Shown here one piece after another: positions 1-64,000 of a stretch of DNA of 64,000 nt. Source of the stretch: Rhodanobacter sp. FDAARGOS 1247 (GTDB taxonomy: Bacteria; Pseudomonadota; Gammaproteobacteria; Xanthomonadales; Rhodanobacteraceae); assembly GCF_016889805.1 (NCBI RefSeq), contig NZ_CP069535.1, positions 3,782,001 to 3,846,000 on the forward strand. Direction: 5' to 3'. Under the pieces are notes generated by a model. That model was not told the DNA's origin, made no database searches, and worked only from the letters and a program-made list of their open reading frames with translations. A program made the position numbers and the translations under genes. Numbering within the stretch: the stretch's first letter is position 1; each line of letters starts with the position of its first letter.

Positions 1-1
1 T

Positions 2-289
2 TTCGTGAAGGGCCAGCACGTGGGTGAGCGCGTGCGCCAGGGCGAAGTGATCGGCTACGTGGGCATGACAGGGTTGGCCACCGGCCCGCACCTGCACTAC
101 GAGTTCCGCGTCAACGGCCAGCAGCGCAATCCGCAGACGGTTACCCTGCCGAAGCCCGAGCCCTTGCCCGCCGCGCAAATGGCGCGCTTCAAGGCTGACG
201 TGGTCAAGCCGCAGCTGGCCCGCCTCACCGAACTGGACTCGCGCATCAGGCTGGCTCGCGCCAGCACGCCTGCCAACCACGACAACTGA
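2..289 (+). CDS. M23 family metallopeptidase, C-terminal end (partial)
   Basis: The 3' end of a peptidoglycan endopeptidase whose start lies left of the window. The visible 95 residues carry the end of the lysostaphin-type M23 fold: a [14 protein letters not shown] beta segment followed by GPHLHYEF, the HxH zinc/catalytic motif. Such enzymes cut cross-linking peptides of peptidoglycan in the periplasm. A tail of about 50 residues follows the motif. The gene ends 11 bp before anmK, so the two may be co-transcribed and link wall cleavage with recycling. Confidence 0.85.
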
Positions 290-300
290 GCATCCCATCC

Positions 301-1434
301 GTGGATGACGATGCGTCGGCGACTTATCTCGGGCTGATTTCCGGCACCAGCGCAGACAGCATCGACAGCGTGCTGGTCAGCTTCCACCGCGGCATGCCGC
401 AGTTGCTGGCCAGTCACTCGCACCCCTGGCCCGGCGCGTTGCGCGAGCGGATGCTCGCCCTGGCGCAAGGCGAGAGCGCACCGGATCTGGACGCGCTGGG
501 ACGACTGGACGTGGAGATCGCCCACGGCTTCGCCGAAGCGGCGCTGGAGCTGCTCGAGCGCAGCGGCACGCCGGCGTCGGCTGTCCGCGCGATCGGCTCC
601 CATGGCCAGACCTTGCGTCATCGGCCCGGCGGCGATTATCCGTTCACCCTGCAGCTGGGCGACCCCAGCGTCATCGCCGAGCGCTGCCGTATCGATGTGG
701 TGGCGGATTTTCGTCGCGCCGACATCGCCGCCGGCGGGCAGGGCGCACCACTGCTGCCTGCCGTGCACGCGATGCTGCTGGCCCGACCGGGACACGCGCG
801 GGTCGTGCTGAATCTGGGCGGCATCGCCAACATCACCGTGCTCGGCGCCGATGGCAGCGTGCTCGGCTTCGACACCGGCCCGGCCAATGGCCTGCTCGAC
901 GCGTGGTGCCTGCGCCAGCGCGGCGAGTCGTTCGATCGGGATGGCGGGTATGCGGCCAGCGGCCAAGCCGACGAGGCCCTGCTCGCGCAGCTGCTGGACG
1001 ACCCCTACTTTGCGCTGGCGCCACCCAAGAGCACCGGCCGCGAATACTTCCACCTGGACTGGCTCGCAACCCATTTGCGGCTGGCGGCGCTGCAACCGGC
1101 CGACGTGCAGGCCACCTTGCTGGAGCTGACCGCGCGCAGTGTCGCCGCGGCGATCACGCAACACGCGCCGGATGCCCGCGAAGTCCTGGCCTGCGGCGGC
1201 GGCGTCCACAACGGCGCGCTGATGCGGCGGCTGACGGAGCTGCTGGCGCCCCGGGCGCTTCTCAGCACTTCGCGTTACGGCGTCGACCCCGACTTCCTGG
1301 AAGCAACCGCCTTCGCCTGGCTGGCGCGACAGCGGCTGCTGGGATTGCCGGGCAACCTTCCGTCGGTCACCGGCGCACGCGGTCCCCGCGTGCTGGGTGC
1401 CATCTATTCCGCGCCGGCGGCCGGTTCGTCGTAA
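301..1434 (+). CDS. anmK: anhydro-N-acetylmuramic acid kinase
   Basis: Phosphorylates 1,6-anhydro-MurNAc to MurNAc-6-phosphate, a cytosolic step of cell-wall recycling. The 377-residue protein has the family's N-terminal GLISGTSADSID phosphate-binding segment, GSHGQTLRH near residue 100, the LNLGGIANIT and FDTGPAN motifs in the middle and ACGGGVHN near the C terminus. Length is normal. The start is a GTG 11 bp after the upstream M23 gene. The 3' end overlaps a minus-strand gene by about 30 bp. ampG, the muropeptide importer, lies just downstream on the other strand, which fits a recycling locus. Confidence 0.95.
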   Translation: MDDDASATYLGLISGTSADSIDSVLVSFHRGMPQLLASHSHPWPGALRERMLALAQGESAPDLDALGRLDVEIAHGFAEAALELLERSGTPASAVRAIGSHGQTLRHRPGGDYPFTLQLGDPSVIAERCRIDVVADFRRADIAAGGQGAPLLPAVHAMLLARPGHARVVLNLGGIANITVLGADGSVLGFDTGPANGLLDAWCLRQRGESFDRDGGYAASGQADEALLAQLLDDPYFALAPPKSTGREYFHLDWLATHLRLAALQPADVQATLLELTARSVAAAITQHAPDAREVLACGGGVHNGALMRRLTELLAPRALLSTSRYGVDPDFLEATAFAWLARQRLLGLPGNLPSVTGARGPRVLGAIYSAPAAGSS

Positions 1435-1724
1435 CGAATCCGCTCCGGAGCCAGCTGGGTCGGCCGGGTATGCGCCAGCGCGCGCAGGGCTTCCTGGAAC
1501 ACGCCCTGTTCGGCATCTTCCCAGTGCCCGTCGAGGCTGCCGAAGGCGTCGGGGTCGCGCTGGCTTTCGCTGAAGTGGTGAGCCACCGAGATGCCCAGTC
1601 CGCTGCGCAATGCCTGCAGCATCACGTCGTTGATGGAGCAGTGGCGATGTTTGGCCAACGCCCTGATGCGCTCGGTGAGCAGGCTGTCGACGTGCTGCAA
1701 GATCATGTCCGGCACAAGCGTCAC
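1404..1724 (-). CDS. small hypothetical protein with ribbon-helix-helix-like N-terminus
   Basis: A 106-residue protein, convergent with and overlapping anmK. Residues 10-45 (LLTERIRALAKHRHCSINDVMLQALRSG) have the length and hydrophobic spacing of an Arc/CopG-type ribbon-helix-helix, followed by an acidic C-terminal half. The extended start is a GTG at 1724; an in-frame ATG at 1706 is a good alternative. DNA binding is only an inference from the helix pattern, and no partner toxin is adjacent. Confidence 0.55.
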   Translation of the reverse strand: MTLVPDMILQHVDSLLTERIRALAKHRHCSINDVMLQALRSGLGISVAHHFSESQRDPDAFGSLDGHWEDAEQGVFQEALRALAHTRPTQLAPERIRYDEPAAGAE

Positions 1725-1800
1725 TCCATGTTACACATGCCCTGTACCACCGATGTTTGCATAGCCATCAGCGGGCAGGGCGCCGGAAGCAGGAATCCGT

Positions 1801-1817
1801 GGACTGCTTCGCAGTCC
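1801..1817. other. short hairpin between two minus-strand genes
   Basis: A perfect 7-bp inverted repeat (GGACTGC / GCAGTCC) with a 3-nt loop, downstream of ampG. There is no T-run on either side, so terminator function is uncertain. Confidence 0.35.
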
Positions 1818-1863
1818 GCTTGTGCGCGTTGTCGCGTACGGGCCCGTGGGACAGGCCTTGTCT

Positions 1864-3180
1864 TCAGTTGCCCGATTCGTTCGCCAGCCGTTCGCGCTCG
1901 GCGCCGCGGAAATACCGCCACAGCCACGCGAACAGCATCATCGACGGCAGCACGGCCAGCACGGTGATCACGAAGTAGCCGCCGTATCCGGTGGCGGTGG
2001 CGATGCCGCCGGCGAAGAATCCGAGCAGTTTGCCGGGCAGGTTCACCAACGAACTAAGCAGCGCGTACTGGGTCGCCGTGTGCTGCCGGTTGACCAGGGA
2101 GGAGAGGAACGCCACGGTCGGCGGACCCAGCATGCCCAGGGTGAGGTTCTCGCCGGAAATCACCAGGGTCAGCACCAGCAGGTTGCCGGGGTGGGCGATC
2201 AACAGCAGGTACAACAGGTTGCTGCAGCCGCACAGCACGATGGTGACGCCCAGCGGCCGCCAGGCGCCCCAGCGGGCTACTGCCGCGCCGCCGAGAAACA
2301 CGCCGACAATGCCGATCCAGATGCCGTAGATCTTGGTGATCGTGCCGATCTCGGTCTTGGAGAAACCCATGTCGCGGTAGAACGGGCTCATGATGCCGCC
2401 GATGGTCGCCTGCTCCGGCATCTTGAACAGCAGCAGGAACAGCAGCGTCACCAGGGCAAGCACCCAGCCGTAGCGGCGGAAGAAATCGGCGAACGGATCG
2501 ATCACGCTTTCGCGCATGGCATCGCGCCAGCGCGCGGCACGCACCCGCAACACCTCGGGTTCCCGCGCCATCAAGGTTGTCGCCACGGGCACCGCCATCG
2601 CCAGCGCCATCAGCGCATAGACCGTCCGCCATGGCAGGTGGTCGGCCAGGATCAGCGCCACCGCACCGGCCAGCAGCAGACCGATCCGGTAACCCAGCGA
2701 GTAAGTCGCCACCAGCGCGCCCTGCGCTTCGATCGGAGCGATCTCGATCCGGTAGGCATCCACCGCGATGTCCTGGGTGGCGCCGAAGAAGGCCACCACC
2801 AGCGTGGCCACCACGAACAGGGGCAGTTGCGCCGGCGTCAACAGCGCCATGGCGAGCAGCCCGATCACCACGCCCAGTTGCGCGAACAGCAACCAGCCAC
2901 GGCGCTGCCCTAGCCGGGCGAAGCCGGGAATCCGGCCATGGTCGAGCAGGGGTGCCCAGACAAACTTGAACGCATAGGTCATGCCGGCGCTGGCGATCAT
3001 CGTGATGTCCGCCAGCTTGATCCCGTTTTCCTTCAGCCAGTACGCCAGCGTGCCGGCCACCAGCAGGAAGGGCAGCCCCGAGGAGAAGCCGAGCAGGAAC
3101 ATCGTCCACGCCGCCGGCTGGGCGAACGCCCGCCAGACCGACGGCTTCGCCGGCTTGGGCGCGCCCGACTCAGTCGGCAT
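1864..3180 (-). CDS. ampG: AmpG-family muropeptide permease (MFS)
   Basis: A 438-residue inner-membrane transporter of the major facilitator superfamily with about 12 hydrophobic segments. It matches AmpG, which imports GlcNAc-anhydroMurNAc peptides: WTMFLLGFSSGLPFLLVAGT at residues 22-41, FAPxLDH-like VWAPLLDHGR, and GATQDIAVDAYR in the central region. The ATG at 3180 was chosen because it gives the family's usual N terminus; it overlaps the end of xthA by 11 bp, so the two are probably co-transcribed. Together with anmK it forms a cell-wall recycling locus. The substrate is inferred from family and context. Confidence 0.88.
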   Translation of the reverse strand: MPTESGAPKPAKPSVWRAFAQPAAWTMFLLGFSSGLPFLLVAGTLAYWLKENGIKLADITMIASAGMTYAFKFVWAPLLDHGRIPGFARLGQRRGWLLFAQLGVVIGLLAMALLTPAQLPLFVVATLVVAFFGATQDIAVDAYRIEIAPIEAQGALVATYSLGYRIGLLLAGAVALILADHLPWRTVYALMALAMAVPVATTLMAREPEVLRVRAARWRDAMRESVIDPFADFFRRYGWVLALVTLLFLLLFKMPEQATIGGIMSPFYRDMGFSKTEIGTITKIYGIWIGIVGVFLGGAAVARWGAWRPLGVTIVLCGCSNLLYLLLIAHPGNLLVLTLVISGENLTLGMLGPPTVAFLSSLVNRQHTATQYALLSSLVNLPGKLLGFFAGGIATATGYGGYFVITVLAVLPSMMLFAWLWRYFRGAERERLANESGN

Positions 3181-3940
3181 AGTCGACGATGTAAGGCGCG
3201 TGATCGGAGAAGCGCTGGTCGCGATAGATCGAGCACGCCTGCATGCGCTCGCGCAGCGACGGCGTGCAGACCTGGTAGTCGATCCGCCAACCCACGTTGT
3301 TCGCGCGCGCCTGGCCACGGTTCGACCACCAGGTGTATTCGACCGCCTCGGGCTTGATCGCGCGGAAACTGTCGACCCAGCCGCGCTGCTGGAACAGCAG
3401 GTCCAGCCACGCGCGCTCCTGCGGCAGGCAGCCGGAGTTCTTCTGGTTGGATGCCCAGTTCTTGATGTCGTTCTTCGTGTGCACGATGTTCCAGTCGCCG
3501 CAGATCACGTAGTCGCGGCCGCTCTTCAGCCACTGGTCGAAGATCGGCGTGATCCACTCCATCGCCTTGAACTTGAACTGCTGGCGCTCGTCACCGGAGG
3601 AACCGGACGGGAAATACAGCGAGACCACGCTGAGGTTGCCGAAGCGCGCCTCGATGTAGCGGCCCTCGTTGTCGAATTCGTCCCAGCCCAGTTCGGTCAG
3701 CACCTGGTCGGGCTCGCGCCTGGCGTAGATCGCCACGCCGCTGTAACCCTTCTTGCTGCTGGCGTCGCGGTAGAAGCAGTGATGGCCGTCCGGGCGGAAC
3801 ATCGGGTCGCTCAGCTGGTTTTCCTGCGCCTTGGTTTCCTGCAGGCAGACCACGTCCGCGTCCTGCGTGCGCAGCCAGTCGAACACGCCCTTGGTGGCGG
3901 CCGAGCGGATGCCGTTGGCATTGAGGCTGATGATGCGCAT
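3170..3940 (-). CDS. xthA: exodeoxyribonuclease III
   Basis: DNA repair AP endonuclease and 3'-5' exonuclease. All family motifs are visible in the 256 residues: LNANGIRSA at the N terminus, QETKAQ (metal-binding Glu), [22 protein letters not shown] (catalytic Asp/Asn), WRIDY and SDHAP at the C terminus. The ATG at 3940 follows a GGAG Shine-Dalgarno sequence; longer upstream frames lack family similarity. Its stop lies inside the ampG start region. Confidence 0.95.
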
Positions 3941-4092
3941 GGATGCTCCCGAAGCGGATGGGCCATCATAACAAGCCTGTCTTCCGGGCTCGCCATCGGC
4001 ATCACCGGGACACCGGCTGTACCATGGCGCCCGCCACGCGTTCCGCGGCCTGTGGAACACGCTGCATCGAAACCGACCTGGGCGAGACGAAC

Positions 4093-4740
4093 ATGCACGA
4101 TTACCAACGCGACTTCATCGAACTGGCCTTGCAGCGCGAGGTGCTGCGCTTTGGCGAGTTCACCCTGAAGTCCGGACGCCAGAGCCCGTACTTCTTCAAC
4201 ATGGGCCGGATCGATTCCGGGGCCGCGCTGGCCCAGCTCGGCCGCGCCTACGCTGCCGCGCTGGTGAATGCCGACCTGCCGGTGGACATGCTGTTCGGCC
4301 CGGCCTACAAGGGCATCGCGCTGGCCGCCGCCACCGCCATCGCGCTGGCCGAGCAGCATCGGCGCGACCTGCCCTGGGCGTACAACCGCAAGGAAGCCAA
4401 GGAACACGGCGAGGGCGGCGTGCTGGTCGGCGCCCCGCTCCAGGGTCGCGTGCTGATCGTCGATGACGTGATGACCGCCGGCACCGCGGTGCGCGAATCG
4501 CTGGCGCTGATCCGCGCCCACGGCGCCACGCCCGCCGGCGTGCTGATCGCGCTGGACCGGCAGGAACGCGGCCTAGGCCAGCGCTCGGCCGCCCAGGAAG
4601 TGGCTGCCGATCACGGCATTCCGGTCATCGCGATCACCAGCCTCGACGACGTGCTGGCCTACGCCGGCGAGCACCCGCAACTGACCGCCGAACACGCCCG
4701 ATTGCTGGCCTATCGGCAGCAGTACGGGGTTCAGCCTTGA
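4093..4740 (+). CDS. pyrE: orotate phosphoribosyltransferase
   Basis: Pyrimidine synthesis: converts orotate and PRPP to OMP. The 215-residue protein has the [10 protein letters not shown] substrate loop near residue 25, [21 protein letters not shown] (flexible catalytic loop) and the PRPP-binding [13 protein letters not shown] near residue 120. It is divergent from xthA, with about 150 bp between the two starts. Confidence 0.96.
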
Positions 4741-4840
4741 GTTCAGCCCCGGCCCATAGACTGCAACGACACCGGTCACAGTAGTCGCCATTGCCCGCGC
4801 ATCCCGCCGGGCAGCGGCTAGCCAGTGCGACCGGCGCGGC

Positions 4841-4846
4841 TATACT
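4841..4846 (+). promoter_or_regulatory. candidate -10 hexamer upstream of the DUF4124 gene
   Basis: TATACT lies 26 bp before the ATG at 4867, with an AGAGGGA ribosome-binding site between. No convincing -35 hexamer is visible. Confidence 0.35.
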
Positions 4847-4866
4847 GGCCGGCAAGAGGGAAATCC

Positions 4867-5511
4867 ATGCGTAGACCACTGCTCATCATTGCTGCCATCG
4901 TGCTGTGCGCGAGCGCTTCGGCGCACGCGCAGAACACCGGCCTTCGCTACAAATGGCACGACGGCCAGGGCCTGGTGCATTTCAGCGACAGCCTCACCAC
5001 CGAGGCGATGAAGTACGGCTACGAACTGGTCAACGATCGTGGCCTGGTGGTGCAACGGGTGTCGCGCCAGCTGAACGCGCAGGAGCGGGCGGCCGCCAAC
5101 AAGCTGGCCGCCGAACAGGCCGCGAAGGACCGCGCCATCCAAGAGCGCGCTAACGCCGACGCGCAGATGCTGTCGGCCTATCCCGACGAAGAGTCCTATC
5201 AGATCTCGCTGCAGCAGGCGCTGGACACCTACGATCAGCAGATCAACACGACGCGGATCAACCTGCGCAGCCAGGAGAAGGCGCTGACCGACCTGCTCGG
5301 CCGCGCCGCCGACATCGAGAACGGCAAGGAAACCGTGCCGAAAGCCCTGGTCGACAACATCGCCAGGCAGCGCAACGTGGTGGCCTCGCTGCGCGATACC
5401 CTGCAGCGCCAGCAGGCGGCGCGTGCGCAGTCCGTACGGCAGCAGACCCAGCTGATGGCGCATTACCGCGAGGTCAAGGCCGCCCAGGACAAGGAGCGCT
5501 CGGGCGAGTAG
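4867..5511 (+). CDS. DUF4124-containing secreted protein with coiled coil
   Basis: A 214-residue exported protein of unknown role. It begins with a Sec signal peptide (residues 1-21, ending AHAQ). The DUF4124 segment follows (YKWHDGQGLVHFSDS, residues 27-41). The rest is a long Ala/Gln-rich helical region predicted to be coiled coil. A good AGAGGGA ribosome-binding site precedes the ATG. It is convergent with algC. Confidence 0.8.
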   Translation: MRRPLLIIAAIVLCASASAHAQNTGLRYKWHDGQGLVHFSDSLTTEAMKYGYELVNDRGLVVQRVSRQLNAQERAAANKLAAEQAAKDRAIQERANADAQMLSAYPDEESYQISLQQALDTYDQQINTTRINLRSQEKALTDLLGRAADIENGKETVPKALVDNIARQRNVVASLRDTLQRQQAARAQSVRQQTQLMAHYREVKAAQDKERSGE

Positions 5512-5559
5512 GAAGCTCCGGGCCGCACGTTCCACTTCGCGGCATTGCAGCGCCCCGCC

Positions 5560-7905
5560 CTACGGGAAGGGCAGCTTCAACCTGGGGTCCACCGCGAGCA
5601 GCTGCTTGCGGAACACCTGCTCGATGCGAGTCAACGCGGCTGCGTTGTCCGCCTCGAAGCGCAACACCAGCGCCGGCGTGGTGTTCGATGCACGCACCAG
5701 ACCCCAGCCGTCGGGCCAGTCGGCGCGCACGCCGTCGATCGTGATCAGGGTGGCGTCCTCGAACGTCGCCTGCTGGCGCAGCTTGTCCATAAACCGGTAG
5801 TGCTCGCCTTCGGCCAGCTCGACCTTCAGCTCCGGCGTGGAGACGCTCTTGGGCAAGGTCGCGAAGACCTCTGCCGGGCTGCGCCCCTGCAGGTCGCCGG
5901 CAAGGATTTCCAGAAGTCGCGCGGCGGCGTAGATGCCGTCGTCGAAGCCGTACCAGCGCTCCTTGAAGAAGAAGTGCCCGCTCATCTCGCCGGCCAGCTC
6001 CGCCCCGGTCTCGCGCATCTTCGCCTTGATCAGCGAATGACCGGTGCGCCACATCAGCGGACTGCCGCCGGCGTCGAGCACCTGGCCCTTCAGGTGGCTG
6101 GTGCATTTCACGTCGTAGATGACGGTGGCGCCGGGCTGGCGCGACAGCACGTCACGCGCGAACAGCATCAACAGGCGATCCGGATAGATGATCTCGCCGG
6201 ACTGGGTGACCACGCCGAGGCGGTCGCCGTCACCGTCGAACGCCACGCCAAGATCGGCGCCGGTCTGCCTGACGGCGAGGATGAGATCTTCCAGGTTGGC
6301 CGGGTCGGACGGGTCCGGATGATGGTTCGGGAAGCTGCCGTCGACATCGCAGTACAGCGGCACCACCTCGCAGCCGATACCTTCCAGCACCTGCGGCGCG
6401 ATCGCCCCCGGAATGCCGTTGCCGCAGTCGACGACGATCTTCAGACGACGCTCGGCCAGCACGTCGGAGACGATCTTCTCGATGTAATCCGGCGCCACGT
6501 CGACCTGGCGCAGCCCGCCGGAGCCGCCACTGGCCAGCGCGCCACTGGCGATGCGCTGGTACAGGTCCTGGATCGCACCCTCGGACAGGGTCTCGCCACC
6601 GACCACGATCTTGAAGCCGTTGTAGTCCGGCGGGTTGTGGCTGCCGGTCACGGCCACGCCGCAACCGGTATTGAAGCGATAGGCCGCGTAATACACCACC
6701 GGCGTGGGCACCGCGCCGATGTCGATCACGTCGATGCCGGCGTCGCGCAGGCCGTCGGCCAGCGCAGCGGCGAGCTGCGGACCGGACAACCGGCCATCGC
6801 GGCCAACCACGATTTCGCGCAGGCCCTTCTCGTCCATCAGCGTGCCGATCGACTGGCCGAGCAGGCGCGCCACGTCCGCGTTCAAGGTCTTGCCGACCAC
6901 GCCACGGATGTCATAGGCACGGAAGATGGCGGGGTCCACGCTGGTCGCCGCGGGCACCGGGGCGGCCGCTGGCGGCGGCGACGGAGCTGCCGGCGAAGTG
7001 CGGGGCCGCCTCGCCGTTTCCGGGGCGGCAGGCACGGGTGTAGCCAGCGGCAACTCATCCTCCTGCGGCTCTACCAGCACCTGCTGGCGACGCAGACGCA
7101 GCCAGCTCAGGTAGCCGCCACCGCCAAGCCCGAGCAGGGCCAGCAGCGCACTCAGGATCACCGAGCGTGGCAATACGATGAACGCCCGGGGAAGACCGAC
7201 GCCCACGCTGAAGGCGCTGCCGGCGACCGGCTTGCCGGTGGTCTCGATCTCGGCCGAGTTCGAACCGTTGGAAAACAGCTGGATGTAGCCACTGTCGTCG
7301 CCCTGGCGCAGCTCCAGCCGGCCACCGGCCGGCGAGATGGCGTCGAAGCGCTGCTTCATCGGCGCGAACGGCAGTTCGACCCACGCCCACGCCTGGGTCT
7401 GTTGCGGCAGGCCCAGCGGAATCACCAGGCTCAACCGGCGATCCCCGCTGCCGTAGGAAACACTCTGTGCCGGCGGCAACCCGTCGGCACTCTGCGCCGC
7501 CATCAACTGGGCGGCCTTGGCATAACCGAATTCACGGTAGTTCGCGCGCAACACCTCGGCCAGGTCACCGCTGTACAACTCGAGCTTCCGGGCCTGGGGC
7601 AACTGCTGGCGCAGCGCGGCGGCGGATTGCGCCGGGTCGCTCATCAGGGTGGTCGGGTCCACCCCGGCCAGCACCTTCTCGATCGAGCGGCGCTGGTTGA
7701 CGATCTCCTCGGACATCGCCCTGACCGCCTGGTCCTGGGCCTGGTGCACCCGATCGATCGCATCGCCCTCGTCGGCGATCAGCCAGGTCTGCCAGACGCA
7801 GAACAGGCCCACCAGCAGCAGCACGGTGGCGCCGACGAGCGGCAACAGGGTCGACCAGTCGACCCTGAGGTTGCTCAAGCGCTCTTTTGCGATGTTCAAC
7901 GCCAT
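5560..7905 (-). CDS. algC: phosphomannomutase/phosphoglucomutase with membrane-anchored N-terminal extension
   Basis: Interconverts mannose- and glucose-6-phosphate with their 1-phosphates for exopolysaccharide and LPS precursors. The protein has 781 residues against about 460 for Pseudomonas AlgC. The extra N-terminal part holds a transmembrane helix (about residues 20-42), an extracytoplasmic-looking segment of about 200 residues, a second hydrophobic helix near residue 255 and a Pro/Ala linker. The catalytic part has the phosphoserine loop TGSHNPPDYNGFK, metal loop DGDGDRLG, sugar loop GEMSGHFFFKE and phosphate-binding RASNTTP. Such extended forms are known in Xanthomonadales. It follows coaBC and dut on the same strand. 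Confidence 0.93.
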   Translation of the reverse strand: MALNIAKERLSNLRVDWSTLLPLVGATVLLLVGLFCVWQTWLIADEGDAIDRVHQAQDQAVRAMSEEIVNQRRSIEKVLAGVDPTTLMSDPAQSAAALRQQLPQARKLELYSGDLAEVLRANYREFGYAKAAQLMAAQSADGLPPAQSVSYGSGDRRLSLVIPLGLPQQTQAWAWVELPFAPMKQRFDAISPAGGRLELRQGDDSGYIQLFSNGSNSAEIETTGKPVAGSAFSVGVGLPRAFIVLPRSVILSALLALLGLGGGGYLSWLRLRRQQVLVEPQEDELPLATPVPAAPETARRPRTSPAAPSPPPAAAPVPAATSVDPAIFRAYDIRGVVGKTLNADVARLLGQSIGTLMDEKGLREIVVGRDGRLSGPQLAAALADGLRDAGIDVIDIGAVPTPVVYYAAYRFNTGCGVAVTGSHNPPDYNGFKIVVGGETLSEGAIQDLYQRIASGALASGGSGGLRQVDVAPDYIEKIVSDVLAERRLKIVVDCGNGIPGAIAPQVLEGIGCEVVPLYCDVDGSFPNHHPDPSDPANLEDLILAVRQTGADLGVAFDGDGDRLGVVTQSGEIIYPDRLLMLFARDVLSRQPGATVIYDVKCTSHLKGQVLDAGGSPLMWRTGHSLIKAKMRETGAELAGEMSGHFFFKERWYGFDDGIYAAARLLEILAGDLQGRSPAEVFATLPKSVSTPELKVELAEGEHYRFMDKLRQQATFEDATLITIDGVRADWPDGWGLVRASNTTPALVLRFEADNAAALTRIEQVFRKQLLAVDPRLKLPFP

Positions 7906-7965
7906 TTCCGCCCCCGCGGCTGAAGCTGCAAGCCGGTTCGGTCCATCCCGAACCGGCTCGTCGAT

Positions 7966-8424
7966 CTATCGGATACCGGTCGAGCCGAAACCGCCCTCGC
8001 CACGCTGGCTGGCTGCGAACTCGGTGACCACATGCAGTCGCGCCTGCGCCACCGGCACCAGCAGCAACTGTGCGATGCGGTCGCCCACGGCGATGGTGTA
8101 GGACTCGCGCCCGCGATTCCAGCACGAAATCATCAACGGCCCCTGGTAGTCGGCGTCGATCACCCCGACCAGGTTGCCCATCACCAGCCCATGCTTGTGA
8201 CCCAGGCCCGAGCGCGGCACGATCAGCGCGCACCAGCCGGGGTCATCGATATGGATCGCGATGCCGCTGGGCACCAGCGCGCTTTCGCCCGGCGCCAGGG
8301 TCAGCGGCTGCTCCAGCGCGGCGCGCAGGTCCATCCCCGCGCTGCCCGCGGTCGCCGCCTGCGGCAGCGGGATGCTGTCGCCCAGGCGCGGATCGAGGAT
8401 CTTCATCGCCACATCGATGTTCAT
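7966..8424 (-). CDS. dut: deoxyuridine 5'-triphosphate nucleotidohydrolase
   Basis: Hydrolyses dUTP to dUMP, keeping uracil out of DNA. The 152-residue trimeric dUTPase has all five motifs, including [30 protein letters not shown] and the C-terminal [10 protein letters not shown] arm. Its ATG overlaps the coaBC stop (ATGA), so translation is probably coupled. Confidence 0.97.
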
Positions 8425-9626
8425 GCACGGGTGGCCCGGTAACGCTCCGCCACCCGGGCGACCAGCTGGCGCGCCAGCTCCGTCTTCGCCGCTCGCGGCA
8501 ACTCGATCGAACCGTCGGCCCAGTAGAGCGTCAACGCATTGTCGGCCGCCTCGAAACCGAGGCCACCGCCCACCTGATTCGCCGCAATCATGTCCAGCCC
8601 CTTGTGGCGCAGCTTGCCCTGCGCATACGTGGCCACATCATGCGTCTCCGCGGCAAATCCGACCAGGAACGGGTGCGCGGTTTGCGCCGAAAGGCTGGCC
8701 AGGATGTCCGGATTCTCATCGAGATGCAGGACCAGCTCGCCGCCGTCGCGCTTCTTGAGCTTCTGCGCCGACACTTCCTGCGGGCGGTAATCGCCCACCG
8801 CGGCCGCACCGATATAGACGTCCGCATGGGTCGCCGCCTCGATCACCGCCGCATGCATCTGCGCCGCGCTGCGCACATCCACCCGCCGATGCACGCCCGC
8901 CGGCGTGGCCAGGCTGACCGGTCCGGCCACCAGGGTCACCTCGGCGCCGGCCGCGACTGCGGCGGCAGCCACGGCGAAGCCCATCTGGCCCGAACTGCGA
9001 TTGCCGATGAAACGCACCGGATCGATGTCTTCATAGGTCGGCCCGGCGCTCACCACCACCTTGAGGCCGGCCAGGCAGCGATCGCCGAACGAGGCCAGCA
9101 GGGCATCGCGCAGCTCGTGTGGTTCCAGCATGCGCCCGCTGCCGACGTCGCCGCAGGCCTGGTCGCCCACCGCCGGCCCCAGCATGTGGGCGCCGTGCCG
9201 GCGCAAGGTCGCCATGTTCGCCTGCACCGCCGGGTGCGCCCACATCTGCTGGTTCATCGCCGGCGCCAGGTACAGCGGCGCGGCGCTGGCCAGGCACAGC
9301 GTGGTCAGCAGGTCGTCGGCCATGCCGTGGGCCAGGCGCGCCAGCAGATCGGCACTGGCCGGCGCCACCAGGATGCGTTCGGCCCAGCGCGCCAGCTCGA
9401 TGTGGCCCATCGCGGCCTCGGCCTGGGCGTCCCACAGGCTCACCCGCACCGGCTGTCCGGACAGCGCCTGGAAGGTGGTCGGACTGACGAAATGCGTGGC
9501 GCCCTCGGTCATCACCACGCGCACCTCGGCGTCGAGGTCACGCAGCCGGCGAACCAGCTCGCAGGACTTGTAGGCGGCGATGCCGCCGGACACTCCCAGC
9601 AGGATGCGGCGTTGGGCAAGACTCAT
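8421..9626 (-). CDS. coaBC: bifunctional phosphopantothenoylcysteine decarboxylase / phosphopantothenate-cysteine ligase
   Basis: Two consecutive coenzyme A synthesis steps. The N-terminal CoaC flavoprotein domain (residues 1-180) shows [19 protein letters not shown] and [10 protein letters not shown]. The CoaB domain (residues 185-401) shows [21 protein letters not shown] and the CTP-site segment near VGFAAETHD. The ATG at 9626 gives the standard [15 protein letters not shown] start; an upstream extension to 9686 has no family support. Confidence 0.96.
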
Positions 9627-9724
9627 ATGTAAGGCGGGCCTGACAGTCGGGCAGTGGCCTAGCTTACCGGATTCATCCCCGCCCACCGCTGCCTGCTGCA
9701 GGCCTGCTCCGGCAACGTCCGTGC

Positions 9725-10396
9725 ATGAGCATTCGCGACTGGCCCGAGGGCGAACGTCCCCGTGAAAAACTGCTGGCGCGCGGCAGCTCCGCGCTGTCCG
9801 ATGCCGAGCTGCTGGCGGTGCTGCTGGGCAGCGGCAGCCGCGGCAAGGATGCGCTGGCGCTGGGCCGCGAGCTGCTTGCCAACGCGGGCAGCCTGGGCGC
9901 GCTGCTGGCGCGCCCGGAACAGCAGATCCGGGTCGGCGGACTGGGCCCGGCGAAGCGTTCGCGCATCGCCGCGGCGCTGGAACTGGCCCGGCGCAGCCTG
10001 GCCGAACAACTGCAGGACAAGCCCAGCTTGGGCAATCCGCGCGACAGCGGCGACTTCCTGCGCGCGCGCCTGCGCCACCTGCCTTACGAGGTGTTCGGCT
10101 GCCTCTATCTGGACAACCGCCACCGCGTACTCGCCTTCGAGGAGTTGTTCCGGGGCACGGTCGACGGCGCCAGCGTGCACCCGCGCGAGGTCGTGCGCGC
10201 CTGCCTGCAGCACAACGCCTGCGCCGTGATCCTTGCGCACAACCATCCTTCCGGCGTGGCCGAGCCCAGCGCCGCCGATCGGGCCATCACCCATGAATTA
10301 CGCAACGCGCTGCAACTCGTCGGCGTGCGGGTGCTCGATCACCTGGTGATCGGCAGCGGCGAACCGGTATCGATGGCCGCTCGCGGCCTGATCTGA
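9725..10396 (+). CDS. radC: RadC/JAB-domain DNA repair-associated protein
   Basis: A 223-residue RadC protein, divergent from coaBC as in many proteobacteria. It has the N-terminal helix-hairpin-helix part (PREKLLARGSSALSDAELLA) and the C-terminal JAB metalloprotease-like domain with its zinc motif AHNHPSG followed by SAAD. The biochemical role of chromosomal RadC is not settled. Confidence 0.95.
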   Translation: MSIRDWPEGERPREKLLARGSSALSDAELLAVLLGSGSRGKDALALGRELLANAGSLGALLARPEQQIRVGGLGPAKRSRIAAALELARRSLAEQLQDKPSLGNPRDSGDFLRARLRHLPYEVFGCLYLDNRHRVLAFEELFRGTVDGASVHPREVVRACLQHNACAVILAHNHPSGVAEPSAADRAITHELRNALQLVGVRVLDHLVIGSGEPVSMAARGLI

Positions 10397-10424
10397 ACGG
10401 GCGCGTCTGCCAGGCATCGGTCCA

Positions 10425-10455
10425 CAAAAAGACGGCGTGGCAAGAGCCACGCCGT
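10425..10455 (-). terminator. candidate Rho-independent terminator for a minus-strand transcript
   Basis: A perfect 10-bp stem (ACGGCGTGGC at 10432-10441, GCCACGCCGT at 10446-10455) with a 4-nt loop. Read on the minus strand it is followed by CTTTTT (10425-10431). No T-run follows on the plus strand, so it does not look like the radC terminator. No protein gene on the minus strand lies upstream of it. Confidence 0.55.
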
Positions 10456-10560
10456 GAGGCCGATTGGAGAGTGAGGAGAGAGCGGCATCTCCGTTTGCCA
10501 GGATCTGGAGGGGAGGTCATCTCATGGCCTGGCCAGTGTCGCAGCGCCGCATGACAGGGC
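10425..10560 (-). ncRNA. candidate small RNA with CU-rich single strands
   Basis: The minus strand leading into the hairpin above contains several CUCC-type tracts (10455-10530) that could pair with Shine-Dalgarno sequences, as seen in C-rich-loop sRNAs of Xanthomonadales. No promoter was identified, the 5' end is arbitrary and the assignment is inference. Confidence 0.28.
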
Positions 10561-10605
10561 GATGACGATTCCCCGCCGCAAAGGCACCCGCCAAGTGGCC
10601 GAAAC

Positions 10606-10614
10606 TTATGCACA
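10606..10614 (+). promoter_or_regulatory. DnaA box (TTATGCACA)
   Basis: Exact match to the TTATNCACA consensus in the radC-argS intergenic region. It is separated from a second box by about 160 bp that includes an AT-rich segment (10658-10710). Confidence 0.5.
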
Positions 10615-10769
10615 AAACGGTGATACCGACCCTTGCCGGGCAGGCTCGCCGATCCACCTGAATTTCATTTGGCAAGTCAATGAAATAAATGGACAAATTC
10701 TTGCGATGCCTGTATCGGACAGCGCCTCGGGCAGGCCGCCGGTCCCGCCACGCAGCTTTCCCCACAGAC

Positions 10770-10778
10770 TTATCCACA
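10770..10778 (+). promoter_or_regulatory. DnaA box (TTATCCACA)
   Basis: Exact match to the strongest DnaA box form. A related CCCCACA sequence lies just left at 10760-10766. The pair sits upstream of argS, so DnaA could regulate that promoter or be titrated here. Confidence 0.5.
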
Positions 10779-10908
10779 AGCCGGTTCGCGGCGCCGCAGC
10801 AAGACGGGATCAGCAGCCACCGGCTGTCATCGGTGCCCATACGGGCGCGTTTCGCCGCCGTGGCGGTCTGTTAGGATTGGCGGTTCCATCACGAAACCGA
10901 CCCCACCC

Positions 10909-12597
10909 GTGAAAGAACAGCTGCGCGAACTGGTGCTGCAGGCGATCACCTCCCTGCAAGCCGATGCCATCCTGCCCAACGATCTCGAATTGCCGGGCTT
11001 CGTGATCGAACGTGCACGCAGTCGCGAACATGGCGATTTCGCCTGCAATGTGGCGATGCTGCTGGCCAGGGCCGCGCGCGCCAAGCCGCGCGAACTGGCC
11101 GAGAAGCTCGTGGCCGCACTGCCGGCCAACACGCTGGTGGCGAAAGTCGAGATCGCCGGCCCGGGCTTCATCAATTTCTTCGTGGCTGCCGGCGCCTACC
11201 ACGCCGAAGTGCGTCGGATCATGGCCGAAGGCGATGCCTACGGCCGCAATACCAGCGGTGCCGGCAAGACCGTGGGCGTGGAATTCGTCTCGGCCAACCC
11301 GACCGGCCCGCTGCACGTGGGCCACGGCCGCAATGCCGCGATCGGCGATTGCCTGAGCCGCCTGCTCGATGCCAGCGGCTGGGACGTGAAGCGCGAGTTC
11401 TACTACAACGACGCGGGCGTGCAGATCGCCAACCTGGCGATCTCGGTGCAGGCGCGCGCGCGCGGCATCACGCCGGAAGACAGCAACTGGCCCGAGAACG
11501 GCTATCGCGGCGACTACATCGCCGAAGTGGCGCGCGCCTATCTCGATCGCGAATCGGTGGTGGCCGACGGCGAAACCGTGGTCGGCGCGGGCGACGTGGA
11601 CGACCTCGACGCGATCCGCCGCTTCGCGGTGGCCAGCCTGCGTCACGAGCAGGACCTGGACCTGCAGGCGTTCGCCGTGGGCTTCGATACGTACTTCCTG
11701 GAGTCGTCGCTGTACAGCGACGGCAAGGTCGAGGAGACCGTGCGCGAACTGGTCGCCCACGGCCATACCTACGAGGAGGGCGGCGCGCTGTGGCTGCGCA
11801 GCACCGACTACGGTGACGACAAGGACCGCGTGATGCGCAAGTCCGACGGCACCTATACCTATTTCGTGCCCGACGTGGCCTACCACCTGTCGAAGTGGCA
11901 GCGCGGCTATGGCAAGGCCATCACCGTGCTGGGCTCGGACCACCACGGTTCGCTGGCGCGGGTGAAGGCCGGCCTGCAGGCGCTCGATTGCGGCATCCCG
12001 AAGGGCTACCCCGACTACATGCTGTACCAGATGGTGACGGTGATGAAGGGCGGCCAAGAGGTGAAGCTCGGCAAGCGCGCCGGCAGCTACGTCACCCTGC
12101 GCGACCTGATCGACGAGGTCGGCCGCGACGCCACGCGCTACTTCCTGATCTCGCGCAAGAGCGACTCGCAGCTGGTGTTCGACATCGACCTGGCCCGCTC
12201 GCAGTCCAACGACAATCCGGTCTACTACATCCAGTACGCGCACGCCCGCGTCTGCAGCGTGCTGCGTCAGGCGCCGGAAAAGGGCTTCAGTTTCGATCTC
12301 GCCGATGGCCTGACCCATCTGGATCGGCTGGACAACGAGCATGAGCAGATCCTGCTCACCGAGCTGTCGAAATACCCGGAAATGGTCGAGGCCGCTGCGG
12401 CGAACCTGGAGCCGCATCTGGTCGCCGCGTGGCTGCGCGAACTGGCCAACGCGTTCCACACCTACTACAACTCGTATCAGTTCCTGGTCGAGGACGCGGA
12501 CCTGCGCAACGCGCGCCTGGCGCTGGTGGTGGCGACGCGGCAAGTGTTGAAGAATGGTCTGGATTTGCTGGGCCTCGGTGCCCCGGAGAAGATGTAA
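10909..12597 (+). CDS. argS: arginyl-tRNA synthetase
   Basis: Charges tRNA-Arg. The 562-residue class I synthetase has the N-terminal tRNA-binding domain (residues 1-85), the class signature [15 protein letters not shown] near residue 128 (HIGH equivalent), GSDHHG in the nucleotide fold and the C-terminal anticodon-binding helices. The start is a GTG directly after an ACCCCACCC tract without a strong ribosome-binding site. The stop overlaps the next ATG by one base. Confidence 0.97.
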
Positions 12598-13295
12598 TGG
12601 CAGCACGCAAGGGCAAGAGCCGACAGGCCGTGCGCAATGGCAGCAGTGGCTTCCCGGGATGGGGCTACGCCGTCATCGGCCTGCTGGCCGGGGTGATCCT
12701 GATGGCGGTGATGATGCGCGGCAGCCTGCTGACCAGCCTGCGCAAGGCCGACGGTCCGCAGGCGAATCCGCAGGCCACCGCCGAGCGCGGCAGCGCGCCG
12801 GGCGTGCTCGAATCCGGCGCCAGCGACACCGCGCCGAAGAAGCCGCAGTTCGACTTCTACTCGGTGCTGTCGGAAAAGGAAGTGCGCATCCCCGACGCCG
12901 AGATCAGCGCGCAGGCGCGCGTCGAGCAGCAGCAGAAGCAGGCGGCTCAGCTGCAGGCGCAACAGGCGGCGCAGGCCGCGGCGCAGGCGAATGCACCCCA
13001 GGCGGTCACCCAGAACGTCACCGCGGCGCCGGCCAGCGCCGTGGCGCAGCCCGGTGCCGGCAGCGGTTACCTGCTGCAGGTGGGCGCCTTCCCGAACGCC
13101 TCCGACGCGGAAACGCTGAAGGCGAAGCTGGCCTTGCAGGGCTTCGTGGCCAACGTGCAGTCGGTCAGCATCGGCGGGCAGACCTATCACCGGGTCCGGC
13201 TGGGGCCGTTCCGTTCGGCCACCGACCTGGAATCGACCAAGCAGCGCCTGGCCGGCGCCGGCATCAACGCGATCGCGCTGAAAGAAGGTCGCTGA
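12597..13295 (+). CDS. SPOR-domain inner membrane protein (FtsN-like)
   Basis: A 232-residue bitopic membrane protein: a basic cytosolic N terminus, one transmembrane helix (about residues 22-42), an Ala/Gln-rich periplasmic linker and a C-terminal SPOR domain (from YLLQVGAFPNASDAETLKAK to the end) that binds denuded glycan strands at the septum. Translation is coupled to argS (TAATG). This arrangement matches the argS-SPOR pair of Xanthomonadales; FtsN identity is likely but not proven. Confidence 0.85.
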   Translation: MAARKGKSRQAVRNGSSGFPGWGYAVIGLLAGVILMAVMMRGSLLTSLRKADGPQANPQATAERGSAPGVLESGASDTAPKKPQFDFYSVLSEKEVRIPDAEISAQARVEQQQKQAAQLQAQQAAQAAAQANAPQAVTQNVTAAPASAVAQPGAGSGYLLQVGAFPNASDAETLKAKLALQGFVANVQSVSIGGQTYHRVRLGPFRSATDLESTKQRLAGAGINAIALKEGR

Positions 13296-13317
13296 GCACT
13301 CCCTGGAAACACTGCGC

Positions 13318-14073
13318 ATGACAAGCAAGACCGCATGGATCACCGGCGCTAGCTCCGGTTTTGGCGCCGCCGCCGTGGAACGCTTCGTGGCCGGCGGCTG
13401 GCGGGTGATTGCCAGCGGCCGCCGCGCCGAGCGCCTGCAGCAGCTGGTGGATCGGCACGGCGCCGACAAGGTGCACGCGGCGGCCTTCGACATGCGCGAC
13501 GAGAACGCGATGCGCGCGGCACATGCGGCGCTGCCGCCGGCCTTCGCGGCCATCGATCTGCTGCTCAACAACGCGGGACTGGCGCTGGGTACTTCCCCGG
13601 CACAGCAGGCGGACCTGGCGCAGTGGAAACAGATGATCGACACCAACGTCACCGCGCTGGTGACGATGACCCACCTGCTGCTGCCGCAGCTGATCGAACG
13701 CCGCGGCGCGATCGTCAACATCAGCTCGATCGCGGGCAGCTACGCCTACCGCGGCGGCAACGTGTACGGCGCCAGCAAGGCCTTCGTCACCCAGTTCTCG
13801 CAGAACCTGCGCTGCGACCTGCACGGCACCGGCGTACGGGCCAGCTCGATCGAGCCGGGCATGGCCGAAACCGAATTCACCGTGGTTCGCACCGGCGGCG
13901 ACCGGGCCGCCTCCGACCAGCTCTACGCCGGCGCCCATCCGATCAGCGCCGGCGACATCGCCGACACCATCTGGTGGATCGCCAACCTGCCGCCGCACCT
14001 CAACATCAACCGCGTCGAGGTGATGCCGGTCAGCCAGTCGGCCGCGGGCTTGCAGGTGCACCGGAAGCTGTAG
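13318..14073 (+). CDS. ydfG: NADP-dependent 3-hydroxy acid dehydrogenase-type SDR
   Basis: A 251-residue classical short-chain dehydrogenase close to E. coli YdfG, which oxidises L-allo-threonine, serine and 3-hydroxy acids. Visible motifs: TGASSGFG cofactor loop (residues 9-16), NNAG, SSIAG and YGASK (catalytic Tyr/Lys). The C-terminal PPHLNINRVEVMPV segment is characteristic of YdfG. It starts 22 bp after the SPOR gene. Confidence 0.85.
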   Translation: MTSKTAWITGASSGFGAAAVERFVAGGWRVIASGRRAERLQQLVDRHGADKVHAAAFDMRDENAMRAAHAALPPAFAAIDLLLNNAGLALGTSPAQQADLAQWKQMIDTNVTALVTMTHLLLPQLIERRGAIVNISSIAGSYAYRGGNVYGASKAFVTQFSQNLRCDLHGTGVRASSIEPGMAETEFTVVRTGGDRAASDQLYAGAHPISAGDIADTIWWIANLPPHLNINRVEVMPVSQSAAGLQVHRKL

Positions 14074-14100
14074 AAGCGCACCCTGTGCGCGACGCTCTTC

Positions 14101-14128
14101 GATTCCCGATTCCCGATTCCCGATTCCC
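14101..14128. repeat. tandem heptamer repeat (GATTCCC x4)
   Basis: Four exact copies of GATTCCC followed by a variant copy, located between the convergent ydfG and hbdH genes. Copy number of such repeats often varies between strains. Confidence 0.9.
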
Positions 14129-14133
14129 GACTC

Positions 14134-14934
14134 CTACTGCATGAACCAGCCGTGGCTGACCACGATCGACTGGCCGGTCAGTGCGGCGGACGGGAAGGTG
14201 GCCAGGTACAGCGCGGTCTGGGCGATGTCTTCGAGCGTGGTGAAAGTGGCATCGACGGTGTTTTTCAACATCACGTTCCTGATCACCTCGTCCTCGCTGA
14301 TGCCCAGCTCCTGCGCCTGCTCGGGAATCTGCCGCTCGACCAGCGGCGTGCGCACGAAACCCGGGCAGATCACGTGCGAGCGCACGTTGTGCGGCGCGCC
14401 TTCCTTCGCCAGCGTGCGGGCCAGGCCGAGCAGGCCGTGCTTGGCGGTGACGTAGGGCGCCTTCAGCATCGAGGCCTCGTGCGAATGCACCGAGCCCATG
14501 TAGATCACGATGCCGCCGCGGCTTTGACCGGCGCCGTCGTCCTGGTACATGTGCTTCAGCGCGGCCTTGGTGGTGAGGAAACCGCCGTCAAGATGGATCG
14601 CCAGCATCTTCTTCCAGTCGGCAAAGGCCAGCTGGTCGATCGGGTTGATGATCTGCACGCCGGCGTTGGAGATCAGGATGTCCAGGCGGCCAAACGCGGC
14701 GACCACCCGGTCGGTGCCGGCGTTGACCGCCTCCTCGTTGCTGACATCCATCGCGATGCCGATCGCCTGGCCGCCGGCGGCGTTGATTTCTGCCGCCACC
14801 GCATCGGCGGCCTGCTGGTTGATGTCGGCGATCGCCACGCTGGCGCCGTGCTTCGCGTACAGCTCGGCGATCGCCTTGCCGAGGCCACTCGCCGCGCCGG
14901 TGATCAGGGCGACCTTGCCTTCAAGACTGCTCAT
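14134..14934 (-). CDS. 3-hydroxybutyrate dehydrogenase (SDR)
   Basis: A 266-residue NAD-dependent short-chain dehydrogenase interconverting D-3-hydroxybutyrate and acetoacetate. It has TGAASGLG at residues 13-20, SNAGVQ, YVTAKHG (catalytic Tyr/Lys) and the family-typical VERQIPEQA / GISEDEVI stretch that covers the active site. It was probably not transcribed with speA, which lies about 100 bp upstream on the same strand and ends at 15038. No PHB synthesis gene is nearby, although a thiolase sits 9 kb away. Confidence 0.85.
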
Positions 14935-15037
14935 GCCATTGCTCCTTCAGATGGGGAAGGCGCGGCCGCCGGCCGCGCGCATGCCGCAAATTGTAGGCGC
15001 CGCTGCGCACGGCGCCATCGGACCTTGGGACAGGACC

Positions 15038-16927
15038 TCAGCCGAGGTCCTCGGCCAGATAGGTATAGGCGGTGAGGCCGCCATCGAGCGCTTCGTACAG
15101 CTGCGCCGCTTCGGCGCCGCTCACCCCGGCACTGGCGATGCGTTCGCGGTAGCTCTGTCGCAGCGCCTCGAGGTCGTAGCCCACGTAGTCGAGCATCAGG
15201 TCGGTGGTGTCGCCGCTGCGCCTGTGCGCGAACACGTAGCCGTCGCCGTCCACTCGCACGTTGACCGCGTCGGTATCGCCGAACAGGTTGTGGATGTCGC
15301 CCAGGGTCTCCTGGTAGGCGCCGACCATGAAGATGCCGAGCCGGTAGCTCTCGCCGTCCTTCAAGGCGTGCAGCGGCAGGCTCACGTCGACGCCCTCGGC
15401 GTCGACGTAGTGGTCGATGCGGCCGTCCGAATCGCAGGTGAGGTCGACGATCACGCCCCGGCGCGTCGGCTGCTCGTCCAGCCTTGCGATCGGCGCGATC
15501 GGGAAGATCTGGCCGATCGCCCACACGTCGGGGATCGACTCGAACACCGAGAAGTTGACGAAATACTTGTCGACCAGTTTCTCGTCCAGCTCGTCCAGCG
15601 CGGCGCGATGCGAGCGCTCGGCCGGCAGCAGGCGCGTGCGCACCGCGTTGGCGACGGCATAGAACATCTCGTCCAGCCGGGCGCGGTCGGCCAGCGCCAG
15701 CTGGCCCAGCGCGTACAGCGTCTGCCCTTCGCTCAGGTGGTGCTGGGCTTCGTGGAACAGCTCCAGCGCGGGGCGCCGATCCAGCTCCCCGTACGTTTCA
15801 CGCAGGCGGCGCAGCACCGGCGGTTCGTCCGCGCACGGCGGCGGGATCGCGCCGGCCGGCACTTCTTCCACCTCGGTCACGTTGACCACCATCACCGCAT
15901 GGTGCGCGGTCATCGCGCGGCCCGCCTCGGTGAGGATGTGCGGCGCGGCCAGGCCTTCGGCGGCCACCGCCTCGGCCAGCGACTGCACGATGGTCGAGGC
16001 GTATTGTTCGATGGAATAGTTGATCGAGTTGTGGCTGCGCGAGCGCGAGCCCTCGTAGTCCACGCCGAGGCCGCCGCCGACGTCGACGATCTCCAGCGGC
16101 ACGCCCATCCGGCGCAGCTCGACGAAGTAGCGGGTGGCCTCGCGCATGCCGTTGGCGATGTCGCGCACGTTGGAGATCTGCGAGCCCATGTGGAAGTGCT
16201 GCAGCTTCAGCGTGTGCTTGAGGCCGGCCGCGTCGAGCCGCTCGATCAGGGTCAGCACCTGGTTCGGCGACAGTCCGAACTTGCCCTTGTCGCCACCGGT
16301 GTTCTGCCACTTGCCCGCGCCGATCGAGGCGAGCCGCACGCGCACGCCGAGCAGCGGCTCCACGTCCAGTGCCTTCGCCTCGCTGAACACGTGCTCCAGC
16401 TCGGACAGCTTCTCGATCACGATGTGCACGCGCAGGCCGAGCTTGCGCCCGATCAGCGCCAGGCGGATGTACTCGCGATCCTTGTAGCCGTTGCAGATCA
16501 CGATCGAGCCGGGCCGCGCCATCGCCAGCACCGCCATCAGCTCGGGTTTCGAACCCGCCTCCAGGCCGAAGCCGTGGGTGCCCGCCGCCACCAGCTCGCC
16601 GGCCACGCCGCGCTGCTGGTTGACCTTGATCGGATAGATCGCGGTATAGCCGCCGGCGTAGCCGTGTTCGGCGATCGCCTGGGCGAACGCGCCCTGCAGC
16701 CGCGCCAGGCGGTCGGCCAGGATGTCGGGAAAGCGCACCAGCAGCGGCAGCCGCAGGCCCTCGGCGCGGGCGCGCTCGACGATCTGCGGCAGTGACAGCG
16801 CCGGGCCGTTGACGCCACGCGGGCGCATCACGATGTCGCCGGCACTGTCCACGTCGACATAACCGTCGCCCCAGTGGGGTACGGCGTAGGTGTGGCGGGC
16901 AGCGTCGGTGTTCCAGGGGTTCGCCAT
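15038..16927 (-). CDS. speA: biosynthetic arginine decarboxylase
   Basis: PLP-dependent decarboxylation of arginine to agmatine, first step of this polyamine route. The 629-residue fold-III enzyme has the PLP lysine in YPIKVNQQ (near residue 98), the GGGLGVDYEG phosphate loop and the active-site Cys in DLTCDSDGRI (near residue 475). It is divergent from speE with a 286-bp shared upstream region, so the two polyamine genes may be regulated together. Confidence 0.96.
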   Translation of the reverse strand: MANPWNTDAARHTYAVPHWGDGYVDVDSAGDIVMRPRGVNGPALSLPQIVERARAEGLRLPLLVRFPDILADRLARLQGAFAQAIAEHGYAGGYTAIYPIKVNQQRGVAGELVAAGTHGFGLEAGSKPELMAVLAMARPGSIVICNGYKDREYIRLALIGRKLGLRVHIVIEKLSELEHVFSEAKALDVEPLLGVRVRLASIGAGKWQNTGGDKGKFGLSPNQVLTLIERLDAAGLKHTLKLQHFHMGSQISNVRDIANGMREATRYFVELRRMGVPLEIVDVGGGLGVDYEGSRSRSHNSINYSIEQYASTIVQSLAEAVAAEGLAAPHILTEAGRAMTAHHAVMVVNVTEVEEVPAGAIPPPCADEPPVLRRLRETYGELDRRPALELFHEAQHHLSEGQTLYALGQLALADRARLDEMFYAVANAVRTRLLPAERSHRAALDELDEKLVDKYFVNFSVFESIPDVWAIGQIFPIAPIARLDEQPTRRGVIVDLTCDSDGRIDHYVDAEGVDVSLPLHALKDGESYRLGIFMVGAYQETLGDIHNLFGDTDAVNVRVDGDGYVFAHRRSGDTTDLMLDYVGYDLEALRQSYRERIASAGVSGAEAAQLYEALDGGLTAYTYLAEDLG

Positions 16928-17213
16928 GGTGAGAGATCTCCTCGATGGAAAAGGATGATGTCGTCGCAGCGGCGAGCCTTGACGTCTTGCTCAACGGTAG
17001 GAGCACGAGCCCGAGCGACCGGAAGCCTCGCACGCCGCGGGGCCGATCGGACTGGTCGGCCACCGGCGGGACGCCGGCAGGCCAGCCGCCATTGTAACGG
17101 GCGGGTGTGACGATATGCGCAAGACCCGGCCGCCGCTGGCGGGACGTTCACGGCGGTTGTCGCTACAATGGGCAGTCTTGCTATCCCACCACGGTTCGTC
17201 AGGAACACCCGCC

Positions 17214-18083
17214 ATGTCGCAGCAGACCACGCCGAATGAAGCCAGCTGGTTCACCGAAGCCCACCAGGCTTCCGGTTCCTCCATCGGTTTCCGCACCGAG
17301 CAACTGCTGCACGCGGAGAAGACCCCGTTCCAGACCATCGAGATCCACAAGACCACCGACTGGGGCAACCTGATGGTGATCGATGGCTGCGTGATGCTGA
17401 CCACCCGTGACAACTTCTTCTATCACGAGATGATGACCCATCCCGCGCTGTTCACCCATGCGCGGGCCAAGCGCGTGGTGATCATCGGCGGCGGCGACTG
17501 CGGCACGCTGCGCGAGGTGCTCAAGCACGAGGAAGTCGAGTCGGCCGTGCAGGTGGAGATCGACGAGCGCGTCACCCGCCTGGCCGAGCAGTATTTCCCC
17601 GAGCTGTGCGAGTCGAACGACGACCCGCGCGCCGAGCTGCTGTTCATCGACGGCATCAAGTACATGGCCGACGCCGAACCCGATTCGCTGGACCTGGTGA
17701 TCGTCGACTCGACCGACCCGGTGGGTCCGGCCGAAGGCCTGTTCAACGCCGCGTTCTACGCCAGCTGCTTCAAGGCACTGCGCCACGGCGGCCTGCTGGT
17801 GCAGCAGAGCGAATCACCGCTGGCCCACCTGGAGCTGATCAAGTCGATGCGCTCGGCGATGCGCACCACCGGCTTCAGCGCGGTGAAGACCCTGCCATTC
17901 CCGCAGCCGTGCTACCCCACCGGCTGGTGGAGCTGCACGATGGCGCGCAAGGGCGGCGACCTGTCCGGCTTCCGCGAGCGCGGCGCGCTGAGCAAGAACT
18001 TCCCCACCCGCTACTACAACGCCGAAATCCACAAGGGCGCACTGGCCCAGCCGGAATTCATGCGCGAAGCTTTTGGCGAATAA
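17214..18083 (+). CDS. speE: spermidine synthase
   Basis: Transfers aminopropyl from decarboxylated S-adenosylmethionine to putrescine. The 289-residue protein has HEMMTHPAL, the cofactor loop GGGDCGTLRE and the catalytic Asp segment DSTDPVGPA. The ATG at 17214 gives the normal length; an in-frame upstream extension covers the divergent promoter region and is unlikely. Confidence 0.96.
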   Translation: MSQQTTPNEASWFTEAHQASGSSIGFRTEQLLHAEKTPFQTIEIHKTTDWGNLMVIDGCVMLTTRDNFFYHEMMTHPALFTHARAKRVVIIGGGDCGTLREVLKHEEVESAVQVEIDERVTRLAEQYFPELCESNDDPRAELLFIDGIKYMADAEPDSLDLVIVDSTDPVGPAEGLFNAAFYASCFKALRHGGLLVQQSESPLAHLELIKSMRSAMRTTGFSAVKTLPFPQPCYPTGWWSCTMARKGGDLSGFRERGALSKNFPTRYYNAEIHKGALAQPEFMREAFGE

Positions 18084-18095
18084 GCCAAAAGCTTC
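18066..18095. terminator. hairpin overlapping the speE stop codon
   Basis: A perfect 12-bp inverted repeat (18066-18077 with 18084-18095) whose 6-nt loop contains the speE TAA. There is no clear T-run after it, so it may stabilise the transcript end rather than act alone as a terminator. Confidence 0.5.
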
Positions 18096-18185
18096 AAATG
18101 GACATGGTACGGATCTCCGAAGCGCGGCTTGGAACAAGCGCGCTCTGGTGGTGCCCAGGCCTACCTCGGGCCAGCAGCCCCGCAT

Positions 18186-18380
18186 TCAAAACATCTTCGA
18201 GCGCACCTTCGGCAGCAGCACGATCAGCAAGGTGGCGATCGGCCCCAGCAGCAGCGACAGCAGAAACCACAGCAGGCCGCTGCGGTTCTTGCCCTGTGCC
18301 AGCGCGGCATTGATCAGGGCCAGCGTGCCCCAACCGACAAACCAGGGTGCGCCGTCGGCGAATGTCGACAGATGATCCAC
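18186..18380 (-). CDS. small two-helix membrane protein
   Basis: A 64-residue hypothetical protein starting with GTG. Two hydrophobic segments (about residues 13-28 and 36-56) surround a short basic turn GKNRSG, and the second contains the LLGPIATLLIVLL pattern common in small bacterial membrane proteins. Coding is supported only by composition and by its position between convergent neighbours. Confidence 0.5.
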   Translation of the reverse strand: MDHLSTFADGAPWFVGWGTLALINAALAQGKNRSGLLWFLLSLLLGPIATLLIVLLPKVRSKMF

Positions 18381-18540
18381 TACGCGTCTCCCGAACGATA
18401 ATCATGGGGGCGCGGCCTTGCGCCGGGGAACGTCCATCCTAGCAAGCTCGGTGAAAACCGCGCGTTCTGGCCGACCGCCGAATCAGCCACGCTTAATCTG
18501 CGGGCGGTATGCTGCACGCTTTGACTGCGGAAGCACGCCC

Positions 18541-19581
18541 ATGCTGCACGGACTGCGTCACCTCGCCCTGGTTTGCTCGCTGTCGCTGCTGGCCGCACCG
18601 GCATTCGCCGCCAAGACCAAACCCGAAGCCAAGGCGCACGGCCCCAGCGCCAGTGCCCAGGCCCGCGACAAGGCGCAGCTGGCCTTTCAGCGCGATCTGG
18701 TGAGCGTGCTGGCACCCGGTGGCGATCCGAACCGCCTGCTCGGGGCTGCGCTGCTGGCACGTCCACTGTTCAACCAGCCGCCCGCCAACAGCTTCCATCG
18801 ACTGATCGAACGGGCGGCGATGGCCGAAGGCGCCGGCGCCGCCATCAGCTGGGCCCAGCTGGCCGATTGCGACGCCGAGGCCGATGCGTGTCCGAACAGC
18901 GCCGCGCTGGACAAGCTGCTGAGCCAGGCCCCCGACAACGCCGCCGTCTGGCTGGTCAAGCTGGGCGCCGACGCGCGGGGCATGAAGCAGGATGACGCGC
19001 GCGACGACCTGGCCAAGGCCGCGGCGGCGAAACTCTACGACGACTACAGCGGCGCCAGCCTGCAGGCGCTGGCCGGTTCGGTCGGCGTGCTGCCGCCGCC
19101 GGCCGACACGCTGGACCCCGCCCATGCGGGTGGCGCGGTAGGCATGCAGACCATCCTGGTGTTCGGCCTGGCCAGCGGCCAGCCGCAGCCGAGCCTGCCG
19201 CTGATCGCCAAGCTTTGCGAAAACGCCGGCAAGGATGCCTCGATCAAGTCCGACTGCCTGGCGCTGGGCAAGACGCTGGAATGGGGCTCCAGCCCGCTGG
19301 CCCGATCGCTGGGCCTGCACCTGCGCGAGGTGCTTTCCGACGATCCCGCCGCGCAACAGGAAGCGAAGGACGCCCGCCGCACGCTGATCTGGCAGGTGCA
19401 GAACTTCACCCAGCTGCTGGCCCGTGCCCCGGACGATGCCGCGCTGTCGCAGCGCCTGCTGGCGCTGGCCCGCAAGGGCGGCACCCAGATGAGCCTGCAA
19501 CTGGCTGCGTTGCGCGAGAACAGCATCCCCACCGACCCGCCTGCCGACTGGCAGCCGCGAACCGCGGCGAATCAGGAATAG
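18541..19581 (+). CDS. hypothetical exported protein
   Basis: A 346-residue protein with a Sec signal peptide (residues 1-23, ending AFAA). The rest is an Ala/Leu-rich helical repeat-like region with two cysteine pairs (ADCDAEADAC, LCENAG...DCL). No catalytic motif is recognised. The ATG at 18541 places the signal peptide at the N terminus. Confidence 0.65.
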   Translation: MLHGLRHLALVCSLSLLAAPAFAAKTKPEAKAHGPSASAQARDKAQLAFQRDLVSVLAPGGDPNRLLGAALLARPLFNQPPANSFHRLIERAAMAEGAGAAISWAQLADCDAEADACPNSAALDKLLSQAPDNAAVWLVKLGADARGMKQDDARDDLAKAAAAKLYDDYSGASLQALAGSVGVLPPPADTLDPAHAGGAVGMQTILVFGLASGQPQPSLPLIAKLCENAGKDASIKSDCLALGKTLEWGSSPLARSLGLHLREVLSDDPAAQQEAKDARRTLIWQVQNFTQLLARAPDDAALSQRLLALARKGGTQMSLQLAALRENSIPTDPPADWQPRTAANQE

Positions 19582-19715
19582 GGCACCGGGGAGGGCCGGA
19601 GCGGCGCGCTTTTCCGCTTCGCGATCGTCCCTGCCCGATTCCCTGCCCAGGCCCCATTCCCCTTTCGCGCCTCGCCCGTTAGGCTGGGATCACCTTACGT
19701 GGCAGGGGTGATCCG

Positions 19716-20348
19716 ATGCTTACGACGCTGGTGGCAAGCAGCAAGGGTGGTTGCGGCAAGAGCACACTGGTGACGCAACTGGCGTCGCACTGGGCACAGG
19801 CGGGGCAGCACACGGCCATCGTCGACGGCGACCGGCAACATTCCAGCTTCCACTGGGCCGAACTGCGGCCGGACAACGTCCCCGGCGTGCTGGCGCTCGA
19901 AGGCGGTCGACGCGGCCTGCAGCGGGTGCCTCCGGACACGCAGCAGCTGTTGATCGACACCCCGGCCGGTTCCACCGAGCGTGACCTCGAGCCCTACCTC
20001 GAATCGGCCAACGTGCTGCTGGTGCCGGTGCTGCCGTCCTCGTTCGACCTCGACGCCACCCTGCATTTCCTCGACGAGCTGCGCTCGATCAACCGCATCC
20101 ACCGGGGCAAGCTGCCGGTGGCGCTGGTGGCCAACCGGCTCAAGCCGTGGACCCACGCCAGCCAGGACGCGGTGACCCGGCTCGCCGAGCAATCGCCCTT
20201 CCCGATCGCGGCGCAACTGCGCGACAGCCAGGCCTATGTGCTGCTGGCCGGCCTCGGCAAGGGCATCTTCGACTACCAGTCCGAACAGGTCCGCAGTCAC
20301 CAGCAGGACTGGAAGGCCTTGCTGCGCTGGATCAAGCGCCAGCACTGA
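19716..20348 (+). CDS. ParA/MinD-family ATPase
   Basis: A 210-residue P-loop ATPase with the deviant Walker A motif KGGCGKST (residues 10-17), DGDRQHS (Walker A', residues 38-44) and a Walker B-like LLIDTPAG near residue 80. Small orphan ParA proteins of this kind position cargo such as chemoreceptors or plasmids. No ParB partner is adjacent, so the cargo is unknown. Confidence 0.82.
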   Translation: MLTTLVASSKGGCGKSTLVTQLASHWAQAGQHTAIVDGDRQHSSFHWAELRPDNVPGVLALEGGRRGLQRVPPDTQQLLIDTPAGSTERDLEPYLESANVLLVPVLPSSFDLDATLHFLDELRSINRIHRGKLPVALVANRLKPWTHASQDAVTRLAEQSPFPIAAQLRDSQAYVLLAGLGKGIFDYQSEQVRSHQQDWKALLRWIKRQH

Positions 20349-20403
20349 AGCACGCTCCCTGATGCATCCCGCGCGCCTCGCGCAACCACTGCCGGAGTCC
20401 CCC

Positions 20404-20877
20404 ATGCACGAACTGATCTTGTTGCGCCACGCCGAAGCGGTGCCGATAGAAGCCGCCGGCGAGGATCGACAACGCCCGCTGAGCAGCCGCGGCGAGCAGG
20501 AAGCCCAGGCCGCCGGCCTGTGGCTGGCCTCGCACAAGCTGCGCCCGGACCGGGTGCTCTGCTCGCCCACCTTGCGCACCGACGAAACCACCCGGCTGGC
20601 GCTGGCGGCGATCGACAACGCCCCGGTGCCGCAACAGGCCGCCGAGATCTACGACGCCTCGCCCGGCGAGCTGCTGGCCCTGCTCGACCAGCACGACGAC
20701 GCCGGCACCGTGCTGCTGGTCGGCCACAATCCCGGCATCGAGCGCCTGGTCGCGCTGCTGGTCGAAGGCCGCTCCGACGAATTCCGCGGCATGCCTCCCG
20801 GGGCGCTGGCCGTGCTGCATCTGAACGGCTCGCTGGAGCCGGGCAACGCGCGACTGGATGCCTTCTGGTCGCCCTGA
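20404..20877 (+). CDS. sixA: SixA-type phosphohistidine phosphatase
   Basis: A 157-residue histidine phosphatase with the catalytic RHAEA at residues 8-12, SPTLRTDET and the second catalytic histidine in LLVGHNPG. SixA removes phosphate from histidine-phosphotransfer or PTS proteins. It starts 55 bp after the ParA-like gene. Confidence 0.88.
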   Translation: MHELILLRHAEAVPIEAAGEDRQRPLSSRGEQEAQAAGLWLASHKLRPDRVLCSPTLRTDETTRLALAAIDNAPVPQQAAEIYDASPGELLALLDQHDDAGTVLLVGHNPGIERLVALLVEGRSDEFRGMPPGALAVLHLNGSLEPGNARLDAFWSP

Positions 20878-20984
20878 CCCGCCGCTCCGACCCGCCCGGC
20901 GCTTCGCCGGCATCGACGCTTCCCGTACCGTGCTGGCGGCCGTGCAATCACGGCCGCACCGGGCGCAGCACGTATCATCTGCCC

Positions 20985-22859
20985 ATGTCCGTTACCTGCC
21001 GATTCCTGCTACCACTGCTGCTGGCGCTGACGCTGCTGCAGGGCTGCACCGTGTCGCGGGCGCAGATCCGCCGCGCCGACGCGGTGGTGGCCGCCACCAC
21101 CAACCGCAGCAGCAGCTGTGACCAGCCCGACCATTGCGCCACGCCGTCGCCGCTGCGGGCCGCGGCCCTGGAGGCCGTGGCCGCATCCACGGCCGCGCAG
21201 CCGGTGCACGTGGTCACCCTGCTCGACGACAGCGAGCCGGCGCTGGCCGCGCGCATCAACCTGGTGCGGGCGGCGCAGCAGTCCGTCGACGTGCAGACCT
21301 TCATCTGGGACCAGGACGACGCCGGCCAGCTGATGCTGGACGAACTGGTGCGCGCGGCCAGACGCGGCGTGCGGGTGCGCATCCTGGCCGACCAGCTGTT
21401 CTCGTTCGGCAACGTCGACCTGCTCGACCGGCTGGCCCGGATCAGCCCGAACCTCGAGGTGCGGCTGTACAACCCCACCTTCCACAAGGCGCGCACCCAG
21501 CCACTGGAGTTCGCCGCCGGCGTGCTGTGCTGCTTCATGCAGTTCAACCAGCGCATGCACAACAAGCTGCTGCTGGTCGACGGCCTGATCGGCATCACCG
21601 GCGGGCGCAACTACCAGGACCGCTACTTCAACTGGGACGATGCCTTCGACTACGTCGACCGCGACGTGATGGTGGGCGGCCCGGCCGCCCGCGCCATGGC
21701 GGACAGCTTCGACCTGTTCTGGGACCATCCCCGTGCGGCGCCGCTGACCCACCTGCGCGACGTCAACGCGCGCCTGCTGGGCGACACCACGCCACCGGAC
21801 TGGCCGGCGCCGAAGTACCGACGCCCGCAGCGGGTGGCGCAGCTGCTGCAGGCCGCCGAGGACCCGGCGTGGTTGCAGGCCTGGCTGGTCGATCCCAGCC
21901 TGCAGGTGGGCAAGGTCGACTACTTCAGCGACCTGCCGGCCAAGACCGACGAGCCCGACAAGCGGCGCGCGCGGCAGTACACCGGCCACATCATGCGCAT
22001 GGTCAGCGGCGCGAAGCGCGAGGTCCTGCTGCAGACGCCGTACCTGGTGATGAGCAAGCGCGCGCAGCACATCTTCCGCGTGCTGCATCGCCTTTCCGAC
22101 CCGCCACGGGTGATCGTGTCGACCAACTCGCTGGCCTCCACCGATGCGTTCGCGGTGTATGCGATGTCGTACAAGCACCGCAAGCGCTACCTCACCAAGT
22201 TCGGCTTCGAGATCCACGAGTTCAAGCCGCACGCACCCAGCGCAGCGGTGGACAACGAACTGGCCAACCTGGACACCGACGCCGCCGCGCTGCCGCCGGA
22301 CCTCGTCAGCCCGGACGGTCCGGCGCGCGCCCGCTTCCACCTGCTGGGCAGCCGCGGCAGCAACAACCGGCCGGCGCCGCTGCACAGCGAAGGCCGGCGC
22401 TACGGCCTGCACGCCAAGTCGATCGTGGTCGACGATGCCTTCGCCATGGTCGGCTCGCACAATTTCGACCCGCGCTCGGACCACTACAACACCGAGGCCG
22501 GGGTGATCGTCTACGACCACGCGTTCGCCGACCAGCTGCGCCACAGCATCATGCGCAGCGTGCAGCCGGAGAACGCCTGGGTGGTCGCCCCGCGACAGTC
22601 GAAGGTGCCGGTGCTGACCGACATCAACCAGGCCATCGGCACGGTGTCGGAAAGCCTGCCGCTGTTCGACCTGTGGCCGTTCCGCTACGCCACCAGCTAC
22701 GACCTCAAGCCCGGCTGCCAGCCGATGCGCGCCACCGATCCGGACTTCTACGCCTGCTACCAGCCGGTCGGCGACTTCCCCGACGTGGCGCTGTCGCCGA
22801 AGCTGATCATCACCCGGCTGGTCACCGCGTTCGGGGTGGGCGCCAAGGGCGTGCTGTAG
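20985..22859 (+). CDS. phospholipase D / cardiolipin synthase-like lipoprotein
   Basis: A 624-residue protein with a lipobox (LLQGC, Cys at about residue 22), so it is probably membrane-anchored outside the cytosol. It has two complete HKD motifs, HNKLLLVDG in the N-terminal half and HAKSIVVDD followed by GSHNFDPRS in the C-terminal half. The layout resembles ClsC/YmdC-type phospholipases. Substrate is inferred from family. An Ala/Gln-free spacer of about 30 residues separates the lipobox from the first domain. Confidence 0.85.
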   Translation: MSVTCRFLLPLLLALTLLQGCTVSRAQIRRADAVVAATTNRSSSCDQPDHCATPSPLRAAALEAVAASTAAQPVHVVTLLDDSEPALAARINLVRAAQQSVDVQTFIWDQDDAGQLMLDELVRAARRGVRVRILADQLFSFGNVDLLDRLARISPNLEVRLYNPTFHKARTQPLEFAAGVLCCFMQFNQRMHNKLLLVDGLIGITGGRNYQDRYFNWDDAFDYVDRDVMVGGPAARAMADSFDLFWDHPRAAPLTHLRDVNARLLGDTTPPDWPAPKYRRPQRVAQLLQAAEDPAWLQAWLVDPSLQVGKVDYFSDLPAKTDEPDKRRARQYTGHIMRMVSGAKREVLLQTPYLVMSKRAQHIFRVLHRLSDPPRVIVSTNSLASTDAFAVYAMSYKHRKRYLTKFGFEIHEFKPHAPSAAVDNELANLDTDAAALPPDLVSPDGPARARFHLLGSRGSNNRPAPLHSEGRRYGLHAKSIVVDDAFAMVGSHNFDPRSDHYNTEAGVIVYDHAFADQLRHSIMRSVQPENAWVVAPRQSKVPVLTDINQAIGTVSESLPLFDLWPFRYATSYDLKPGCQPMRATDPDFYACYQPVGDFPDVALSPKLIITRLVTAFGVGAKGVL

Positions 22860-22900
22860 GGGCGGGCTTCGCCTGTCTTGCGCAACGGCAGCCGCCGCCG

Positions 22901-23455
22901 TTACGGGACGCGGGCGATGCGGTCGCCCTGCGAGGAGTAGCGCATCGGCAGTTCGCCGCTGAGGCCGTCCGGATGATCGGCCGGCACGGCGAAGCGCCAG
23001 CCGCGCACGCTGCGCAAGGCGTGCTCGTCGAGGACCGGGTCGCCGCTGGACTGGATCAGGCTGGCGGCGCTGACCTGGCCCTGGCCATCGATGTCGAGGT
23101 GGAGCAGGACGCGGCCATCGAGGTGGCCACGCAGCTGCTCCCATGACTGCGAGGTGTCGGCGGGTGTCGCCAGCGGCACCAGGGCCGGCGCGGGTGCGGG
23201 CACGAAGGCGGCCTGCACCTCGTCGGCGACGATCCGCGGCGGCTGGGCGCGGCGCGTCGGCACCACGCGGGGCCGGACGTGCGGGCGGCGCGGCGCCGGG
23301 CGGGCACGCACGGCGGTGGGCGTGTCGACCGTGGCGGCATAGCGCGCCGGCGGGCCGGGCCAGGCGCCGGTCTGCGTGCTGAGCCAGCCGGTGCCGGCCG
23401 TGCCGACGAGCAGGGCCAGCAGGCTGAGAGTGGAGGTAGTGCGCAGGCGAAACAT
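22901..23455 (-). CDS. TonB C-terminal-domain protein
   Basis: A 184-residue protein with an N-terminal hydrophobic segment (residues 9-28), a Pro/Arg-rich periplasmic linker and a C-terminal TonB-like fold (GRVLLHLDIDGQGQVSAASL, residues about 112-131, and a later VRGWRF motif). It may energise an outer-membrane transporter, but ExbB/ExbD are not adjacent. Confidence 0.72.
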   Translation of the reverse strand: MFRLRTTSTLSLLALLVGTAGTGWLSTQTGAWPGPPARYAATVDTPTAVRARPAPRRPHVRPRVVPTRRAQPPRIVADEVQAAFVPAPAPALVPLATPADTSQSWEQLRGHLDGRVLLHLDIDGQGQVSAASLIQSSGDPVLDEHALRSVRGWRFAVPADHPDGLSGELPMRYSSQGDRIARVP

Positions 23456-23507
23456 GGCGGCCTTTATGCACCCGCCCGGGCGAATCGCGGCTGAAGCCGC
23501 GACCCGC

Positions 23508-24791
23508 TCACCGTTCGAGGATGGCGGTGACGCCCATGCCGCCGGCGGTGCAGATCGAGATCAGGCCGCGGCCCGAGCCCTTCTGTTCGAGCATCTTCGC
23601 CAGGGTGGCCACGATGCGCGCGCCGGTGGCGGCGAACGGATGGCCCACCGCCAGGCTGGAGCCGTGCACGTTGAGCCTGGCCGGGTCGATCGAACCCAGC
23701 GGCGCATCCAGGCCCAGGCGCTGCTTGCAGTAATCCGCCGACTCCCACGCGCGCAGCGTGCACAGCACCTGCGCCGCGAACGCTTCGTGGATCTCGTAGA
23801 AATCGAAATCCTGCAGGCTCAGGCCGTTGCGGGCCAGCATCCGCGGCACGGCGATGGTCGGCGCCATCAGCAGGCCCTCGCCGTGGACGAAGTCGACCGC
23901 GGCCACCTCCGCGTCGCGCAGGTACGCCTGCACGGTCAGCCCGCGCTGCGCCGCCCAGGCGTCGCTGCCCAGCAGCACCGCGGCCGCGCCGTCGGACAGG
24001 CCGGTGGAGTTGCCGGCGGTCAGCGTGCCGTGGCCGGAGCGCTTGTCGAACGCCGGCTTCAGCGAAGCCAGTTTCTCCATGCTCGAATCGGGCCGTAGGA
24101 AACCGTCGCGCTTGAGGCCACGGAACGGCACCAGCAGGTCGTCGAAGAAACCCTCGGCATAGGCGGCCGCCAGCTTGTGGTGGCTGTCCAGCGCCAGTTG
24201 GTCCTGCGCCTCGCGGCCGACATGCCACTCGCGCGCCATCTGCTCGCAGTGGTCGCCCATCGACTTGCCGGTGCGCGGCTCGGCCACGCCGGGGAACGAG
24301 GGTTTCAGTTCGCTGAAGGAGAACCCGCGCAGCGCGACCTTCAGCTTGTCCATCGGCGTCTTCGCGCGGTTCATCGCCAGCAGGCGCTTGCGCAGGCGGG
24401 TGCCGTAGACGATCGGCACGTCCGAGGTGGTGTCCGAGCCGCCGGCGATGCCGGCCTCGATCTGCCCGGCGGCGATCTTGTTGGCGATGATGATGGTGTT
24501 GTCCAGCGAGGTACCGCAGGCACGGGCGGTGGTGATGCCCGGCGTGGTCGGCGCCAGCCCGGAGCTGAGCAGCGACTCGCGCGCCAGGTTCCAGTCCGAC
24601 GCGTGCTTGATCACCGCGCCCATCGCCACTTCGCCCAGTTCCACGCCATGCAGGCCGAAGCGTTCGACCAGTGCGCCCAGCACCTTCACCGACATGCCGA
24701 AGTTGCCGACGTCGGCATAGGCGGTGTTGTTGCGGCAGAACGGAATGCGTACCCCGCCGATGATGCCGACGCGCCTCTGCGTGTTTTCCAT
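23508..24791 (-). CDS. acetyl-CoA C-acyltransferase (thiolase, FadI-like)
   Basis: A 427-residue thiolase. The nucleophilic cysteine is in ARACGTSLDN (near residue 91), with EIHEAFA and GHPFAATGAR carrying the two histidines and a Cys in ICTAGGMG near the end. The internal region RTGKSMGDHCEQMA resembles FadI-type enzymes of fatty acid oxidation. The ATG at 24791 gives the standard start; the open frame continues upstream only because of GC-rich antisense sequence. Confidence 0.85.
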   Translation of the reverse strand: MENTQRRVGIIGGVRIPFCRNNTAYADVGNFGMSVKVLGALVERFGLHGVELGEVAMGAVIKHASDWNLARESLLSSGLAPTTPGITTARACGTSLDNTIIIANKIAAGQIEAGIAGGSDTTSDVPIVYGTRLRKRLLAMNRAKTPMDKLKVALRGFSFSELKPSFPGVAEPRTGKSMGDHCEQMAREWHVGREAQDQLALDSHHKLAAAYAEGFFDDLLVPFRGLKRDGFLRPDSSMEKLASLKPAFDKRSGHGTLTAGNSTGLSDGAAAVLLGSDAWAAQRGLTVQAYLRDAEVAAVDFVHGEGLLMAPTIAVPRMLARNGLSLQDFDFYEIHEAFAAQVLCTLRAWESADYCKQRLGLDAPLGSIDPARLNVHGSSLAVGHPFAATGARIVATLAKMLEQKGSGRGLISICTAGGMGVTAILER

Positions 24792-24866
24792 GCTCAAAAC
24801 AGTCCACCACTCAAGTTGGGTCAAGGCTAACCCGCCATGCCGTGCGGCGGAAGCCCAAAACGCTGA

Positions 24867-26042
24867 ATGGTAGAATTGTGCTCTTTGTCCGTGGATGCAA
24901 ACCCCGTGGAAGCGCAAACGCTGATCGCCCTGCCCATCGTGCTGGCCCTGGAACCGGTCGCGGGCGAGCCGCCGGCGCGCCTGACGCTGAGCCGCGACGA
25001 AGCCGCCGAACTGGCCGCCCTGGTCGCCACCGACCTGCATGCGCTGGTGCCGCAGGTCGACGCGGCCCGGCTCGCACTGGCCGGTGCGCTGTTCGATCAG
25101 GTCGAATTGCTGCGTCCCGGCTTCCCGGTGTGGAGCACGCTGGACGAGCTGGCCCGGCGCGTGCCGCGCGGGCACCTGGAGAACGTGGTGGCCTTCGGCA
25201 GCCACGAGGGCCACATGCCGGCGCAGCCGCTGGAACCCTCGACCCTCTACGCCGAAGGCCCGATGCGGCTGCTGCCGATGAGCCTGCTGGCCCCGGCGGA
25301 ACTCGCCGAAGAACTTTCCGACCAGCTGGAGATCCAGCTGGTCGGCCGCGGCGAGACGGGCGCGCTGACCGCCGACTGGCTGATGCGCACGCTGGGCATC
25401 CGGCTGGAACACGTGCGTTACCTCAGCCGCAACGACCTGCTGGCGCTGACCTGCGTGCAGTACGAACACGTCAACCTGGCGCCGCTGTGGGCGCTGCTGG
25501 AAACCGCGCTGCTGACGCCGTATCGCGAGGAATCCACGATGAGCGCGCGCGGCCTGGCGCTGCGCTACGCGGACGGCAAGGTGCTGGCGCAGTCGCCGTC
25601 GCAGTGGCTGGCCGGGCAGGGCGGCGACCCGGCCGAGCGGGCGCACGCACTGGCCGGCATCGTGTTCGAGCTGCGCCAGTACGCGGCCCTGCTCGACGCC
25701 CACCAGCTGCCGTTGCAGTTGCAGCCGACGCTGGCGGTCGAGGCCGGTGACGGCTACCTGCTGGAAACCCTGGCCGCGGCGGACGCCCGTTACGACCCGC
25801 CCACCCTGTTTGCGCACGAGGCTCCCGGCCTGGGCGTGGTGGCGATCACCGTCAGCCAGCGTGGCGAGCAGGGCCAGTCGCGGGTGCTGGCGCATGCCTG
25901 GCCGCTGAAGCCGCAGGCACTGGGCAGCCTGCTGGCCCTGCTGACCGATCGCCACGGCAGCGCCGGCGAGCTGCGTGCGCTGGGCCGGATCATGCTGGAC
26001 GAGCACGGCCAACTGGCGGCGCCGGCCACGATCCTCCACTAG
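24867..26042 (+). CDS. conserved hypothetical protein
   Basis: Up to 391 residues, leucine/alanine-rich and soluble, with no recognised domain. Codon bias and length support coding. The start is uncertain: the ATG at 24867 sits next to a TAGAAT hexamer that could be a -10 box, so in-frame GTG codons at 24891 or 24906 are alternatives. It precedes the GGDEF-EAL gene by 93 bp. Confidence 0.65.
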   Translation: MVELCSLSVDANPVEAQTLIALPIVLALEPVAGEPPARLTLSRDEAAELAALVATDLHALVPQVDAARLALAGALFDQVELLRPGFPVWSTLDELARRVPRGHLENVVAFGSHEGHMPAQPLEPSTLYAEGPMRLLPMSLLAPAELAEELSDQLEIQLVGRGETGALTADWLMRTLGIRLEHVRYLSRNDLLALTCVQYEHVNLAPLWALLETALLTPYREESTMSARGLALRYADGKVLAQSPSQWLAGQGGDPAERAHALAGIVFELRQYAALLDAHQLPLQLQPTLAVEAGDGYLLETLAAADARYDPPTLFAHEAPGLGVVAITVSQRGEQGQSRVLAHAWPLKPQALGSLLALLTDRHGSAGELRALGRIMLDEHGQLAAPATILH

Positions 26043-26135
26043 CGGACGGATCGTTCGCCCCCCGTCTGTGCAAACGCCGGAACTCGGCGCATGATGATCC
26101 GGCGCCACAGGGGGCGCCACGCTGACGGAAGGACC

Positions 26136-28619
26136 ATGCGGCCGCACAAGTCTGCCGAGGTATTGCCTTCGCTCGCAAACCGGCCGGACTGGTCGGAGAA
26201 GGTGCTGCGCGGCACGCCGGTGCTGCTGGCTTATCTCGACCACGAGCAGCGTTTCCGCTATGCCAACGAAACCCATCGGCACTGGCTGGGTCTCGATCCC
26301 GAGCGGCTGATCGGCCGGCACCTGATCGAGGTGATCGGCGAGCGCAACCACCGGCTGGCCGGCACGGCGCTGGCCCAGGCCTATGCGGGCACCGCGGCCA
26401 GCTACGAGGGCGAGCTGTTCAACGGCAACGAGCGCCGCTACGCCCACGGCAATTTCCAGCCCGACTTCGACCCGGACGGCCACGTCTGCGGCATCTTCAC
26501 CGCGCTGATCGACATCACCGAACGGCGCACCCTGGAACTGCAGCTGCACGAAAGCGAGCAGCGCTTCTTCAGCGCGTTCCAGCACGCGGCGATCGGCATG
26601 GCGCTGACCAAGCCGGACGGCCAGTTCCTGCGGGTCAACGCGGCGGTCTGCCAGATGCTGGGCTATTCGGAACAGGAGCTGCTGCAGCAGGACATCGGCC
26701 GGCTGAGCCATCCCGAGGACGTCGCCGCCGACCAGGCGCTGATGGACCAGCTGCTGGCCGGCGAGCGCGATTCCTACCAGCTGGAGAAGCGCAACTTCCA
26801 CAAGCTCGGCCACGTGGTGCACATCCTGCTCAGCGTGTCGCTGGTGCGCGATGCGGCCGGGGCGCCGCTGTATTTCGTTTCCCAGGTGCAGAACATCAGC
26901 CAGCGCAAGGCCTTCGAGGACGCGCTGCACCGCGAGCGCGAGCTGGCCGAGGTGACCCTGCGCTCGATCGGCGACGCGGTGATCACCACCGACCCCCAAG
27001 TCCGCGTCACCTCGCTCAACCCGATCGCCGAGGCGATGACCGGCTGGAGCAGCGCCGAGGCGAACGGCCGGCCGATCGAGGAGATCTTCCAGCTGTTCGA
27101 CGCCCAGGGCGGCCTCGCCGTGGCCAACCCGCTGCGCTCGGCGATCGAGCAGAACCTCATCGTCGACCTGGCCGGCAAGACCCTGCTGCGCCATCGCCAC
27201 GGCTTCGACACGCCGGTGGAGGATTCCTCCGCGCCGATCCACGACCACGCCGGCAACGTGATCGGCGGCGTACTGGTGTTCCATGACGTCAGCGAGAACC
27301 GGGCGCTGGCGCTGAAGATGATCCACCTGACCCAGCACGACACGCTGACCGGCCTGCCCAACCGCAGCCAGCTGCCCGGCCACATCAACCGGGCGATCGA
27401 CAGCGCCAGCCGGCGCCGGCAACGCGCCGCGGTGCTGTACATCGACATCGACAACTTCAAGCAGGTCAACGAGCTGGTCGGCCACACCGCGGGCGACCAG
27501 GTGCTGCGCTCGTTCATCAGCCAGCTGCAGCGCTGCCTGCCCGGCGACGAATTGCTCAGCCGCTACGGCGGCGACGAATTCGTGGTGGTGTTGCCGCACG
27601 TGGACAGCGCGGGCGAGGCGGCGAGCCTGTGCCGGGACCTGATCACCCACGGCGAACAGACCCGCATCGCGGGCCAGCCGGAGCTGTCGCTGCACCTGAG
27701 CATCGGCATCAGCATCTATCCGGACGATGCCACCAGCGCCGACGAGCTGGTGCAGCATGCCGAGACCGCGCTGATGGCGGCGAAGGCCCAGGGCCAGCAC
27801 GGCTATCGCTTCTTCACCGCGTCGATGAACGAGCGCGCGCGAGCGCAGCGGCGGATCGAGACAGGCCTGCGCCAGGCCTTGCCGGGCAATCAGCTGAAGC
27901 TGCACTACCAGCCGAAGGTCGACGCGCACAGCGGCCGCATCGTCGGGGCCGAGGCCTTGCTGCGCTGGCAGCTCAACGGGCGCGATCTGTACAAGCCGGA
28001 CCAGTTCATCCCGGTGGCCGAGGATTCCGGGCTGATCCTGCCGATCGGCGCCTGGGTGCTTCGCCAGGCCTGCCGCCAGGCGCGGATGTGGCAGCAGGCC
28101 GGGCACGAGATCCCGATTTCGGTGAACGTGTCGCCGCTGCAGTTCCAGCACGCGGATTTCTACACCTGGCTGGACGACGTGCTGGAGGAGGCCGGGCTGG
28201 AATCGCGCCTGCTGGAACTGGAACTGACCGAACGCATGGTGATGTCCGGCGGCGAGGCCACCACCGGCCTGCTGCAGCGGATCAAGCGTCGCGGCGTGCG
28301 GCTGTCACTGGACGATTTCGGCACCGGCTATTGCAGCCTGTCCTACCTGAAGCATTTCCCCATCGACGCGCTGAAGATCGACCGCGTGTTCGTGCGCGAC
28401 ATCACCAGCGATCACGACACCGCCACCATCACCAGCGCGATCGTCGCGATGGCGCGCAGCCTCAACAAGGACGTGATCGCCGAAGGGGTGGAAACGCGCG
28501 AGCAGGGCAGTTTCCTGCGCCACGCCGGCTGCTCGCAGCTGCAGGGTTTCCTGTACGGCATGCCGATGCCGGCGAGCGAACTGCAGAAGCTGCTCGCCGA
28601 ACCGGTGACCGCGCCGTAG
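26136..28619 (+). CDS. PAS-PAS-PAS-GGDEF-EAL cyclic-di-GMP protein
   Basis: An 827-residue sensory protein. Three PAS segments occupy about residues 20-145, 148-280 and 285-400, each ending with a typical ITERR / ISQRK / VSENR junction. The GGDEF domain has an intact YGGDEF site and DTLTGLPNR entry motif; the EAL domain has EALLRW, the NVSPLQF and DDFGTGYCSLSYLK motifs needed for phosphodiesterase activity. Both activities look possible. No membrane segment is present. The ATG at 26136 follows GGAAGGA, unlike the ATG 45 bp upstream. Confidence 0.93.
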   Translation: MRPHKSAEVLPSLANRPDWSEKVLRGTPVLLAYLDHEQRFRYANETHRHWLGLDPERLIGRHLIEVIGERNHRLAGTALAQAYAGTAASYEGELFNGNERRYAHGNFQPDFDPDGHVCGIFTALIDITERRTLELQLHESEQRFFSAFQHAAIGMALTKPDGQFLRVNAAVCQMLGYSEQELLQQDIGRLSHPEDVAADQALMDQLLAGERDSYQLEKRNFHKLGHVVHILLSVSLVRDAAGAPLYFVSQVQNISQRKAFEDALHRERELAEVTLRSIGDAVITTDPQVRVTSLNPIAEAMTGWSSAEANGRPIEEIFQLFDAQGGLAVANPLRSAIEQNLIVDLAGKTLLRHRHGFDTPVEDSSAPIHDHAGNVIGGVLVFHDVSENRALALKMIHLTQHDTLTGLPNRSQLPGHINRAIDSASRRRQRAAVLYIDIDNFKQVNELVGHTAGDQVLRSFISQLQRCLPGDELLSRYGGDEFVVVLPHVDSAGEAASLCRDLITHGEQTRIAGQPELSLHLSIGISIYPDDATSADELVQHAETALMAAKAQGQHGYRFFTASMNERARAQRRIETGLRQALPGNQLKLHYQPKVDAHSGRIVGAEALLRWQLNGRDLYKPDQFIPVAEDSGLILPIGAWVLRQACRQARMWQQAGHEIPISVNVSPLQFQHADFYTWLDDVLEEAGLESRLLELELTERMVMSGGEATTGLLQRIKRRGVRLSLDDFGTGYCSLSYLKHFPIDALKIDRVFVRDITSDHDTATITSAIVAMARSLNKDVIAEGVETREQGSFLRHAGCSQLQGFLYGMPMPASELQKLLAEPVTAP

Positions 28620-28635
28620 GGCAGGCGGCGTCCGC

Positions 28636-29097
28636 CTACGAATCGGCGGCCAGCGGCATCTCGTACATGAAATAGTGACAGCGCTGCATGCCCAGGCCTT
28701 CGTAGGTGGCCTGGGCGTGGCGGTTTTCGGTTTCCACGTACAGCCGCAGGCCCACCGCGCCGGCCGCCGCCGCGAGCCGTTCCACTTCCTCGTACAGGGC
28801 GCGGAAGACCCCGCCGCGGCGCGCGGCGGGAATCACGTAGACGCTCTGGATCCACCAGAAATCGCCGTTGCGCCAGTCGCTCCATTCGCGCGTCACCAGC
28901 AGGCTGGCGACCGCCGTACCGTCGCGTTCGGCAACCAGGTAGAAGCCGCGCTGCGGCTGCTCGAACACGCCGGCCACGCCGCGCGCCAGGATCGCCGGAT
29001 CGAGCCGCTTCTGCTCGGTTTCCCAGGCCATCGCCGCGTTCCACTGGACCAGGCTGGCGAGATCGGCGGGTTCGGCGGCACGAATCTGCAGTGGCAC
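28636..29097 (-). CDS. GNAT family N-acetyltransferase
   Basis: A 153-residue GCN5-type acetyltransferase. The IQSVYVIPAARRGGVFRALY stretch (near residues 85-104) is motif A for acetyl-CoA binding, followed by LRLYVETENRHAQATYEGLGM (motif B region). It starts with GTG after a GGGAG sequence. Substrate unknown. Convergent with the GGDEF-EAL gene. Confidence 0.85.
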   Translation of the reverse strand: MPLQIRAAEPADLASLVQWNAAMAWETEQKRLDPAILARGVAGVFEQPQRGFYLVAERDGTAVASLLVTREWSDWRNGDFWWIQSVYVIPAARRGGVFRALYEEVERLAAAAGAVGLRLYVETENRHAQATYEGLGMQRCHYFMYEMPLAADS

Positions 29098-29271
29098 GGC
29101 ATGACTCCCATCGGTGGTGAGGCCACATCCTAGCCTGCGTGGCCTTCACATGCCGCCGCGTAGTTTCTGCGCCGGGGCCGCGCCCGGCGAATGGCCCCTC
29201 GCCTGCACGCCGCGCCACGGCCGCCGGGTTCCCCGCCGCTGCCCGTCATCCCCCACCGGCAAGCCACAAGG

Positions 29272-32200
29272 ATGCTCCGTTTGAACATCGGCCCTTTCCT
29301 CGACCTGCTGAAGCTGCGCCGGTTGAACGCGTTCCGGCGCCGGCGCGCCGCCGCCCGCACCCGGCCCGAGCAGGAGCCCGCGCTGCGCGCCGAACTGTTC
29401 AGCGCCGAACAGATGGAGCGGCACGGGCGGGCGCTGGCGAGCCAGCACCGGCTCAGCGCGCGGCGCAACGCCGACCTGCTGCTGGCGCGGCTGGCCGACA
29501 ACGAGGCGGTGCTGACCCACACCTGCGAACGGCTGACCCACGCCACCCGCAAGCGCCTGCGCATCACCCCGGCCGGCGAATGGCTGCTGGACAACTTCTA
29601 CCTGGTCGAGGAACAGATCCGCATCGCCCGGCGGCACCTGCCCAAGGGCTACAGCCGCGAACTGTCGCGCCTGGCCCAGGGGCCGTCCGCCGGCCTGCCG
29701 CGCGTCTACGACATCGCGCTGGAGATCATTTCGCACGGCGACGGCCGCGTCGATGCGAACAGCCTGCAGCGTTTCATCCAGGCCTATCAGGAGGTGTCGC
29801 CGCTGAAGCTGGGCGAGTTGTGGGCGATCCCGATCATGCTGCGGCTGGCCCTGATCGAGAACCTGCGCCGGGTGGCCGCCCGAGTGATGGCCGACTGGCG
29901 CTACCGCGGCCGCGCCGCGCGCTGGGCCGACAACCTGATCGCCACCACCGAAACCGACCCGAACTCGGTGGTGCTGGTGGTGGCCGACATGGCCCGCTCG
30001 GACCCGCCGATGAACGGCCCGTTCGTGGCCGAGATGGCGCGCCGGCTGCAGGGTCAGAGCCCGGCGCTGGCGCTGCCGTTGAGCTGGATCGAGCAGCGCC
30101 TGGCCGCATCGGGGCAGAGCGTCGAACACCTGGTGCAGGTCGAGGCGCAGCAGCAGGCCACCAACCAAGTCACCATCAGCAACAGCATCGGCAGCCTGCG
30201 CACGCTGGCGGCGATCGACTGGCGCGATTTCACCGAGCACTGCAGCCTGGTCGAGCGCTGCCTGCGCGACGATCCGGCCGGCATCTACGCCGCGATGGAT
30301 TTCGCCACCCGCGACCGCTACCGCCACGTGGTGGAATCGATCGCCCGCCAGCACAAGCTGACCGAATTGGCGGTGGCCGACGCCGCGATCGCGCTGAGCG
30401 CCGCCGCGGTCGCCGCCGGCGGCGACACGCTGGCGCAACACGTGGGCTACTACCTGGTCGACCGGGGCCGCGTCGCGCTGGAGCGCCACCTGGGCATCCA
30501 CCCGCGGCTGGCCGTGGTGCTGCGCCGGGCGTTCGACCGGGCGCCGTTGCCGATCTACCTGGGCACGCTGGCCGTGCTCACGTTTGCCTTCGCCCAACCG
30601 CTGGTGGCGGCCGCGGCCCATGACGGCTTGCCGCCGTGGGCGCTGATCGCGGTCGCGGTGCCCGCCGTGATCCTGGCCAGCCAGCTCGGACTGAGCCTGC
30701 TCAACTGGCTGGCCACGCTGTCCATCGCGCCGCAGCAGTTGCCGCGGATGGATTATTCGCGCGGCATCCCCGCGCACGCGCGCACGCTGGTGGCGATCCC
30801 CAGCCTGTTCGCCAGCGAACAGGACGTCGAGGACCTGGTCGAGGCGCTGGAGGTGCGTTTCCTCGGCAATCGCGACGAGCACCTGCACTTCGCCCTGCTC
30901 ACCGACTTCGCCGACGCCGACCGCGAAACCCTGCCCGGCGACGAGCACCTGCTGCGGCTGGCGCAGCGGCGCATCGAGGCGCTCAACGACCGCTACGCCA
31001 GCGCCGCGGCCGACCGCTTCTTCCTGTTCCATCGCCCGCGCCGCTGGAATGCCGCCGAGCAGTGCTGGATGGGCCACGAGCGCAAGCGCGGCAAGCTGGC
31101 CGACTTGAACGCGCTGCTGCGTGGCGGCGGCGGCGCGGCCTTCATGCGCGTGGTGGGCGACATCGCCTCGCTGCCGCCGGTGCAGTACGTGATCACGCTG
31201 GACACCGACACCGAGCTGCCGCGCGATGCGGCGCAGGCGTTCGTGGGCGCCATCGATCATCCGCTGAACCGCGCGGTGTACGACCCCGAACGGCGCCGTG
31301 TGGTCAGCGGCTACGCGATCCTGCAGCCGCGCGTGGGGATCAGCCTGCCCAGCACGGCGCGTTCGCGCTACGCCCAGCTGTACGGCAGCGACGCCGGCAT
31401 CGATCCGTACACGCAGATGGTTTCGGACGTCTATCAGGACGTGTTCGGCGAAGGTTCGTTCATCGGCAAGGGCATCTACGCGGTCGACGCCTTCGAACGC
31501 ACCCTGGATGGCCGCTTCCCGGAAAACCGCATCCTCAGCCATGACCTGGTCGAGGGCTGCCATGCGCGCTCGGGCCTGCTCAGCGACACGCAACTGTTCG
31601 AAGCCTGGCCTGCCCGCTACGGCGCCGATGTCAGGCGCCGCCATCGCTGGATTCGCGGCGACTGGCAGCTGCTGCCGTGGCTGCTGCCGTGGGCGCCGAC
31701 CGCGCACGACGGCTGGCGGCGCAACGCGCTGACCGCGTTGTCGCGCTGGAAGATCCTCGACAACCTGCGCCGCTCGCTGGTGCCGGCGGCGCTGCTGGCG
31801 CTGCTGCTGGTCGGCTGGCTGGTGATCTCGCCGGTGCTGTCATGGACCCTGGCGGTGCTGGCGATGGTGCTGGTGCCGCCGCTGCTGTCGGCCCTGCTGG
31901 AGCTGGTGCAGAAACCGCGCGACGTGGAACTCGACCAGCACCTGCGCGCCGGCCTGCACGACGGCGTGCAGCACTTCGTGCGGATGGGGCTGGGGCTGGC
32001 CTGGCTGCCGCACGAGGCGCATTACCATCTCGACGCGATCGTGCGCACGCTGTGGCGGATGGCGGTCAGCCGCCGGCAACTTCTGCAATGGCAGACCTCC
32101 AGCGAGGTCGAGCGGCGCAGCAGCAACGCAGCCTCGGCGATGTGGCGGCTGATGTGGATCGGCCCCGCGCTGGCAATGCTGATGATCGTGCTGCTGGCGC

Positions 32201-35200
32201 TGCAACGGCCGCTGGCGTTGTGGCTGGCCGCACCACTGCTGCTGTTGTGGCTGGCCTCGCCGCTGCTGGCGTGGTGGATCAGCCAGCCGCGCACGCAGGA
32301 CAGCTTCGTGCCGGATGCGCGGCAGCAGCGCTTCCTGCGCACGCTGGCGCGCCAGACCTGGGCGTTCTTCGACGTGCACGTCAACGCTGCCGAGCACTGG
32401 CTGCCGCCGGACAACCTGCAGGAGCAGCCCGGCCCGGTGGTCGCCCATCGCACCTCGCCCACCAACATCGGCATGGCCTTGCTGGCGGGCCTGGCCGCGC
32501 ACGACTTCGGCTTCCTCCGCACGGCGCGCCTGCTCGAACGCACCCGGCTGACCCTGGACACCATGCAGCGCCTGCCGCGCCACCGCGGCCACTTCTACAA
32601 CTGGTACGACACCCAGACCCTGCAGCCGCTGGCGCCGATGTACGTGTCGGCGGTGGACAGCGGCAACCTGGCCGGCCACCTGCTGACCCTGTGTCCCGGC
32701 CTGCTCGAGCTGATCGACGCGCCGGTGTTCGGCGCGCACCTGCTGCAGGGCCTGCTCGACACGCTGGAACTGCTGCACGACGCACTCGAGCGCGACGCCG
32801 CGGCGCAGCTGGTGCCGCTGCGACGCCTGCTGCACGAGGCCATCGCCACGCCGCCGGCATCCACCGGCGCCACGGTGCTGCTGCTCACCGAGCTGCGCCG
32901 GCACGTCCATGCGCTGGCCGCGGCGGCGGACGCGCCGGCCGCCGGCGACGCGCGCTTCTGGCTGGATGCCCTGCGCGGGCAGATCGACGAACTGCACGCC
33001 GACGCCGTGCTGCTCGAACTCGATGCGCCGCCGGACGAAGCCGTGGGCTTCAGCGGCATTCCCACCCTGCATCAGCTGGCGCGCATCGAACCGCTGTGCT
33101 GGCCGGACGCCGCCGACGCCGAAGGCGTGCGCGAGCGCGCGTCCGCCCGGATCGCCCTGATCGAACAGCTGGCCCACCTCGCCGAGCAACTGGCGCAGAT
33201 GGACTACCGCTTCCTCTACGACAGCACGCGCGACCTGCTGGCGATCGGCTACAACGTCGACCAGCACCGGCTGGACGCCAGCTACTACGACCTGCTGGCG
33301 TCCGAAGCGCGGCTGGCCAGCTTCGTGGCGATCGCCCAGGGCCAGCTGCCCAAGGACAACTGGTTCGCGCTGGGCCGGCTGCTGACCACGGTGGGCGGCG
33401 AACCGGTGCTGCTGTCGTGGACCGGCTCGATGTTCGAATACCTGATGCCGACCCTGGTGATGCCCGGCTTCGAGGGCACCCTGCTGGAGCAGACCTGTCG
33501 CGCCGCGGTGGCCCGGCAGATCGAATACGGCAACCAGCTGGGCATCCCGTGGGGCGTTTCCGAATCGGGCTACAACACGCTCGATGCGCACTTCACCTAC
33601 CAGTACCGCGCGTTCGGCGTGCCGGGGCTGGGCCTGAAGCGCGGCCTGGGCGACGACGTGGTGATCGCGCCGTACGCCAGCGCGCTGGCGATGATGGTGG
33701 CGCCCGCGGCGGCCACCCGGAACCTGCAGCGCCTGGCCGGCATCGGGGCGCGCGGCCTGTACGGCCTGTACGAAGCGATCGACTACACGCCGGCGCGCCT
33801 GCCGCTGGGCCAGGACGCGGCGATCGTGCGGCAGTTCATGGCGCATCACCAGGGCATGACCCTGCTGGCGCTGGACTACGCCCTGCTGGAGCGACCGATG
33901 CAGCGCCGCTTCGAATCGCACCCGCAGTTCCAGGCCAGCAGCCTGTTGCTGCAGGAGCGCGTGCCGAAGACCGCCGCCGAATACCTGCACGCCACCGGCT
34001 TTCCCGAGCGCGCCGGCGGCGTGCGCCCCGAGGCGCGGCTGCGCGTGTTCGCCGATCCCGACCGGGCGCTGCCGGCGGTGCAGCTGCTTTCCAACGGGCG
34101 CTACCACGTCATGCTCAGCAGCGGCGGCGGCGGCTACAGCCGGCGCGGCGAACTGGCGCTGACCCGCTGGCACGAAGACATCACCCGCGATCACTGGGGC
34201 AGCTTCTGCTACGTGCGCGAGGTCGCCAGCAACGCCTGCTGGTCCACCGCCTACCAGCCCACCTGCCGCAAGACCGAGCAGTTCGAGGCGATCTTCTCCG
34301 AGGCGCGTGCCGAGTTCCGCGTGCGCGAACGCGAGTTCGACGCGCATACCGAGATCGTGGTGTCGCCGGAAGACGACATCGAGCTGCGCCGCACCCACCT
34401 CACCAACCGCGGCCGCACGCGGCGCACGATCGAACTGACCAGCTACGCCGAAGTGGTGCTGGCGCCGCCGATCGCCGACGCGCTGCACCCGGCCTTCAGC
34501 AAGCTGTTCGTGCAGACCGAGCTGGTGCCCGAGCTGCAGGCGATCGTCTGCACCCGCCGCCCCCGCGCGGCCGGCGAGCACATGCCGTGGATGTTCCACC
34601 TGCTGGCCGTGCACGACGCCGACATCGTGGAGATCTCCTACGAAACCGATCGCGCGCGCTTCATCGGCCGCGGCCGCAGCACGGCCGATCCGCAAGTGTT
34701 TGATCGCGGGCAGGCGCAGTTGTCCAACAGCGACGGCTCGGTGCTCGATCCGATCATGGCGATCCGCTGCCGGATCACGCTGGAACCGGACCAGACCGCC
34801 ACCATCGACTTCGTCAGCGGGATCGCCGAGCAGCGCGATGGCTGCATCCAGCTGATCGGCAAGTACCGCGACCGCCACCTCGCCGACCGCGTGTTCGACC
34901 TGGCCTGGACGCACAGCCAGGTGCTGCTGCGCCAGCTCAACGCCAGCCTCGCCGATGCCCAGCTGTACGAGCACATGGCCACCAGCATCCTGTATCCCAA
35001 CGCCAGCCTGCGCGCCCAGCCCGCCGTGCTGCGGGCCAACCGGCGCGGCCAGTCCGGCCTGTGGGGACAATCCATTTCCGGCGACCTGCCGATCGTGCTG
35101 CTGACGATCACCAGCCCCGCGCGGATCGAGCTGGTGCGCCAGCTGGTGCAGGCGCACGCGTACTGGCGCCTGAAGGGCCTGGCGGTGGACCTGGTGATCT

Positions 35201-37917
35201 GGAACGAGGACCGCGCCGGCTATCGGCAGGAACTGCAGGACCAGATCATGGGCCTGATCGCCTCGGGCAGCGAGGCGAGCCTGCTCGACCGGCCCGGCGG
35301 CATCTTCGTGCGCCCGTCGCAGCAGTTGTCCGGCGAGGATCGCGTGGTGATGCTGGCCAGCGCGCGACTGATCCTCGGCGATGCGCGGGGCAGCCTGGCC
35401 GAACAGATCGGACGACGGCAACCGGCCGTGCATGCGCCGCGCTTCGAGCCCAGCCTTCCGCTGCGCAGCGACGGCGACCCGGGCGCGGCGGAAGTTTTGG
35501 CGCCGGCGTCGCTGCAACTGGCCAACCCGCACGGCGGCTTCAGCGCCGATGGCCGCGAGTACGTCATCGTGCAGCAGGGCGGGCAGGGCACGCCGGCGCC
35601 GTGGTGCAACGTGCTGGCCAATCCGCACTTCGGCACGGTGATCTCCGACTGCGGCAGCGCCTACACCTGGGCCGAGAACGCCCACGAGTTCCGCCTCACG
35701 CCCTGGCACAACGACCCGGTCAGCGACGGCGGCGGCGAGGCGCTGTACCTGCGCGACGAGGACACCGGCCAGGTGTGGTCACCGACCCCGCTGCCGTGTC
35801 GCGGCCGCGGCAGCTACACCACCCGCCACGGTTTCGGCTACAGCGTGTTCGAGCACGTGGAAGACGGCATCCGCTCCGAGCTGTGGATCTACGTGGCGCT
35901 GGATGCCTCGGTGAAGTTCTCGGTGCTGAAGCTGCGCAACAGCTCGGGCCGCACGCGCCGAATCAGCGTCACCGCCTACGTCGAATGGCTGCTCGGCGAC
36001 CTGCGCGCGAAGACCGCGATGCACGTGGTGACCGAATCCGACCCGGCCAGCGGCGCACTGTTCGCCCGCAACGCGTACAACACCGAGTTCCCCGATCGGG
36101 TGGCCTTCCTCGACGTGGACGACCCGGCCCGCGGCATCGATGGCGATCGCAGCGAATTCCTGGGCCGCAACGGCAGCATGCACGCGCCGGCTGCCTTGGC
36201 CCGCGCCCACCTGTCCGGCCGGCTGGGCGCGGGGCTGGACCCCTGCGCCGCGCTGCAGTCGCAACTTACGCTCGACGACGGCGCCGAACGCCAGCTGATC
36301 TTCCGGCTCGGCCTGGGTCGCAACGGCGCGGACGCCGCCGCGCTGGTGCAGCGCTTCCGCGGCAACGGCAGCGCCGCTGACGCGCTGGACAAGGTGCGTG
36401 CGCACTGGGCGCGTACGCTGGGCGCGGTGCAGGTGCGCACGCCCGAGCCCGCGCTGGACGTGCTCGCCAACGGCTGGCTGCTGTACCAGACCATCGCCTG
36501 CCGGATCTGGGCGCGCAGCGGCTACTACCAGTCCGGCGGCGCGTTCGGCTTCCGCGACCAGCTGCAGGATTCGATGGCCACCCTGCACGCGGCTCCCGCG
36601 ATCGCGCGGGCGCAACTGCTGCTGTGCGCCGCGCACCAGTTCGTCGAGGGCGACGTGCAGCACTGGTGGCATCCGCCGCTGGACCGCGGCGTGCGCACCA
36701 CCTGTTCGGACGACTACCTGTGGCTGCCGCTGGCCACCGCGCGCTACGTGCTGGCCAGCGGCGATCGCGGCGTGCTCGACGAGACCGCCGGCTACCTCGA
36801 CGGCCGCCCGCTGCATCCGGGCGAGGAGTCGTACTACGACCTGCCGCAACCCGCCGGCCTGCGCGAGACGCTGTACCGGCATTGCGTGCGCGCGATCGAG
36901 CACGGCCTCGGCCAGCGCGGCGTGCATGGCCTGCCACTGATCGGCGGCGGCGACTGGAACGACGGCATGAACCGCGTCGGCGAAGCCGGCCGCGGCGAAA
37001 GCGTGTGGCTGGGCTTCTTCTCCGGCGAGGTGCTGACCCACTTCGCCGAGGTGGCGCGACTGCATGGCGACGAAGCCTTCGCGCAGCGCTGCGAAAGCGA
37101 GGTCACGCGCCTGCACCTGGCGCTGGAACAACACGGCTGGGACGGCGCCTGGTATCGCCGCGCCTACTTCGACGACGGCACGCCGCTGGGCTCGGCCGGC
37201 AACGACGAATGTCGCATCGACTCGATCGCACAAAGCTGGTCGGTGCTGTCCGGCATGGCGCCCGCCCAGCGGCAGCAGCAGGCGATGGAGTCACTGAACC
37301 GGCACCTGGTGCGACGCGATGCCGGCCTGATCCAGTTGCTCGATCCGCCATTCGACCAGTCGCCGCTGGACCCCGGCTACATCAAGGGCTACGTGCCCGG
37401 CGTGCGCGAGAACGGCGGCCAGTACACGCACGCGGCGATCTGGGCCACGATGGCCTTCGCCGAACTGGGCGACCACGAGCGCGCATGGGAACTGCTGCGC
37501 ATGATCAACCCGGTCAGCCACGGCAGCGACGCGAATCAAGTGGACGTCTACAAGGTTGAACCCTACGTGGTCAGCGCCGACGTCTACGCCGTCGCCCCAC
37601 ACGTCGGCCGCGGCGGCTGGAGCTGGTACACCGGTTCGGCCGGCTGGATGTACCGGCTGATCGTCGAATCCCTGCTCGGCCTGCGCCTGGAAGCCGGCAG
37701 GCTGCGCTTCGCGCCCGTGCTGCCGGCGCAGTGGGACGGCTTCCGCCTGGACTACCGCCACCACGACACGCTGTACCGGATCGACCTGCGGCAAAGCGAA
37801 CCCGGCACCGTGCCCGCACTGTGGCTGGATGGCGAACCGCAGCCCGACGGACAAATCACGCTGGCCGACGACGGCGTGCAGCACGAGGTGGAACTCAACT
37901 GGCCCAGGGCAGGGTGA
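29272..37917 (+). CDS. ndvB: cyclic beta-1,2-glucan synthase-type protein (NdvB-like)
   Basis: A very large membrane glycosyltransferase of 2881 residues. Order: a helical N-terminal region (1-400), hydrophobic segments around 420-510, a GT84-type synthase domain with DTDTELPRDAA and RHRWIRGDWQLLPW (about 640-810), further membrane helices (about 835-1030), a glycoamylase-like GH144-type region ending with AHHQGMTLLAL (about 1520), and C-terminal GH94-type phosphorylase parts including GGGDWNDGMNRVG near residue 2565, which contains the family's catalytic Asp. Such enzymes make, cyclise and trim beta-1,2-glucans. The ATG at 29272 is preferred over one 81 bp upstream because GCCACAAGG precedes it. 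Confidence 0.9.
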   Translation: MLRLNIGPFLDLLKLRRLNAFRRRRAAARTRPEQEPALRAELFSAEQMERHGRALASQHRLSARRNADLLLARLADNEAVLTHTCERLTHATRKRLRITPAGEWLLDNFYLVEEQIRIARRHLPKGYSRELSRLAQGPSAGLPRVYDIALEIISHGDGRVDANSLQRFIQAYQEVSPLKLGELWAIPIMLRLALIENLRRVAARVMADWRYRGRAARWADNLIATTETDPNSVVLVVADMARSDPPMNGPFVAEMARRLQGQSPALALPLSWIEQRLAASGQSVEHLVQVEAQQQATNQVTISNSIGSLRTLAAIDWRDFTEHCSLVERCLRDDPAGIYAAMDFATRDRYRHVVESIARQHKLTELAVADAAIALSAAAVAAGGDTLAQHVGYYLVDRGRVALERHLGIHPRLAVVLRRAFDRAPLPIYLGTLAVLTFAFAQPLVAAAAHDGLPPWALIAVAVPAVILASQLGLSLLNWLATLSIAPQQLPRMDYSRGIPAHARTLVAIPSLFASEQDVEDLVEALEVRFLGNRDEHLHFALLTDFADADRETLPGDEHLLRLAQRRIEALNDRYASAAADRFFLFHRPRRWNAAEQCWMGHERKRGKLADLNALLRGGGGAAFMRVVGDIASLPPVQYVITLDTDTELPRDAAQAFVGAIDHPLNRAVYDPERRRVVSGYAILQPRVGISLPSTARSRYAQLYGSDAGIDPYTQMVSDVYQDVFGEGSFIGKGIYAVDAFERTLDGRFPENRILSHDLVEGCHARSGLLSDTQLFEAWPARYGADVRRRHRWIRGDWQLLPWLLPWAPTAHDGWRRNALTALSRWKILDNLRRSLVPAALLALLLVGWLVISPVLSWTLAVLAMVLVPPLLSALLELVQKPRDVELDQHLRAGLHDGVQHFVRMGLGLAWLPHEAHYHLDAIVRTLWRMAVSRRQLLQWQTSSEVERRSSNAASAMWRLMWIGPALAMLMIVLLALQRPLALWLAAPLLLLWLASPLLAWWISQPRTQDSFVPDARQQRFLRTLARQTWAFFDVHVNAAEHWLPPDNLQEQPGPVVAHRTSPTNIGMALLAGLAAHDFGFLRTARLLERTRLTLDTMQRLPRHRGHFYNWYDTQTLQPLAPMYVSAVDSGNLAGHLLTLCPGLLELIDAPVFGAHLLQGLLDTLELLHDALERDAAAQLVPLRRLLHEAIATPPASTGATVLLLTELRRHVHALAAAADAPAAGDARFWLDALRGQIDELHADAVLLELDAPPDEAVGFSGIPTLHQLARIEPLCWPDAADAEGVRERASARIALIEQLAHLAEQLAQMDYRFLYDSTRDLLAIGYNVDQHRLDASYYDLLASEARLASFVAIAQGQLPKDNWFALGRLLTTVGGEPVLLSWTGSMFEYLMPTLVMPGFEGTLLEQTCRAAVARQIEYGNQLGIPWGVSESGYNTLDAHFTYQYRAFGVPGLGLKRGLGDDVVIAPYASALAMMVAPAAATRNLQRLAGIGARGLYGLYEAIDYTPARLPLGQDAAIVRQFMAHHQGMTLLALDYALLERPMQRRFESHPQFQASSLLLQERVPKTAAEYLHATGFPERAGGVRPEARLRVFADPDRALPAVQLLSNGRYHVMLSSGGGGYSRRGELALTRWHEDITRDHWGSFCYVREVASNACWSTAYQPTCRKTEQFEAIFSEARAEFRVREREFDAHTEIVVSPEDDIELRRTHLTNRGRTRRTIELTSYAEVVLAPPIADALHPAFSKLFVQTELVPELQAIVCTRRPRAAGEHMPWMFHLLAVHDADIVEISYETDRARFIGRGRSTADPQVFDRGQAQLSNSDGSVLDPIMAIRCRITLEPDQTATIDFVSGIAEQRDGCIQLIGKYRDRHLADRVFDLAWTHSQVLLRQLNASLADAQLYEHMATSILYPNASLRAQPAVLRANRRGQSGLWGQSISGDLPIVLLTITSPARIELVRQLVQAHAYWRLKGLAVDLVIWNEDRAGYRQELQDQIMGLIASGSEASLLDRPGGIFVRPSQQLSGEDRVVMLASARLILGDARGSLAEQIGRRQPAVHAPRFEPSLPLRSDGDPGAAEVLAPASLQLANPHGGFSADGREYVIVQQGGQGTPAPWCNVLANPHFGTVISDCGSAYTWAENAHEFRLTPWHNDPVSDGGGEALYLRDEDTGQVWSPTPLPCRGRGSYTTRHGFGYSVFEHVEDGIRSELWIYVALDASVKFSVLKLRNSSGRTRRISVTAYVEWLLGDLRAKTAMHVVTESDPASGALFARNAYNTEFPDRVAFLDVDDPARGIDGDRSEFLGRNGSMHAPAALARAHLSGRLGAGLDPCAALQSQLTLDDGAERQLIFRLGLGRNGADAAALVQRFRGNGSAADALDKVRAHWARTLGAVQVRTPEPALDVLANGWLLYQTIACRIWARSGYYQSGGAFGFRDQLQDSMATLHAAPAIARAQLLLCAAHQFVEGDVQHWWHPPLDRGVRTTCSDDYLWLPLATARYVLASGDRGVLDETAGYLDGRPLHPGEESYYDLPQPAGLRETLYRHCVRAIEHGLGQRGVHGLPLIGGGDWNDGMNRVGEAGRGESVWLGFFSGEVLTHFAEVARLHGDEAFAQRCESEVTRLHLALEQHGWDGAWYRRAYFDDGTPLGSAGNDECRIDSIAQSWSVLSGMAPAQRQQQAMESLNRHLVRRDAGLIQLLDPPFDQSPLDPGYIKGYVPGVRENGGQYTHAAIWATMAFAELGDHERAWELLRMINPVSHGSDANQVDVYKVEPYVVSADVYAVAPHVGRGGWSWYTGSAGWMYRLIVESLLGLRLEAGRLRFAPVLPAQWDGFRLDYRHHDTLYRIDLRQSEPGTVPALWLDGEPQPDGQITLADDGVQHEVELNWPRAG

Positions 37918-37946
37918 TCGCGCGCCGAAGCACTCCCTGCAGGTGA

Positions 37947-38771
37947 TCAACGATCCAGCGGACTCAGCACGCCATGCCCGCCCCGATTGAGCACATGCGT
38001 ATAGATCTGCGTCGTCGCCACATCCTTGTGGCCGAGCAGTTCCTGCACCGTGCGAATGTCGTAGCCGGACTCCAGCAGATGCGTGGCGAACGAATGGCGA
38101 AGCGTGTGTGCGCTCACCGGCTTGACGATGCCTGCGCGACGACAGGCACCTTTCAGGGATCGCGACAACAGCGCCTCGTCAAAGTGATGGCGACGCTCCA
38201 CGCCGTCCATCGGGTCGAGCGAGCGCTGGCCCGACGGAAACACGAACTGCCAGCCGAATTCCCGCCCGGCGTCGGGATATTTCCGGGCCAGTGCATGCGG
38301 CAGGCGAGCCACGCCGAAGCCGGCAAGCAGGTCATCCTTGTGCAACACCCTGGCGCGCTCGATTTCGCGCTGCAGCGGTTCGACCAGGCTGTTTGGCAGC
38401 ACCGTGCGCCTGTCCTTGCCGCCCTTGCCGTCGCGCACGGTAATTTCATTGCGGGCAAAATCCACATCCTTCACGCGCAGCCGCATGCACTCCATCAAGC
38501 GCATGCCCGTGCCATACAGGAGGCTGGCCAGCAACCAGGGACGGCCCTCCATCTGTGCCAGCACCGCATGCACTTCGTCCCGCGCCAGAACCGTGGGAAC
38601 CCGCCGGGAACGTTTCGCGCGCACCATCGTCTCCATCCATGGCAGGTCGATCCGCAACACTTCCCGGTATGGAAACAGCAACGCCGACAGCGCCTGATTC
38701 TGCGTGCTTGCAGCAACGCCGCCATGCACGGCCAACCCGGAAAGAAAGCCCTCTACTTCGACCGCGCCCAT
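37947..38771 (-). pseudogene. intI: integron integrase IntI, N-terminally truncated
   Basis: A tyrosine recombinase of the integron family. Aligned to IntI1 with a constant offset of 55, every catalytic residue is present: Arg91 (GTGMR), Lys116 (GKGGK), His222 and Arg225 (HTLRH), His248 (LGHKD) and Tyr257 (IYTHV). The IntI-specific insert is also present ([17 protein letters not shown] and RRHH). Residues 1-55, most of the DNA-binding N-terminal domain, are missing: homology ends near the ATG at 38771 and an in-frame TAG (38814-38816) lies in the inverse core of attC1. Orientation opposite to the cassettes is normal for integrons. Probably inactive. Confidence 0.85.
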
Positions 38772-38811
38772 CTCGCGGATGACGCTTTCCGTTCGCCAAT
38801 TGGCTGCGGTG

Positions 38812-38868
38812 GCCTAACAGTTCGTTCAAGGCGGACGGCTGCGCCGCCGCTTAACTCCAGCGTTAGGT
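38812..38868 (+). other. attC1 (left array boundary)
   Basis: GCCTAAC to GTTAGGT around a GGCGG...CCGCC stem. It follows a cassette-like AVA-stop remnant fused to intI, so its own cassette was lost in the deletion. Confidence 0.9.
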
Positions 38869-38875
38869 GTTCAAC

Positions 38876-39256
38876 ATGGTCACGCTGCAGAACGCACTTT
38901 TCGGGCGAATTGCCGACCGCGAGACAGCTATCGACTTGGCAAAGGGGGCCGCCCTTGGGTTCTTTCTGGCGGCCGTATTCGTCACGCTCTTCGCTTTTCT
39001 GGCATGGCCACGTCTGCTCTTTGTCGCAGCCCTATATGCAATTTGTGGGTACTTTACGCGTTACAAATTCAGTCGTCTCGCAGCCGTGGCCGGGGTCAGC
39101 TTGTCAGTTCTTTGTTTTCTGGTTCCCTTTCTGTTTCCGGAGAGCCGGAGTGGCATGGTCTTCGCGCTCGTGATTTGGTTCGGAGTTCGCGGCATCGAGG
39201 CAACATTCAAATTACATGGTAGGTTCTCTCTGCAAAGTTCGTCGCAGAACACCTAA
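38876..39256 (+). CDS. cassette 1: small membrane protein
   Basis: A 126-residue protein with four hydrophobic segments (about 25-44, 46-60, 69-87 and 95-107) and a charged N terminus. Function unknown. The ATG at 38876 follows AGGTG in the attC core; a GTG 9 bp upstream is in frame. Its TAA stop is the one inside the inverse core ACCTAAC. Confidence 0.7.
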   Translation: MVTLQNALFGRIADRETAIDLAKGAALGFFLAAVFVTLFAFLAWPRLLFVAALYAICGYFTRYKFSRLAAVAGVSLSVLCFLVPFLFPESRSGMVFALVIWFGVRGIEATFKLHGRFSLQSSSQNT

Positions 39257-39306
39257 CCATTCGTCCAAGCGGACGGCTTCGCCGCCGCTTAACTCCAGCG
39301 TTAGGC
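39251..39306 (+). other. attC2
   Basis: ACCTAAC to GTTAGGC. The inverse core matches cassette 1's own start TTAGGT. Confidence 0.93.
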
Positions 39307-39314
39307 TGCACAGC

Positions 39315-39692
39315 ATGGACTCGCAGGCAATTGACGATTGGGCAAACGCATACGTTGCCCTGCAACAAGATGGCTCTCGACCGCTAGACGGCCATCAATT
39401 GTTTTGGGCCGCAGAGCGCTTCATGTTTCCAGGGGATACGGCAGACGCCGAGGATTGTTGGGCAACGATCCTGGCGATCCTCGCGCGTGACCCGCCCAAG
39501 AATGTCCTCGGCGTGCTTGCAGCGGGGCCCCTTGAGGACCTTATTCATCATGTCGGGCCAGAGTTCATAGACCGCATAGAGCTTCAAGCGCGCAAAGATC
39601 CTGCTTTTCGTCATTTACTCGGTGGCGTCTGGGCAAGTAGTACGCCCGATATCTGGGTACGTGTAGAGGCGGCACGTGGCACAACGTGGTAG
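39315..39692 (+). CDS. cassette 2: DUF6869-like protein
   Basis: A 125-residue soluble acidic protein. The stretch from LFWAAERFM through AAGPLEDLIHHVGPEFIDRIE to HLLGGVW matches my memory of the DUF6869 family, found in many bacterial genomes and often in variable regions. The role is unknown. The ATG at 39315 is the first after the attC; the stop precedes the next attC by 4 bp. Confidence 0.72.
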   Translation: MDSQAIDDWANAYVALQQDGSRPLDGHQLFWAAERFMFPGDTADAEDCWATILAILARDPPKNVLGVLAAGPLEDLIHHVGPEFIDRIELQARKDPAFRHLLGGVWASSTPDIWVRVEAARGTTW

Positions 39693-39696
39693 TACT

Positions 39697-39753
39697 GCCT
39701 AACATCTCGTTCAAGGCGGACGGCTCCGCCGCCGCTTAACTCCAGCGTTAGGC
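39697..39753 (+). other. attC3
   Basis: GCCTAAC to GTTAGGC, matching cassette 2 start TTAGGC. Confidence 0.93.
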
Positions 39754-39757
39754 CCCC

Positions 39758-40162
39758 ATGACCATCCCGGCGGACCACAAGTTTTTCAATGCATGCAGTA
39801 CGGGCAAATCGGAACTTGTCCGTACACTCCTGGCTGCAGGCGTCGATCCGGAGTCTCGTGACTCCAACCAGTTCACGGGACTTATCTGGGCTGGAAGGAA
39901 GGGGCACATTGATGTCGCTGAAGCTCTTCTTTCCTATGGTGCGAACGCCGAAGCAGGTGATGCTCGCCGCCGCACACCGCTATTTCACGCGACTACGTAC
40001 CAAAGGTATAAGTTCGTACAATTCCTCGCCGCACGAGGGGCAAATCTGACTCCCGTCGACACACATGGTTGGTCGCCGCTTGACTTCTCGCTCTGCAGCC
40101 ATCACAAAAAGATGTCCGAATTGCTCGTTTCCCTTGGTGCAAAAAGCGCGAATTGTGCCTAG
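39758..40162 (+). CDS. cassette 3: ankyrin-repeat protein
   Basis: A 134-residue protein made of about three to four ankyrin repeats, recognisable as LVRTLLAAGVDPESRD, GHIDVAEALLSYGANAE, RTPLFHATTYQRYKFVQFLAARGAN and GWSPLDFS. These mediate protein binding. No signal peptide is present. The stop is TAG within the mutated inverse core GCCTAGC, so the core changed A to G while a stop was kept. Confidence 0.85.
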   Translation: MTIPADHKFFNACSTGKSELVRTLLAAGVDPESRDSNQFTGLIWAGRKGHIDVAEALLSYGANAEAGDARRRTPLFHATTYQRYKFVQFLAARGANLTPVDTHGWSPLDFSLCSHHKKMSELLVSLGAKSANCA

Positions 40163-40213
40163 CAATTCGTTCAAGGCGGACGGCTGCGCCGCCGCTTAAC
40201 TCCAGCGTTAGGT
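40157..40213 (+). other. attC4
   Basis: GCCTAGC (one change from GCCTAAC) to GTTAGGT. The change may weaken the R'' box. Confidence 0.9.
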
Positions 40214-40218
40214 CGCAG

Positions 40219-40560
40219 ATGAGCCACTTCCGTGCATTTGAAGTTGAAGTACTTCGACTTCTTGGCAATGCAACGCTCGGCGAGGCTGTGGTGGCGGCCG
40301 TCTGCCGTGACGCCGAGTTGGTCAGCTTCTACCATTCTGGCGTTGGGTACTTCCTAACCGTTCGCCATCATTTGCTGCCCAAAGCATGCGCGGTTCTTAG
40401 CCAACCGATGGTTCTTGGCCAAGTGGGCGAAGTGGCGGGTAGCTATCTCGTATTCGTGCAAGACAACGAACTCATGCTTGAGTACGCTGGCACAACCGAT
40501 GTCCCAGAAAGCGTCCGAGATCTTCCTGTCAAGGTTGTAGCGCAAGGCGCTGCACCCTAA
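40219..40560 (+). CDS. cassette 4: hypothetical protein
   Basis: A 113-residue soluble protein with no recognised family. The pattern of short beta strands (YFLTVRHHLL, GSYLVFVQDNELMLEYAG) suggests an alpha/beta fold. The ATG at 40219 is 6 bp from the attC core. The TAA stop lies in the next inverse core. Confidence 0.65.
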   Translation: MSHFRAFEVEVLRLLGNATLGEAVVAAVCRDAELVSFYHSGVGYFLTVRHHLLPKACAVLSQPMVLGQVGEVAGSYLVFVQDNELMLEYAGTTDVPESVRDLPVKVVAQGAAP

Positions 40561-40610
40561 CCACTCATCCAAGCGGACGGCTGCGCCGCCGCTTAATTCC
40601 GGCGTTAGGC
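40555..40610 (+). other. attC5
   Basis: CCCTAAC to GTTAGGC; one mismatch to the inverse core expected from cassette 4 start TTAGGT. Confidence 0.9.
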
Positions 40611-40625
40611 CGTAGGGAGCAGGTA

Positions 40626-40970
40626 TTGAACAAGTCTATTGCTAGCTCATTGCTCGCGATGCACGCCCTCGGGAACGTTGCCGCATTCATGTCCAATCCC
40701 GACTATTACCTGTGGGCAACTTTCTCTTTGCTTTCCCTGGCGGTTTGTTGCTTTCTAGTCAACAGACAAGTTGCCAAGCTCGTTGCGCTCTCTTACCTTG
40801 CAATCGGCCTGTATAGCTTCATCGTGGGCATCGCTTTTTTCGATCATGGGCAACTGAGCGGTCTTGGTGTCTTTGCAATCGTTCTGGTCTTTCCGCCAGC
40901 GTTCTACGTGGTCTATCGCGTTTATTCATCCAAGCCAAGAGCGGGTAACATAGCTTCCGGCGTGGCCTAA
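40626..40970 (+). CDS. cassette 5: small membrane protein
   Basis: A 114-residue protein with about three hydrophobic helices (residues 25-44, 51-71 and 79-98). It starts with TTG after a GGGAGCAGG ribosome-binding site. Function unknown. The stop is in the inverse core of attC6. Confidence 0.65.
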   Translation: MNKSIASSLLAMHALGNVAAFMSNPDYYLWATFSLLSLAVCCFLVNRQVAKLVALSYLAIGLYSFIVGIAFFDHGQLSGLGVFAIVLVFPPAFYVVYRVYSSKPRAGNIASGVA

Positions 40971-41021
40971 CCAATCATTCGAGGCGGACGGCTTCGCCGC
41001 CGCTCAATTCCAGCGTTAGGT
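40965..41021 (+). other. attC6
   Basis: GCCTAAC to GTTAGGT, matching cassette 5 start TTAGGC. Confidence 0.93.
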
Positions 41022-41049
41022 TCAGAGGATCGGAAACGAGGTACATGGA

Positions 41050-41364
41050 ATGAGCGAGTACAACCCAGATCGTCCGTACATCCGCGTACAAGACATGGCC
41101 ACCTTCAAGGCCATCGACACTGAAACAGCATCAATGTATGGCCGTACAGTTCGAGCCGCAGAAATTTCTAACGTCGACTACAAGATGCACTTCACTAGGT
41201 TTCATGAGACCTCATCTATGAAGCCGCCACCGAGTTGCGGCAGAATTTTCATGGGCTATGTCGTTGTCCGTAAGCTGGGAAGGCCCGATCAGTATGAAAC
41301 GTGGATGCCTGATCATGTATTCGAAGAGCTCTACGGTCAGCCAGTTTCGACGCCAGAAACCTAA
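41050..41364 (+). CDS. cassette 6: hypothetical protein
   Basis: A 104-residue soluble protein with aromatic and charged residues throughout and no recognised family. The ATG is 29 bp from the attC core, preceded by GAGGTACATGG. Ends with TAA in the inverse core. Confidence 0.62.
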   Translation: MSEYNPDRPYIRVQDMATFKAIDTETASMYGRTVRAAEISNVDYKMHFTRFHETSSMKPPPSCGRIFMGYVVVRKLGRPDQYETWMPDHVFEELYGQPVSTPET

Positions 41365-41415
41365 CATTTCGTTCAAGGCGGACGGCTTCGCCGCCGCTTA
41401 ACTCCAGCGTTAGGC
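41359..41415 (+). other. attC7
   Basis: ACCTAAC to GTTAGGC, matching cassette 6 start TTAGGT. Confidence 0.93.
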
Positions 41416-41420
41416 CGCAG

Positions 41421-41762
41421 ATGAAGAATCTCGACATATTCTTAGACCGGGTCGAATCAGACGGCATTTTCGTCGCAACCAATAATGCTGACGAGGTGCC
41501 GGTCGGCACAGTGTTCACGCAGCTCGTAAGGATTCGCGCCGGGGGTGCCTCCGACGATGGTAGCGGTGTTGAGTTGTCCTCAACCCCTGTTCGCCTCCGC
41601 CTGAGTAGCGCTGTCATTTTTCGTAAGGCTGTTCCGGCAATACCTCGGGGCTGGAGCGCAGGCCTACGCCTAGACGGCACGGGCTTGGATGCAGTCACAG
41701 ATGCACTTTCTGGCAAGATGGCAGGAGAGTTCATTCACCTGCGGGCTGCGGATGCGGCCTAA
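41421..41762 (+). CDS. cassette 7: hypothetical beta-rich protein
   Basis: A 113-residue protein. Alternating hydrophobic strands and the segment VPVGTVFTQL ... VRLRLSSAVIFRKAVPAIPRGWSAGLRLDG recall a small beta barrel, vaguely like translation-factor domain 2, but the similarity is too weak to name. Ends in the inverse core. Confidence 0.62.
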   Translation: MKNLDIFLDRVESDGIFVATNNADEVPVGTVFTQLVRIRAGGASDDGSGVELSSTPVRLRLSSAVIFRKAVPAIPRGWSAGLRLDGTGLDAVTDALSGKMAGEFIHLRAADAA

Positions 41763-41813
41763 CATCTCGTTCGAGGCGGACGGCTACGCCGCCGCTCAAC
41801 TCAAGCGTTAGAC
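41757..41813 (+). other. attC8
   Basis: GCCTAAC to GTTAGAC, matching cassette 7 start TTAGGC. Confidence 0.93.
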
Positions 41814-41825
41814 GCCACAACAAAC

Positions 41826-42053
41826 ATGTCCGAGAACTCTGCGAAGCCCTACGAGGAAACGGTGTCGTGTGAGGCACGGCAAGATGAGGGCGTCATCTTC
41901 ATCAAGGTTGTTGCAATGCCATTCGAGGGTGCGGTCGAGTTCGACACCGCGCAAGCACGCGCATTTGCAAAGCGCATTCTTGCTGCTGTTGAGGTCGTCG
42001 AAAGTGGTTGGGTTGGTAATTCGGGGGCCCCGCCTGTCGCAGGTGGCGTCTAA
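41826..42053 (+). CDS. cassette 8: small hypothetical protein
   Basis: A 75-residue acidic protein with one beta-rich half (GVIFIKVVAMPFEGAVEF) and one helix (TAQARAFAKRILAAVEVVE). Unknown family. This is the shortest cassette in the array. The TAA stop lies in GTCTAAC. Confidence 0.6.
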   Translation: MSENSAKPYEETVSCEARQDEGVIFIKVVAMPFEGAVEFDTAQARAFAKRILAAVEVVESGWVGNSGAPPVAGGV

Positions 42054-42104
42054 CATCTCGTTCAAGGCGGACGGCTTCGCCGCCGCTTAACTCCAGCGTT
42101 ATAC
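42048..42104 (+). other. attC9
   Basis: GTCTAAC to GTTATAC. The inverse core pairs with cassette 8 start TTAGAC; the unusual GTTATAC belongs to cassette 9. Confidence 0.92.
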
Positions 42105-42114
42105 GAGAGACACT

Positions 42115-42527
42115 ATGCGTCGCAGGAAACGCTCGCCCTAAGCATCCTCAGCTTGGCAAGCTGCCAACTGAGCCAGCCGTGTTCAAACATGAGGTTCGAG
42201 CGCTTCAATGGCGCAGACCGAATAGAGATCACCAACCTGAGCAACCAATCGCTTCGGATCATTAGCGGGAAGCATGAAATTCAAAAGTTTGCTGCGTTTG
42301 CTCAAGCGCATGGTTCCGACTGGGCCACGCCGGTCACCGGCACGCCCGTCGCAGAGGTCCGCGCAAATTTTTATTCGGGGGACAAATTTCTTGGCGACCT
42401 CGGCGTAGGCAGCAATTTTTTAACTGCGCAAGGTTACGGCTATTTCCAGAGCCGTACCGTTTCACAGGAAGACCGCAAAGCAATAATGAAGCTATTTGGC
42501 GTGTTAGATCCTTATGCGGCTAAGTAA
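42115..42527 (+). pseudogene. cassette 9: lipoprotein gene with frameshifted signal peptide
   Basis: The main frame (readable to 42527) contains LALSILSLASC, a convincing lipobox with Cys codon at 42162, followed by about 120 residues of a small beta-rich protein. No ATG, GTG or TTG precedes the lipobox in that frame except a TTG inside it. An ATG at 42115 with arginine-rich codons lies one frame off and stops after 8 codons. A single indel near 42120-42135 would join them into a normal lipoprotein signal. Function unknown. Confidence 0.55.
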
Positions 42528-42533
42528 TCAAGG

Positions 42534-42593
42534 GTATAACAACTCGTCCAAGCGGACGCGCGTGCCGCGCGCCGCTTAACTCCAGCGTTAGGC
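42534..42593 (+). other. attC10
   Basis: GTATAAC to GTTAGGC. The rare inverse core GTATAAC is exactly complementary to cassette 9's rare start TTATAC. The stem is the CGCG type (ACGCGCGTGCCGCGCG). Confidence 0.93.
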
Positions 42594-42601
42594 CGCTCTT
42601 C

Positions 42602-42853
42602 ATGACAATGCCGCAAGAACCTGTCCCGGAAGTTGAGGAGTTCCTGTTTGGTTCGGGATTGGTCGTAGACGACTACTATGTGGAGCGCTCGCCAGTCTCC
42701 GAAGTCATCTGCTACGTCAACCGAGATGGCCGCGCTTTCGATCTCCATATCAGCAACGAGAAGCTGGCGTCGGCAGCAATTGAACATCTCTTGAGACTTG
42801 GCGTTCGGGTCGTGACGCTCGGTGGGGTCGCACAAGTAGAGTCCGCGCCCTAA
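42602..42853 (+). CDS. cassette 10: hypothetical protein
   Basis: An 83-residue acidic soluble protein with alternating strands and a helix (NEKLASAAIEHLLRLG). No recognised family. The stop is in the inverse core CCCTAAC. Confidence 0.6.
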   Translation: MTMPQEPVPEVEEFLFGSGLVVDDYYVERSPVSEVICYVNRDGRAFDLHISNEKLASAAIEHLLRLGVRVVTLGGVAQVESAP

Positions 42854-42904
42854 CATCTCGTTCAAGGCGGACGGCTTCGCCGCCGCTTAACTCCAGCGTT
42901 AGGC
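42848..42904 (+). other. attC11
   Basis: CCCTAAC to GTTAGGC; one mismatch to the expected GCCTAAC. Confidence 0.92.
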
Positions 42905-42921
42905 CAAAACTAGGGAGTTCC

Positions 42922-43401
42922 ATGAAGACGCTGCTATCTCTACTTCTGACCCTCCTAGCCTTTCCGGTGCTGGCAACAGGGCCTCAGCTTTCCCCGAATG
43001 CTCCAAAAGACAAGCCGCAAAGTGTACCGCTTGGGCAAATGAGCACCCTTGAGGCAGCGATGGCTCCCTACGTAGCTCAGGCCAGATCCACCTATCCGGA
43101 GGCAAGATCTCGCTTCCTAGCCGGCCTGCCTATTGGGCAATCCTTCTTTGTCACTGCTCGCTTGCACGATGCTTACGGCATGACCGAGCAAGTATTCATC
43201 GCGGTCAGCGCCATCCACAAAGGTATGATCACCGGGCGGATCGCAAGCCAAATCGGTCATGTCTCCGGGTACCGATTTGGCGACCCATACACCTTCTGCG
43301 AGTCCGACCTCCTTGACTGGCTCATCACGCACCCTGACGGCTCAGAGGAAGGCAACGTAGTGGGAAAATTTCTGGATACCTATCAAGGTGACGGTGCCTA
43401 A
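42922..43401 (+). CDS. cassette 11: exported DUF2314-like protein
   Basis: A 159-residue protein with a Sec signal peptide (residues 1-19). Residues 55-130 resemble DUF2314: YPEARSRFLAGLPIGQSFFV, then EQVFIAVSAIHKGMITGRIA and a GYRFGDPYTFCESDLLDW segment. DUF2314 proteins have no established activity. The exported form suggests a periplasmic role. Confidence 0.72.
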   Translation: MKTLLSLLLTLLAFPVLATGPQLSPNAPKDKPQSVPLGQMSTLEAAMAPYVAQARSTYPEARSRFLAGLPIGQSFFVTARLHDAYGMTEQVFIAVSAIHKGMITGRIASQIGHVSGYRFGDPYTFCESDLLDWLITHPDGSEEGNVVGKFLDTYQGDGA

Positions 43402-43451
43402 CAAGTCATTCAAGCGGACGGCTACGCCGCCGCTTAATTCCAGCGTTAGAC
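43396..43451 (+). other. attC12
   Basis: GCCTAAC to GTTAGAC, matching cassette 11 start TTAGGC. Confidence 0.93.
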
Positions 43452-43525
43452 GGCAGAGCTGACTCTTGGCCAGCATCACGCCACGTGTCGTATCGTTGCG
43501 ATTTCGAAGATTCCCGGGGGTACAT

Positions 43526-43776
43526 ATGGGTGATATCACCAAGAAAGAGCTTAAAGACATTGTGTTTGTCACTGCTCACAATGCAGGCGCGCTCACCGAC
43601 GATGTCCAGAGCAAGATTGACGCGCCTTCGACTTCTATACATATCAACGCTTCCTCAAGCTCACCTTAGAGCGGAGAGAGAAAGCAGACCGTACGGGAGA
43701 ACATGGTGGGGGAACTAGGAGCGCAACATCTCTCAGAGAAGCGCTCGAGCACCTTGATTACATTCTTTCCCAATAG
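43526..43776 (+). pseudogene. cassette 12: frameshifted hypothetical gene
   Basis: From the ATG at 43526 the frame encodes MGDITKKELKDIVFVTAHNAG ... SKID and then degenerates into a Ser-rich tail ending at 43669. In another frame from about 43622 a protein-like stretch continues (AFDFYTYQRFLKLTLERREK ... LREALEHLDYILSQ) to a TAG at 43774. A one-base indel near 43618-43626 would make one protein of about 82 residues. The family is not recognised. The remaining 70 bp before the attC are non-coding. Confidence 0.65.
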
Positions 43777-43845
43777 TTACCTCCGGCTTTGAGTACAGGC
43801 CATGCGAATTACGGTTACGCTCCAACCGACGGCGCAACGTGTGCC

Positions 43846-43902
43846 GTCTAACCAGTCATTCGAGGCGGACGGCTCCGCCGCCGCTCAATTCCAGCGTTAG
43901 AC
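43846..43902 (+). other. attC13
   Basis: GTCTAAC to GTTAGAC, matching cassette 12 start TTAGAC. Confidence 0.93.
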
Positions 43903-43908
43903 ACCACA

Positions 43909-44247
43909 ATGAAGGTTCTCATCAAATTGGGAGTCATGCTGGCAGTAGCGGTGCCGGCGTCGTGTCTCGCCCAGCAAGTCGGTGCTTCTGCGCACGCAAA
44001 GAAGTTCAAGGTCCCAACCACGGAGCGCGCTTGCTTGCAAAAGAGCGGCGAGTGGATTCCGGTAATGCCAGGCAACACCACCCACTATTGCTTCATGCTC
44101 ACGAGCGACGGTGGCAAGCCTTGCAAAAACTCAAAAGATTGTCAGAGCGTTTGTATCGCGGAGCCTCGCGGCAACAAGTGCGCTGTCACGTTTACAGGGT
44201 GCTTTCAACCAACGGGGCACGGTACCGTCACGCAATGTGTAAATTGA
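43909..44247 (+). CDS. cassette 13: secreted cysteine-rich protein
   Basis: A 112-residue protein with a Sec signal peptide (residues 1-21, ending CLAQ). The mature part has eight cysteines with spacing like a disulfide-stabilised domain (ACLQKSGEW, HYCF, KPCKNSKDCQSVCI, KCAV, GCF, QCVN). Likely periplasmic or secreted; the role is unknown. Stop is 20 bp before the attC. Confidence 0.7.
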   Translation: MKVLIKLGVMLAVAVPASCLAQQVGASAHAKKFKVPTTERACLQKSGEWIPVMPGNTTHYCFMLTSDGGKPCKNSKDCQSVCIAEPRGNKCAVTFTGCFQPTGHGTVTQCVN

Positions 44248-44264
44248 GCGTATGGGCACGTGGT

Positions 44265-44322
44265 GTCTAACAACTCATTCCAGCGGACGCGCTGCGCGCG
44301 CCGCTAAATTCAAGCGTTAGGG
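44265..44322 (+). other. attC14
   Basis: GTCTAAC to GTTAGGG, matching cassette 13 start TTAGAC. Stem variant GCGCTGCGCGCGCCGC. Confidence 0.92.
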
Positions 44323-44326
44323 CGCA

Positions 44327-44827
44327 ATGGACGCACTCCCGCAAACCAGCCTCACAAAACCTGAGTTGCTGACCATAGCAAAGGGCCTCAGGGCATGCGA
44401 GCCGACCGCAATAGATCGAGCTGTGGCTTTTCTTGTACAGGACAGCCGGGGCAATTGGCACAACCGAGCACACGCCAAGTTCTCTCGTCGGCTTAAACAT
44501 TGCTCGCTTAGTCCTACCCAGTCCAAAGCATTGGTTGGCTGTATCACTGCTCGCTTGGCGCATGGCTACTTCTCTGAGCAATTTGCAGACCAACTCAGAC
44601 TCGCACTGTTCCTCGACCGCGATGCGCTACTTGGCACCGCCACAGAGGCCCTTGGCAGCGTTCTGCCGCATGTTCGGCGGTATGCTGGCTGGGTAATCGC
44701 TTCCCAGGGGGCGGGTTGCGCCCTAACAATTCATTCAAGCCGAAGCCGCTTCGCGGCTCGGCTTAATTCAGGAGTTAGGTGCAATGGACACTGCGCAGCA
44801 AATCGAATGGGCAGCAAAGCAGGTTGA
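44327..44827 (+). CDS. cassette 14: hypothetical protein reading through its attC
   Basis: An ORF of 166 residues. The first ~130 residues form a basic helical protein of unknown family. No stop occurs before the attC, so the frame continues through attC15 and ends inside cassette 15, adding about 35 residues encoded by recombination-site and next-cassette DNA. It overlaps the cassette 15 gene by 44 bp in a different frame. Confidence 0.6.
   Translation: MDALPQTSLTKPELLTIAKGLRACEPTAIDRAVAFLVQDSRGNWHNRAHAKFSRRLKHCSLSPTQSKALVGCITARLAHGYFSEQFADQLRLALFLDRDALLGTATEALGSVLPHVRRYAGWVIASQGAGCALTIHSSRSRFAARLNSGVRCNGHCAANRMGSKAG
44721..44780 (+). other. attC15 (Xanthomonas-like variant)
   Basis: CCCTAAC to GTTAGGT. 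The inverse core is complementary to cassette 14 start TTAGGG. The stem is AAGCCGA...TCGGCTT, different from the array's common GGCGG stem. Confidence 0.92.
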
Positions 44828-45080
44828 GGCGCTCCCGCACGAGCTGTCTTGGCGTACCTCCGTCCTCCGTCAGCTGCAGTACTGTCAGGCGGTGCTTTCT
44901 GGCACTGAGCCACCTGAGCGCCTCGAAGAGCTCACCATGGGCATCATCGCCGTGCGCGAACTTGAAGGGTGGCAGCCAGAAGAACTGCCGAGCACAATCT
45001 CCGCAGTCCAGTACGAGCTTCAGCAAAGGTATCTTCCGTACGCAGCAAAGGTGCGCCTGGGCATCCATCGCCGCACCTAA
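44784..45080 (+). CDS. cassette 15: Tsi6-like immunity protein
   Basis: A 98-residue helical protein. The stretch LRQLQYCQAVLSG followed by RLEELTMGIIAVRELE and PEEL matches the conserved pattern of Pseudomonas Tsi6 (QLQY..SVL, LTLGSIAVKEF, PEL), the immunity protein that blocks the T6SS effector Tse6, an NAD(P)+ glycohydrolase. No effector gene accompanies it, so it would be an orphan immunity gene. The identification is from memory of Tsi6 and needs a profile search. The stop is in the inverse core. Confidence 0.7.
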   Translation: MDTAQQIEWAAKQVEALPHELSWRTSVLRQLQYCQAVLSGTEPPERLEELTMGIIAVRELEGWQPEELPSTISAVQYELQQRYLPYAAKVRLGIHRRT

Positions 45081-45135
45081 CAACTCGTTCAAGGCGGACG
45101 CGCGTACCGCCCGCCGCTTAACTCAAGCGTTAGGC
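45075..45135 (+). other. attC16
   Basis: ACCTAAC to GTTAGGC, matching cassette 15 start TTAGGT. CGCG-type stem. Confidence 0.93.
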
Positions 45136-45138
45136 CTC

Positions 45139-45471
45139 ATGAAAGCTTTGCTACTCGCCGCCCTGTTATCAGTAATTTCGGTGCCTGCTCCCGCTCAGGA
45201 GCATAGAGAATTTCTGTCTTGGTATAACGGCTGGACGGTCCAGACAATTTGGGGCGTTGGAAAAATCTACGGCAGCTACTTCGGTACAACAGTTAAGTGT
45301 GGAAGCGTCGCGATTCCGGTCCATCCGATCTACGACACCCATCAAGCCGCCGCTCCCCCAACAGCCAAAGAATCAAGCGAATATGCAGCCGCAAAAAACC
45401 TGGCACTTCTCCACGAACTTGAAGCGAACGGCAACAAATGCACGTTCCAACTTATCGCAGAGAAGTCCTAA
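45139..45471 (+). CDS. cassette 16: exported hypothetical protein
   Basis: A 110-residue protein with a signal peptide (residues 1-20, ending APAQ). The mature part is small, aromatic (FLSWYNGW, GKIYGSYFG) with two cysteines (VKCGS, NKCTF) and a C-terminal helix. Unknown family. The attC reading frame upstream is open but the ATG at 45139 starts the signal peptide. Confidence 0.68.
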   Translation: MKALLLAALLSVISVPAPAQEHREFLSWYNGWTVQTIWGVGKIYGSYFGTTVKCGSVAIPVHPIYDTHQAAAPPTAKESSEYAAAKNLALLHELEANGNKCTFQLIAEKS

Positions 45472-45522
45472 CCAGTCGTTCAAGGCGGACGGCTTCGCCG
45501 CCGCTTAACTCCAGCGTTGGGC
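45466..45522 (+). other. attC17
   Basis: TCCTAAC to GTTGGGC; one mismatch to the expected GCCTAAC. Confidence 0.9.
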
Positions 45523-45527
45523 CGCGC

Positions 45528-45884
45528 ATGACAGATCTTCGCCAACTTCGAGAAATCGCAGCGCAGCTTCGAGAGTTGCAGCGAACTTCCCCAACTGCTG
45601 CCGCTGACATCCTGGCCTGGGATGCCTCAGCCCGCAGATTCTCAGAGTCGCTAGACGTGGCGCTTCCGCCCGAAGTTATGCATTACCTGCATGACGCTGA
45701 TATCCGCGTCAAGGATCCCGGCTATCGCGTCGCTCAAGATAAGGCAATATCGGGCATCATCGCGGATCTGGAGGCAGGCATCCTTCCCCAGACTACCGCC
45801 CTCGGCCTCTCCTTTCACCCGCGCTGGCTGGGGGCGCTCGCCCTTATTGTTTTAGTGATCATCTCTTGGGCCGTTGTCCGATGA
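45528..45884 (+). CDS. cassette 17: C-terminally membrane-anchored protein
   Basis: A 118-residue protein with a helical soluble part (residues 1-95) and one hydrophobic helix at the extreme C terminus (about 99-116, WLGALALIVLVIISWAVV), the layout of a tail-anchored protein. Unknown family. The stop is 3 bp before a long, atypical attC. Confidence 0.66.
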   Translation: MTDLRQLREIAAQLRELQRTSPTAAADILAWDASARRFSESLDVALPPEVMHYLHDADIRVKDPGYRVAQDKAISGIIADLEAGILPQTTALGLSFHPRWLGALALIVLVIISWAVVR

Positions 45885-45887
45885 GCG

Positions 45888-45999
45888 GCCTAACAATGCG
45901 TTCAAGCCGAAATTGCATCGCTACGCCAACAACATGGCAGAAAGAGCTTGCCATGTTGTGAGCTACGCGCTGCAATTCGGCTTGACTTGAGCGTTAGCC
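45888..45999 (+). other. attC18 (long variant, 112 bp)
   Basis: GCCTAAC to GTTAGCC. The internal stem includes an 11-bp inverted repeat ACAACATGGCA/TGCCATGTTGT. About twice the usual length; similar in its outer parts to attC31. Confidence 0.88.
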
Positions 46000-46002
46000 C
46001 TT

Positions 46003-46407
46003 ATGTTCAAAGTACAGCCACTAAAACATGTTGTGCCATTCACTGCGTCGGTGTTCATCACATCGTTGGTTGTAGCCATGTACCCGTTTCACTTTGCATC
46101 CCTCAATCTTCCGGAAACCCTTAAGACGTATCTGCCAGGCGTTGTACTGTGCGCGATCTTTTCAGGCTTCGCATTTTGGCTTGGTTTGGGCTTTAGTCAT
46201 CGCGTCCCAGATGCGCGCAAGACATTTTTCCTGGTCGCAATTTTCTACTTTGTATCGTTCATGGCTGTAAAAGCTATGGCTGCGTACATCGCGTGGTACA
46301 TGATTTTTTCTATCCTAGTAATCGCTTTTCCTGTCATTCTCGGTGCATGTTGGCCCGCGGCTTGGGCTAACAACTCGTCCAAGGCGGACGCCTCCGGCGC
46401 CGCTTAA
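46003..46407 (+). CDS. cassette 18: small membrane protein, C terminus encoded by attC
   Basis: A 134-residue protein with about four hydrophobic helices (residues 10-30, 44-63, 73-93 and 96-116). Translation continues into attC19, where the last residues (NNSSKADASGAA) are encoded, and stops at the TAA inside the attC stem. The ATG at 46003 lies 4 bp after the attC core. Confidence 0.66.
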   Translation: MFKVQPLKHVVPFTASVFITSLVVAMYPFHFASLNLPETLKTYLPGVVLCAIFSGFAFWLGLGFSHRVPDARKTFFLVAIFYFVSFMAVKAMAAYIAWYMIFSILVIAFPVILGACWPAAWANNSSKADASGAA

Positions 46408-46421
46408 CTCCAGCGCTAGGC
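46375..46421 (+). other. attC19 (short)
   Basis: GGCTAAC to GCTAGGC. The inverse core is exactly complementary to cassette 18's uncommon start TTAGCC. The right core has T to C (GCTAGGC). Confidence 0.9.
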
Positions 46422-46426
46422 CTTCA

Positions 46427-46744
46427 GTGAGCATCGCGGAACTCCAATCCAAATCTGCCTCGCCGAGCGAGCTTGTGCTGCCACTCGCAGCGGCTATCGA
46501 AGCGCTACAACTCTTGGAGCAAGCGGGCGTTGTGGTTGTCGGCTGGGAGGGTTGGCTGCACTACCCAGATGGCAAGCTCGGGCATTCAATGAAGCACCAA
46601 GGCACTGCATTCACTTCCCAACTGACTCAAGCCGAAATGTATGCTTGGTTCCGTAGCACCATGCACAGGTCTCAAGCTGAGCATCACAATCATCCAGAGG
46701 CGTCTGGCAGTGAGCTTCTTTTCTGCATCACGGTACAGGCCTAA
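46427..46744 (+). CDS. cassette 19: hypothetical protein
   Basis: A 105-residue soluble protein with GTG start. A helical N-terminal half leads to VVVVGWEGWLHYPDGKLGHS and a histidine-rich segment (RSQAEHHNHPEA). It has the feel of a small immunity or stress protein but I recognise no family. Ends in the inverse core. Confidence 0.6.
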   Translation: MSIAELQSKSASPSELVLPLAAAIEALQLLEQAGVVVVGWEGWLHYPDGKLGHSMKHQGTAFTSQLTQAEMYAWFRSTMHRSQAEHHNHPEASGSELLFCITVQA

Positions 46745-46801
46745 CCCATCATCCAAGCGGACGCGCGAAAAGCCGCGCGTCGCTTAACTCCAGCGTTAGG
46801 C
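46739..46801 (+). other. attC20
   Basis: GCCTAAC to GTTAGGC, CGCG-type stem with an AAAA loop. Confidence 0.92.
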
Positions 46802-46825
46802 TTCAAGGAGCATCCTCTGTACCTT

Positions 46826-47107
46826 GTGAGATATGAGACTCGTCCCTTGGTTTCTGACAGTCTCGTCAGCCCTACCGGTGCCATGGTCAATGTGTGGGTC
46901 GTCGCACCTACTGAGCAGCAAGCACTCGACCGCGCAGCACAAGAGATTCAAGAAGCTGGTTGGCGCATCGAAGTTCTTGACGCCGTCTTTGTTGTTACCC
47001 GCGAGGATTTCAGTAAAGACAACACAGACCTGGAGTACTTCGAGCAGGCATTGGTAGACGGCATCGTCTTGGTCTTTCACACTTGGCAAGACGGCACGCG
47101 GCACTGA
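46826..47107 (+). CDS. cassette 20: hypothetical protein
   Basis: About 93 residues, alpha/beta, with VNVWVVAPTEQQALDRAAQEIQEAGW as its best-defined part. Unknown family. The GTG at 46826 is 15 bp from an AAGGAG site (46805-46810), too far for good initiation; an in-frame CTG at 46817 has ideal spacing and would add three residues (MYL), so a CTG start is possible. Confidence 0.58.
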   Translation: MRYETRPLVSDSLVSPTGAMVNVWVVAPTEQQALDRAAQEIQEAGWRIEVLDAVFVVTREDFSKDNTDLEYFEQALVDGIVLVFHTWQDGTRH

Positions 47108-47117
47108 CTTGCTGCAT

Positions 47118-47173
47118 GCCTAACATCTCATTCAAGCGGACGGCTACGCCGCCGCTTAATTCCAGCGTTAGGC
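47118..47173 (+). other. attC21
   Basis: GCCTAAC to GTTAGGC, matching cassette 20 start TTAGGC. Confidence 0.93.
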
Positions 47174-47177
47174 GCCT

Positions 47178-47525
47178 ATGAACTTAGTCGAGATCTTTGT
47201 AGCGTTTGGGGCTGGTTACGTAAGTGGGCTGTCAATCTCGTCCGGCTTCTATGTTCACGATATTCGAGAGCGCAATCGAGCCTCATGGAGTTCAGCGAAG
47301 GAAGCTGCGTGGATACTGCTTGCATGCATCAATATTTTCATCGGCGGTCTTATGCCGGTTTTCCTGTTCGGCGCATTTGTCTTCGGCAACGATCCTAATT
47401 CCTCACAGTTCTGGCCAAAGGCTGCCATCTTCACTCTTGGCCTTCTTCTTGGCGGGGCCTTAGTATTGGTCGGTGTGCAACAAAGCAAAAACGGTGCTCG
47501 CGCCATCGTTGGCACGGACGCCTAA
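47178..47525 (+). CDS. cassette 21: small membrane protein
   Basis: A 115-residue protein with three hydrophobic segments (residues 4-23, 44-68 and 80-101) and a charged loop RERNRASW. Unknown role. Ends in the inverse core of attC22. Confidence 0.66.
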   Translation: MNLVEIFVAFGAGYVSGLSISSGFYVHDIRERNRASWSSAKEAAWILLACINIFIGGLMPVFLFGAFVFGNDPNSSQFWPKAAIFTLGLLLGGALVLVGVQQSKNGARAIVGTDA

Positions 47526-47576
47526 CCACTCGTTCAAGGCGGACGGCTTCGCCGCCGCTTAACTCCAGCGTTAGGG
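47520..47576 (+). other. attC22
   Basis: GCCTAAC to GTTAGGG, matching cassette 21 start TTAGGC. Confidence 0.93.
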
Positions 47577-47584
47577 GCACAAAA

Positions 47585-47938
47585 ATGGATCGCGATTTCG
47601 CCAAATACCCAAAAGACAACAATGGGGAGCTTCTTTGGCGCTTGATTGAAAACGGCGACGACTTTTCCATCTCTCGCGACATCGATTTCAGTCTTGATTT
47701 TGATACAGAGCAAGCAGCCCTCGAGTGCGGGATGTTCTTGTTCAAGAATGAGTATAAAGTCCAACTGGATCCTCCACTTGAGGAGAATTCAGGTTCACCA
47801 TGGACGGTCACAGTAATCCCTTACATGGCCCCGAACTACGCGGATATCAGCCACCTGGAGAGCTATCTAAAGGACGTTGCCAAGCACTTCGGCGGCGACT
47901 GCACTGGCTGGGGCTGTGTCTGCGCAGGCACCCCCTAA
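47585..47938 (+). CDS. cassette 22: RraB-family protein
   Basis: A 117-residue acidic protein resembling RraB, which in E. coli binds RNase E and modulates mRNA decay. Shared pattern: an early D-rich segment, EQAALECGMFLFKNEYKV, a hydrophobic WTVTVIPYM strand, SYLKDVAKHFGGD and a CTGWGC motif equivalent to the family's YDGWG. Whether it acts on RNase E is unknown. Start ATG 8 bp after the core. Ends in CCCTAAC. Confidence 0.78.
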   Translation: MDRDFAKYPKDNNGELLWRLIENGDDFSISRDIDFSLDFDTEQAALECGMFLFKNEYKVQLDPPLEENSGSPWTVTVIPYMAPNYADISHLESYLKDVAKHFGGDCTGWGCVCAGTP

Positions 47939-48004
47939 CAATTCATTCAAGCCGACCGTCAAACCGCTACGCGGTTCGTCGGCGTCTTAATTCAGGCGTT
48001 GGCC
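47933..48004 (+). other. attC23 (72 bp)
   Basis: CCCTAAC to GTTGGCC. Matches cassette 22 start TTAGGG. AAGCCGAC stem variant, with an unpaired central segment. Confidence 0.88.
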
Positions 48005-48061
48005 TTATCTGAGGCCTACTTGCGTGAAGTTTTTTGGCTACCCTTATGGAGGCAATAACCC

Positions 48062-48580
48062 ATGCGACGTGTGGTGACTCTTCTTGCACTTGGTGTTGCC
48101 TTGATATTCCGCTTAGTCCCGGCGGCGCACAGTTCCGAGCAGGTCGCGGGGTATATCTACGACGGGACCGGAAGATCAAACAACCTCTCCATTGTCATCA
48201 ACGTTACAACTCATGGTGTCGCGATACAGGGCACTCCGGATGCGCGCATCAACAATCCGGATGACGTGATTACCAACAACTACGAGGATTGCGGCAACGA
48301 AGACTTCTACTGTCTAACCGGCATGCTTGAGATCGTCATTCCCAAAGCCATGCCGATGAAACAATGGAAATACCACGACGTGTCCTGCCAGAGCGTCGCG
48401 CAATCGGGAGGCGATGCTTACCGCATCACTTGTCGGTCACCCAAGTACCGTGGCCGACCGACCTATACGTATTCGCTCACGCGCGGCGTATTGTCCATCG
48501 AGAGCTCTCCCGTGGCGGGTGACTACAGGTATGATCTACGCGGCAAATACGGATTGTTTTCGCCGGGTGTTCAACCTTAG
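48062..48580 (+). CDS. cassette 23: exported hypothetical protein
   Basis: A 172-residue protein with a signal peptide (residues 1-24) and a beta-rich mature part containing four cysteines (DCGN, YCLTG, VSCQS, ITCRS). Unknown family. The ATG has a strong GGAGG site 9 bp upstream and a 58-bp leader, the longest in the array, which may hold a cassette promoter. About 107 bp after the stop are non-coding. Confidence 0.66.
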   Translation: MRRVVTLLALGVALIFRLVPAAHSSEQVAGYIYDGTGRSNNLSIVINVTTHGVAIQGTPDARINNPDDVITNNYEDCGNEDFYCLTGMLEIVIPKAMPMKQWKYHDVSCQSVAQSGGDAYRITCRSPKYRGRPTYTYSLTRGVLSIESSPVAGDYRYDLRGKYGLFSPGVQP

Positions 48581-48687
48581 GAAAGCGCTGTGTTCAACTG
48601 TTGCGCATTCGGGCAAAAGGCGGCTGACACGAGCTTTTAGGTAGTTTCACTCTTGGTCAACACACCTAGTTTAGGCGTCGCGTCGCT

Positions 48688-48747
48688 GGCTAACTACTCG
48701 TCCAAGCGGATGCGCGTACAGCGCGCCGCTTAACTCCAACGTTAGGG
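48688..48747 (+). other. attC24
   Basis: GGCTAAC to GTTAGGG, one mismatch to the expected GGCCAAC; CGCG-type stem. Confidence 0.9.
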
Positions 48748-48755
48748 AACACTAG

Positions 48756-49277
48756 GTGAGAATTCGCGACCTGTTGCTTTCGACGCTTCTAGGTAGTTGC
48801 CTTGCAGCCTGCTCCTCGCACGATCCAGTGGCGCGCTCAACCTCGCCCGACGGTGCGATCGACGCCGTTTTAGTCGAATCAAATAGTGGCGCCACGACGT
48901 CATTCTCGCACGACGTATGCCTCGCTCCTCACGGTGCGAGCTGCACTGCCGCAAGCTCTTTAGTTCAACTTTATAGTGCTACTCGAAGCGATCAAGCATA
49001 TGGGGTAAACGTTCGCTGGGCGAACGCTTCGCTGATTAAGGTGGAGTACTTGGAAGCCCAGCGCGTAAAGGTGCTGCATCCGACCACGGCAATCCTTGAT
49101 CGCACCGTCACCGTAGCCCTGCAGCCCGGCATCATTGATGCCTCTGCTCCGCCCGGCGGCATGCTGTACAACCTCCAAGGCAGGCCGCAAGATGCTCCCC
49201 AACAATTCGTTCAAGGCGGACGGCTCCGCCGCCGCTCAACTCAGCGTTGGACTCAACAAGGGGAAGTTCATGGCTGA
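48756..49277 (+). CDS. cassette 24: lipoprotein whose stop codon was lost in the attC
   Basis: The signal peptide ends with a lipobox (LAAC, Cys near residue 19), so the protein is a lipoprotein. The GTG at 48756 starts it. The frame lacks a stop at the expected place: the inverse core is CCCCAAC instead of CCCTAAC, so the in-frame TAA (at 49200-49202) is CAA. Translation therefore continues through attC25 for about 25 more residues. Function unknown. Confidence 0.65.
   Translation: MRIRDLLLSTLLGSCLAACSSHDPVARSTSPDGAIDAVLVESNSGATTSFSHDVCLAPHGASCTAASSLVQLYSATRSDQAYGVNVRWANASLIKVEYLEAQRVKVLHPTTAILDRTVTVALQPGIIDASAPPGGMLYNLQGRPQDAPQQFVQGGRLRRRSTQRWTQQGEVHG
49197..49252 (+). other. attC25
   Basis: CCCCAAC to GTTGGAC. 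The T to C change in the inverse core removes cassette 24's stop codon. The right arm is one base short (CTCAACTCAGC). Confidence 0.88.
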
Positions 49278-49740
49278 ATTGGAAGCAGAAGGTAGCTATC
49301 GCTCGGAAGTTGCGCTTCGGATGCGTCGGCGCGCCCTGGATGACCGCTTGCGAAGGTTCACTGCGGGTGTCTTTGGGCTTATGGGCTACTCAGCGGTATC
49401 CAACTTCCTTGCCACGCTCGGCTCCTTCAGCGGCGCCACCGAACACCAAACGCTTGCACTGTTTAGCGTTGCCTTCGGGCTATTGCTTGGCGCGCTATAC
49501 TCGTTTGGCGCCTATCGCGTCTGGTTCAAGGACGACATTCGTTGGTGGCCAGTTGCCTTCCCGGCCGGTATCTTGATTGTTCTATCCCTTCTCGCCTTCG
49601 TGGCGGGAGCGCTTGCCTTAGTACCGCTTGTCATCAATGTGGCCTTGCTCGTCATGGTTCCGATTCGCAAGCGGGCCGCGGCAGCTGCGGCGGCCATAGC
49701 GCGCAAGCCTCTCAGTGTCTCGCCGTTGTTCAAAGAGTAG
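49270..49740 (+). CDS. cassette 25: membrane protein
   Basis: A 156-residue protein with an arginine-rich N terminus and four hydrophobic segments (about residues 33-52, 61-80, 96-115 and 117-134), then a basic Ala-rich tail. Unknown role. The ATG at 49270 follows AGGGGAAG. Confidence 0.66.
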   Translation: MAELEAEGSYRSEVALRMRRRALDDRLRRFTAGVFGLMGYSAVSNFLATLGSFSGATEHQTLALFSVAFGLLLGALYSFGAYRVWFKDDIRWWPVAFPAGILIVLSLLAFVAGALALVPLVINVALLVMVPIRKRAAAAAAAIARKPLSVSPLFKE

Positions 49741-49804
49741 TTTCCAATCCAGCAACTCGCGTTTCCCAACTATGTGCATCGTCCATCCGTGTTGGATCGT
49801 AACC

Positions 49805-49861
49805 GTCTAACATCTCGTTCAAGGCGGGTGGCTGCGCCGCCGTTTAACTCCAGCGTTAGCG
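49805..49861 (+). other. attC26
   Basis: GTCTAAC to GTTAGCG, one mismatch to the expected GTCCAAC. Confidence 0.9.
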
Positions 49862-49864
49862 CTC

Positions 49865-50221
49865 ATGACACTATTTCGCGTGCTTCTCGCAATTACGTTG
49901 TCCGGCACATCTCTCGCGTCTGTGGCCTGTACGCCTTTTGAGCCAAGCGTCTCGTATGCACAGCAAGCTAGCTTTGCTGCCGTGGGCCATGCTGTCAGTA
50001 ACCGCTGGGTCAGCTCGCGTGGGGAGCTAAGGGTAAGCGTTGCTGTCGACAAGGTTCTTGTGGGGCATGCTCCGGGCCGTTCAGAGGGAGTATCGCCCTG
50101 TGCTTTTCCGATCAAGGAGGGTGCGAGAGTTGTTGTCGCTCGAATCCGTGGCGAGCTTGTTGTCTACCCTGCTGATATGTATGAGCGGTCGTTTCGCCAA
50201 GCTTTTGGCAAGGATCACTAA
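49865..50221 (+). CDS. cassette 26: exported hypothetical protein
   Basis: A 118-residue protein with a signal sequence (about residues 1-21); the cysteine in SVACTPF makes a weak lipobox. The mature part is beta-rich. Unknown family. TAA stop within the inverse core. Confidence 0.66.
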   Translation: MTLFRVLLAITLSGTSLASVACTPFEPSVSYAQQASFAAVGHAVSNRWVSSRGELRVSVAVDKVLVGHAPGRSEGVSPCAFPIKEGARVVVARIRGELVVYPADMYERSFRQAFGKDH

Positions 50222-50271
50222 CCATTCGTCCAAGCGGACAGCTGCGCCGCCGCTTAACTCCAGCGTTAGCC
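50216..50271 (+). other. attC27
   Basis: CACTAAC to GTTAGCC, one mismatch to the expected CGCTAAC. Confidence 0.9.
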
Positions 50272-50290
50272 GTATCGGAGATTCTTTGAC

Positions 50291-50527
50291 ATGAAGCTCT
50301 TTGGTCATCTCTCATCAACTCCAGAGCGGCAGATTCCGCTGGAGCTTTCCGAGGCGACCCTGTCGGCCACCTCCGCGGAGCTCAGGGAAATTGCTGGCTT
50401 TTTGCTCCATGCCGCGAAGGCCATGGATCAGCTCGGGAAGAGCTTTGATCATATGCATCTATCAGACACGTTGCGTCAGTTCGAAAATTCACCAGCCTTG
50501 GTTGTCGCTGTTGGTGCATCTGCGTAA
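50291..50527 (+). CDS. cassette 27: Imm32-like small protein
   Basis: A 78-residue protein: LSATSAELREIAGFLLHAAKAM followed by FDHMHLSDTLRQF and a short beta strand LVVAV. This order resembles Imm32, an immunity family found beside polymorphic toxins. No toxin is adjacent. Similarity is from memory and short, so confidence is moderate. Stop 4 bp before the attC. Confidence 0.5.
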   Translation: MKLFGHLSSTPERQIPLELSEATLSATSAELREIAGFLLHAAKAMDQLGKSFDHMHLSDTLRQFENSPALVVAVGASA

Positions 50528-50530
50528 CGC

Positions 50531-50590
50531 GGCTAACATTTCGTCCTAGCGGACGCGCGTACCGCGCGCCGCTTAACTCCAGCGTTAGGG
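50531..50590 (+). other. attC28
   Basis: GGCTAAC to GTTAGGG. The inverse core is exactly complementary to cassette 27 start TTAGCC. CGCG-type stem. Confidence 0.93.
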
Positions 50591-50595
50591 GACTC

Positions 50596-50925
50596 ATCAG
50601 ACGTATCGCAGCGACAGCAGCCTGTTTTCTACTCTCAGGGTGCGCGAGGCTGCTCGGCCCAACGGACGGCTTCTTTTTCGTCGTCGGCACTACGCCAGGC
50701 AATTCCAGCTGCTGGCTTTCGGTCACCTCTCTTAGTTCCAAAGCCACACTCCAAGAGCGAGTGGTGTCCGGCAACTTCCGGGAAAGTTTCATCGTTGCAC
50801 CCTCGGACAACGGGCACAGAGTTGTGTTGAGCTGCCACAATAGGGTAGTCGCAGGTCGCACATTCAAGTACGGCCACGACGTTCGTGCAGGCGGCGAGCT
50901 CGCGGTCAGTGGCAGCGCCCTCTAA
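50596..50925 (+). CDS. cassette 28: lipoprotein with ATC in place of a start codon
   Basis: An open frame of about 109 residues with no ATG, GTG or TTG at its head. Read from an ATC at 50596, which sits 5 bp after AGGGGA, it gives IRRIAATAACFLLSGCARL: a normal lipoprotein signal with lipobox LSGC. The rest is a beta-rich protein with two more cysteines that ends, like many cassettes here, at TAA in the inverse core. Either ATC initiates poorly or an ATG mutated to ATC. Function unknown. Confidence 0.6.
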   Translation: MRRIAATAACFLLSGCARLLGPTDGFFFVVGTTPGNSSCWLSVTSLSSKATLQERVVSGNFRESFIVAPSDNGHRVVLSCHNRVVAGRTFKYGHDVRAGGELAVSGSAL

Positions 50926-50975
50926 CCCGTCATCCAAGCGGGCCGCTGCGCCGCCGCTTAATTCCAGCGTTATGT
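50920..50975 (+). other. attC29
   Basis: CTCTAAC to GTTATGT, one mismatch to the expected CCCTAAC. Confidence 0.9.
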
Positions 50976-50978
50976 CGC

Positions 50979-51368
50979 ATGAAAATTACCTCGCTAATCA
51001 TTGTCCTTTCACTTGCCTTCAGTGCAACTTCGTGCGCGGCTGCAGCCGCTGCACCGGACAACCCGCTGTCTTGTAATGTCGGTCCAGTTACCAAGTCATA
51101 CGGCGGCGGGCAATGGCTCGTTTATGGCTGCAGCGACGGCAAGAGCGTCGTCCTAGTCACGTCACAAGAAAACCCGGGGTTTCCATTCGTTTTTTCCTTT
51201 CTGTACACCAGCAGCAGCATGACGCTTCATGGCGAAGGCACCGGCAACAAGCAAGCCACGGACGCAGCTTTCAACGAGCTGCAAGCACTTAGCCAAGCCG
51301 ACGTTGCCGCTCTGTTCCAACAAGCAAAAGCACATGCAGCCGCAGGCGCTGGGCCGCACGCGATATAA
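50979..51368 (+). CDS. cassette 29: exported hypothetical protein
   Basis: A 129-residue protein with a signal peptide (residues 1-24; an ATSC sequence could be a lipobox). Two cysteines in the mature part (LSCN, YGCSD) and a C-terminal Ala-rich helix. Unknown family. TAA stop in ATATAAC. Confidence 0.66.
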   Translation: MKITSLIIVLSLAFSATSCAAAAAAPDNPLSCNVGPVTKSYGGGQWLVYGCSDGKSVVLVTSQENPGFPFVFSFLYTSSSMTLHGEGTGNKQATDAAFNELQALSQADVAALFQQAKAHAAAGAGPHAI

Positions 51369-51418
51369 CCAGTCATTCAAGCGGACGGCTTCGCCGCCGC
51401 TTAACTCCAGCGTTAGGC
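51363..51418 (+). other. attC30
   Basis: ATATAAC to GTTAGGC; one mismatch to ACATAAC expected from cassette 29 start TTATGT, both sharing the rare TA. Confidence 0.9.
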
Positions 51419-51426
51419 CTACGACC

Positions 51427-51744
51427 ATGAGTTCACGAATCGCCTTGCTTCTGCTGCCGACGCTACTCCTGGCTAGCTGTGTGCATGTCAAAGAGGCCGA
51501 CGGAGCACGGCGACCGAAGACCGAGATGAGTCAGGCAATTTCAATCGCGCGCTCATATATCCACACCCATAAGATCGACGTCTCCGACCAATTCCTGAGT
51601 AGCGTCACTTCGTTTCATGACGTATATAAGCCGGAGAAGACAGGTTGGCGCCTTGCTTGGGTCCCTGCAGATCCCTTTACCCTCGACGGTGAATGGTCGA
51701 TTTATGTCTACGATGATGGCCACATCAAAGCCGACGGCGAGTAG
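51427..51744 (+). CDS. cassette 30: lipoprotein
   Basis: A 105-residue lipoprotein with lipobox LLASC (Cys near residue 18). The mature part has a helix (MSQAISIARSYIHTHK) and a beta sheet ending WSIYVYDDGHIKADG, a layout like small periplasmic binding or inhibitor proteins. Unknown family. Confidence 0.68.
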   Translation: MSSRIALLLLPTLLLASCVHVKEADGARRPKTEMSQAISIARSYIHTHKIDVSDQFLSSVTSFHDVYKPEKTGWRLAWVPADPFTLDGEWSIYVYDDGHIKADGE

Positions 51745-51856
51745 GCCTAACAGTGCGTTCAAGCCGAACTCGTTTCGCCGCACAAAATTGCGTGGAAGAA
51801 AAAGCTTGCCACCCAATTTGCTCCGCTACACGAGTCGGCCAACTTGGTCGTTAGGC
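51745..51856 (+). other. attC31 (long variant, 112 bp)
   Basis: GCCTAAC to GTTAGGC. Contains an imperfect inverted repeat AAATTGCGTGG/CCACCCAATTT around an A-rich loop. Same length as attC18 and similar outer sequence. Confidence 0.88.
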
Positions 51857-51870
51857 ACCAGAACCAAGAT

Positions 51871-52443
51871 ATGAACTGCCGACACTTGCACGTTATCACC
51901 GGCGCTTCAGGAGCTGGCAAGTCAACACTCATATCCGCATTGGAAAGCCTTGGATACGCCACCGTTCCAGAAGCAGCCCTCGCGATCATGCGCGAGCAAC
52001 GGAGATGCGGTGGCAGAGCGCTTCCTGATGTTGATCGCACAGCGTTTATGGAAGCGGTTCTTGCTCGCAGTATCGAGGACTACGAAACAGCTCTGTCTCT
52101 AAAAGCACCCGTGTTCCTGGATCGCGGTATCCCCGAGTGGTTCCGGTTCCTGGACTCGGGCGACAATCATCGTCAGATGGTGGCGCGCTACCGATATTCC
52201 GTCACGGTGTTTGTGGCGGAACCTTGGCCGGAGATCTATGTCCGCAACCACGAGCGCCAAGCAAGCTTCGAAAGAGCGGCGAGATCTTATGAGGCAACTG
52301 TTTCAGCGTATGTCCAGGCAGGCTATGAAATTTGTGTCATTCCCAAAGCCTCCCTCCAGGAGCGCGTAACATTCATACTCGGCAGAACGGGGCTGGCACC
52401 TAACAATTCCGTAAGAGACTTCCCGTCAATCCCAGCCGCATGA
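51871..52443 (+). CDS. cassette 31: P-loop NTPase (AAA_28-like)
   Basis: A protein of about 190 residues with Walker A GASGAGKST (residues 11-19) and the layout of AAA_28-type ATPases (VPEAALAIMREQ, FLDRGIPEW, VFVAEPWPEIY). These proteins resemble nucleotide kinases; the substrate is unknown. The native frame ran into its attC and would have ended PNNSFKADG-type at the attC stop. The IS insertion replaced that tail with SVRDFPSIPAA and a TGA at 52441. Confidence 0.78.
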   Translation: MNCRHLHVITGASGAGKSTLISALESLGYATVPEAALAIMREQRRCGGRALPDVDRTAFMEAVLARSIEDYETALSLKAPVFLDRGIPEWFRFLDSGDNHRQMVARYRYSVTVFVAEPWPEIYVRNHERQASFERAARSYEATVSAYVQAGYEICVIPKASLQERVTFILGRTGLAPNNSVRDFPSIPAA

Positions 52444-52777
52444 GGCTTTTGCCCTGAGCTTTCGGGCCACTGCTGGTGAGGGTGTTGTTCGATGCTGCGT
52501 ACTGCGTATCAGTGCTGCGCGGCTCCAACGAGTGTCAGGCTGCATTTCCGTCCCGCAAGGGGATTTCCTTCGGTCATAACCGGTCTTGTCGAGTCGGTTT
52601 CGCTGACTCGGACCTCGGTATAAACCGCACCCAAAGACCTCTTTCGTTCATCGGACTGTCCGGTGCCCGGGGATCAGCCGGAACACCGTTTGGACCATCT
52701 GGTCAGTCAGGTTCTCTCTGGGTCGGACTGAACCGTTGTCTACCACTTCGCGCTGACGATGGAACGAAACCTTGTGG
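52411..52777 (-). ncRNA. candidate target-guide RNA (bridge/seekRNA) region of the IS
   Basis: In IS1111 elements the guide RNA is encoded in the long non-coding end downstream of the transposase, which is this segment. TGAACGAA on the RNA strand (plus-strand TTCGTTCA, 52643-52650) is complementary to the attC sequence TTCGTTCA that surrounds the insertion point. An 8-base match is suggestive only. RNA boundaries cannot be set by eye. Confidence 0.4.
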
Positions 52778-53845
52778 CTACGCGGCGTTGGCCGTGTGAT
52801 GTTTCTGGTGCATGGGATGGCTGAGGCAGACGTGCGGATCGTAGTCCACCTCGCGCGCCAGCATCGCCCAGATTTGTCGTGCGTGTTTGTTGGCGATGGC
52901 CAAGGTCACCTTGCCGAACGGCATGCGCCCGTCGAGTGAGCGTATCCACAACTATTCCGGCGTGGCCTTCTCCGGCGCGATGACCTTGGCCCGCTGCAGG
53001 CTGCTGCGGGCGCCCTGGATCAGCAGCGTGCGCAGGTACGCATCGCCGCGGCAGCTGATCTCGCCCAGGTGCACATGCCCGCCGCTGGAATGTTGCGTGG
53101 GTACCAGACCCAGCCAAGCCGCCATCTGCCGGCCCTGCTTGAACTCGCGGGCGTTGCCCACCGTCGCCACCGCCGCGTCGGCGGTGATCGGGCCGATGCC
53201 GGTGACGGCGCGCAGCTGTACACACCGCTCGTCCTCGCGCGCCTGCACCTCGATGCGTGCATCGAACGCGTCGAGGTGCAGGCGCAACCGCTTCCAGTGC
53301 CCGGCCAGATCACGCAACAGCTCCCTGAGCTCGGCTGGCAACCCGGGAGTCCGCCAGCAGGTGGCACAGCGCCCGGTCGCTCGGCGCCACGATCACACCA
53401 AACTCGGCCAGCAGGCCCCGCAGCCGATTGCCGATCGCCAGCGACTCGGCCTTGTAGCCTCGCGGACCCGATGCCAGGACAGGCGCACCTGCTGATCGGA
53501 GTTCTTGACCGGCACGAAGCGCATGTTGCCCTGCCACGCCGCCGTGGCGATCGCCTCGGCATCGGCGCGATCATTCTTGGTCCGACCACTCTTGCGGAAT
53601 GGCGTGACGAACTGGGCCGCCATGATCCGCGGCTGCAGGCCGTACGCCTGGCACCGTCGTGCCCAGTAATGCGCCCCGCTGCACGCCTTCATCGCCACCA
53701 CGGTCCCCGCTGGCCGCTGCGCCAGCCACATGGCAAACGCCTCACGTTTGAGCTCCCGTCGTTCCAGCACGTGCCCGGCGCCATCCATTGCACACACCGA
53801 AAACACGTTCTTCGCCAAGTCCACACCCAGGGTTATAGTGCTCAT
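52778..53845 (-). pseudogene. IS110/IS1111-family transposase, multiply disrupted
   Basis: A DEDD (RuvC-like) transposase. The N-terminal frame shows GVDLAKNVFSVC with the first Asp and KNDRADAEAI with the last ones. The second catalytic position reads MKACSGAH where the family has MEACSGAH, an E to K change. Frameshifts lie near 53460 and 53345, and an in-frame TAG at 52952 interrupts the C-terminal domain, which still shows GIGPITADAAVATVG and an intact tail to 52778. It cannot make active protein. Confidence 0.9.
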
Positions 53846-53987
53846 GGAGACTTCCTCTTCTGCTGACGGTTGTGTCGCAACACCATCATGGCCTTCGAGG
53901 CCGAAAGGGCAGGAAGTCTCTTTTTACTCGTTCAAGGCGGACGGCTACGCCGCCGCTTAATTCCAGCGTTAGATGCACGGAGCGCAT

Positions 53988-54263
53988 ATGTCGCAGGAAA
54001 CTGATAGCACTCACCGGGCAAAGGAAGGCATAGTCATCTGTCTTCGCGATCTTGGCGATGGCCGTTCTCGGTTGATATTCGATGACGTCGTTGCGGACGA
54101 TCCGGCTGCACGAGATCGAGTATGGAGGCACAAAGTCTTCTTTACTCACAATGCGTACTCAAACGACCACTTAGACAGCATGGAGTTGTCAGACCAGCAG
54201 TTTCAAGAAATCGGCGAGGCTGTTGTTGCGCGCCTCTTGGCCATCAATAAACGCTTCAAATAG
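53988..54263 (+). CDS. cassette 32: hypothetical protein
   Basis: A 91-residue acidic soluble protein without recognised family. ATG at 53988 has ACGGAG upstream with good spacing; an ATG at 53973 inside the attC core is in frame. It is the first gene after the IS. Confidence 0.6.
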   Translation: MSQETDSTHRAKEGIVICLRDLGDGRSRLIFDDVVADDPAARDRVWRHKVFFTHNAYSNDHLDSMELSDQQFQEIGEAVVARLLAINKRFK

Positions 54264-54280
54264 GTGGATGCTCGGCGGAC

Positions 54281-54337
54281 AACTAACTACTCATTCGAGG
54301 CGGACGGCTTCGCCGCCGCTCAATTCCAGCGTTAGCG
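54281..54337 (+). other. attC33
   Basis: AACTAAC to GTTAGCG, one mismatch to ATCTAAC expected from cassette 32 start TTAGAT. Confidence 0.88.
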
Positions 54338-54340
54338 CTC

Positions 54341-54733
54341 ATGAAGACCTCCATACTAAAGATTGCTTTCCTCATGTTCCTTACGTCGCCATTTGCGGCG
54401 CGAGCCGGCGAAACTTGCAGGCTTCTGCCAACATGGCATTCAGTTCCAGAGTCTGCGCGCTCTACGCTTGCCCAAGATATGGGCCCAATCGCGGAGCGCG
54501 GTGAAGCCTTCCAATCTACGGATGCGCTCAGCGGCGATGACACTCCCCGGAATCGGTTCTTCGGCGCATGCGTGCAAGGCAATAGACTCGTGGTGGCCAT
54601 CGAGCGGGGCGGCATCGGCTATGCACTTGAGGTCACAGAATTTGTCGGCGGCAAGAAGATTCGCGAGTGGTACCACACTCTTCCCTCAGGCCCATTTACA
54701 CCGGCGTTCGCTGTCCCACCTAGCAAGCGCTAA
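54341..54733 (+). CDS. cassette 33: exported hypothetical protein
   Basis: A 130-residue protein with a signal peptide (residues 1-22, ending ARAG). Two cysteines (ETCRLL, FGACV) and a C-terminal beta region. Unknown family. TAA stop in CGCTAAC. A 139-residue overlapping frame has no signal peptide and is a shadow. Confidence 0.68.
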   Translation: MKTSILKIAFLMFLTSPFAARAGETCRLLPTWHSVPESARSTLAQDMGPIAERGEAFQSTDALSGDDTPRNRFFGACVQGNRLVVAIERGGIGYALEVTEFVGGKKIREWYHTLPSGPFTPAFAVPPSKR

Positions 54734-54784
54734 CCACTCATTCGAGGCGGACGGCTTTGCCGCCGCTCAATTCCAGCGTTAGGC
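54728..54784 (+). other. attC34
   Basis: CGCTAAC to GTTAGGC. The rare CGCTAAC matches cassette 33 start TTAGCG exactly. Confidence 0.93.
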
Positions 54785-54801
54785 CAACGGAGAGACACCT
54801 C

Positions 54802-55374
54802 TTGCGACGAGCTTTGCTCCCCGCCCTCCTGTCGTCCTTCCTCGTTGCCCCGGTCTTGGTGTCTGGCTGCCCGACGGCACCCGCAAGCTTGCGTCAGTTC
54901 TTGGGGCAAGGCGGCTGGGCCGTACTAGGCACCTACGTGGTTTCGCTCCACGATCTCAACGGCGATGGCATCCAAGAGGCAGTGGTCCTGCTTACCGACG
55001 CGGATTGGTGCGGTAGTGGCGGCTGCGCCTTGCTAGTCGCCCAACAACGTGGGGTGGCATGGCAGCTCATCAGCAAAACCACTTTGGTCCATCCGCCGGT
55101 AGTCGCCTTAGAGCGCAAGCGTTCTGGTTGGCAATCCCTTGGTGTCATTGTGGGCGGGGGTGGCGTGGCCACACATCCGGTCACTCTGGATTTTCGGCAA
55201 GGTCGATACCCCTCCAACCCCACCATGCTACCTGCATCGCCAGGCTCATCCACTTCTGGCGAGCCACTCATCAATGGTCTGCAGTGCCAGAGTCGCGCTG
55301 CAAGGCCTAACACCTCGTCCAAGCGGACGCGCGGACGCGCGCCGCTTGACTCCAGCGTTAGGCGAACATGGTGA
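54802..55374 (+). CDS. cassette 34: lipoprotein with EF-hand-like loop, reading through attC
   Basis: Starts with TTG at 54802. Lipobox LVSGC (Cys near residue 22), then DLNGDGIQEAVVLL near residue 52, a calcium-binding-like loop as in FG-GAP/EF-hand proteins, and a CGSGGCALLV segment. No stop occurs before attC35; the frame continues through it and ends at a TGA overlapping the cassette 35 ATG (ATGGTGA). The last ~25 residues are attC-encoded. Confidence 0.66.
   Translation: MRRALLPALLSSFLVAPVLVSGCPTAPASLRQFLGQGGWAVLGTYVVSLHDLNGDGIQEAVVLLTDADWCGSGGCALLVAQQRGVAWQLISKTTLVHPPVVALERKRSGWQSLGVIVGGGGVATHPVTLDFRQGRYPSNPTMLPASPGSSTSGEPLINGLQCQSRAARPNTSSKRTRGRAPLDSSVRRTW
55305..55363 (+). other. attC35
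   Basis: GCCTAAC to GTTAGGC; CGCG-type stem, with CTTGACTCCAG on the right arm. Confidence 0.92.
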
Positions 55375-55652
55375 TTGACGAAACTTTCAATGCTTTCTCA
55401 GCGGTTGGCGACGAAGCGTCGCTCATTAAATTTGTCGAGTCGCTCGCGGCCGACCGGAAGCTATCCGAGTCTTTGTCAGTGACGCTTGACGGGTTTCAAG
55501 GCGCTTGGGCCAACCAAACCATCGCCGACTTTTTGTTGGCGGCATCTGCATGGGCAAAGGATTCAGACTTCGGCGTGCGTCCTGGCCCCAAGCCCGCCAA
55601 TCCATGGCAGCTTTTTGCTACCTTCTTGTGGGCCGGGCGTGGCTACGAGTAG
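55368..55652 (+). CDS. cassette 35: DUF7660-like protein
   Basis: A 94-residue soluble protein. WANQTIADFLLAASAWAKD, PANPWQLFATFLWAGRGYE at the C terminus matches my memory of the DUF7660 family (W.N.T...L.A...W and a terminal YE). Function unknown. Confidence 0.68.
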   Translation: MVIDETFNAFSAVGDEASLIKFVESLAADRKLSESLSVTLDGFQGAWANQTIADFLLAASAWAKDSDFGVRPGPKPANPWQLFATFLWAGRGYE

Positions 55653-55655
55653 CGC

Positions 55656-55720
55656 GCGTAGCATCACGTTTGAACTGCCCAATTGATCAGTCTTCATCGA
55701 AGCACTCCCGGGCGTCAGGC
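55656..55720 (+). other. attC36 (degenerate)
   Basis: GCGTAGC to GTCAGGC with a loose stem. The right core GTCAGGC is complementary to the inverse core of attC37, supporting it as a real but decayed site. Confidence 0.6.
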
Positions 55721-55726
55721 AGCGCA

Positions 55727-56149
55727 ATGAAGCGACTGTGGCCATGGATGTATTTATCGCTTTTCGCAGCCGCCTTTCTTGGCGGCCTGTCGCTCCTGGG
55801 CAGAACTCAAGGTCACACCAACGTCGACTGGGTGTTCGTAACCGTCTCTTTCTTTGGCCTCCTGGTCTTTCCACCCCTGGCGGTCGGGTATGCACGCTCA
55901 CGCACTTCAACCCGTCTTCCCACCGCATCGCTTTCCCGAGGGTTTCGCGGCGGGTGGTGGGCAGACCCGTTGCAGTACCTTCGTGTAACCAGCCTGTTGC
56001 TTGGCGGCATGTTCCTTGGCTCGCTGTTTACGTTGCCCCATGCCGCATCGCAGGACGTCATGATGGTGTGGTGGTACGCCGCGATGGCACTTGGCTCAAC
56101 GACAGGCGAGTTCGTCGCGCTCAGGACGTTTCGTGGCAGCGTTGCCTGA
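55727..56149 (+). CDS. cassette 36: membrane protein
   Basis: A 140-residue protein with four hydrophobic segments (residues 5-24, 33-52, 83-103 and 111-131). Unknown role. ATG 6 bp after the attC36 core. The TGA stop lies in the inverse core GCCTGAC. It is the last cassette of the array. Confidence 0.65.
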   Translation: MKRLWPWMYLSLFAAAFLGGLSLLGRTQGHTNVDWVFVTVSFFGLLVFPPLAVGYARSRTSTRLPTASLSRGFRGGWWADPLQYLRVTSLLLGGMFLGSLFTLPHAASQDVMMVWWYAAMALGSTTGEFVALRTFRGSVA

Positions 56150-56198
56150 CCTCTCGTTCGGGGCGAACGGCTTCACCGCCGCGCATTCCGGCGAGTCG
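56144..56198 (+). other. attC37 (degenerate, right array boundary)
   Basis: GCCTGAC, a recognisable GGCGAACGGCTTCACCGCCGC stem and a decayed right core (GCGAGTC). Beyond it the sequence returns to chromosomal composition. Confidence 0.65.
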
Positions 56199-56601
56199 TG
56201 TTGGTTCGCCGTTGCAGGTATTTCGCCCAGCTTCGCCTTGGCTCGTCATCTGTCGCTGCTTTACTGGTCTGCGGCCTCCAGAGGCGAAACGGGCACTCCC
56301 CGGCTCTGGCCAAGTGCGGGGAGCCGCTTTTCCTGGCTGACATGCCGCCCGCGGGGTGAATGGTTGCGCTGCAGGGTTGGGCATCCGGCTACCCCTGCCG
56401 GTCTTCAAGGATGCAAGTTCATGCGGCGGTCTCGACCGGATGGGTGCGCATCTTATGCATCAACTTAACCTGTCGACGTGCAGGCTTTGCGGGTAGATTT
56501 GGTCTTCGGTGCGAAGGTGGTGCATCAGCGCGCCAGCACCGTTGTCACGCGTACCGCCCGAGGCCCGGGATGCTGCGCCCCCTCATGGAGAAATTCGCCT
56601 C
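56199..56601. other. non-coding junction between array and zwf
   Basis: About 400 bp without a convincing gene. It holds one hairpin (next entry) and presumably the zwf promoter, for which no clear hexamers were seen. Confidence 0.5.
56296..56331 (+). terminator. candidate terminator at the right end of the array
   Basis: CTCCCCG (56296-56302) pairs with CGGGGAG (56317-56323) around a 14-nt loop and is followed by CCGCTTTT. A modest Rho-independent terminator that would separate the array from zwf. Confidence 0.5.
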
Positions 56602-58008
56602 ATGCCGACCACTCGTTCGGACGCTCTGGTCTTTTTCGGCGCCACCGGTGACCTCGCCTACAAGAAGATCTTTCCCGCCCTGTTGGCGATGATGACGCGC
56701 GACGGGCTGGATCTGCCGATCATCGGCGTGGCGCATTCGGGCTGGGACGTGGAGCAGCTGCGGCAGCGCGCCCACGACAGCCTGGTCGAGGCGGCGAAGC
56801 ACGACGGCGGCAAGCTGGACGAGGCCGCGTTCAGGAAGCTGTCGGCGTGCCTGCGTTATGTCGATGGCGACTACAACGACGCGGCAACGTTCACCGCCCT
56901 GAAACAGGCGCTGGGCGAGGCGAAGCGGCCGCTGCACTACCTGGCCATTCCGCCCAGCCTGTTCGGGGTGGTGGCGAAGGGGCTCAAGCAGGCCGGCTGC
57001 GCCGACGATGCGCGGATCGTGGTGGAGAAGCCGTTCGGCCGCGACCTGGCCTCGGCCCGCGCGCTCAACCGGACCCTGCACCAGGTGTTTCCGGAGTCGG
57101 CGATCTTCCGCATCGATCATTACCTGGGCAAGGAGCCGGTGCAGAACCTGCTGTATTTCCGTTTTGCCAACACCGTGCTGGAGCCGGTGTGGAACAACCG
57201 CTACGTGGACCGCGTGCAGATCACCATGGCCGAGGAGTTCGGCGTGGACGGCCGCGGCGGCTTCTACGAGGGCGTGGGCGCGATCCGCGACGTGCTGCAG
57301 AACCACCTGCTGCAGGTGACCTCGCTGCTGGCGATGGATGCGCCGATCGGCAACGACCCCGATGCCCTGCGCGCGGAGAAGCTGCGGCTGTTCCGGGCGA
57401 TGCGTCCGCTGGACCCGGCCGAGGTGGTGCGTGGCCAGTTCAACGGCTACCGCAAGGTGGAGGGCGTGGCCGCGGATTCCAACGTGGAGACCTTCGTGGC
57501 GCTGTGCCTGCACATCGACACCTGGCGCTGGGCCGGCGTGCCGTTCTACATCCGCGCCGGCAAGCGGTTGCCGCTGACCACCACCCAGGTGCTGGTGGAC
57601 ATGAAGACGCCGCCGCTGTCGGTGTTCGACCCGATCGGCGCGCCGCAGTCGAACTACTTCCGCTTCCGGCTCAGCCCGGAGGTGGTGATCGCCGAAGGCA
57701 TGCGGGTGAAGAAGCCGGGCGAGGAGATGCGGGGCGAGGCGGTGGAGCTGGTGGCGCGGCACGATTCCGGACCGGAGAAGTCGCCGTACGAACGCCTGCT
57801 GGGCGATGCGATCCGCGGCGACAACGGGCTGTTCACCAGCGACGAATGCGTCGAGGCGGCGTGGGCGGTGGTCGACCAGGTGCTGGCCCATGAGGGGCCG
57901 GTGGCGTTCTATGAACCGGGCAGCTGGGGGCCGGATGCGGCAGCCGCCATCGTCAGCGATGATGAGGGCTGGCACGACACCCGACCGGAGCAGAGCACGC
58001 CATGTTGA
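56602..58008 (+). CDS. zwf: glucose-6-phosphate 1-dehydrogenase
   Basis: Oxidises glucose-6-phosphate to 6-phosphogluconolactone with NADP+. The 468-residue protein has the nucleotide loop [15 protein letters not shown] (residues 12-26), VEKPFG and the substrate motif RIDHYLGKE. Slightly shorter than the usual 485-490. The ATG at 56602 follows GGAG; the open frame continues upstream without similarity. The stop overlaps the next gene by 7 bp. No pgl (lactonase) gene is adjacent. Confidence 0.95.
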
Positions 58009-58742
58009 CCGACCGCACCTCCGAATCCGCCGCCGTGGTGTTCCTCCTGGACGTGGACAACACCCTGCTCGACAACGACCGCTTCGGCCGCGACCTCAGC
58101 GACACCCTGGACGCGGCCTTCGGTGAGGCCGAGCGCGAACGCTACTGGGCGATCTACGAAGAGCTGCGCCAGCTCGGCGGCGTGGCCGACTACCTGGGCG
58201 CGCTGCAGCGTTTCCGCAGCGGGCTGGACAACGAACCCTCGCTGCTGCAGATGTCGAACTACCTGCTCGAATACCCGTTCGCCACCCGGCTCTATCCGCA
58301 TGCGCTGGACACCGTGGCGCACCTGCGCACGCTGGGCACCACGGTGATCCTGTCCGACGGCGACGTGGTGTTCCAGCCGCGCAAGATCCAGCGCGCCGGG
58401 CTGTGGCAGGCGCTGCGGGGCGAGGTGCTGGTGTACGTGCACAAGCAGCAGATGCTGGTGGCGATGCAGCAGCGCTACCCCGCCGCGCACTACGTGATGG
58501 TGGACGACAAGCCGCAGGTCCTGGCCGCCATGAAGCAGCGGATGGGCCATCGGCTGACCACCGTGTTCGTGCGCCAGGGGCATTACGCCGCCGCGGCCGC
58601 CACCGAAACGGTCGACCCCGCGCCGGACATCACGATCGCTCGCATCGGCGATCTGCGCGGGCGTAAGCTTGATGACTTTCTGCCGGCGGCTCCGGTCATC
58701 GCCCTGGCAGCTGATGGAACCTCCCCCCGAAACCCGTTGTGA
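58002..58742 (+). CDS. HAD superfamily hydrolase
   Basis: A 246-residue haloacid-dehalogenase-type phosphatase. Motif I is [11 protein letters not shown] (residues 16-26), motif II is the Ser in VILSDGD, and MVDDKPQ is motif IV. The helical cap lies between motifs I and II. Its coupling to zwf suggests a sugar-phosphate or metabolite-repair role, but the substrate is unknown. Confidence 0.85.
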
Positions 58743-58759
58743 AGCGACATGGAGCAAGC

Positions 58760-59859
58760 ATGAAAGCGACCCGCCAATTGCACGACCTCGGCCAGAGCCT
58801 GTGGCTGGACAACATCACCCGCACCCTGCTCGATGACGGCACGCTGGCGCGCTACATCGAAGAGGATTCGATCACCGGACTGACCTCCAACCCCAGCATC
58901 TTCGACGCGGCGATCAGCGGCGGCGACGCCTACGACGCGGGCATCCACGCCAAGTCGCTGGTGGGCATGCAGGGCGAGGCGCTGTTCACCGAGCTGGCGC
59001 TGGAAGACCTGCGCCGCGCGGCCGACCTGTTCCAGCCGGTGTTCGAGTCGACCGGCCAGGTGGATGGCTGGGTCTCGATGGAGGTCTCGCCGCTGCTGGC
59101 CGCCGACACCGCCGGCTCGATCGCCGCAGCCCGCCACATCCACCACAAGGGGCGGCGCGACAACCTGTTCGTGAAGATTCCCGGCACGCCCGAAGGCGTG
59201 CCGGCGATTGAGGAAGCGATTTTCCTGGGCATTCCGATCAACGTGACCCTGCTGTTCTCCTGCGCCCAGTACGAGGCCGTGAGCGAGGCCTACATGCGCG
59301 GCATCGAGCGCCGCCTGCAGGCCGGACTGGACCCCAGGGTGGGCTCGGTCGCCTCGCTGTTCATCAGTCGCTGGGACGTGGCCAGCAACAAGCAGCTGCC
59401 CGACGAGCTGCACAACAAGCTGGGCATCGCGGTGGGCCAGCAGACCTATCGCGCCTACCGGCAGATGCTGGCCTCGCCGCGCTGGCAGAAGCTGGCCGAC
59501 GCCGGCGCGATGCCGCAGCGGCTGCTGTGGGCCAGCACCGGCACCAAGGATCCCAACGCATCCGACACGCTGTACATCAGCGCCTTCGCCGCGCCGGAGA
59601 CCATCAACACGATGCCGGAGAAGACCCTGCACGCCTTCGCCGACCACGGCCAGCTGCACGGGGTGATGGACGTGGACGGCGGCGACGCCGACGCGGTGCT
59701 CGCGCGCATCAGTGCGGCCGGCGTGGACATCGACCAGCTGGCACTCACGCTGCAGCGCGAAGGCGCCGAAGCCTTCGTCAAGTCGTGGCACCACCTGCTC
59801 GACGGCATCGCCGAGAAGGCCCGCCAGCTGGCCGAGAAGTCCAAGGGGCCGGCGCTGAA

Positions 59860-59863
<4 letters not shown>
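58760..59863 (+). CDS. tal: transaldolase
   Basis: Non-oxidative pentose phosphate enzyme. The 367-residue protein has [12 protein letters not shown], the Schiff-base lysine in [10 protein letters not shown] and NVTLLFS. The ATG at 58760 with GGAG 5 bp upstream is preferred over a GTG at 58739. It belongs to the longer transaldolase subfamily. Its TGA overlaps the pgi ATG. Confidence 0.93.
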
Positions 59864-61512
<1,649 letters not shown>

Positions 61513-61518
61513 CGGTAC

Positions 61519-61568
61519 GGGAGCGCACGCTGTCCACGAGAGACTCCCTTCGGACAGCGTGCGCTCCC
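61519..61568. repeat. palindromic repeat between pgi and pgm
   Basis: A perfect 17-bp inverted repeat (61519-61535 and 61552-61568) with a 16-nt loop, containing the GGGAGCGCAC/GTGCGCTCCC element. Similar GGAGCGCAC palindromes recur in Xanthomonadales chromosomes. It may act as a transcript-stabilising or terminating hairpin within the cluster. Confidence 0.85.
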
Positions 61569-61607
61569 GCGAAATACGCCCACCCGTCGCATCACTCCAG
61601 AGAACCC

Positions 61608-63254
61608 ATGAGCCAGAAGATCAGCCCCCTCGCCGGCAAGCCGGCACCGCAGTCGATCCTGGTCGACGTGGCGAAACTGCTCGCCGCCTACGCCGACACC
61701 CGGCCCGATCCATCGGTGCCCGCGCAGCGCGTGGCGTTCGGCACCTCGGGTCATCGGGGCAGTTCGCTCGACGGCAGTTTCAACGAGTGGCACATCCTGG
61801 CGATCAGCCAGGCGATCTGCGAGTACCGCAAGTCCAAAGGCATCGATGGCCCGCTGTTCATCGGCGCGGACACCCATGCACTGTCGCAGCCGGCGTTCGA
61901 GAGCGCGCTGGAAGTGCTGGCGGCGAACGGCGTGGACGTGATGGTTTCCAGCGGCGGCGAGTTCACGCCCACCCCGGCGATCTCGCACGCGATCCTGGTC
62001 TACAACCGTGGTCGCACCACGGCCCTGGCCGACGGCATCGTGATCACGCCTTCGCACAACCCGCCCGACAACGGCGGCTTCAAGTACAACCCGACCAACG
62101 GCGGCCCGGCCGACACCGACATCACCAAGTGGGTGGAGAACCGCGCCAACGCATTGATCGAGGGCGGGCTTAAGGACGTCAAGCGCCAGCCGTTCGCGCA
62201 GGCGCGCAAGGCGGCCACCACGCACGAACACGACTACCTCAACAGCTACGTCGCCGACCTCGCCAGCATCATCGACTTCGACATCATCCGCAGCGCCGGC
62301 GTGCACATGGGCGTCGACCCGCTGGGTGGCGCCGGCGTGCATTACTGGGCGCCGATCGCCGAGCGTTACAAGCTCGACCTCACCGTGGTCAGCGAGGTGG
62401 TCGATCCGCAGTTCGCCTTCATGAGCGTGGACTGGGACGGCAAGATCCGCATGGACCCGTCGTCGAAGTACGCGATGCAGCGGCTGATCGGGCTGAAGGA
62501 CCAGTACGACGTGGCGTTCGCCTGTGACACCGACCATGACCGCCACGGCGTGGTCACCCGCTCCAGCGGCCTGATGGAGCCGAACCATTACCTGTCGGTG
62601 CTGATCGACTACCTGTACCGCCACCGCCCGCAATGGAGCAGCAACGCCGCCGTGGGCAAGACCGTGGTCACCACCGCGCTGATCGACCGCGTGGTGAAGC
62701 GGCTGGGGCGCCAGTTGTACGAGGTGCCGGTGGGCTTCAAGTGGTTCTCCGCGGGACTGTTCGACGGCGCGCTGGGCTTCGGCTGCGAGGAAAGCGCGGG
62801 CGCCTCGCTGCTGCGCCACGACGGTTCGGTGTGGACCACCGACAAGGACGGCCTGGTGCCGGCGCTGCTGTCCGCCGAGATCACGGCCCGCGAAGGCCGC
62901 GACCCGGGCGAGCTGTTCGACCGGCTCACTGGCGAACTGGGCCGGCCGTACGCGAACCGTCTCGAGGCGGCGGCCACGCCCGCGCAGAAGGCGAAGCTGT
63001 CGAAGCTGTCGCCCGACCAGCTGAAGCGCGACCAGCTCGCCGGCGAGAAGATCGAACAGGTACTGGACAAGGCGCCGGGCAACGGCGCGGCGATCGGCGG
63101 CATCAAGGCGGTCGCCGCCAACGGCTGGTTCGCCGCCCGGCCGTCCGGCACCGAAGCGATTTACAAGATTTACGCGGAAAGCTTCAAGAGCGAAGAACAC
63201 CTCAAGAGCCTGCTCGACGAGGCGCAGAAGATCGTCGACGCCGCGCTCGCCTGA
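61608..63254 (+). CDS. pgm: alpha-D-glucose phosphate-specific phosphoglucomutase
   Basis: Interconverts glucose-1- and glucose-6-phosphate. The 548-residue protein has the phosphoserine loop [11 protein letters not shown], metal loop [18 protein letters not shown] and the phosphate-binding [10 protein letters not shown] near the end. This is the E. coli Pgm type, distinct from the AlgC-type enzyme at 5560-7905. Confidence 0.95.
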
Positions 63255-63280
63255 TCGTGGGCTTGGGTCTTCTGGGCGAC

Positions 63281-63364
63281 GTCATTCCCGCGAAAGCGGG
63301 AATCCAGTGACCTCAAGGTCGCCGACAGGGAGAGGCACTGGATCCCCGCTTTCGCGGGGATGAC
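63281..63364. repeat. 84-bp inverted-repeat element (MITE/dRS3-like)
   Basis: 29-bp near-perfect terminal repeats at 63281-63309 and 63336-63364, each containing ATTCCC(N8)GGGAAT or its GGGG/CCCC variant, around a 26-bp centre. Such CGCGAAAGCGGG palindromes are dispersed in many proteobacterial genomes, probably as non-autonomous elements or REP-type sequences. Confidence 0.8.
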
Positions 63365-63404
63365 GGTGGTTGCCTCGCACCATTCCCCCACACTGGAGAA
63401 CATC

Positions 63405-64000
63405 ATGTCCCACGACCTCGACCAGCAATGCATCAACATGCTTCGCTTCCTGTCGGTGGACATGGTGCAGAAGGCCGACAGCGGCCACCCCGGGCTGCCG
63501 CTGGGCGCGGCGCCGATGGCCTATGTGCTGTGGACGCGGCACATGAAGTTCCACCCGGCCGATCCGCACTGGGCCGACCGCGACCGTTTCGTGCTTTCCG
63601 CCGGCCACGGCTCGGCGCTGCTGTACAGCCTGCTGTTCGCCAGCGGCTACGACGTGTCGCTGGACGACATCAGGCAGTTCCGCCAGTGGGGCAGCAAGAC
63701 GCCCGGCCATCCCGAGTACGGCCATACGCCCGGCGTCGAAGTCACCACCGGGCCGCTCGGCCAGGGCCTGGCCAATGCGGTGGGCATGGCGCTGGGCGAG
63801 GCGCAGCTGGCGGCGACCTACAACCGCGAAGGCCATCGCATCATCGACCACCACACCTACGCCATCGTCAGCGACGGCGACCTGATGGAAGGCGTGGCCA
63901 GCGAGGCCGCGTCGCTGGCCGGCCATCTCAAGCTGGGCAAGCTGATCTGCCTGTACGACGACAACTACGTGACGCTCTCGGCCGGCACCGACATGACGTT
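63405..64000 (+). CDS. tkt: transketolase, N-terminal part (partial)
   Basis: The thiamine-dependent pentose phosphate enzyme, cut by the window end after about 198 residues. Visible motifs: [36 protein letters not shown] and the TPP/metal motif GDGDLMEG followed by YDDN. ATG at 63405 follows GGAGAA. Confidence 0.94.

Follow-up and report, generated by a model that had tools for sequence, protein, structure and literature searches.

Our analysis of a window of 64,000 nt from Rhodanobacter sp. FDAARGOS 1247, the whole stretch of DNA considered here, revealed a cassette array between two genes of the forward strand. The left flank is a gene for a 2908-aa protein with GH94 and glucoamylase domains (29191-37917, +; Pfam GH94_b-supersand 3e-169, Glyco_hydro_94 1.6e-115, Glycoamylase 8.4e-18), which has no NCBIfam match at 1e-10, and the right flank is zwf (56602-58008, +; TIGR00871 6.5e-141). 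For the location between ndvB and zwf proposed in a first-pass annotation, zwf could be confirmed, and the left gene is ndvB-like. A covariance model (R1) built from other genera and run over the whole window matched 35 attC sites, every one on the + strand, between 38812 and 55363, the first of them (38812-38868, +) with 53.3 bits. Since R1 was trained on 37 of 43 listed attC sites, from records not labelled Rhodanobacter, it provides independent support for these sites. No attC match was found in the window outside the array at E up to 1, and four minus-strand rows in the window search are weak shadows of the + sites. Of the 37 attC positions listed in the first-pass annotation, 35 were thus matched, in the single orientation it had claimed, and two additional decayed candidates scored at chance level with the model: 55677-55720 (4.8 bits, E=8.9) and a possible, unsupported terminal attC at 56145-56200 (+), where 56162-56210 gave 5.6 bits (E 5.5) on the plus and 8.3 bits (E 0.98) on the minus strand. 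Instead of the 36 cassettes counted previously, we find support for 34 intervals followed by a terminal stretch of about 0.8 kb.

The sites share a conserved fold, as the array of a sedentary chromosomal integron should. In an alignment fitted to the model, whose 39 rows include the four minus-strand shadows, 92.0% of the cells were paired (81.7% after shuffling), the covariation score was 0.245 (0.104) and 70 cells were two-sided (23.6), with 0 of 500 shuffles as high in each case; the numbers of pairs with two-sided change (12 versus 10.0; 41/500 as high) and of further pair types (29 versus 26.1; 48/500) gave no clear difference. No Rfam family reached its threshold; to our knowledge, attC sites are not to be expected among the Rfam families. 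The composition contrast noted earlier is also borne out, with a GC content of 0.53-0.59 in the array as against 0.64-0.74 in the first 37 kb, read in 37 bins of 1 kb; the array bin at 53-54 kb, which holds an insertion sequence, has 0.66. Ordinary intergenic palindromes, which the first-pass annotation would have recognised by repeats occurring elsewhere in the genome without cassettes, were rejected as an explanation: the repeats have no match at E up to 1 beyond the array in the window, and elsewhere in the genome they bound cassettes and form cassette arrays.

The Pfam cut-off was reached by seven of the 35 scanned cassette ORFs, a scan that left out window cassette C12 (43445-43895), for which no clear ORF was chosen. 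These seven, all on the + strand, encode a DUF6869 protein (39315-39692; 6.4e-36), ankyrin repeats (39758-40162; Ank_2 2.2e-22), a Tsi6 immunity-like protein (44784-45080; 2.6e-09), a member of the RraB family (47585-47938; 1.1e-21), an Imm32 immunity-like protein (50291-50527; 5.8e-07, 29.8 bits with a cut-off of 27), an AAA_28 P-loop protein (51871-52443; 8.6e-35) and, in the last cassette ORF with a family, a DUF7660 protein (55368-55652; 6.1e-08). So small a number of matches, two of them DUFs, agrees with the earlier description of the cassette proteins as mostly without assigned function. A PADLOC search of ten cassette ORFs matched the ankyrin protein to PDC-M72A (2.7e-15, columns 236-355 of 392) and yielded nothing further beyond weak P-loop cross-matches.

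The integrase gene points away from the array and is crippled, both as first proposed. Its ORF of 274 aa (37947-38771, −) matches columns 41-314 of the 315 of TIGR02249 (E=1.8e-124). The N-terminus is missing and the 5′ end is frameshifted; in 13 relatives, IntI has 331-336 aa. The adjoining remnant (38772-38798, −) reads LANGKRHPR in another frame, and the homology to the intI of intact relatives, which begins at 38798, carries a 2-nt deletion. The first attC lies only 13 nt from the end of this homology, with no attI in between and no sigma-70-like match in 38700-39000; in the relatives, Pc-like hexamers and attI lie at this position. A complete sedentary chromosomal integron would combine an intact integrase with attI and Pc beside it; the window array has neither, and the three attI matches of the genome sit elsewhere. 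With regard to the definition of CALINs (at least two attC sites, no integrase nearby), the array adjoins a broken intI. The retained part of IntI aligns with residues 45-319 of IntI4 (2a3v), to its C-terminal end, and one could thus argue that the protein is still active and the integron not dead. We regard this as very improbable, as the N-terminal part has gone, the 5′ frame is broken and neither a promoter-like site nor attI is left; the truncated IntI has presumably lost its activity. Together, these data support a genuine chromosomal integron whose integrase is crippled and whose cassettes are for the most part uncharacterised.

Seven further attC places lie outside the window, and the genome has at least 95 attC sites, two of them weak (17.4 and 22.4 bits); this number includes only places found in the first genome-wide attC search and, like all our genome counts, is a lower bound, with 150 candidates scored per genome in the first search and 121 in a further one. 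Besides the truncated intI, no other integron integrase match in the genome exceeded the cut-off. Arrays B, C, D and E fit the definition of CALINs, each with two or more attC sites and lacking an integrase in the vicinity. At the head of B, C and E stand Pc and attI without intI, the anatomy expected for the platforms of a distributed integron and one absent from the window array; array D has no attI match. One recent duplication giving rise to both B and C was rejected, since their upstream identity is 86% (298/346) up to position −330 and then 57%, the level of unrelated sequences. Several cassettes occur in more than one array of this genome: cassette A4 of the window (40207-40603, +) equals B12 (98.2% over 454 nt, ending at its own attC) and A33 (54331-54777, +) equals B18 (99.2% over 500 nt, ending 2 nt before the end of its own attC), both matches taking in the preceding attC; furthermore, B10 equals C7, and C14 lies within E2; the pair B13/C16 (99.7% over 1191 nt) was left out as a probable insertion element.

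In the genus, 83 attI matches were found in 36 of 45 Rhodanobacter genomes, compared with eight for a reversed-pattern control; outside the genus, the one-mismatch control of the attI search was noisy. Of these matches, 28 lie within 2 kb of an intI match, and the other 55, here called orphans, are spread over 28 of the 45 genomes. Nearly all orphans (53/55) are in genomes with an intI match elsewhere, and 42 are in 20 genomes with a full-length match. At least 2.4 kb of upstream sequence was seen for all 55; therefore, intI is not hidden by contig ends. Moreover, in the 75 nt upstream of attI, which were not used in the attI search, 49 of the 55 outscored the best of 2005 random controls, with a profile from the 16 of 19 intact relatives whose attI was located. 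An attC follows within 2.2 kb in 39 orphans, nine more reach a contig end within 600 bp, and seven have room downstream yet no attC match. At least one orphan, L142, looks like a chance attI match.

A conventional explanation would be that a single sedentary integron was inactivated and the remaining arrays are unrelated dead CALINs, their attI sites being fossils with nothing acting in trans. A short 5′ piece of intI beside attI in 11 of the 55 orphans marks these as decayed integrons at least in origin, intI is incomplete in the window genome and six other genomes of the genus with an intI match, and CALINs have been proposed to be degraded integrons, according to the part of PMC9024848 available to us. 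We nevertheless consider this unlikely, because the cassettes joined at attI differ between orthologous orphan loci and because near-identical cassettes are shared within genomes, not between them.

The orthologous orphan loci are present in several species (upstream identity 77-98% in 48 pairs). Among 24 pairs from seven of ten groups, leaving out groups 8-10 and members with differing junctions, first cassettes could be compared in 17, and in all 17 the first 280 nt after attI were unrelated (59.6% identity versus a baseline of 59.0%, maximum 64.6%). Several of these orphans end at contig borders, so that their arrays are short or unseen. Conservation of Pc/attI was 85.6%, modestly above that of positions −200 to −90 (81.0%), and was not above it in group 1 and in three of six group 4 pairs. 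In the junction alignments viewed, which cover neither group 4 nor part of group 5 and L110's group only in part, a shared intI-less junction was clear only in groups 2, 3 (four of five members) and 7. In the group 2 genomes, intI is incomplete in all four (model columns 1-279 in G001, 1-304 in G008, 109-314 in G043 and 113-314 in G044). If each orphan had lost its own intI recently and independently, after the present cassettes were in place, no action in trans would be needed; the intI remnants do differ in length between loci (a longer one persists at L112, about 24 residues at L110), and three of the orthologous orphan loci carry intI in other species. Such recent losses are improbable, however, given that a single intI-less junction recurs in the different species of groups 2, 3 and 7 next to differing cassettes, and that L110, with so little intI left, holds at its attI a cassette 100% identical to another one in its genome.

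Cassette sharing between orphan and intI-linked arrays was confined to single genomes: cassettes at least 95% identical were found in five of 33 same-genome pairs and in none of 402 cross-genome pairs (Fisher p=1.9e-6, treating pairs as independent). This count was based on segments of 200-900 bp, with cassette borders checked for the L110/L150, A4 and A33 pairs. On the intI-linked side were the window array, with its broken intI, and 14 regions from 12 other genomes; the 29 arrays on the other side comprised 25 orphan regions from other genomes, arrays B, C and E, and array D, which lacks an attI match. The first cassette of L110 is 100% identical over 348 nt, from the crossover side of attI into its own attC. 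Ordinary homologous recombination or the import of array pieces might also exchange cassettes without an integrase, since the attC repeats of an array are sufficiently similar for recombination, and the matches within the window genome, which end within 3 nt of the attC end of the shared cassette, start inside or before the preceding attC and not at the crossover. The L110 cassette speaks against this explanation, which we consider improbable: the identical stretch begins within the 16-base attI motif, 6 nt left of its end, and the attC in front of this cassette in the donor-like array does not look like attI further left. Because all 17 first cassettes differ, an intI-less junction is shared in groups 2, 3 and 7, and an identical cassette sits at an orphan attI, the sequences point to cassette turnover at attI after local loss of intI.

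An integron is usually described as one integrase with one adjacent attI. We propose that the window array probably belongs to a distributed integron as one of several cassette platforms, whose attI sites would be served in trans by one integrase. The anatomy of the loci, the genome without another intI match, the orthologous orphan attI sites, their differing cassettes and the sharing within genomes, all shown by the sequences, support this proposal. A Rhodanobacter chromosome would carry several platforms at fixed loci, each with a Pc, an attI and a cassette array, and any one species would keep an intact intI at only one or a few of them. Made at such a locus, the integrase could reach every attI and attC site in trans and thereby insert, excise and transfer cassettes even at platforms that have no intI, where they would be expressed from a presumably active Pc. 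In the present strain, Pc, attI and the 5′ part of intI would have disappeared together from the ndvB-zwf platform, and none of the other arrays has an intI either; the order of the losses is our inference. Since the genome has no intact integron integrase for its at least 95 attC sites, the arrays are expected to be frozen. More generally, we lean towards the view that in Rhodanobacter, and probably in other Xanthomonadales, attI-Pc platforms at conserved loci are filled, expressed and reshuffled by the integrase of one or a few of them, its seat differing between species while the platforms persist.

Should attI platforms persist after loss of their integrase and still function in trans, many of the arrays now classed as dead CALINs could in fact be live and expressed. 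A chromosome would then offer a multiple of the promoter-proximal positions, and the loss of intI from one locus would be a poor guide to integron activity in that genome. The distributed reading also makes the purpose of CALINs testable. The present strain, in which at least 95 attC sites but no intact integrase were found, stands at the end point and could provide a naturally frozen control for comparison with relatives that have retained intI intact.

According to the text of PMC12444791 available to us, the sedentary chromosomal integrons of Xanthomonas lie at the ilvD locus, often with a broken or deleted intI, and about half of the genomes have extra attC arrays (CALINs) at conserved loci. 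The Rhodanobacter integron resembles them in its fixed chromosomal locus, damaged intI, mostly unknown genes and additional arrays, and differs in that intI adjoins the ndvB-like gene. Furthermore, three of the additional arrays here carry their own Pc and attI, which that text does not describe for Xanthomonas, and cassette turnover at additional arrays is traced here by orthology. CALINs as portrayed in the accessible part of PMC9024848 are attC arrays without a nearby integrase gene, like the orphan platforms, which, in contrast, keep attI and Pc. In Shewanella, CALINs and single attC sites likewise occur at a great distance from intI, and also in genomes that have none; these clusters are short, mostly of two sites, and no attI is described at them in the portion of PMC9229058 at hand.

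The array also contains an IS110/IS1111-type insertion sequence (52449-53918, ends set by eye) inside an attC, of which the site at 53918-53974 is the right half. Its transposase is encoded on the minus strand in broken frames; one fragment (53396-53845) matches the DEDD transposase family that marks the IS1111-attC group (DEDD_Tnp_IS110, PF01548; 5.5e-12). Insertion sequences with DEDD transposases, ISKpn4 and ISPst6, target attC sites, as reported in the part of PMC11187229 seen. The window element is like them in its transposase and in its place at a repeated position within attC; unlike them, the copy is broken. Left ends related to that at 52449 adjoin two other attC places, and a repeat beside L087 and L089, considered as a new conserved array-end site, was rejected as such and is better read as left ends of insertion sequences of this kind.

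The integron between the ndvB-like (GH94/glucoamylase) gene on the left and zwf on the right, where the first-pass annotation had placed it, is an ordinary chromosomal integron, though probably an inactivated one. R1, an attC covariance model of 60 positions and 22 pairs, was derived from 37 attC sites in records of Lysobacter, Arenimonas, Luteimonas, Pseudoxanthomonas, Thermomonas and a single Proteobacteria MAG; no record bearing the label Rhodanobacter contributed. With it we found 35 attC sites at 38812-55363, all on the + strand in agreement with the single orientation first described. Two of the 37 sites initially counted score at chance level; besides the 35 sites and four weak - strand matches, which are shadows of + strand sites, R1 finds no further attC in the window at E up to 1. 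Of the pair cells in the alignment fitted to R1 (39 rows with the shadows), 92.0% hold standard pairs, and two-sided changes number 70 versus 23.6 when shuffled; the number of pairs with such a change, 12 versus 10.0, is not clearly raised. The unusual composition and largely uncharacterised content that had been noted were also recovered: GC drops to 0.53-0.59 across most of the array, and only seven of the 35 cassette ORFs scanned reach the Pfam cut-off (DUF6869, ankyrin, Tsi6, RraB, Imm32, AAA_28 and DUF7660). The Tsi6-like (44784-45080) and Imm32-like (50291-50527) cassettes belong to immunity families; the scan of window cassettes gave no match to a toxin family. Two window cassettes, at 43445-43895 and 50584-50968, are missing a clear forward ORF.

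The integrase is indeed crippled. Its ORF (37947-38771, - strand) covers columns 41-314 of the 315 of the integron integrase model and aligns to IntI4, a protein of known structure, from residue 45 onward; the intI protein is 331-336 aa long in the thirteen relatives read. Homology to intact relatives begins at 38798 and carries a 2-nt deletion, which puts the short intI piece that precedes the ATG out of frame. The first attC starts 13 nt beyond the end of this homology. Where intI is intact in relatives, a promoter-like pair (TTGACG, 17 nt, GAACAT; by eye, region L003) and an attI ending GGGTCTAMTWAGCGTT lie between it and the first cassette; both are missing at the window junction, and a search of 38700-39000 found no promoter-like site. 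Other Rhodanobacter records have an intact intI at this locus. Over its last 3 kb (34918-37917), the ndvB-like flank shares 96.9% identity with Rhodanobacter spathiphylli B39 (L009), whereas intI (37947-38798) shares only 77.8% with this strain and 83.6% with Rhodanobacter sp. Soil772; intI allele and flank therefore have different histories. While the locus is fixed, its intI alleles appear to have been exchanged.

Seven further attC places were detected by R1 in this genome: arrays B (21 sites), C (23), D (7) and E (4), and three others with 2, 2 and 1. Including the window, the genome holds at least 95 attC sites, a lower bound obtained from 99 rows minus four on the opposite strand. Only one integron integrase lies above the cut-off in the genome, a second match (78 bits) falling below it. 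Arrays B, C and E carry an attI and hexamers resembling the array promoter Pc immediately before their first cassette, and the attI pattern gives exactly these three matches in the genome. At B and C a degenerate 5' intI piece is kept, visible by eye and missed by tblastn at E 0.01. The head of array D shows only a similar end sequence (CTACTTAGTGTTAGGCC). In L087 the small array retains pieces of intI, covering parts of residues 1-57, and has no match to the attI pattern. The attI of array E is of a second type resembling L058, a region with full-length intI. A stretch of 998 bp upstream of array C matches the L058 flank at 97.4% identity; an insertion element (by eye) separates this flank from an attI of the first type, so platform C has itself recombined.

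Such orphan attI, without intI within 2 kb, also occur in other genomes of the genus. Among 45 genomes, 37 have integron integrase matches and 43 attC matches; the attI pattern gave 83 matches in 36 genomes, versus 8 for the reversed pattern. An intI match is found within 2 kb of 28 of the 83. Of the 55 orphans, 53 occur in genomes having an intI match, and 42 in 20 genomes with a full-length one. At least 2.4 kb of upstream sequence was read for every orphan, and contig ends are therefore not the cause of the missing intI. A short intI piece is retained beside 11, and 49 upstream regions score above 6.5 bits, the maximum of 2005 random pieces, with a 75-nt profile based on 16 intact relatives. 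Downstream, 39 orphans have an attC within 2.2 kb and nine more meet a contig border within 600 bp; the other seven have room, yet no attC match. One orphan attI (L130, G023 contig 10, around 2673) lies mid-array, flanked left and right by same-strand attC, which would fit a fusion of two platforms. Beyond Rhodanobacter, other genera of the order also yielded, among the matches listed, exact attI matches remote from the sole intI listed, in genomes including G235, G193, G204, G115, G308, G234, G322 and G283; G168 has one intI and an attI-like variant, one mismatch from the pattern, in four copies.

The upstream flanks of the orphans form ten groups across species. Flank identity is 77.3-97.6% in 48 orthologous pairs, in many of which contig ends leave little sequence downstream. 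Of the 48, 44 lack a shared downstream segment over 100 bp; the other four share distal sequence. In group 2, genomes G001, G044 and G008 (one or two contigs each) share both flanks around differing arrays, the right flank beginning about 4203, 2420 and 923 bp after attI, respectively. Members of groups 2 and 7, and four of the five in group 3, have the intI-less junction itself in common. The flank is 88.4% identical over 24 chosen pairs; the figure is 81.0% from -200 to -90, 72.9% from -90 to -60 and 85.6% in Pc and attI; first cassettes in chosen pairs reach 59.6%, versus 59.0% for unrelated cassettes. Whether a locus carries intI can depend on the species: the ndvB-like locus is without it in L107 but has it in other species, the orphan locus of group 5 has intI in L008, L010, L011 and L020, and the array C locus, orphan here, has intI in L058.

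Cassettes are shared between arrays of this genome, with the window array as A: A4 and B12 (98.2% over 454 nt), A33 and B18 (99.2% over 500 nt), B10 and C7 (98.5% over 458 nt), and C14 and part of E2 (body alone, 99.2% over 376 nt; att sites included, 96.2% over 470). On the right these matches stop no more than 3 nt from where their own attC ends; on the left they begin in the preceding attC or ahead of it. Because the array E locus is also without intI in L143 and L141, action in trans best explains how C14 and E2 came to be shared, homologous recombination being a less likely source. Among the genomes compared, 5 of 33 same-genome pairs of an orphan and an intI-linked array share segments (200-900 bp, ≥95% identity), versus 0 of 402 cross-genome pairs (Fisher p=1.9e-6, pairs taken as independent). 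At an orphan attI of G007, the first cassette and one within an intI-linked array are identical over 348 nt, from the attI crossover region into the cassette's own attC.

According to PMC12444791, most examined Xanthomonas intI are inactive, and CALINs occur at a few conserved loci in about half of the genomes and are stated to be mobilisable in trans; excision or capture of CALIN cassettes in trans is likewise considered possible in PMC9668308. In the samples of PMC9176274, integrases of Rhodanobacteraceae count among the prevalent IntI classes. No description of attI-Pc platforms without intI at conserved loci was found in a literature search that lay mostly outside subscription journals, a weak sign that such platforms are new. 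The genomic context of the window integron supports, at the sequence level, a distributed integron in which one integrase would serve several attI platforms, a variation on the known integron plan.

Insertion sequences have also entered attC sites. An IS110/IS1111-type element with broken transposase frames (52449-53918, by eye) splits one window attC, and left ends like its own occupy the corresponding attC position in L087 (about 3345) and L089 (about 3835), at the end of two small attC places, resembling attC-targeting IS1111 elements. Arrays B and D (L083 and L085, reverse strand) both have at their 3' ends an element with a transposase, IS3-like by eye; it is the same element in both and interrupts an attC at an identical position.
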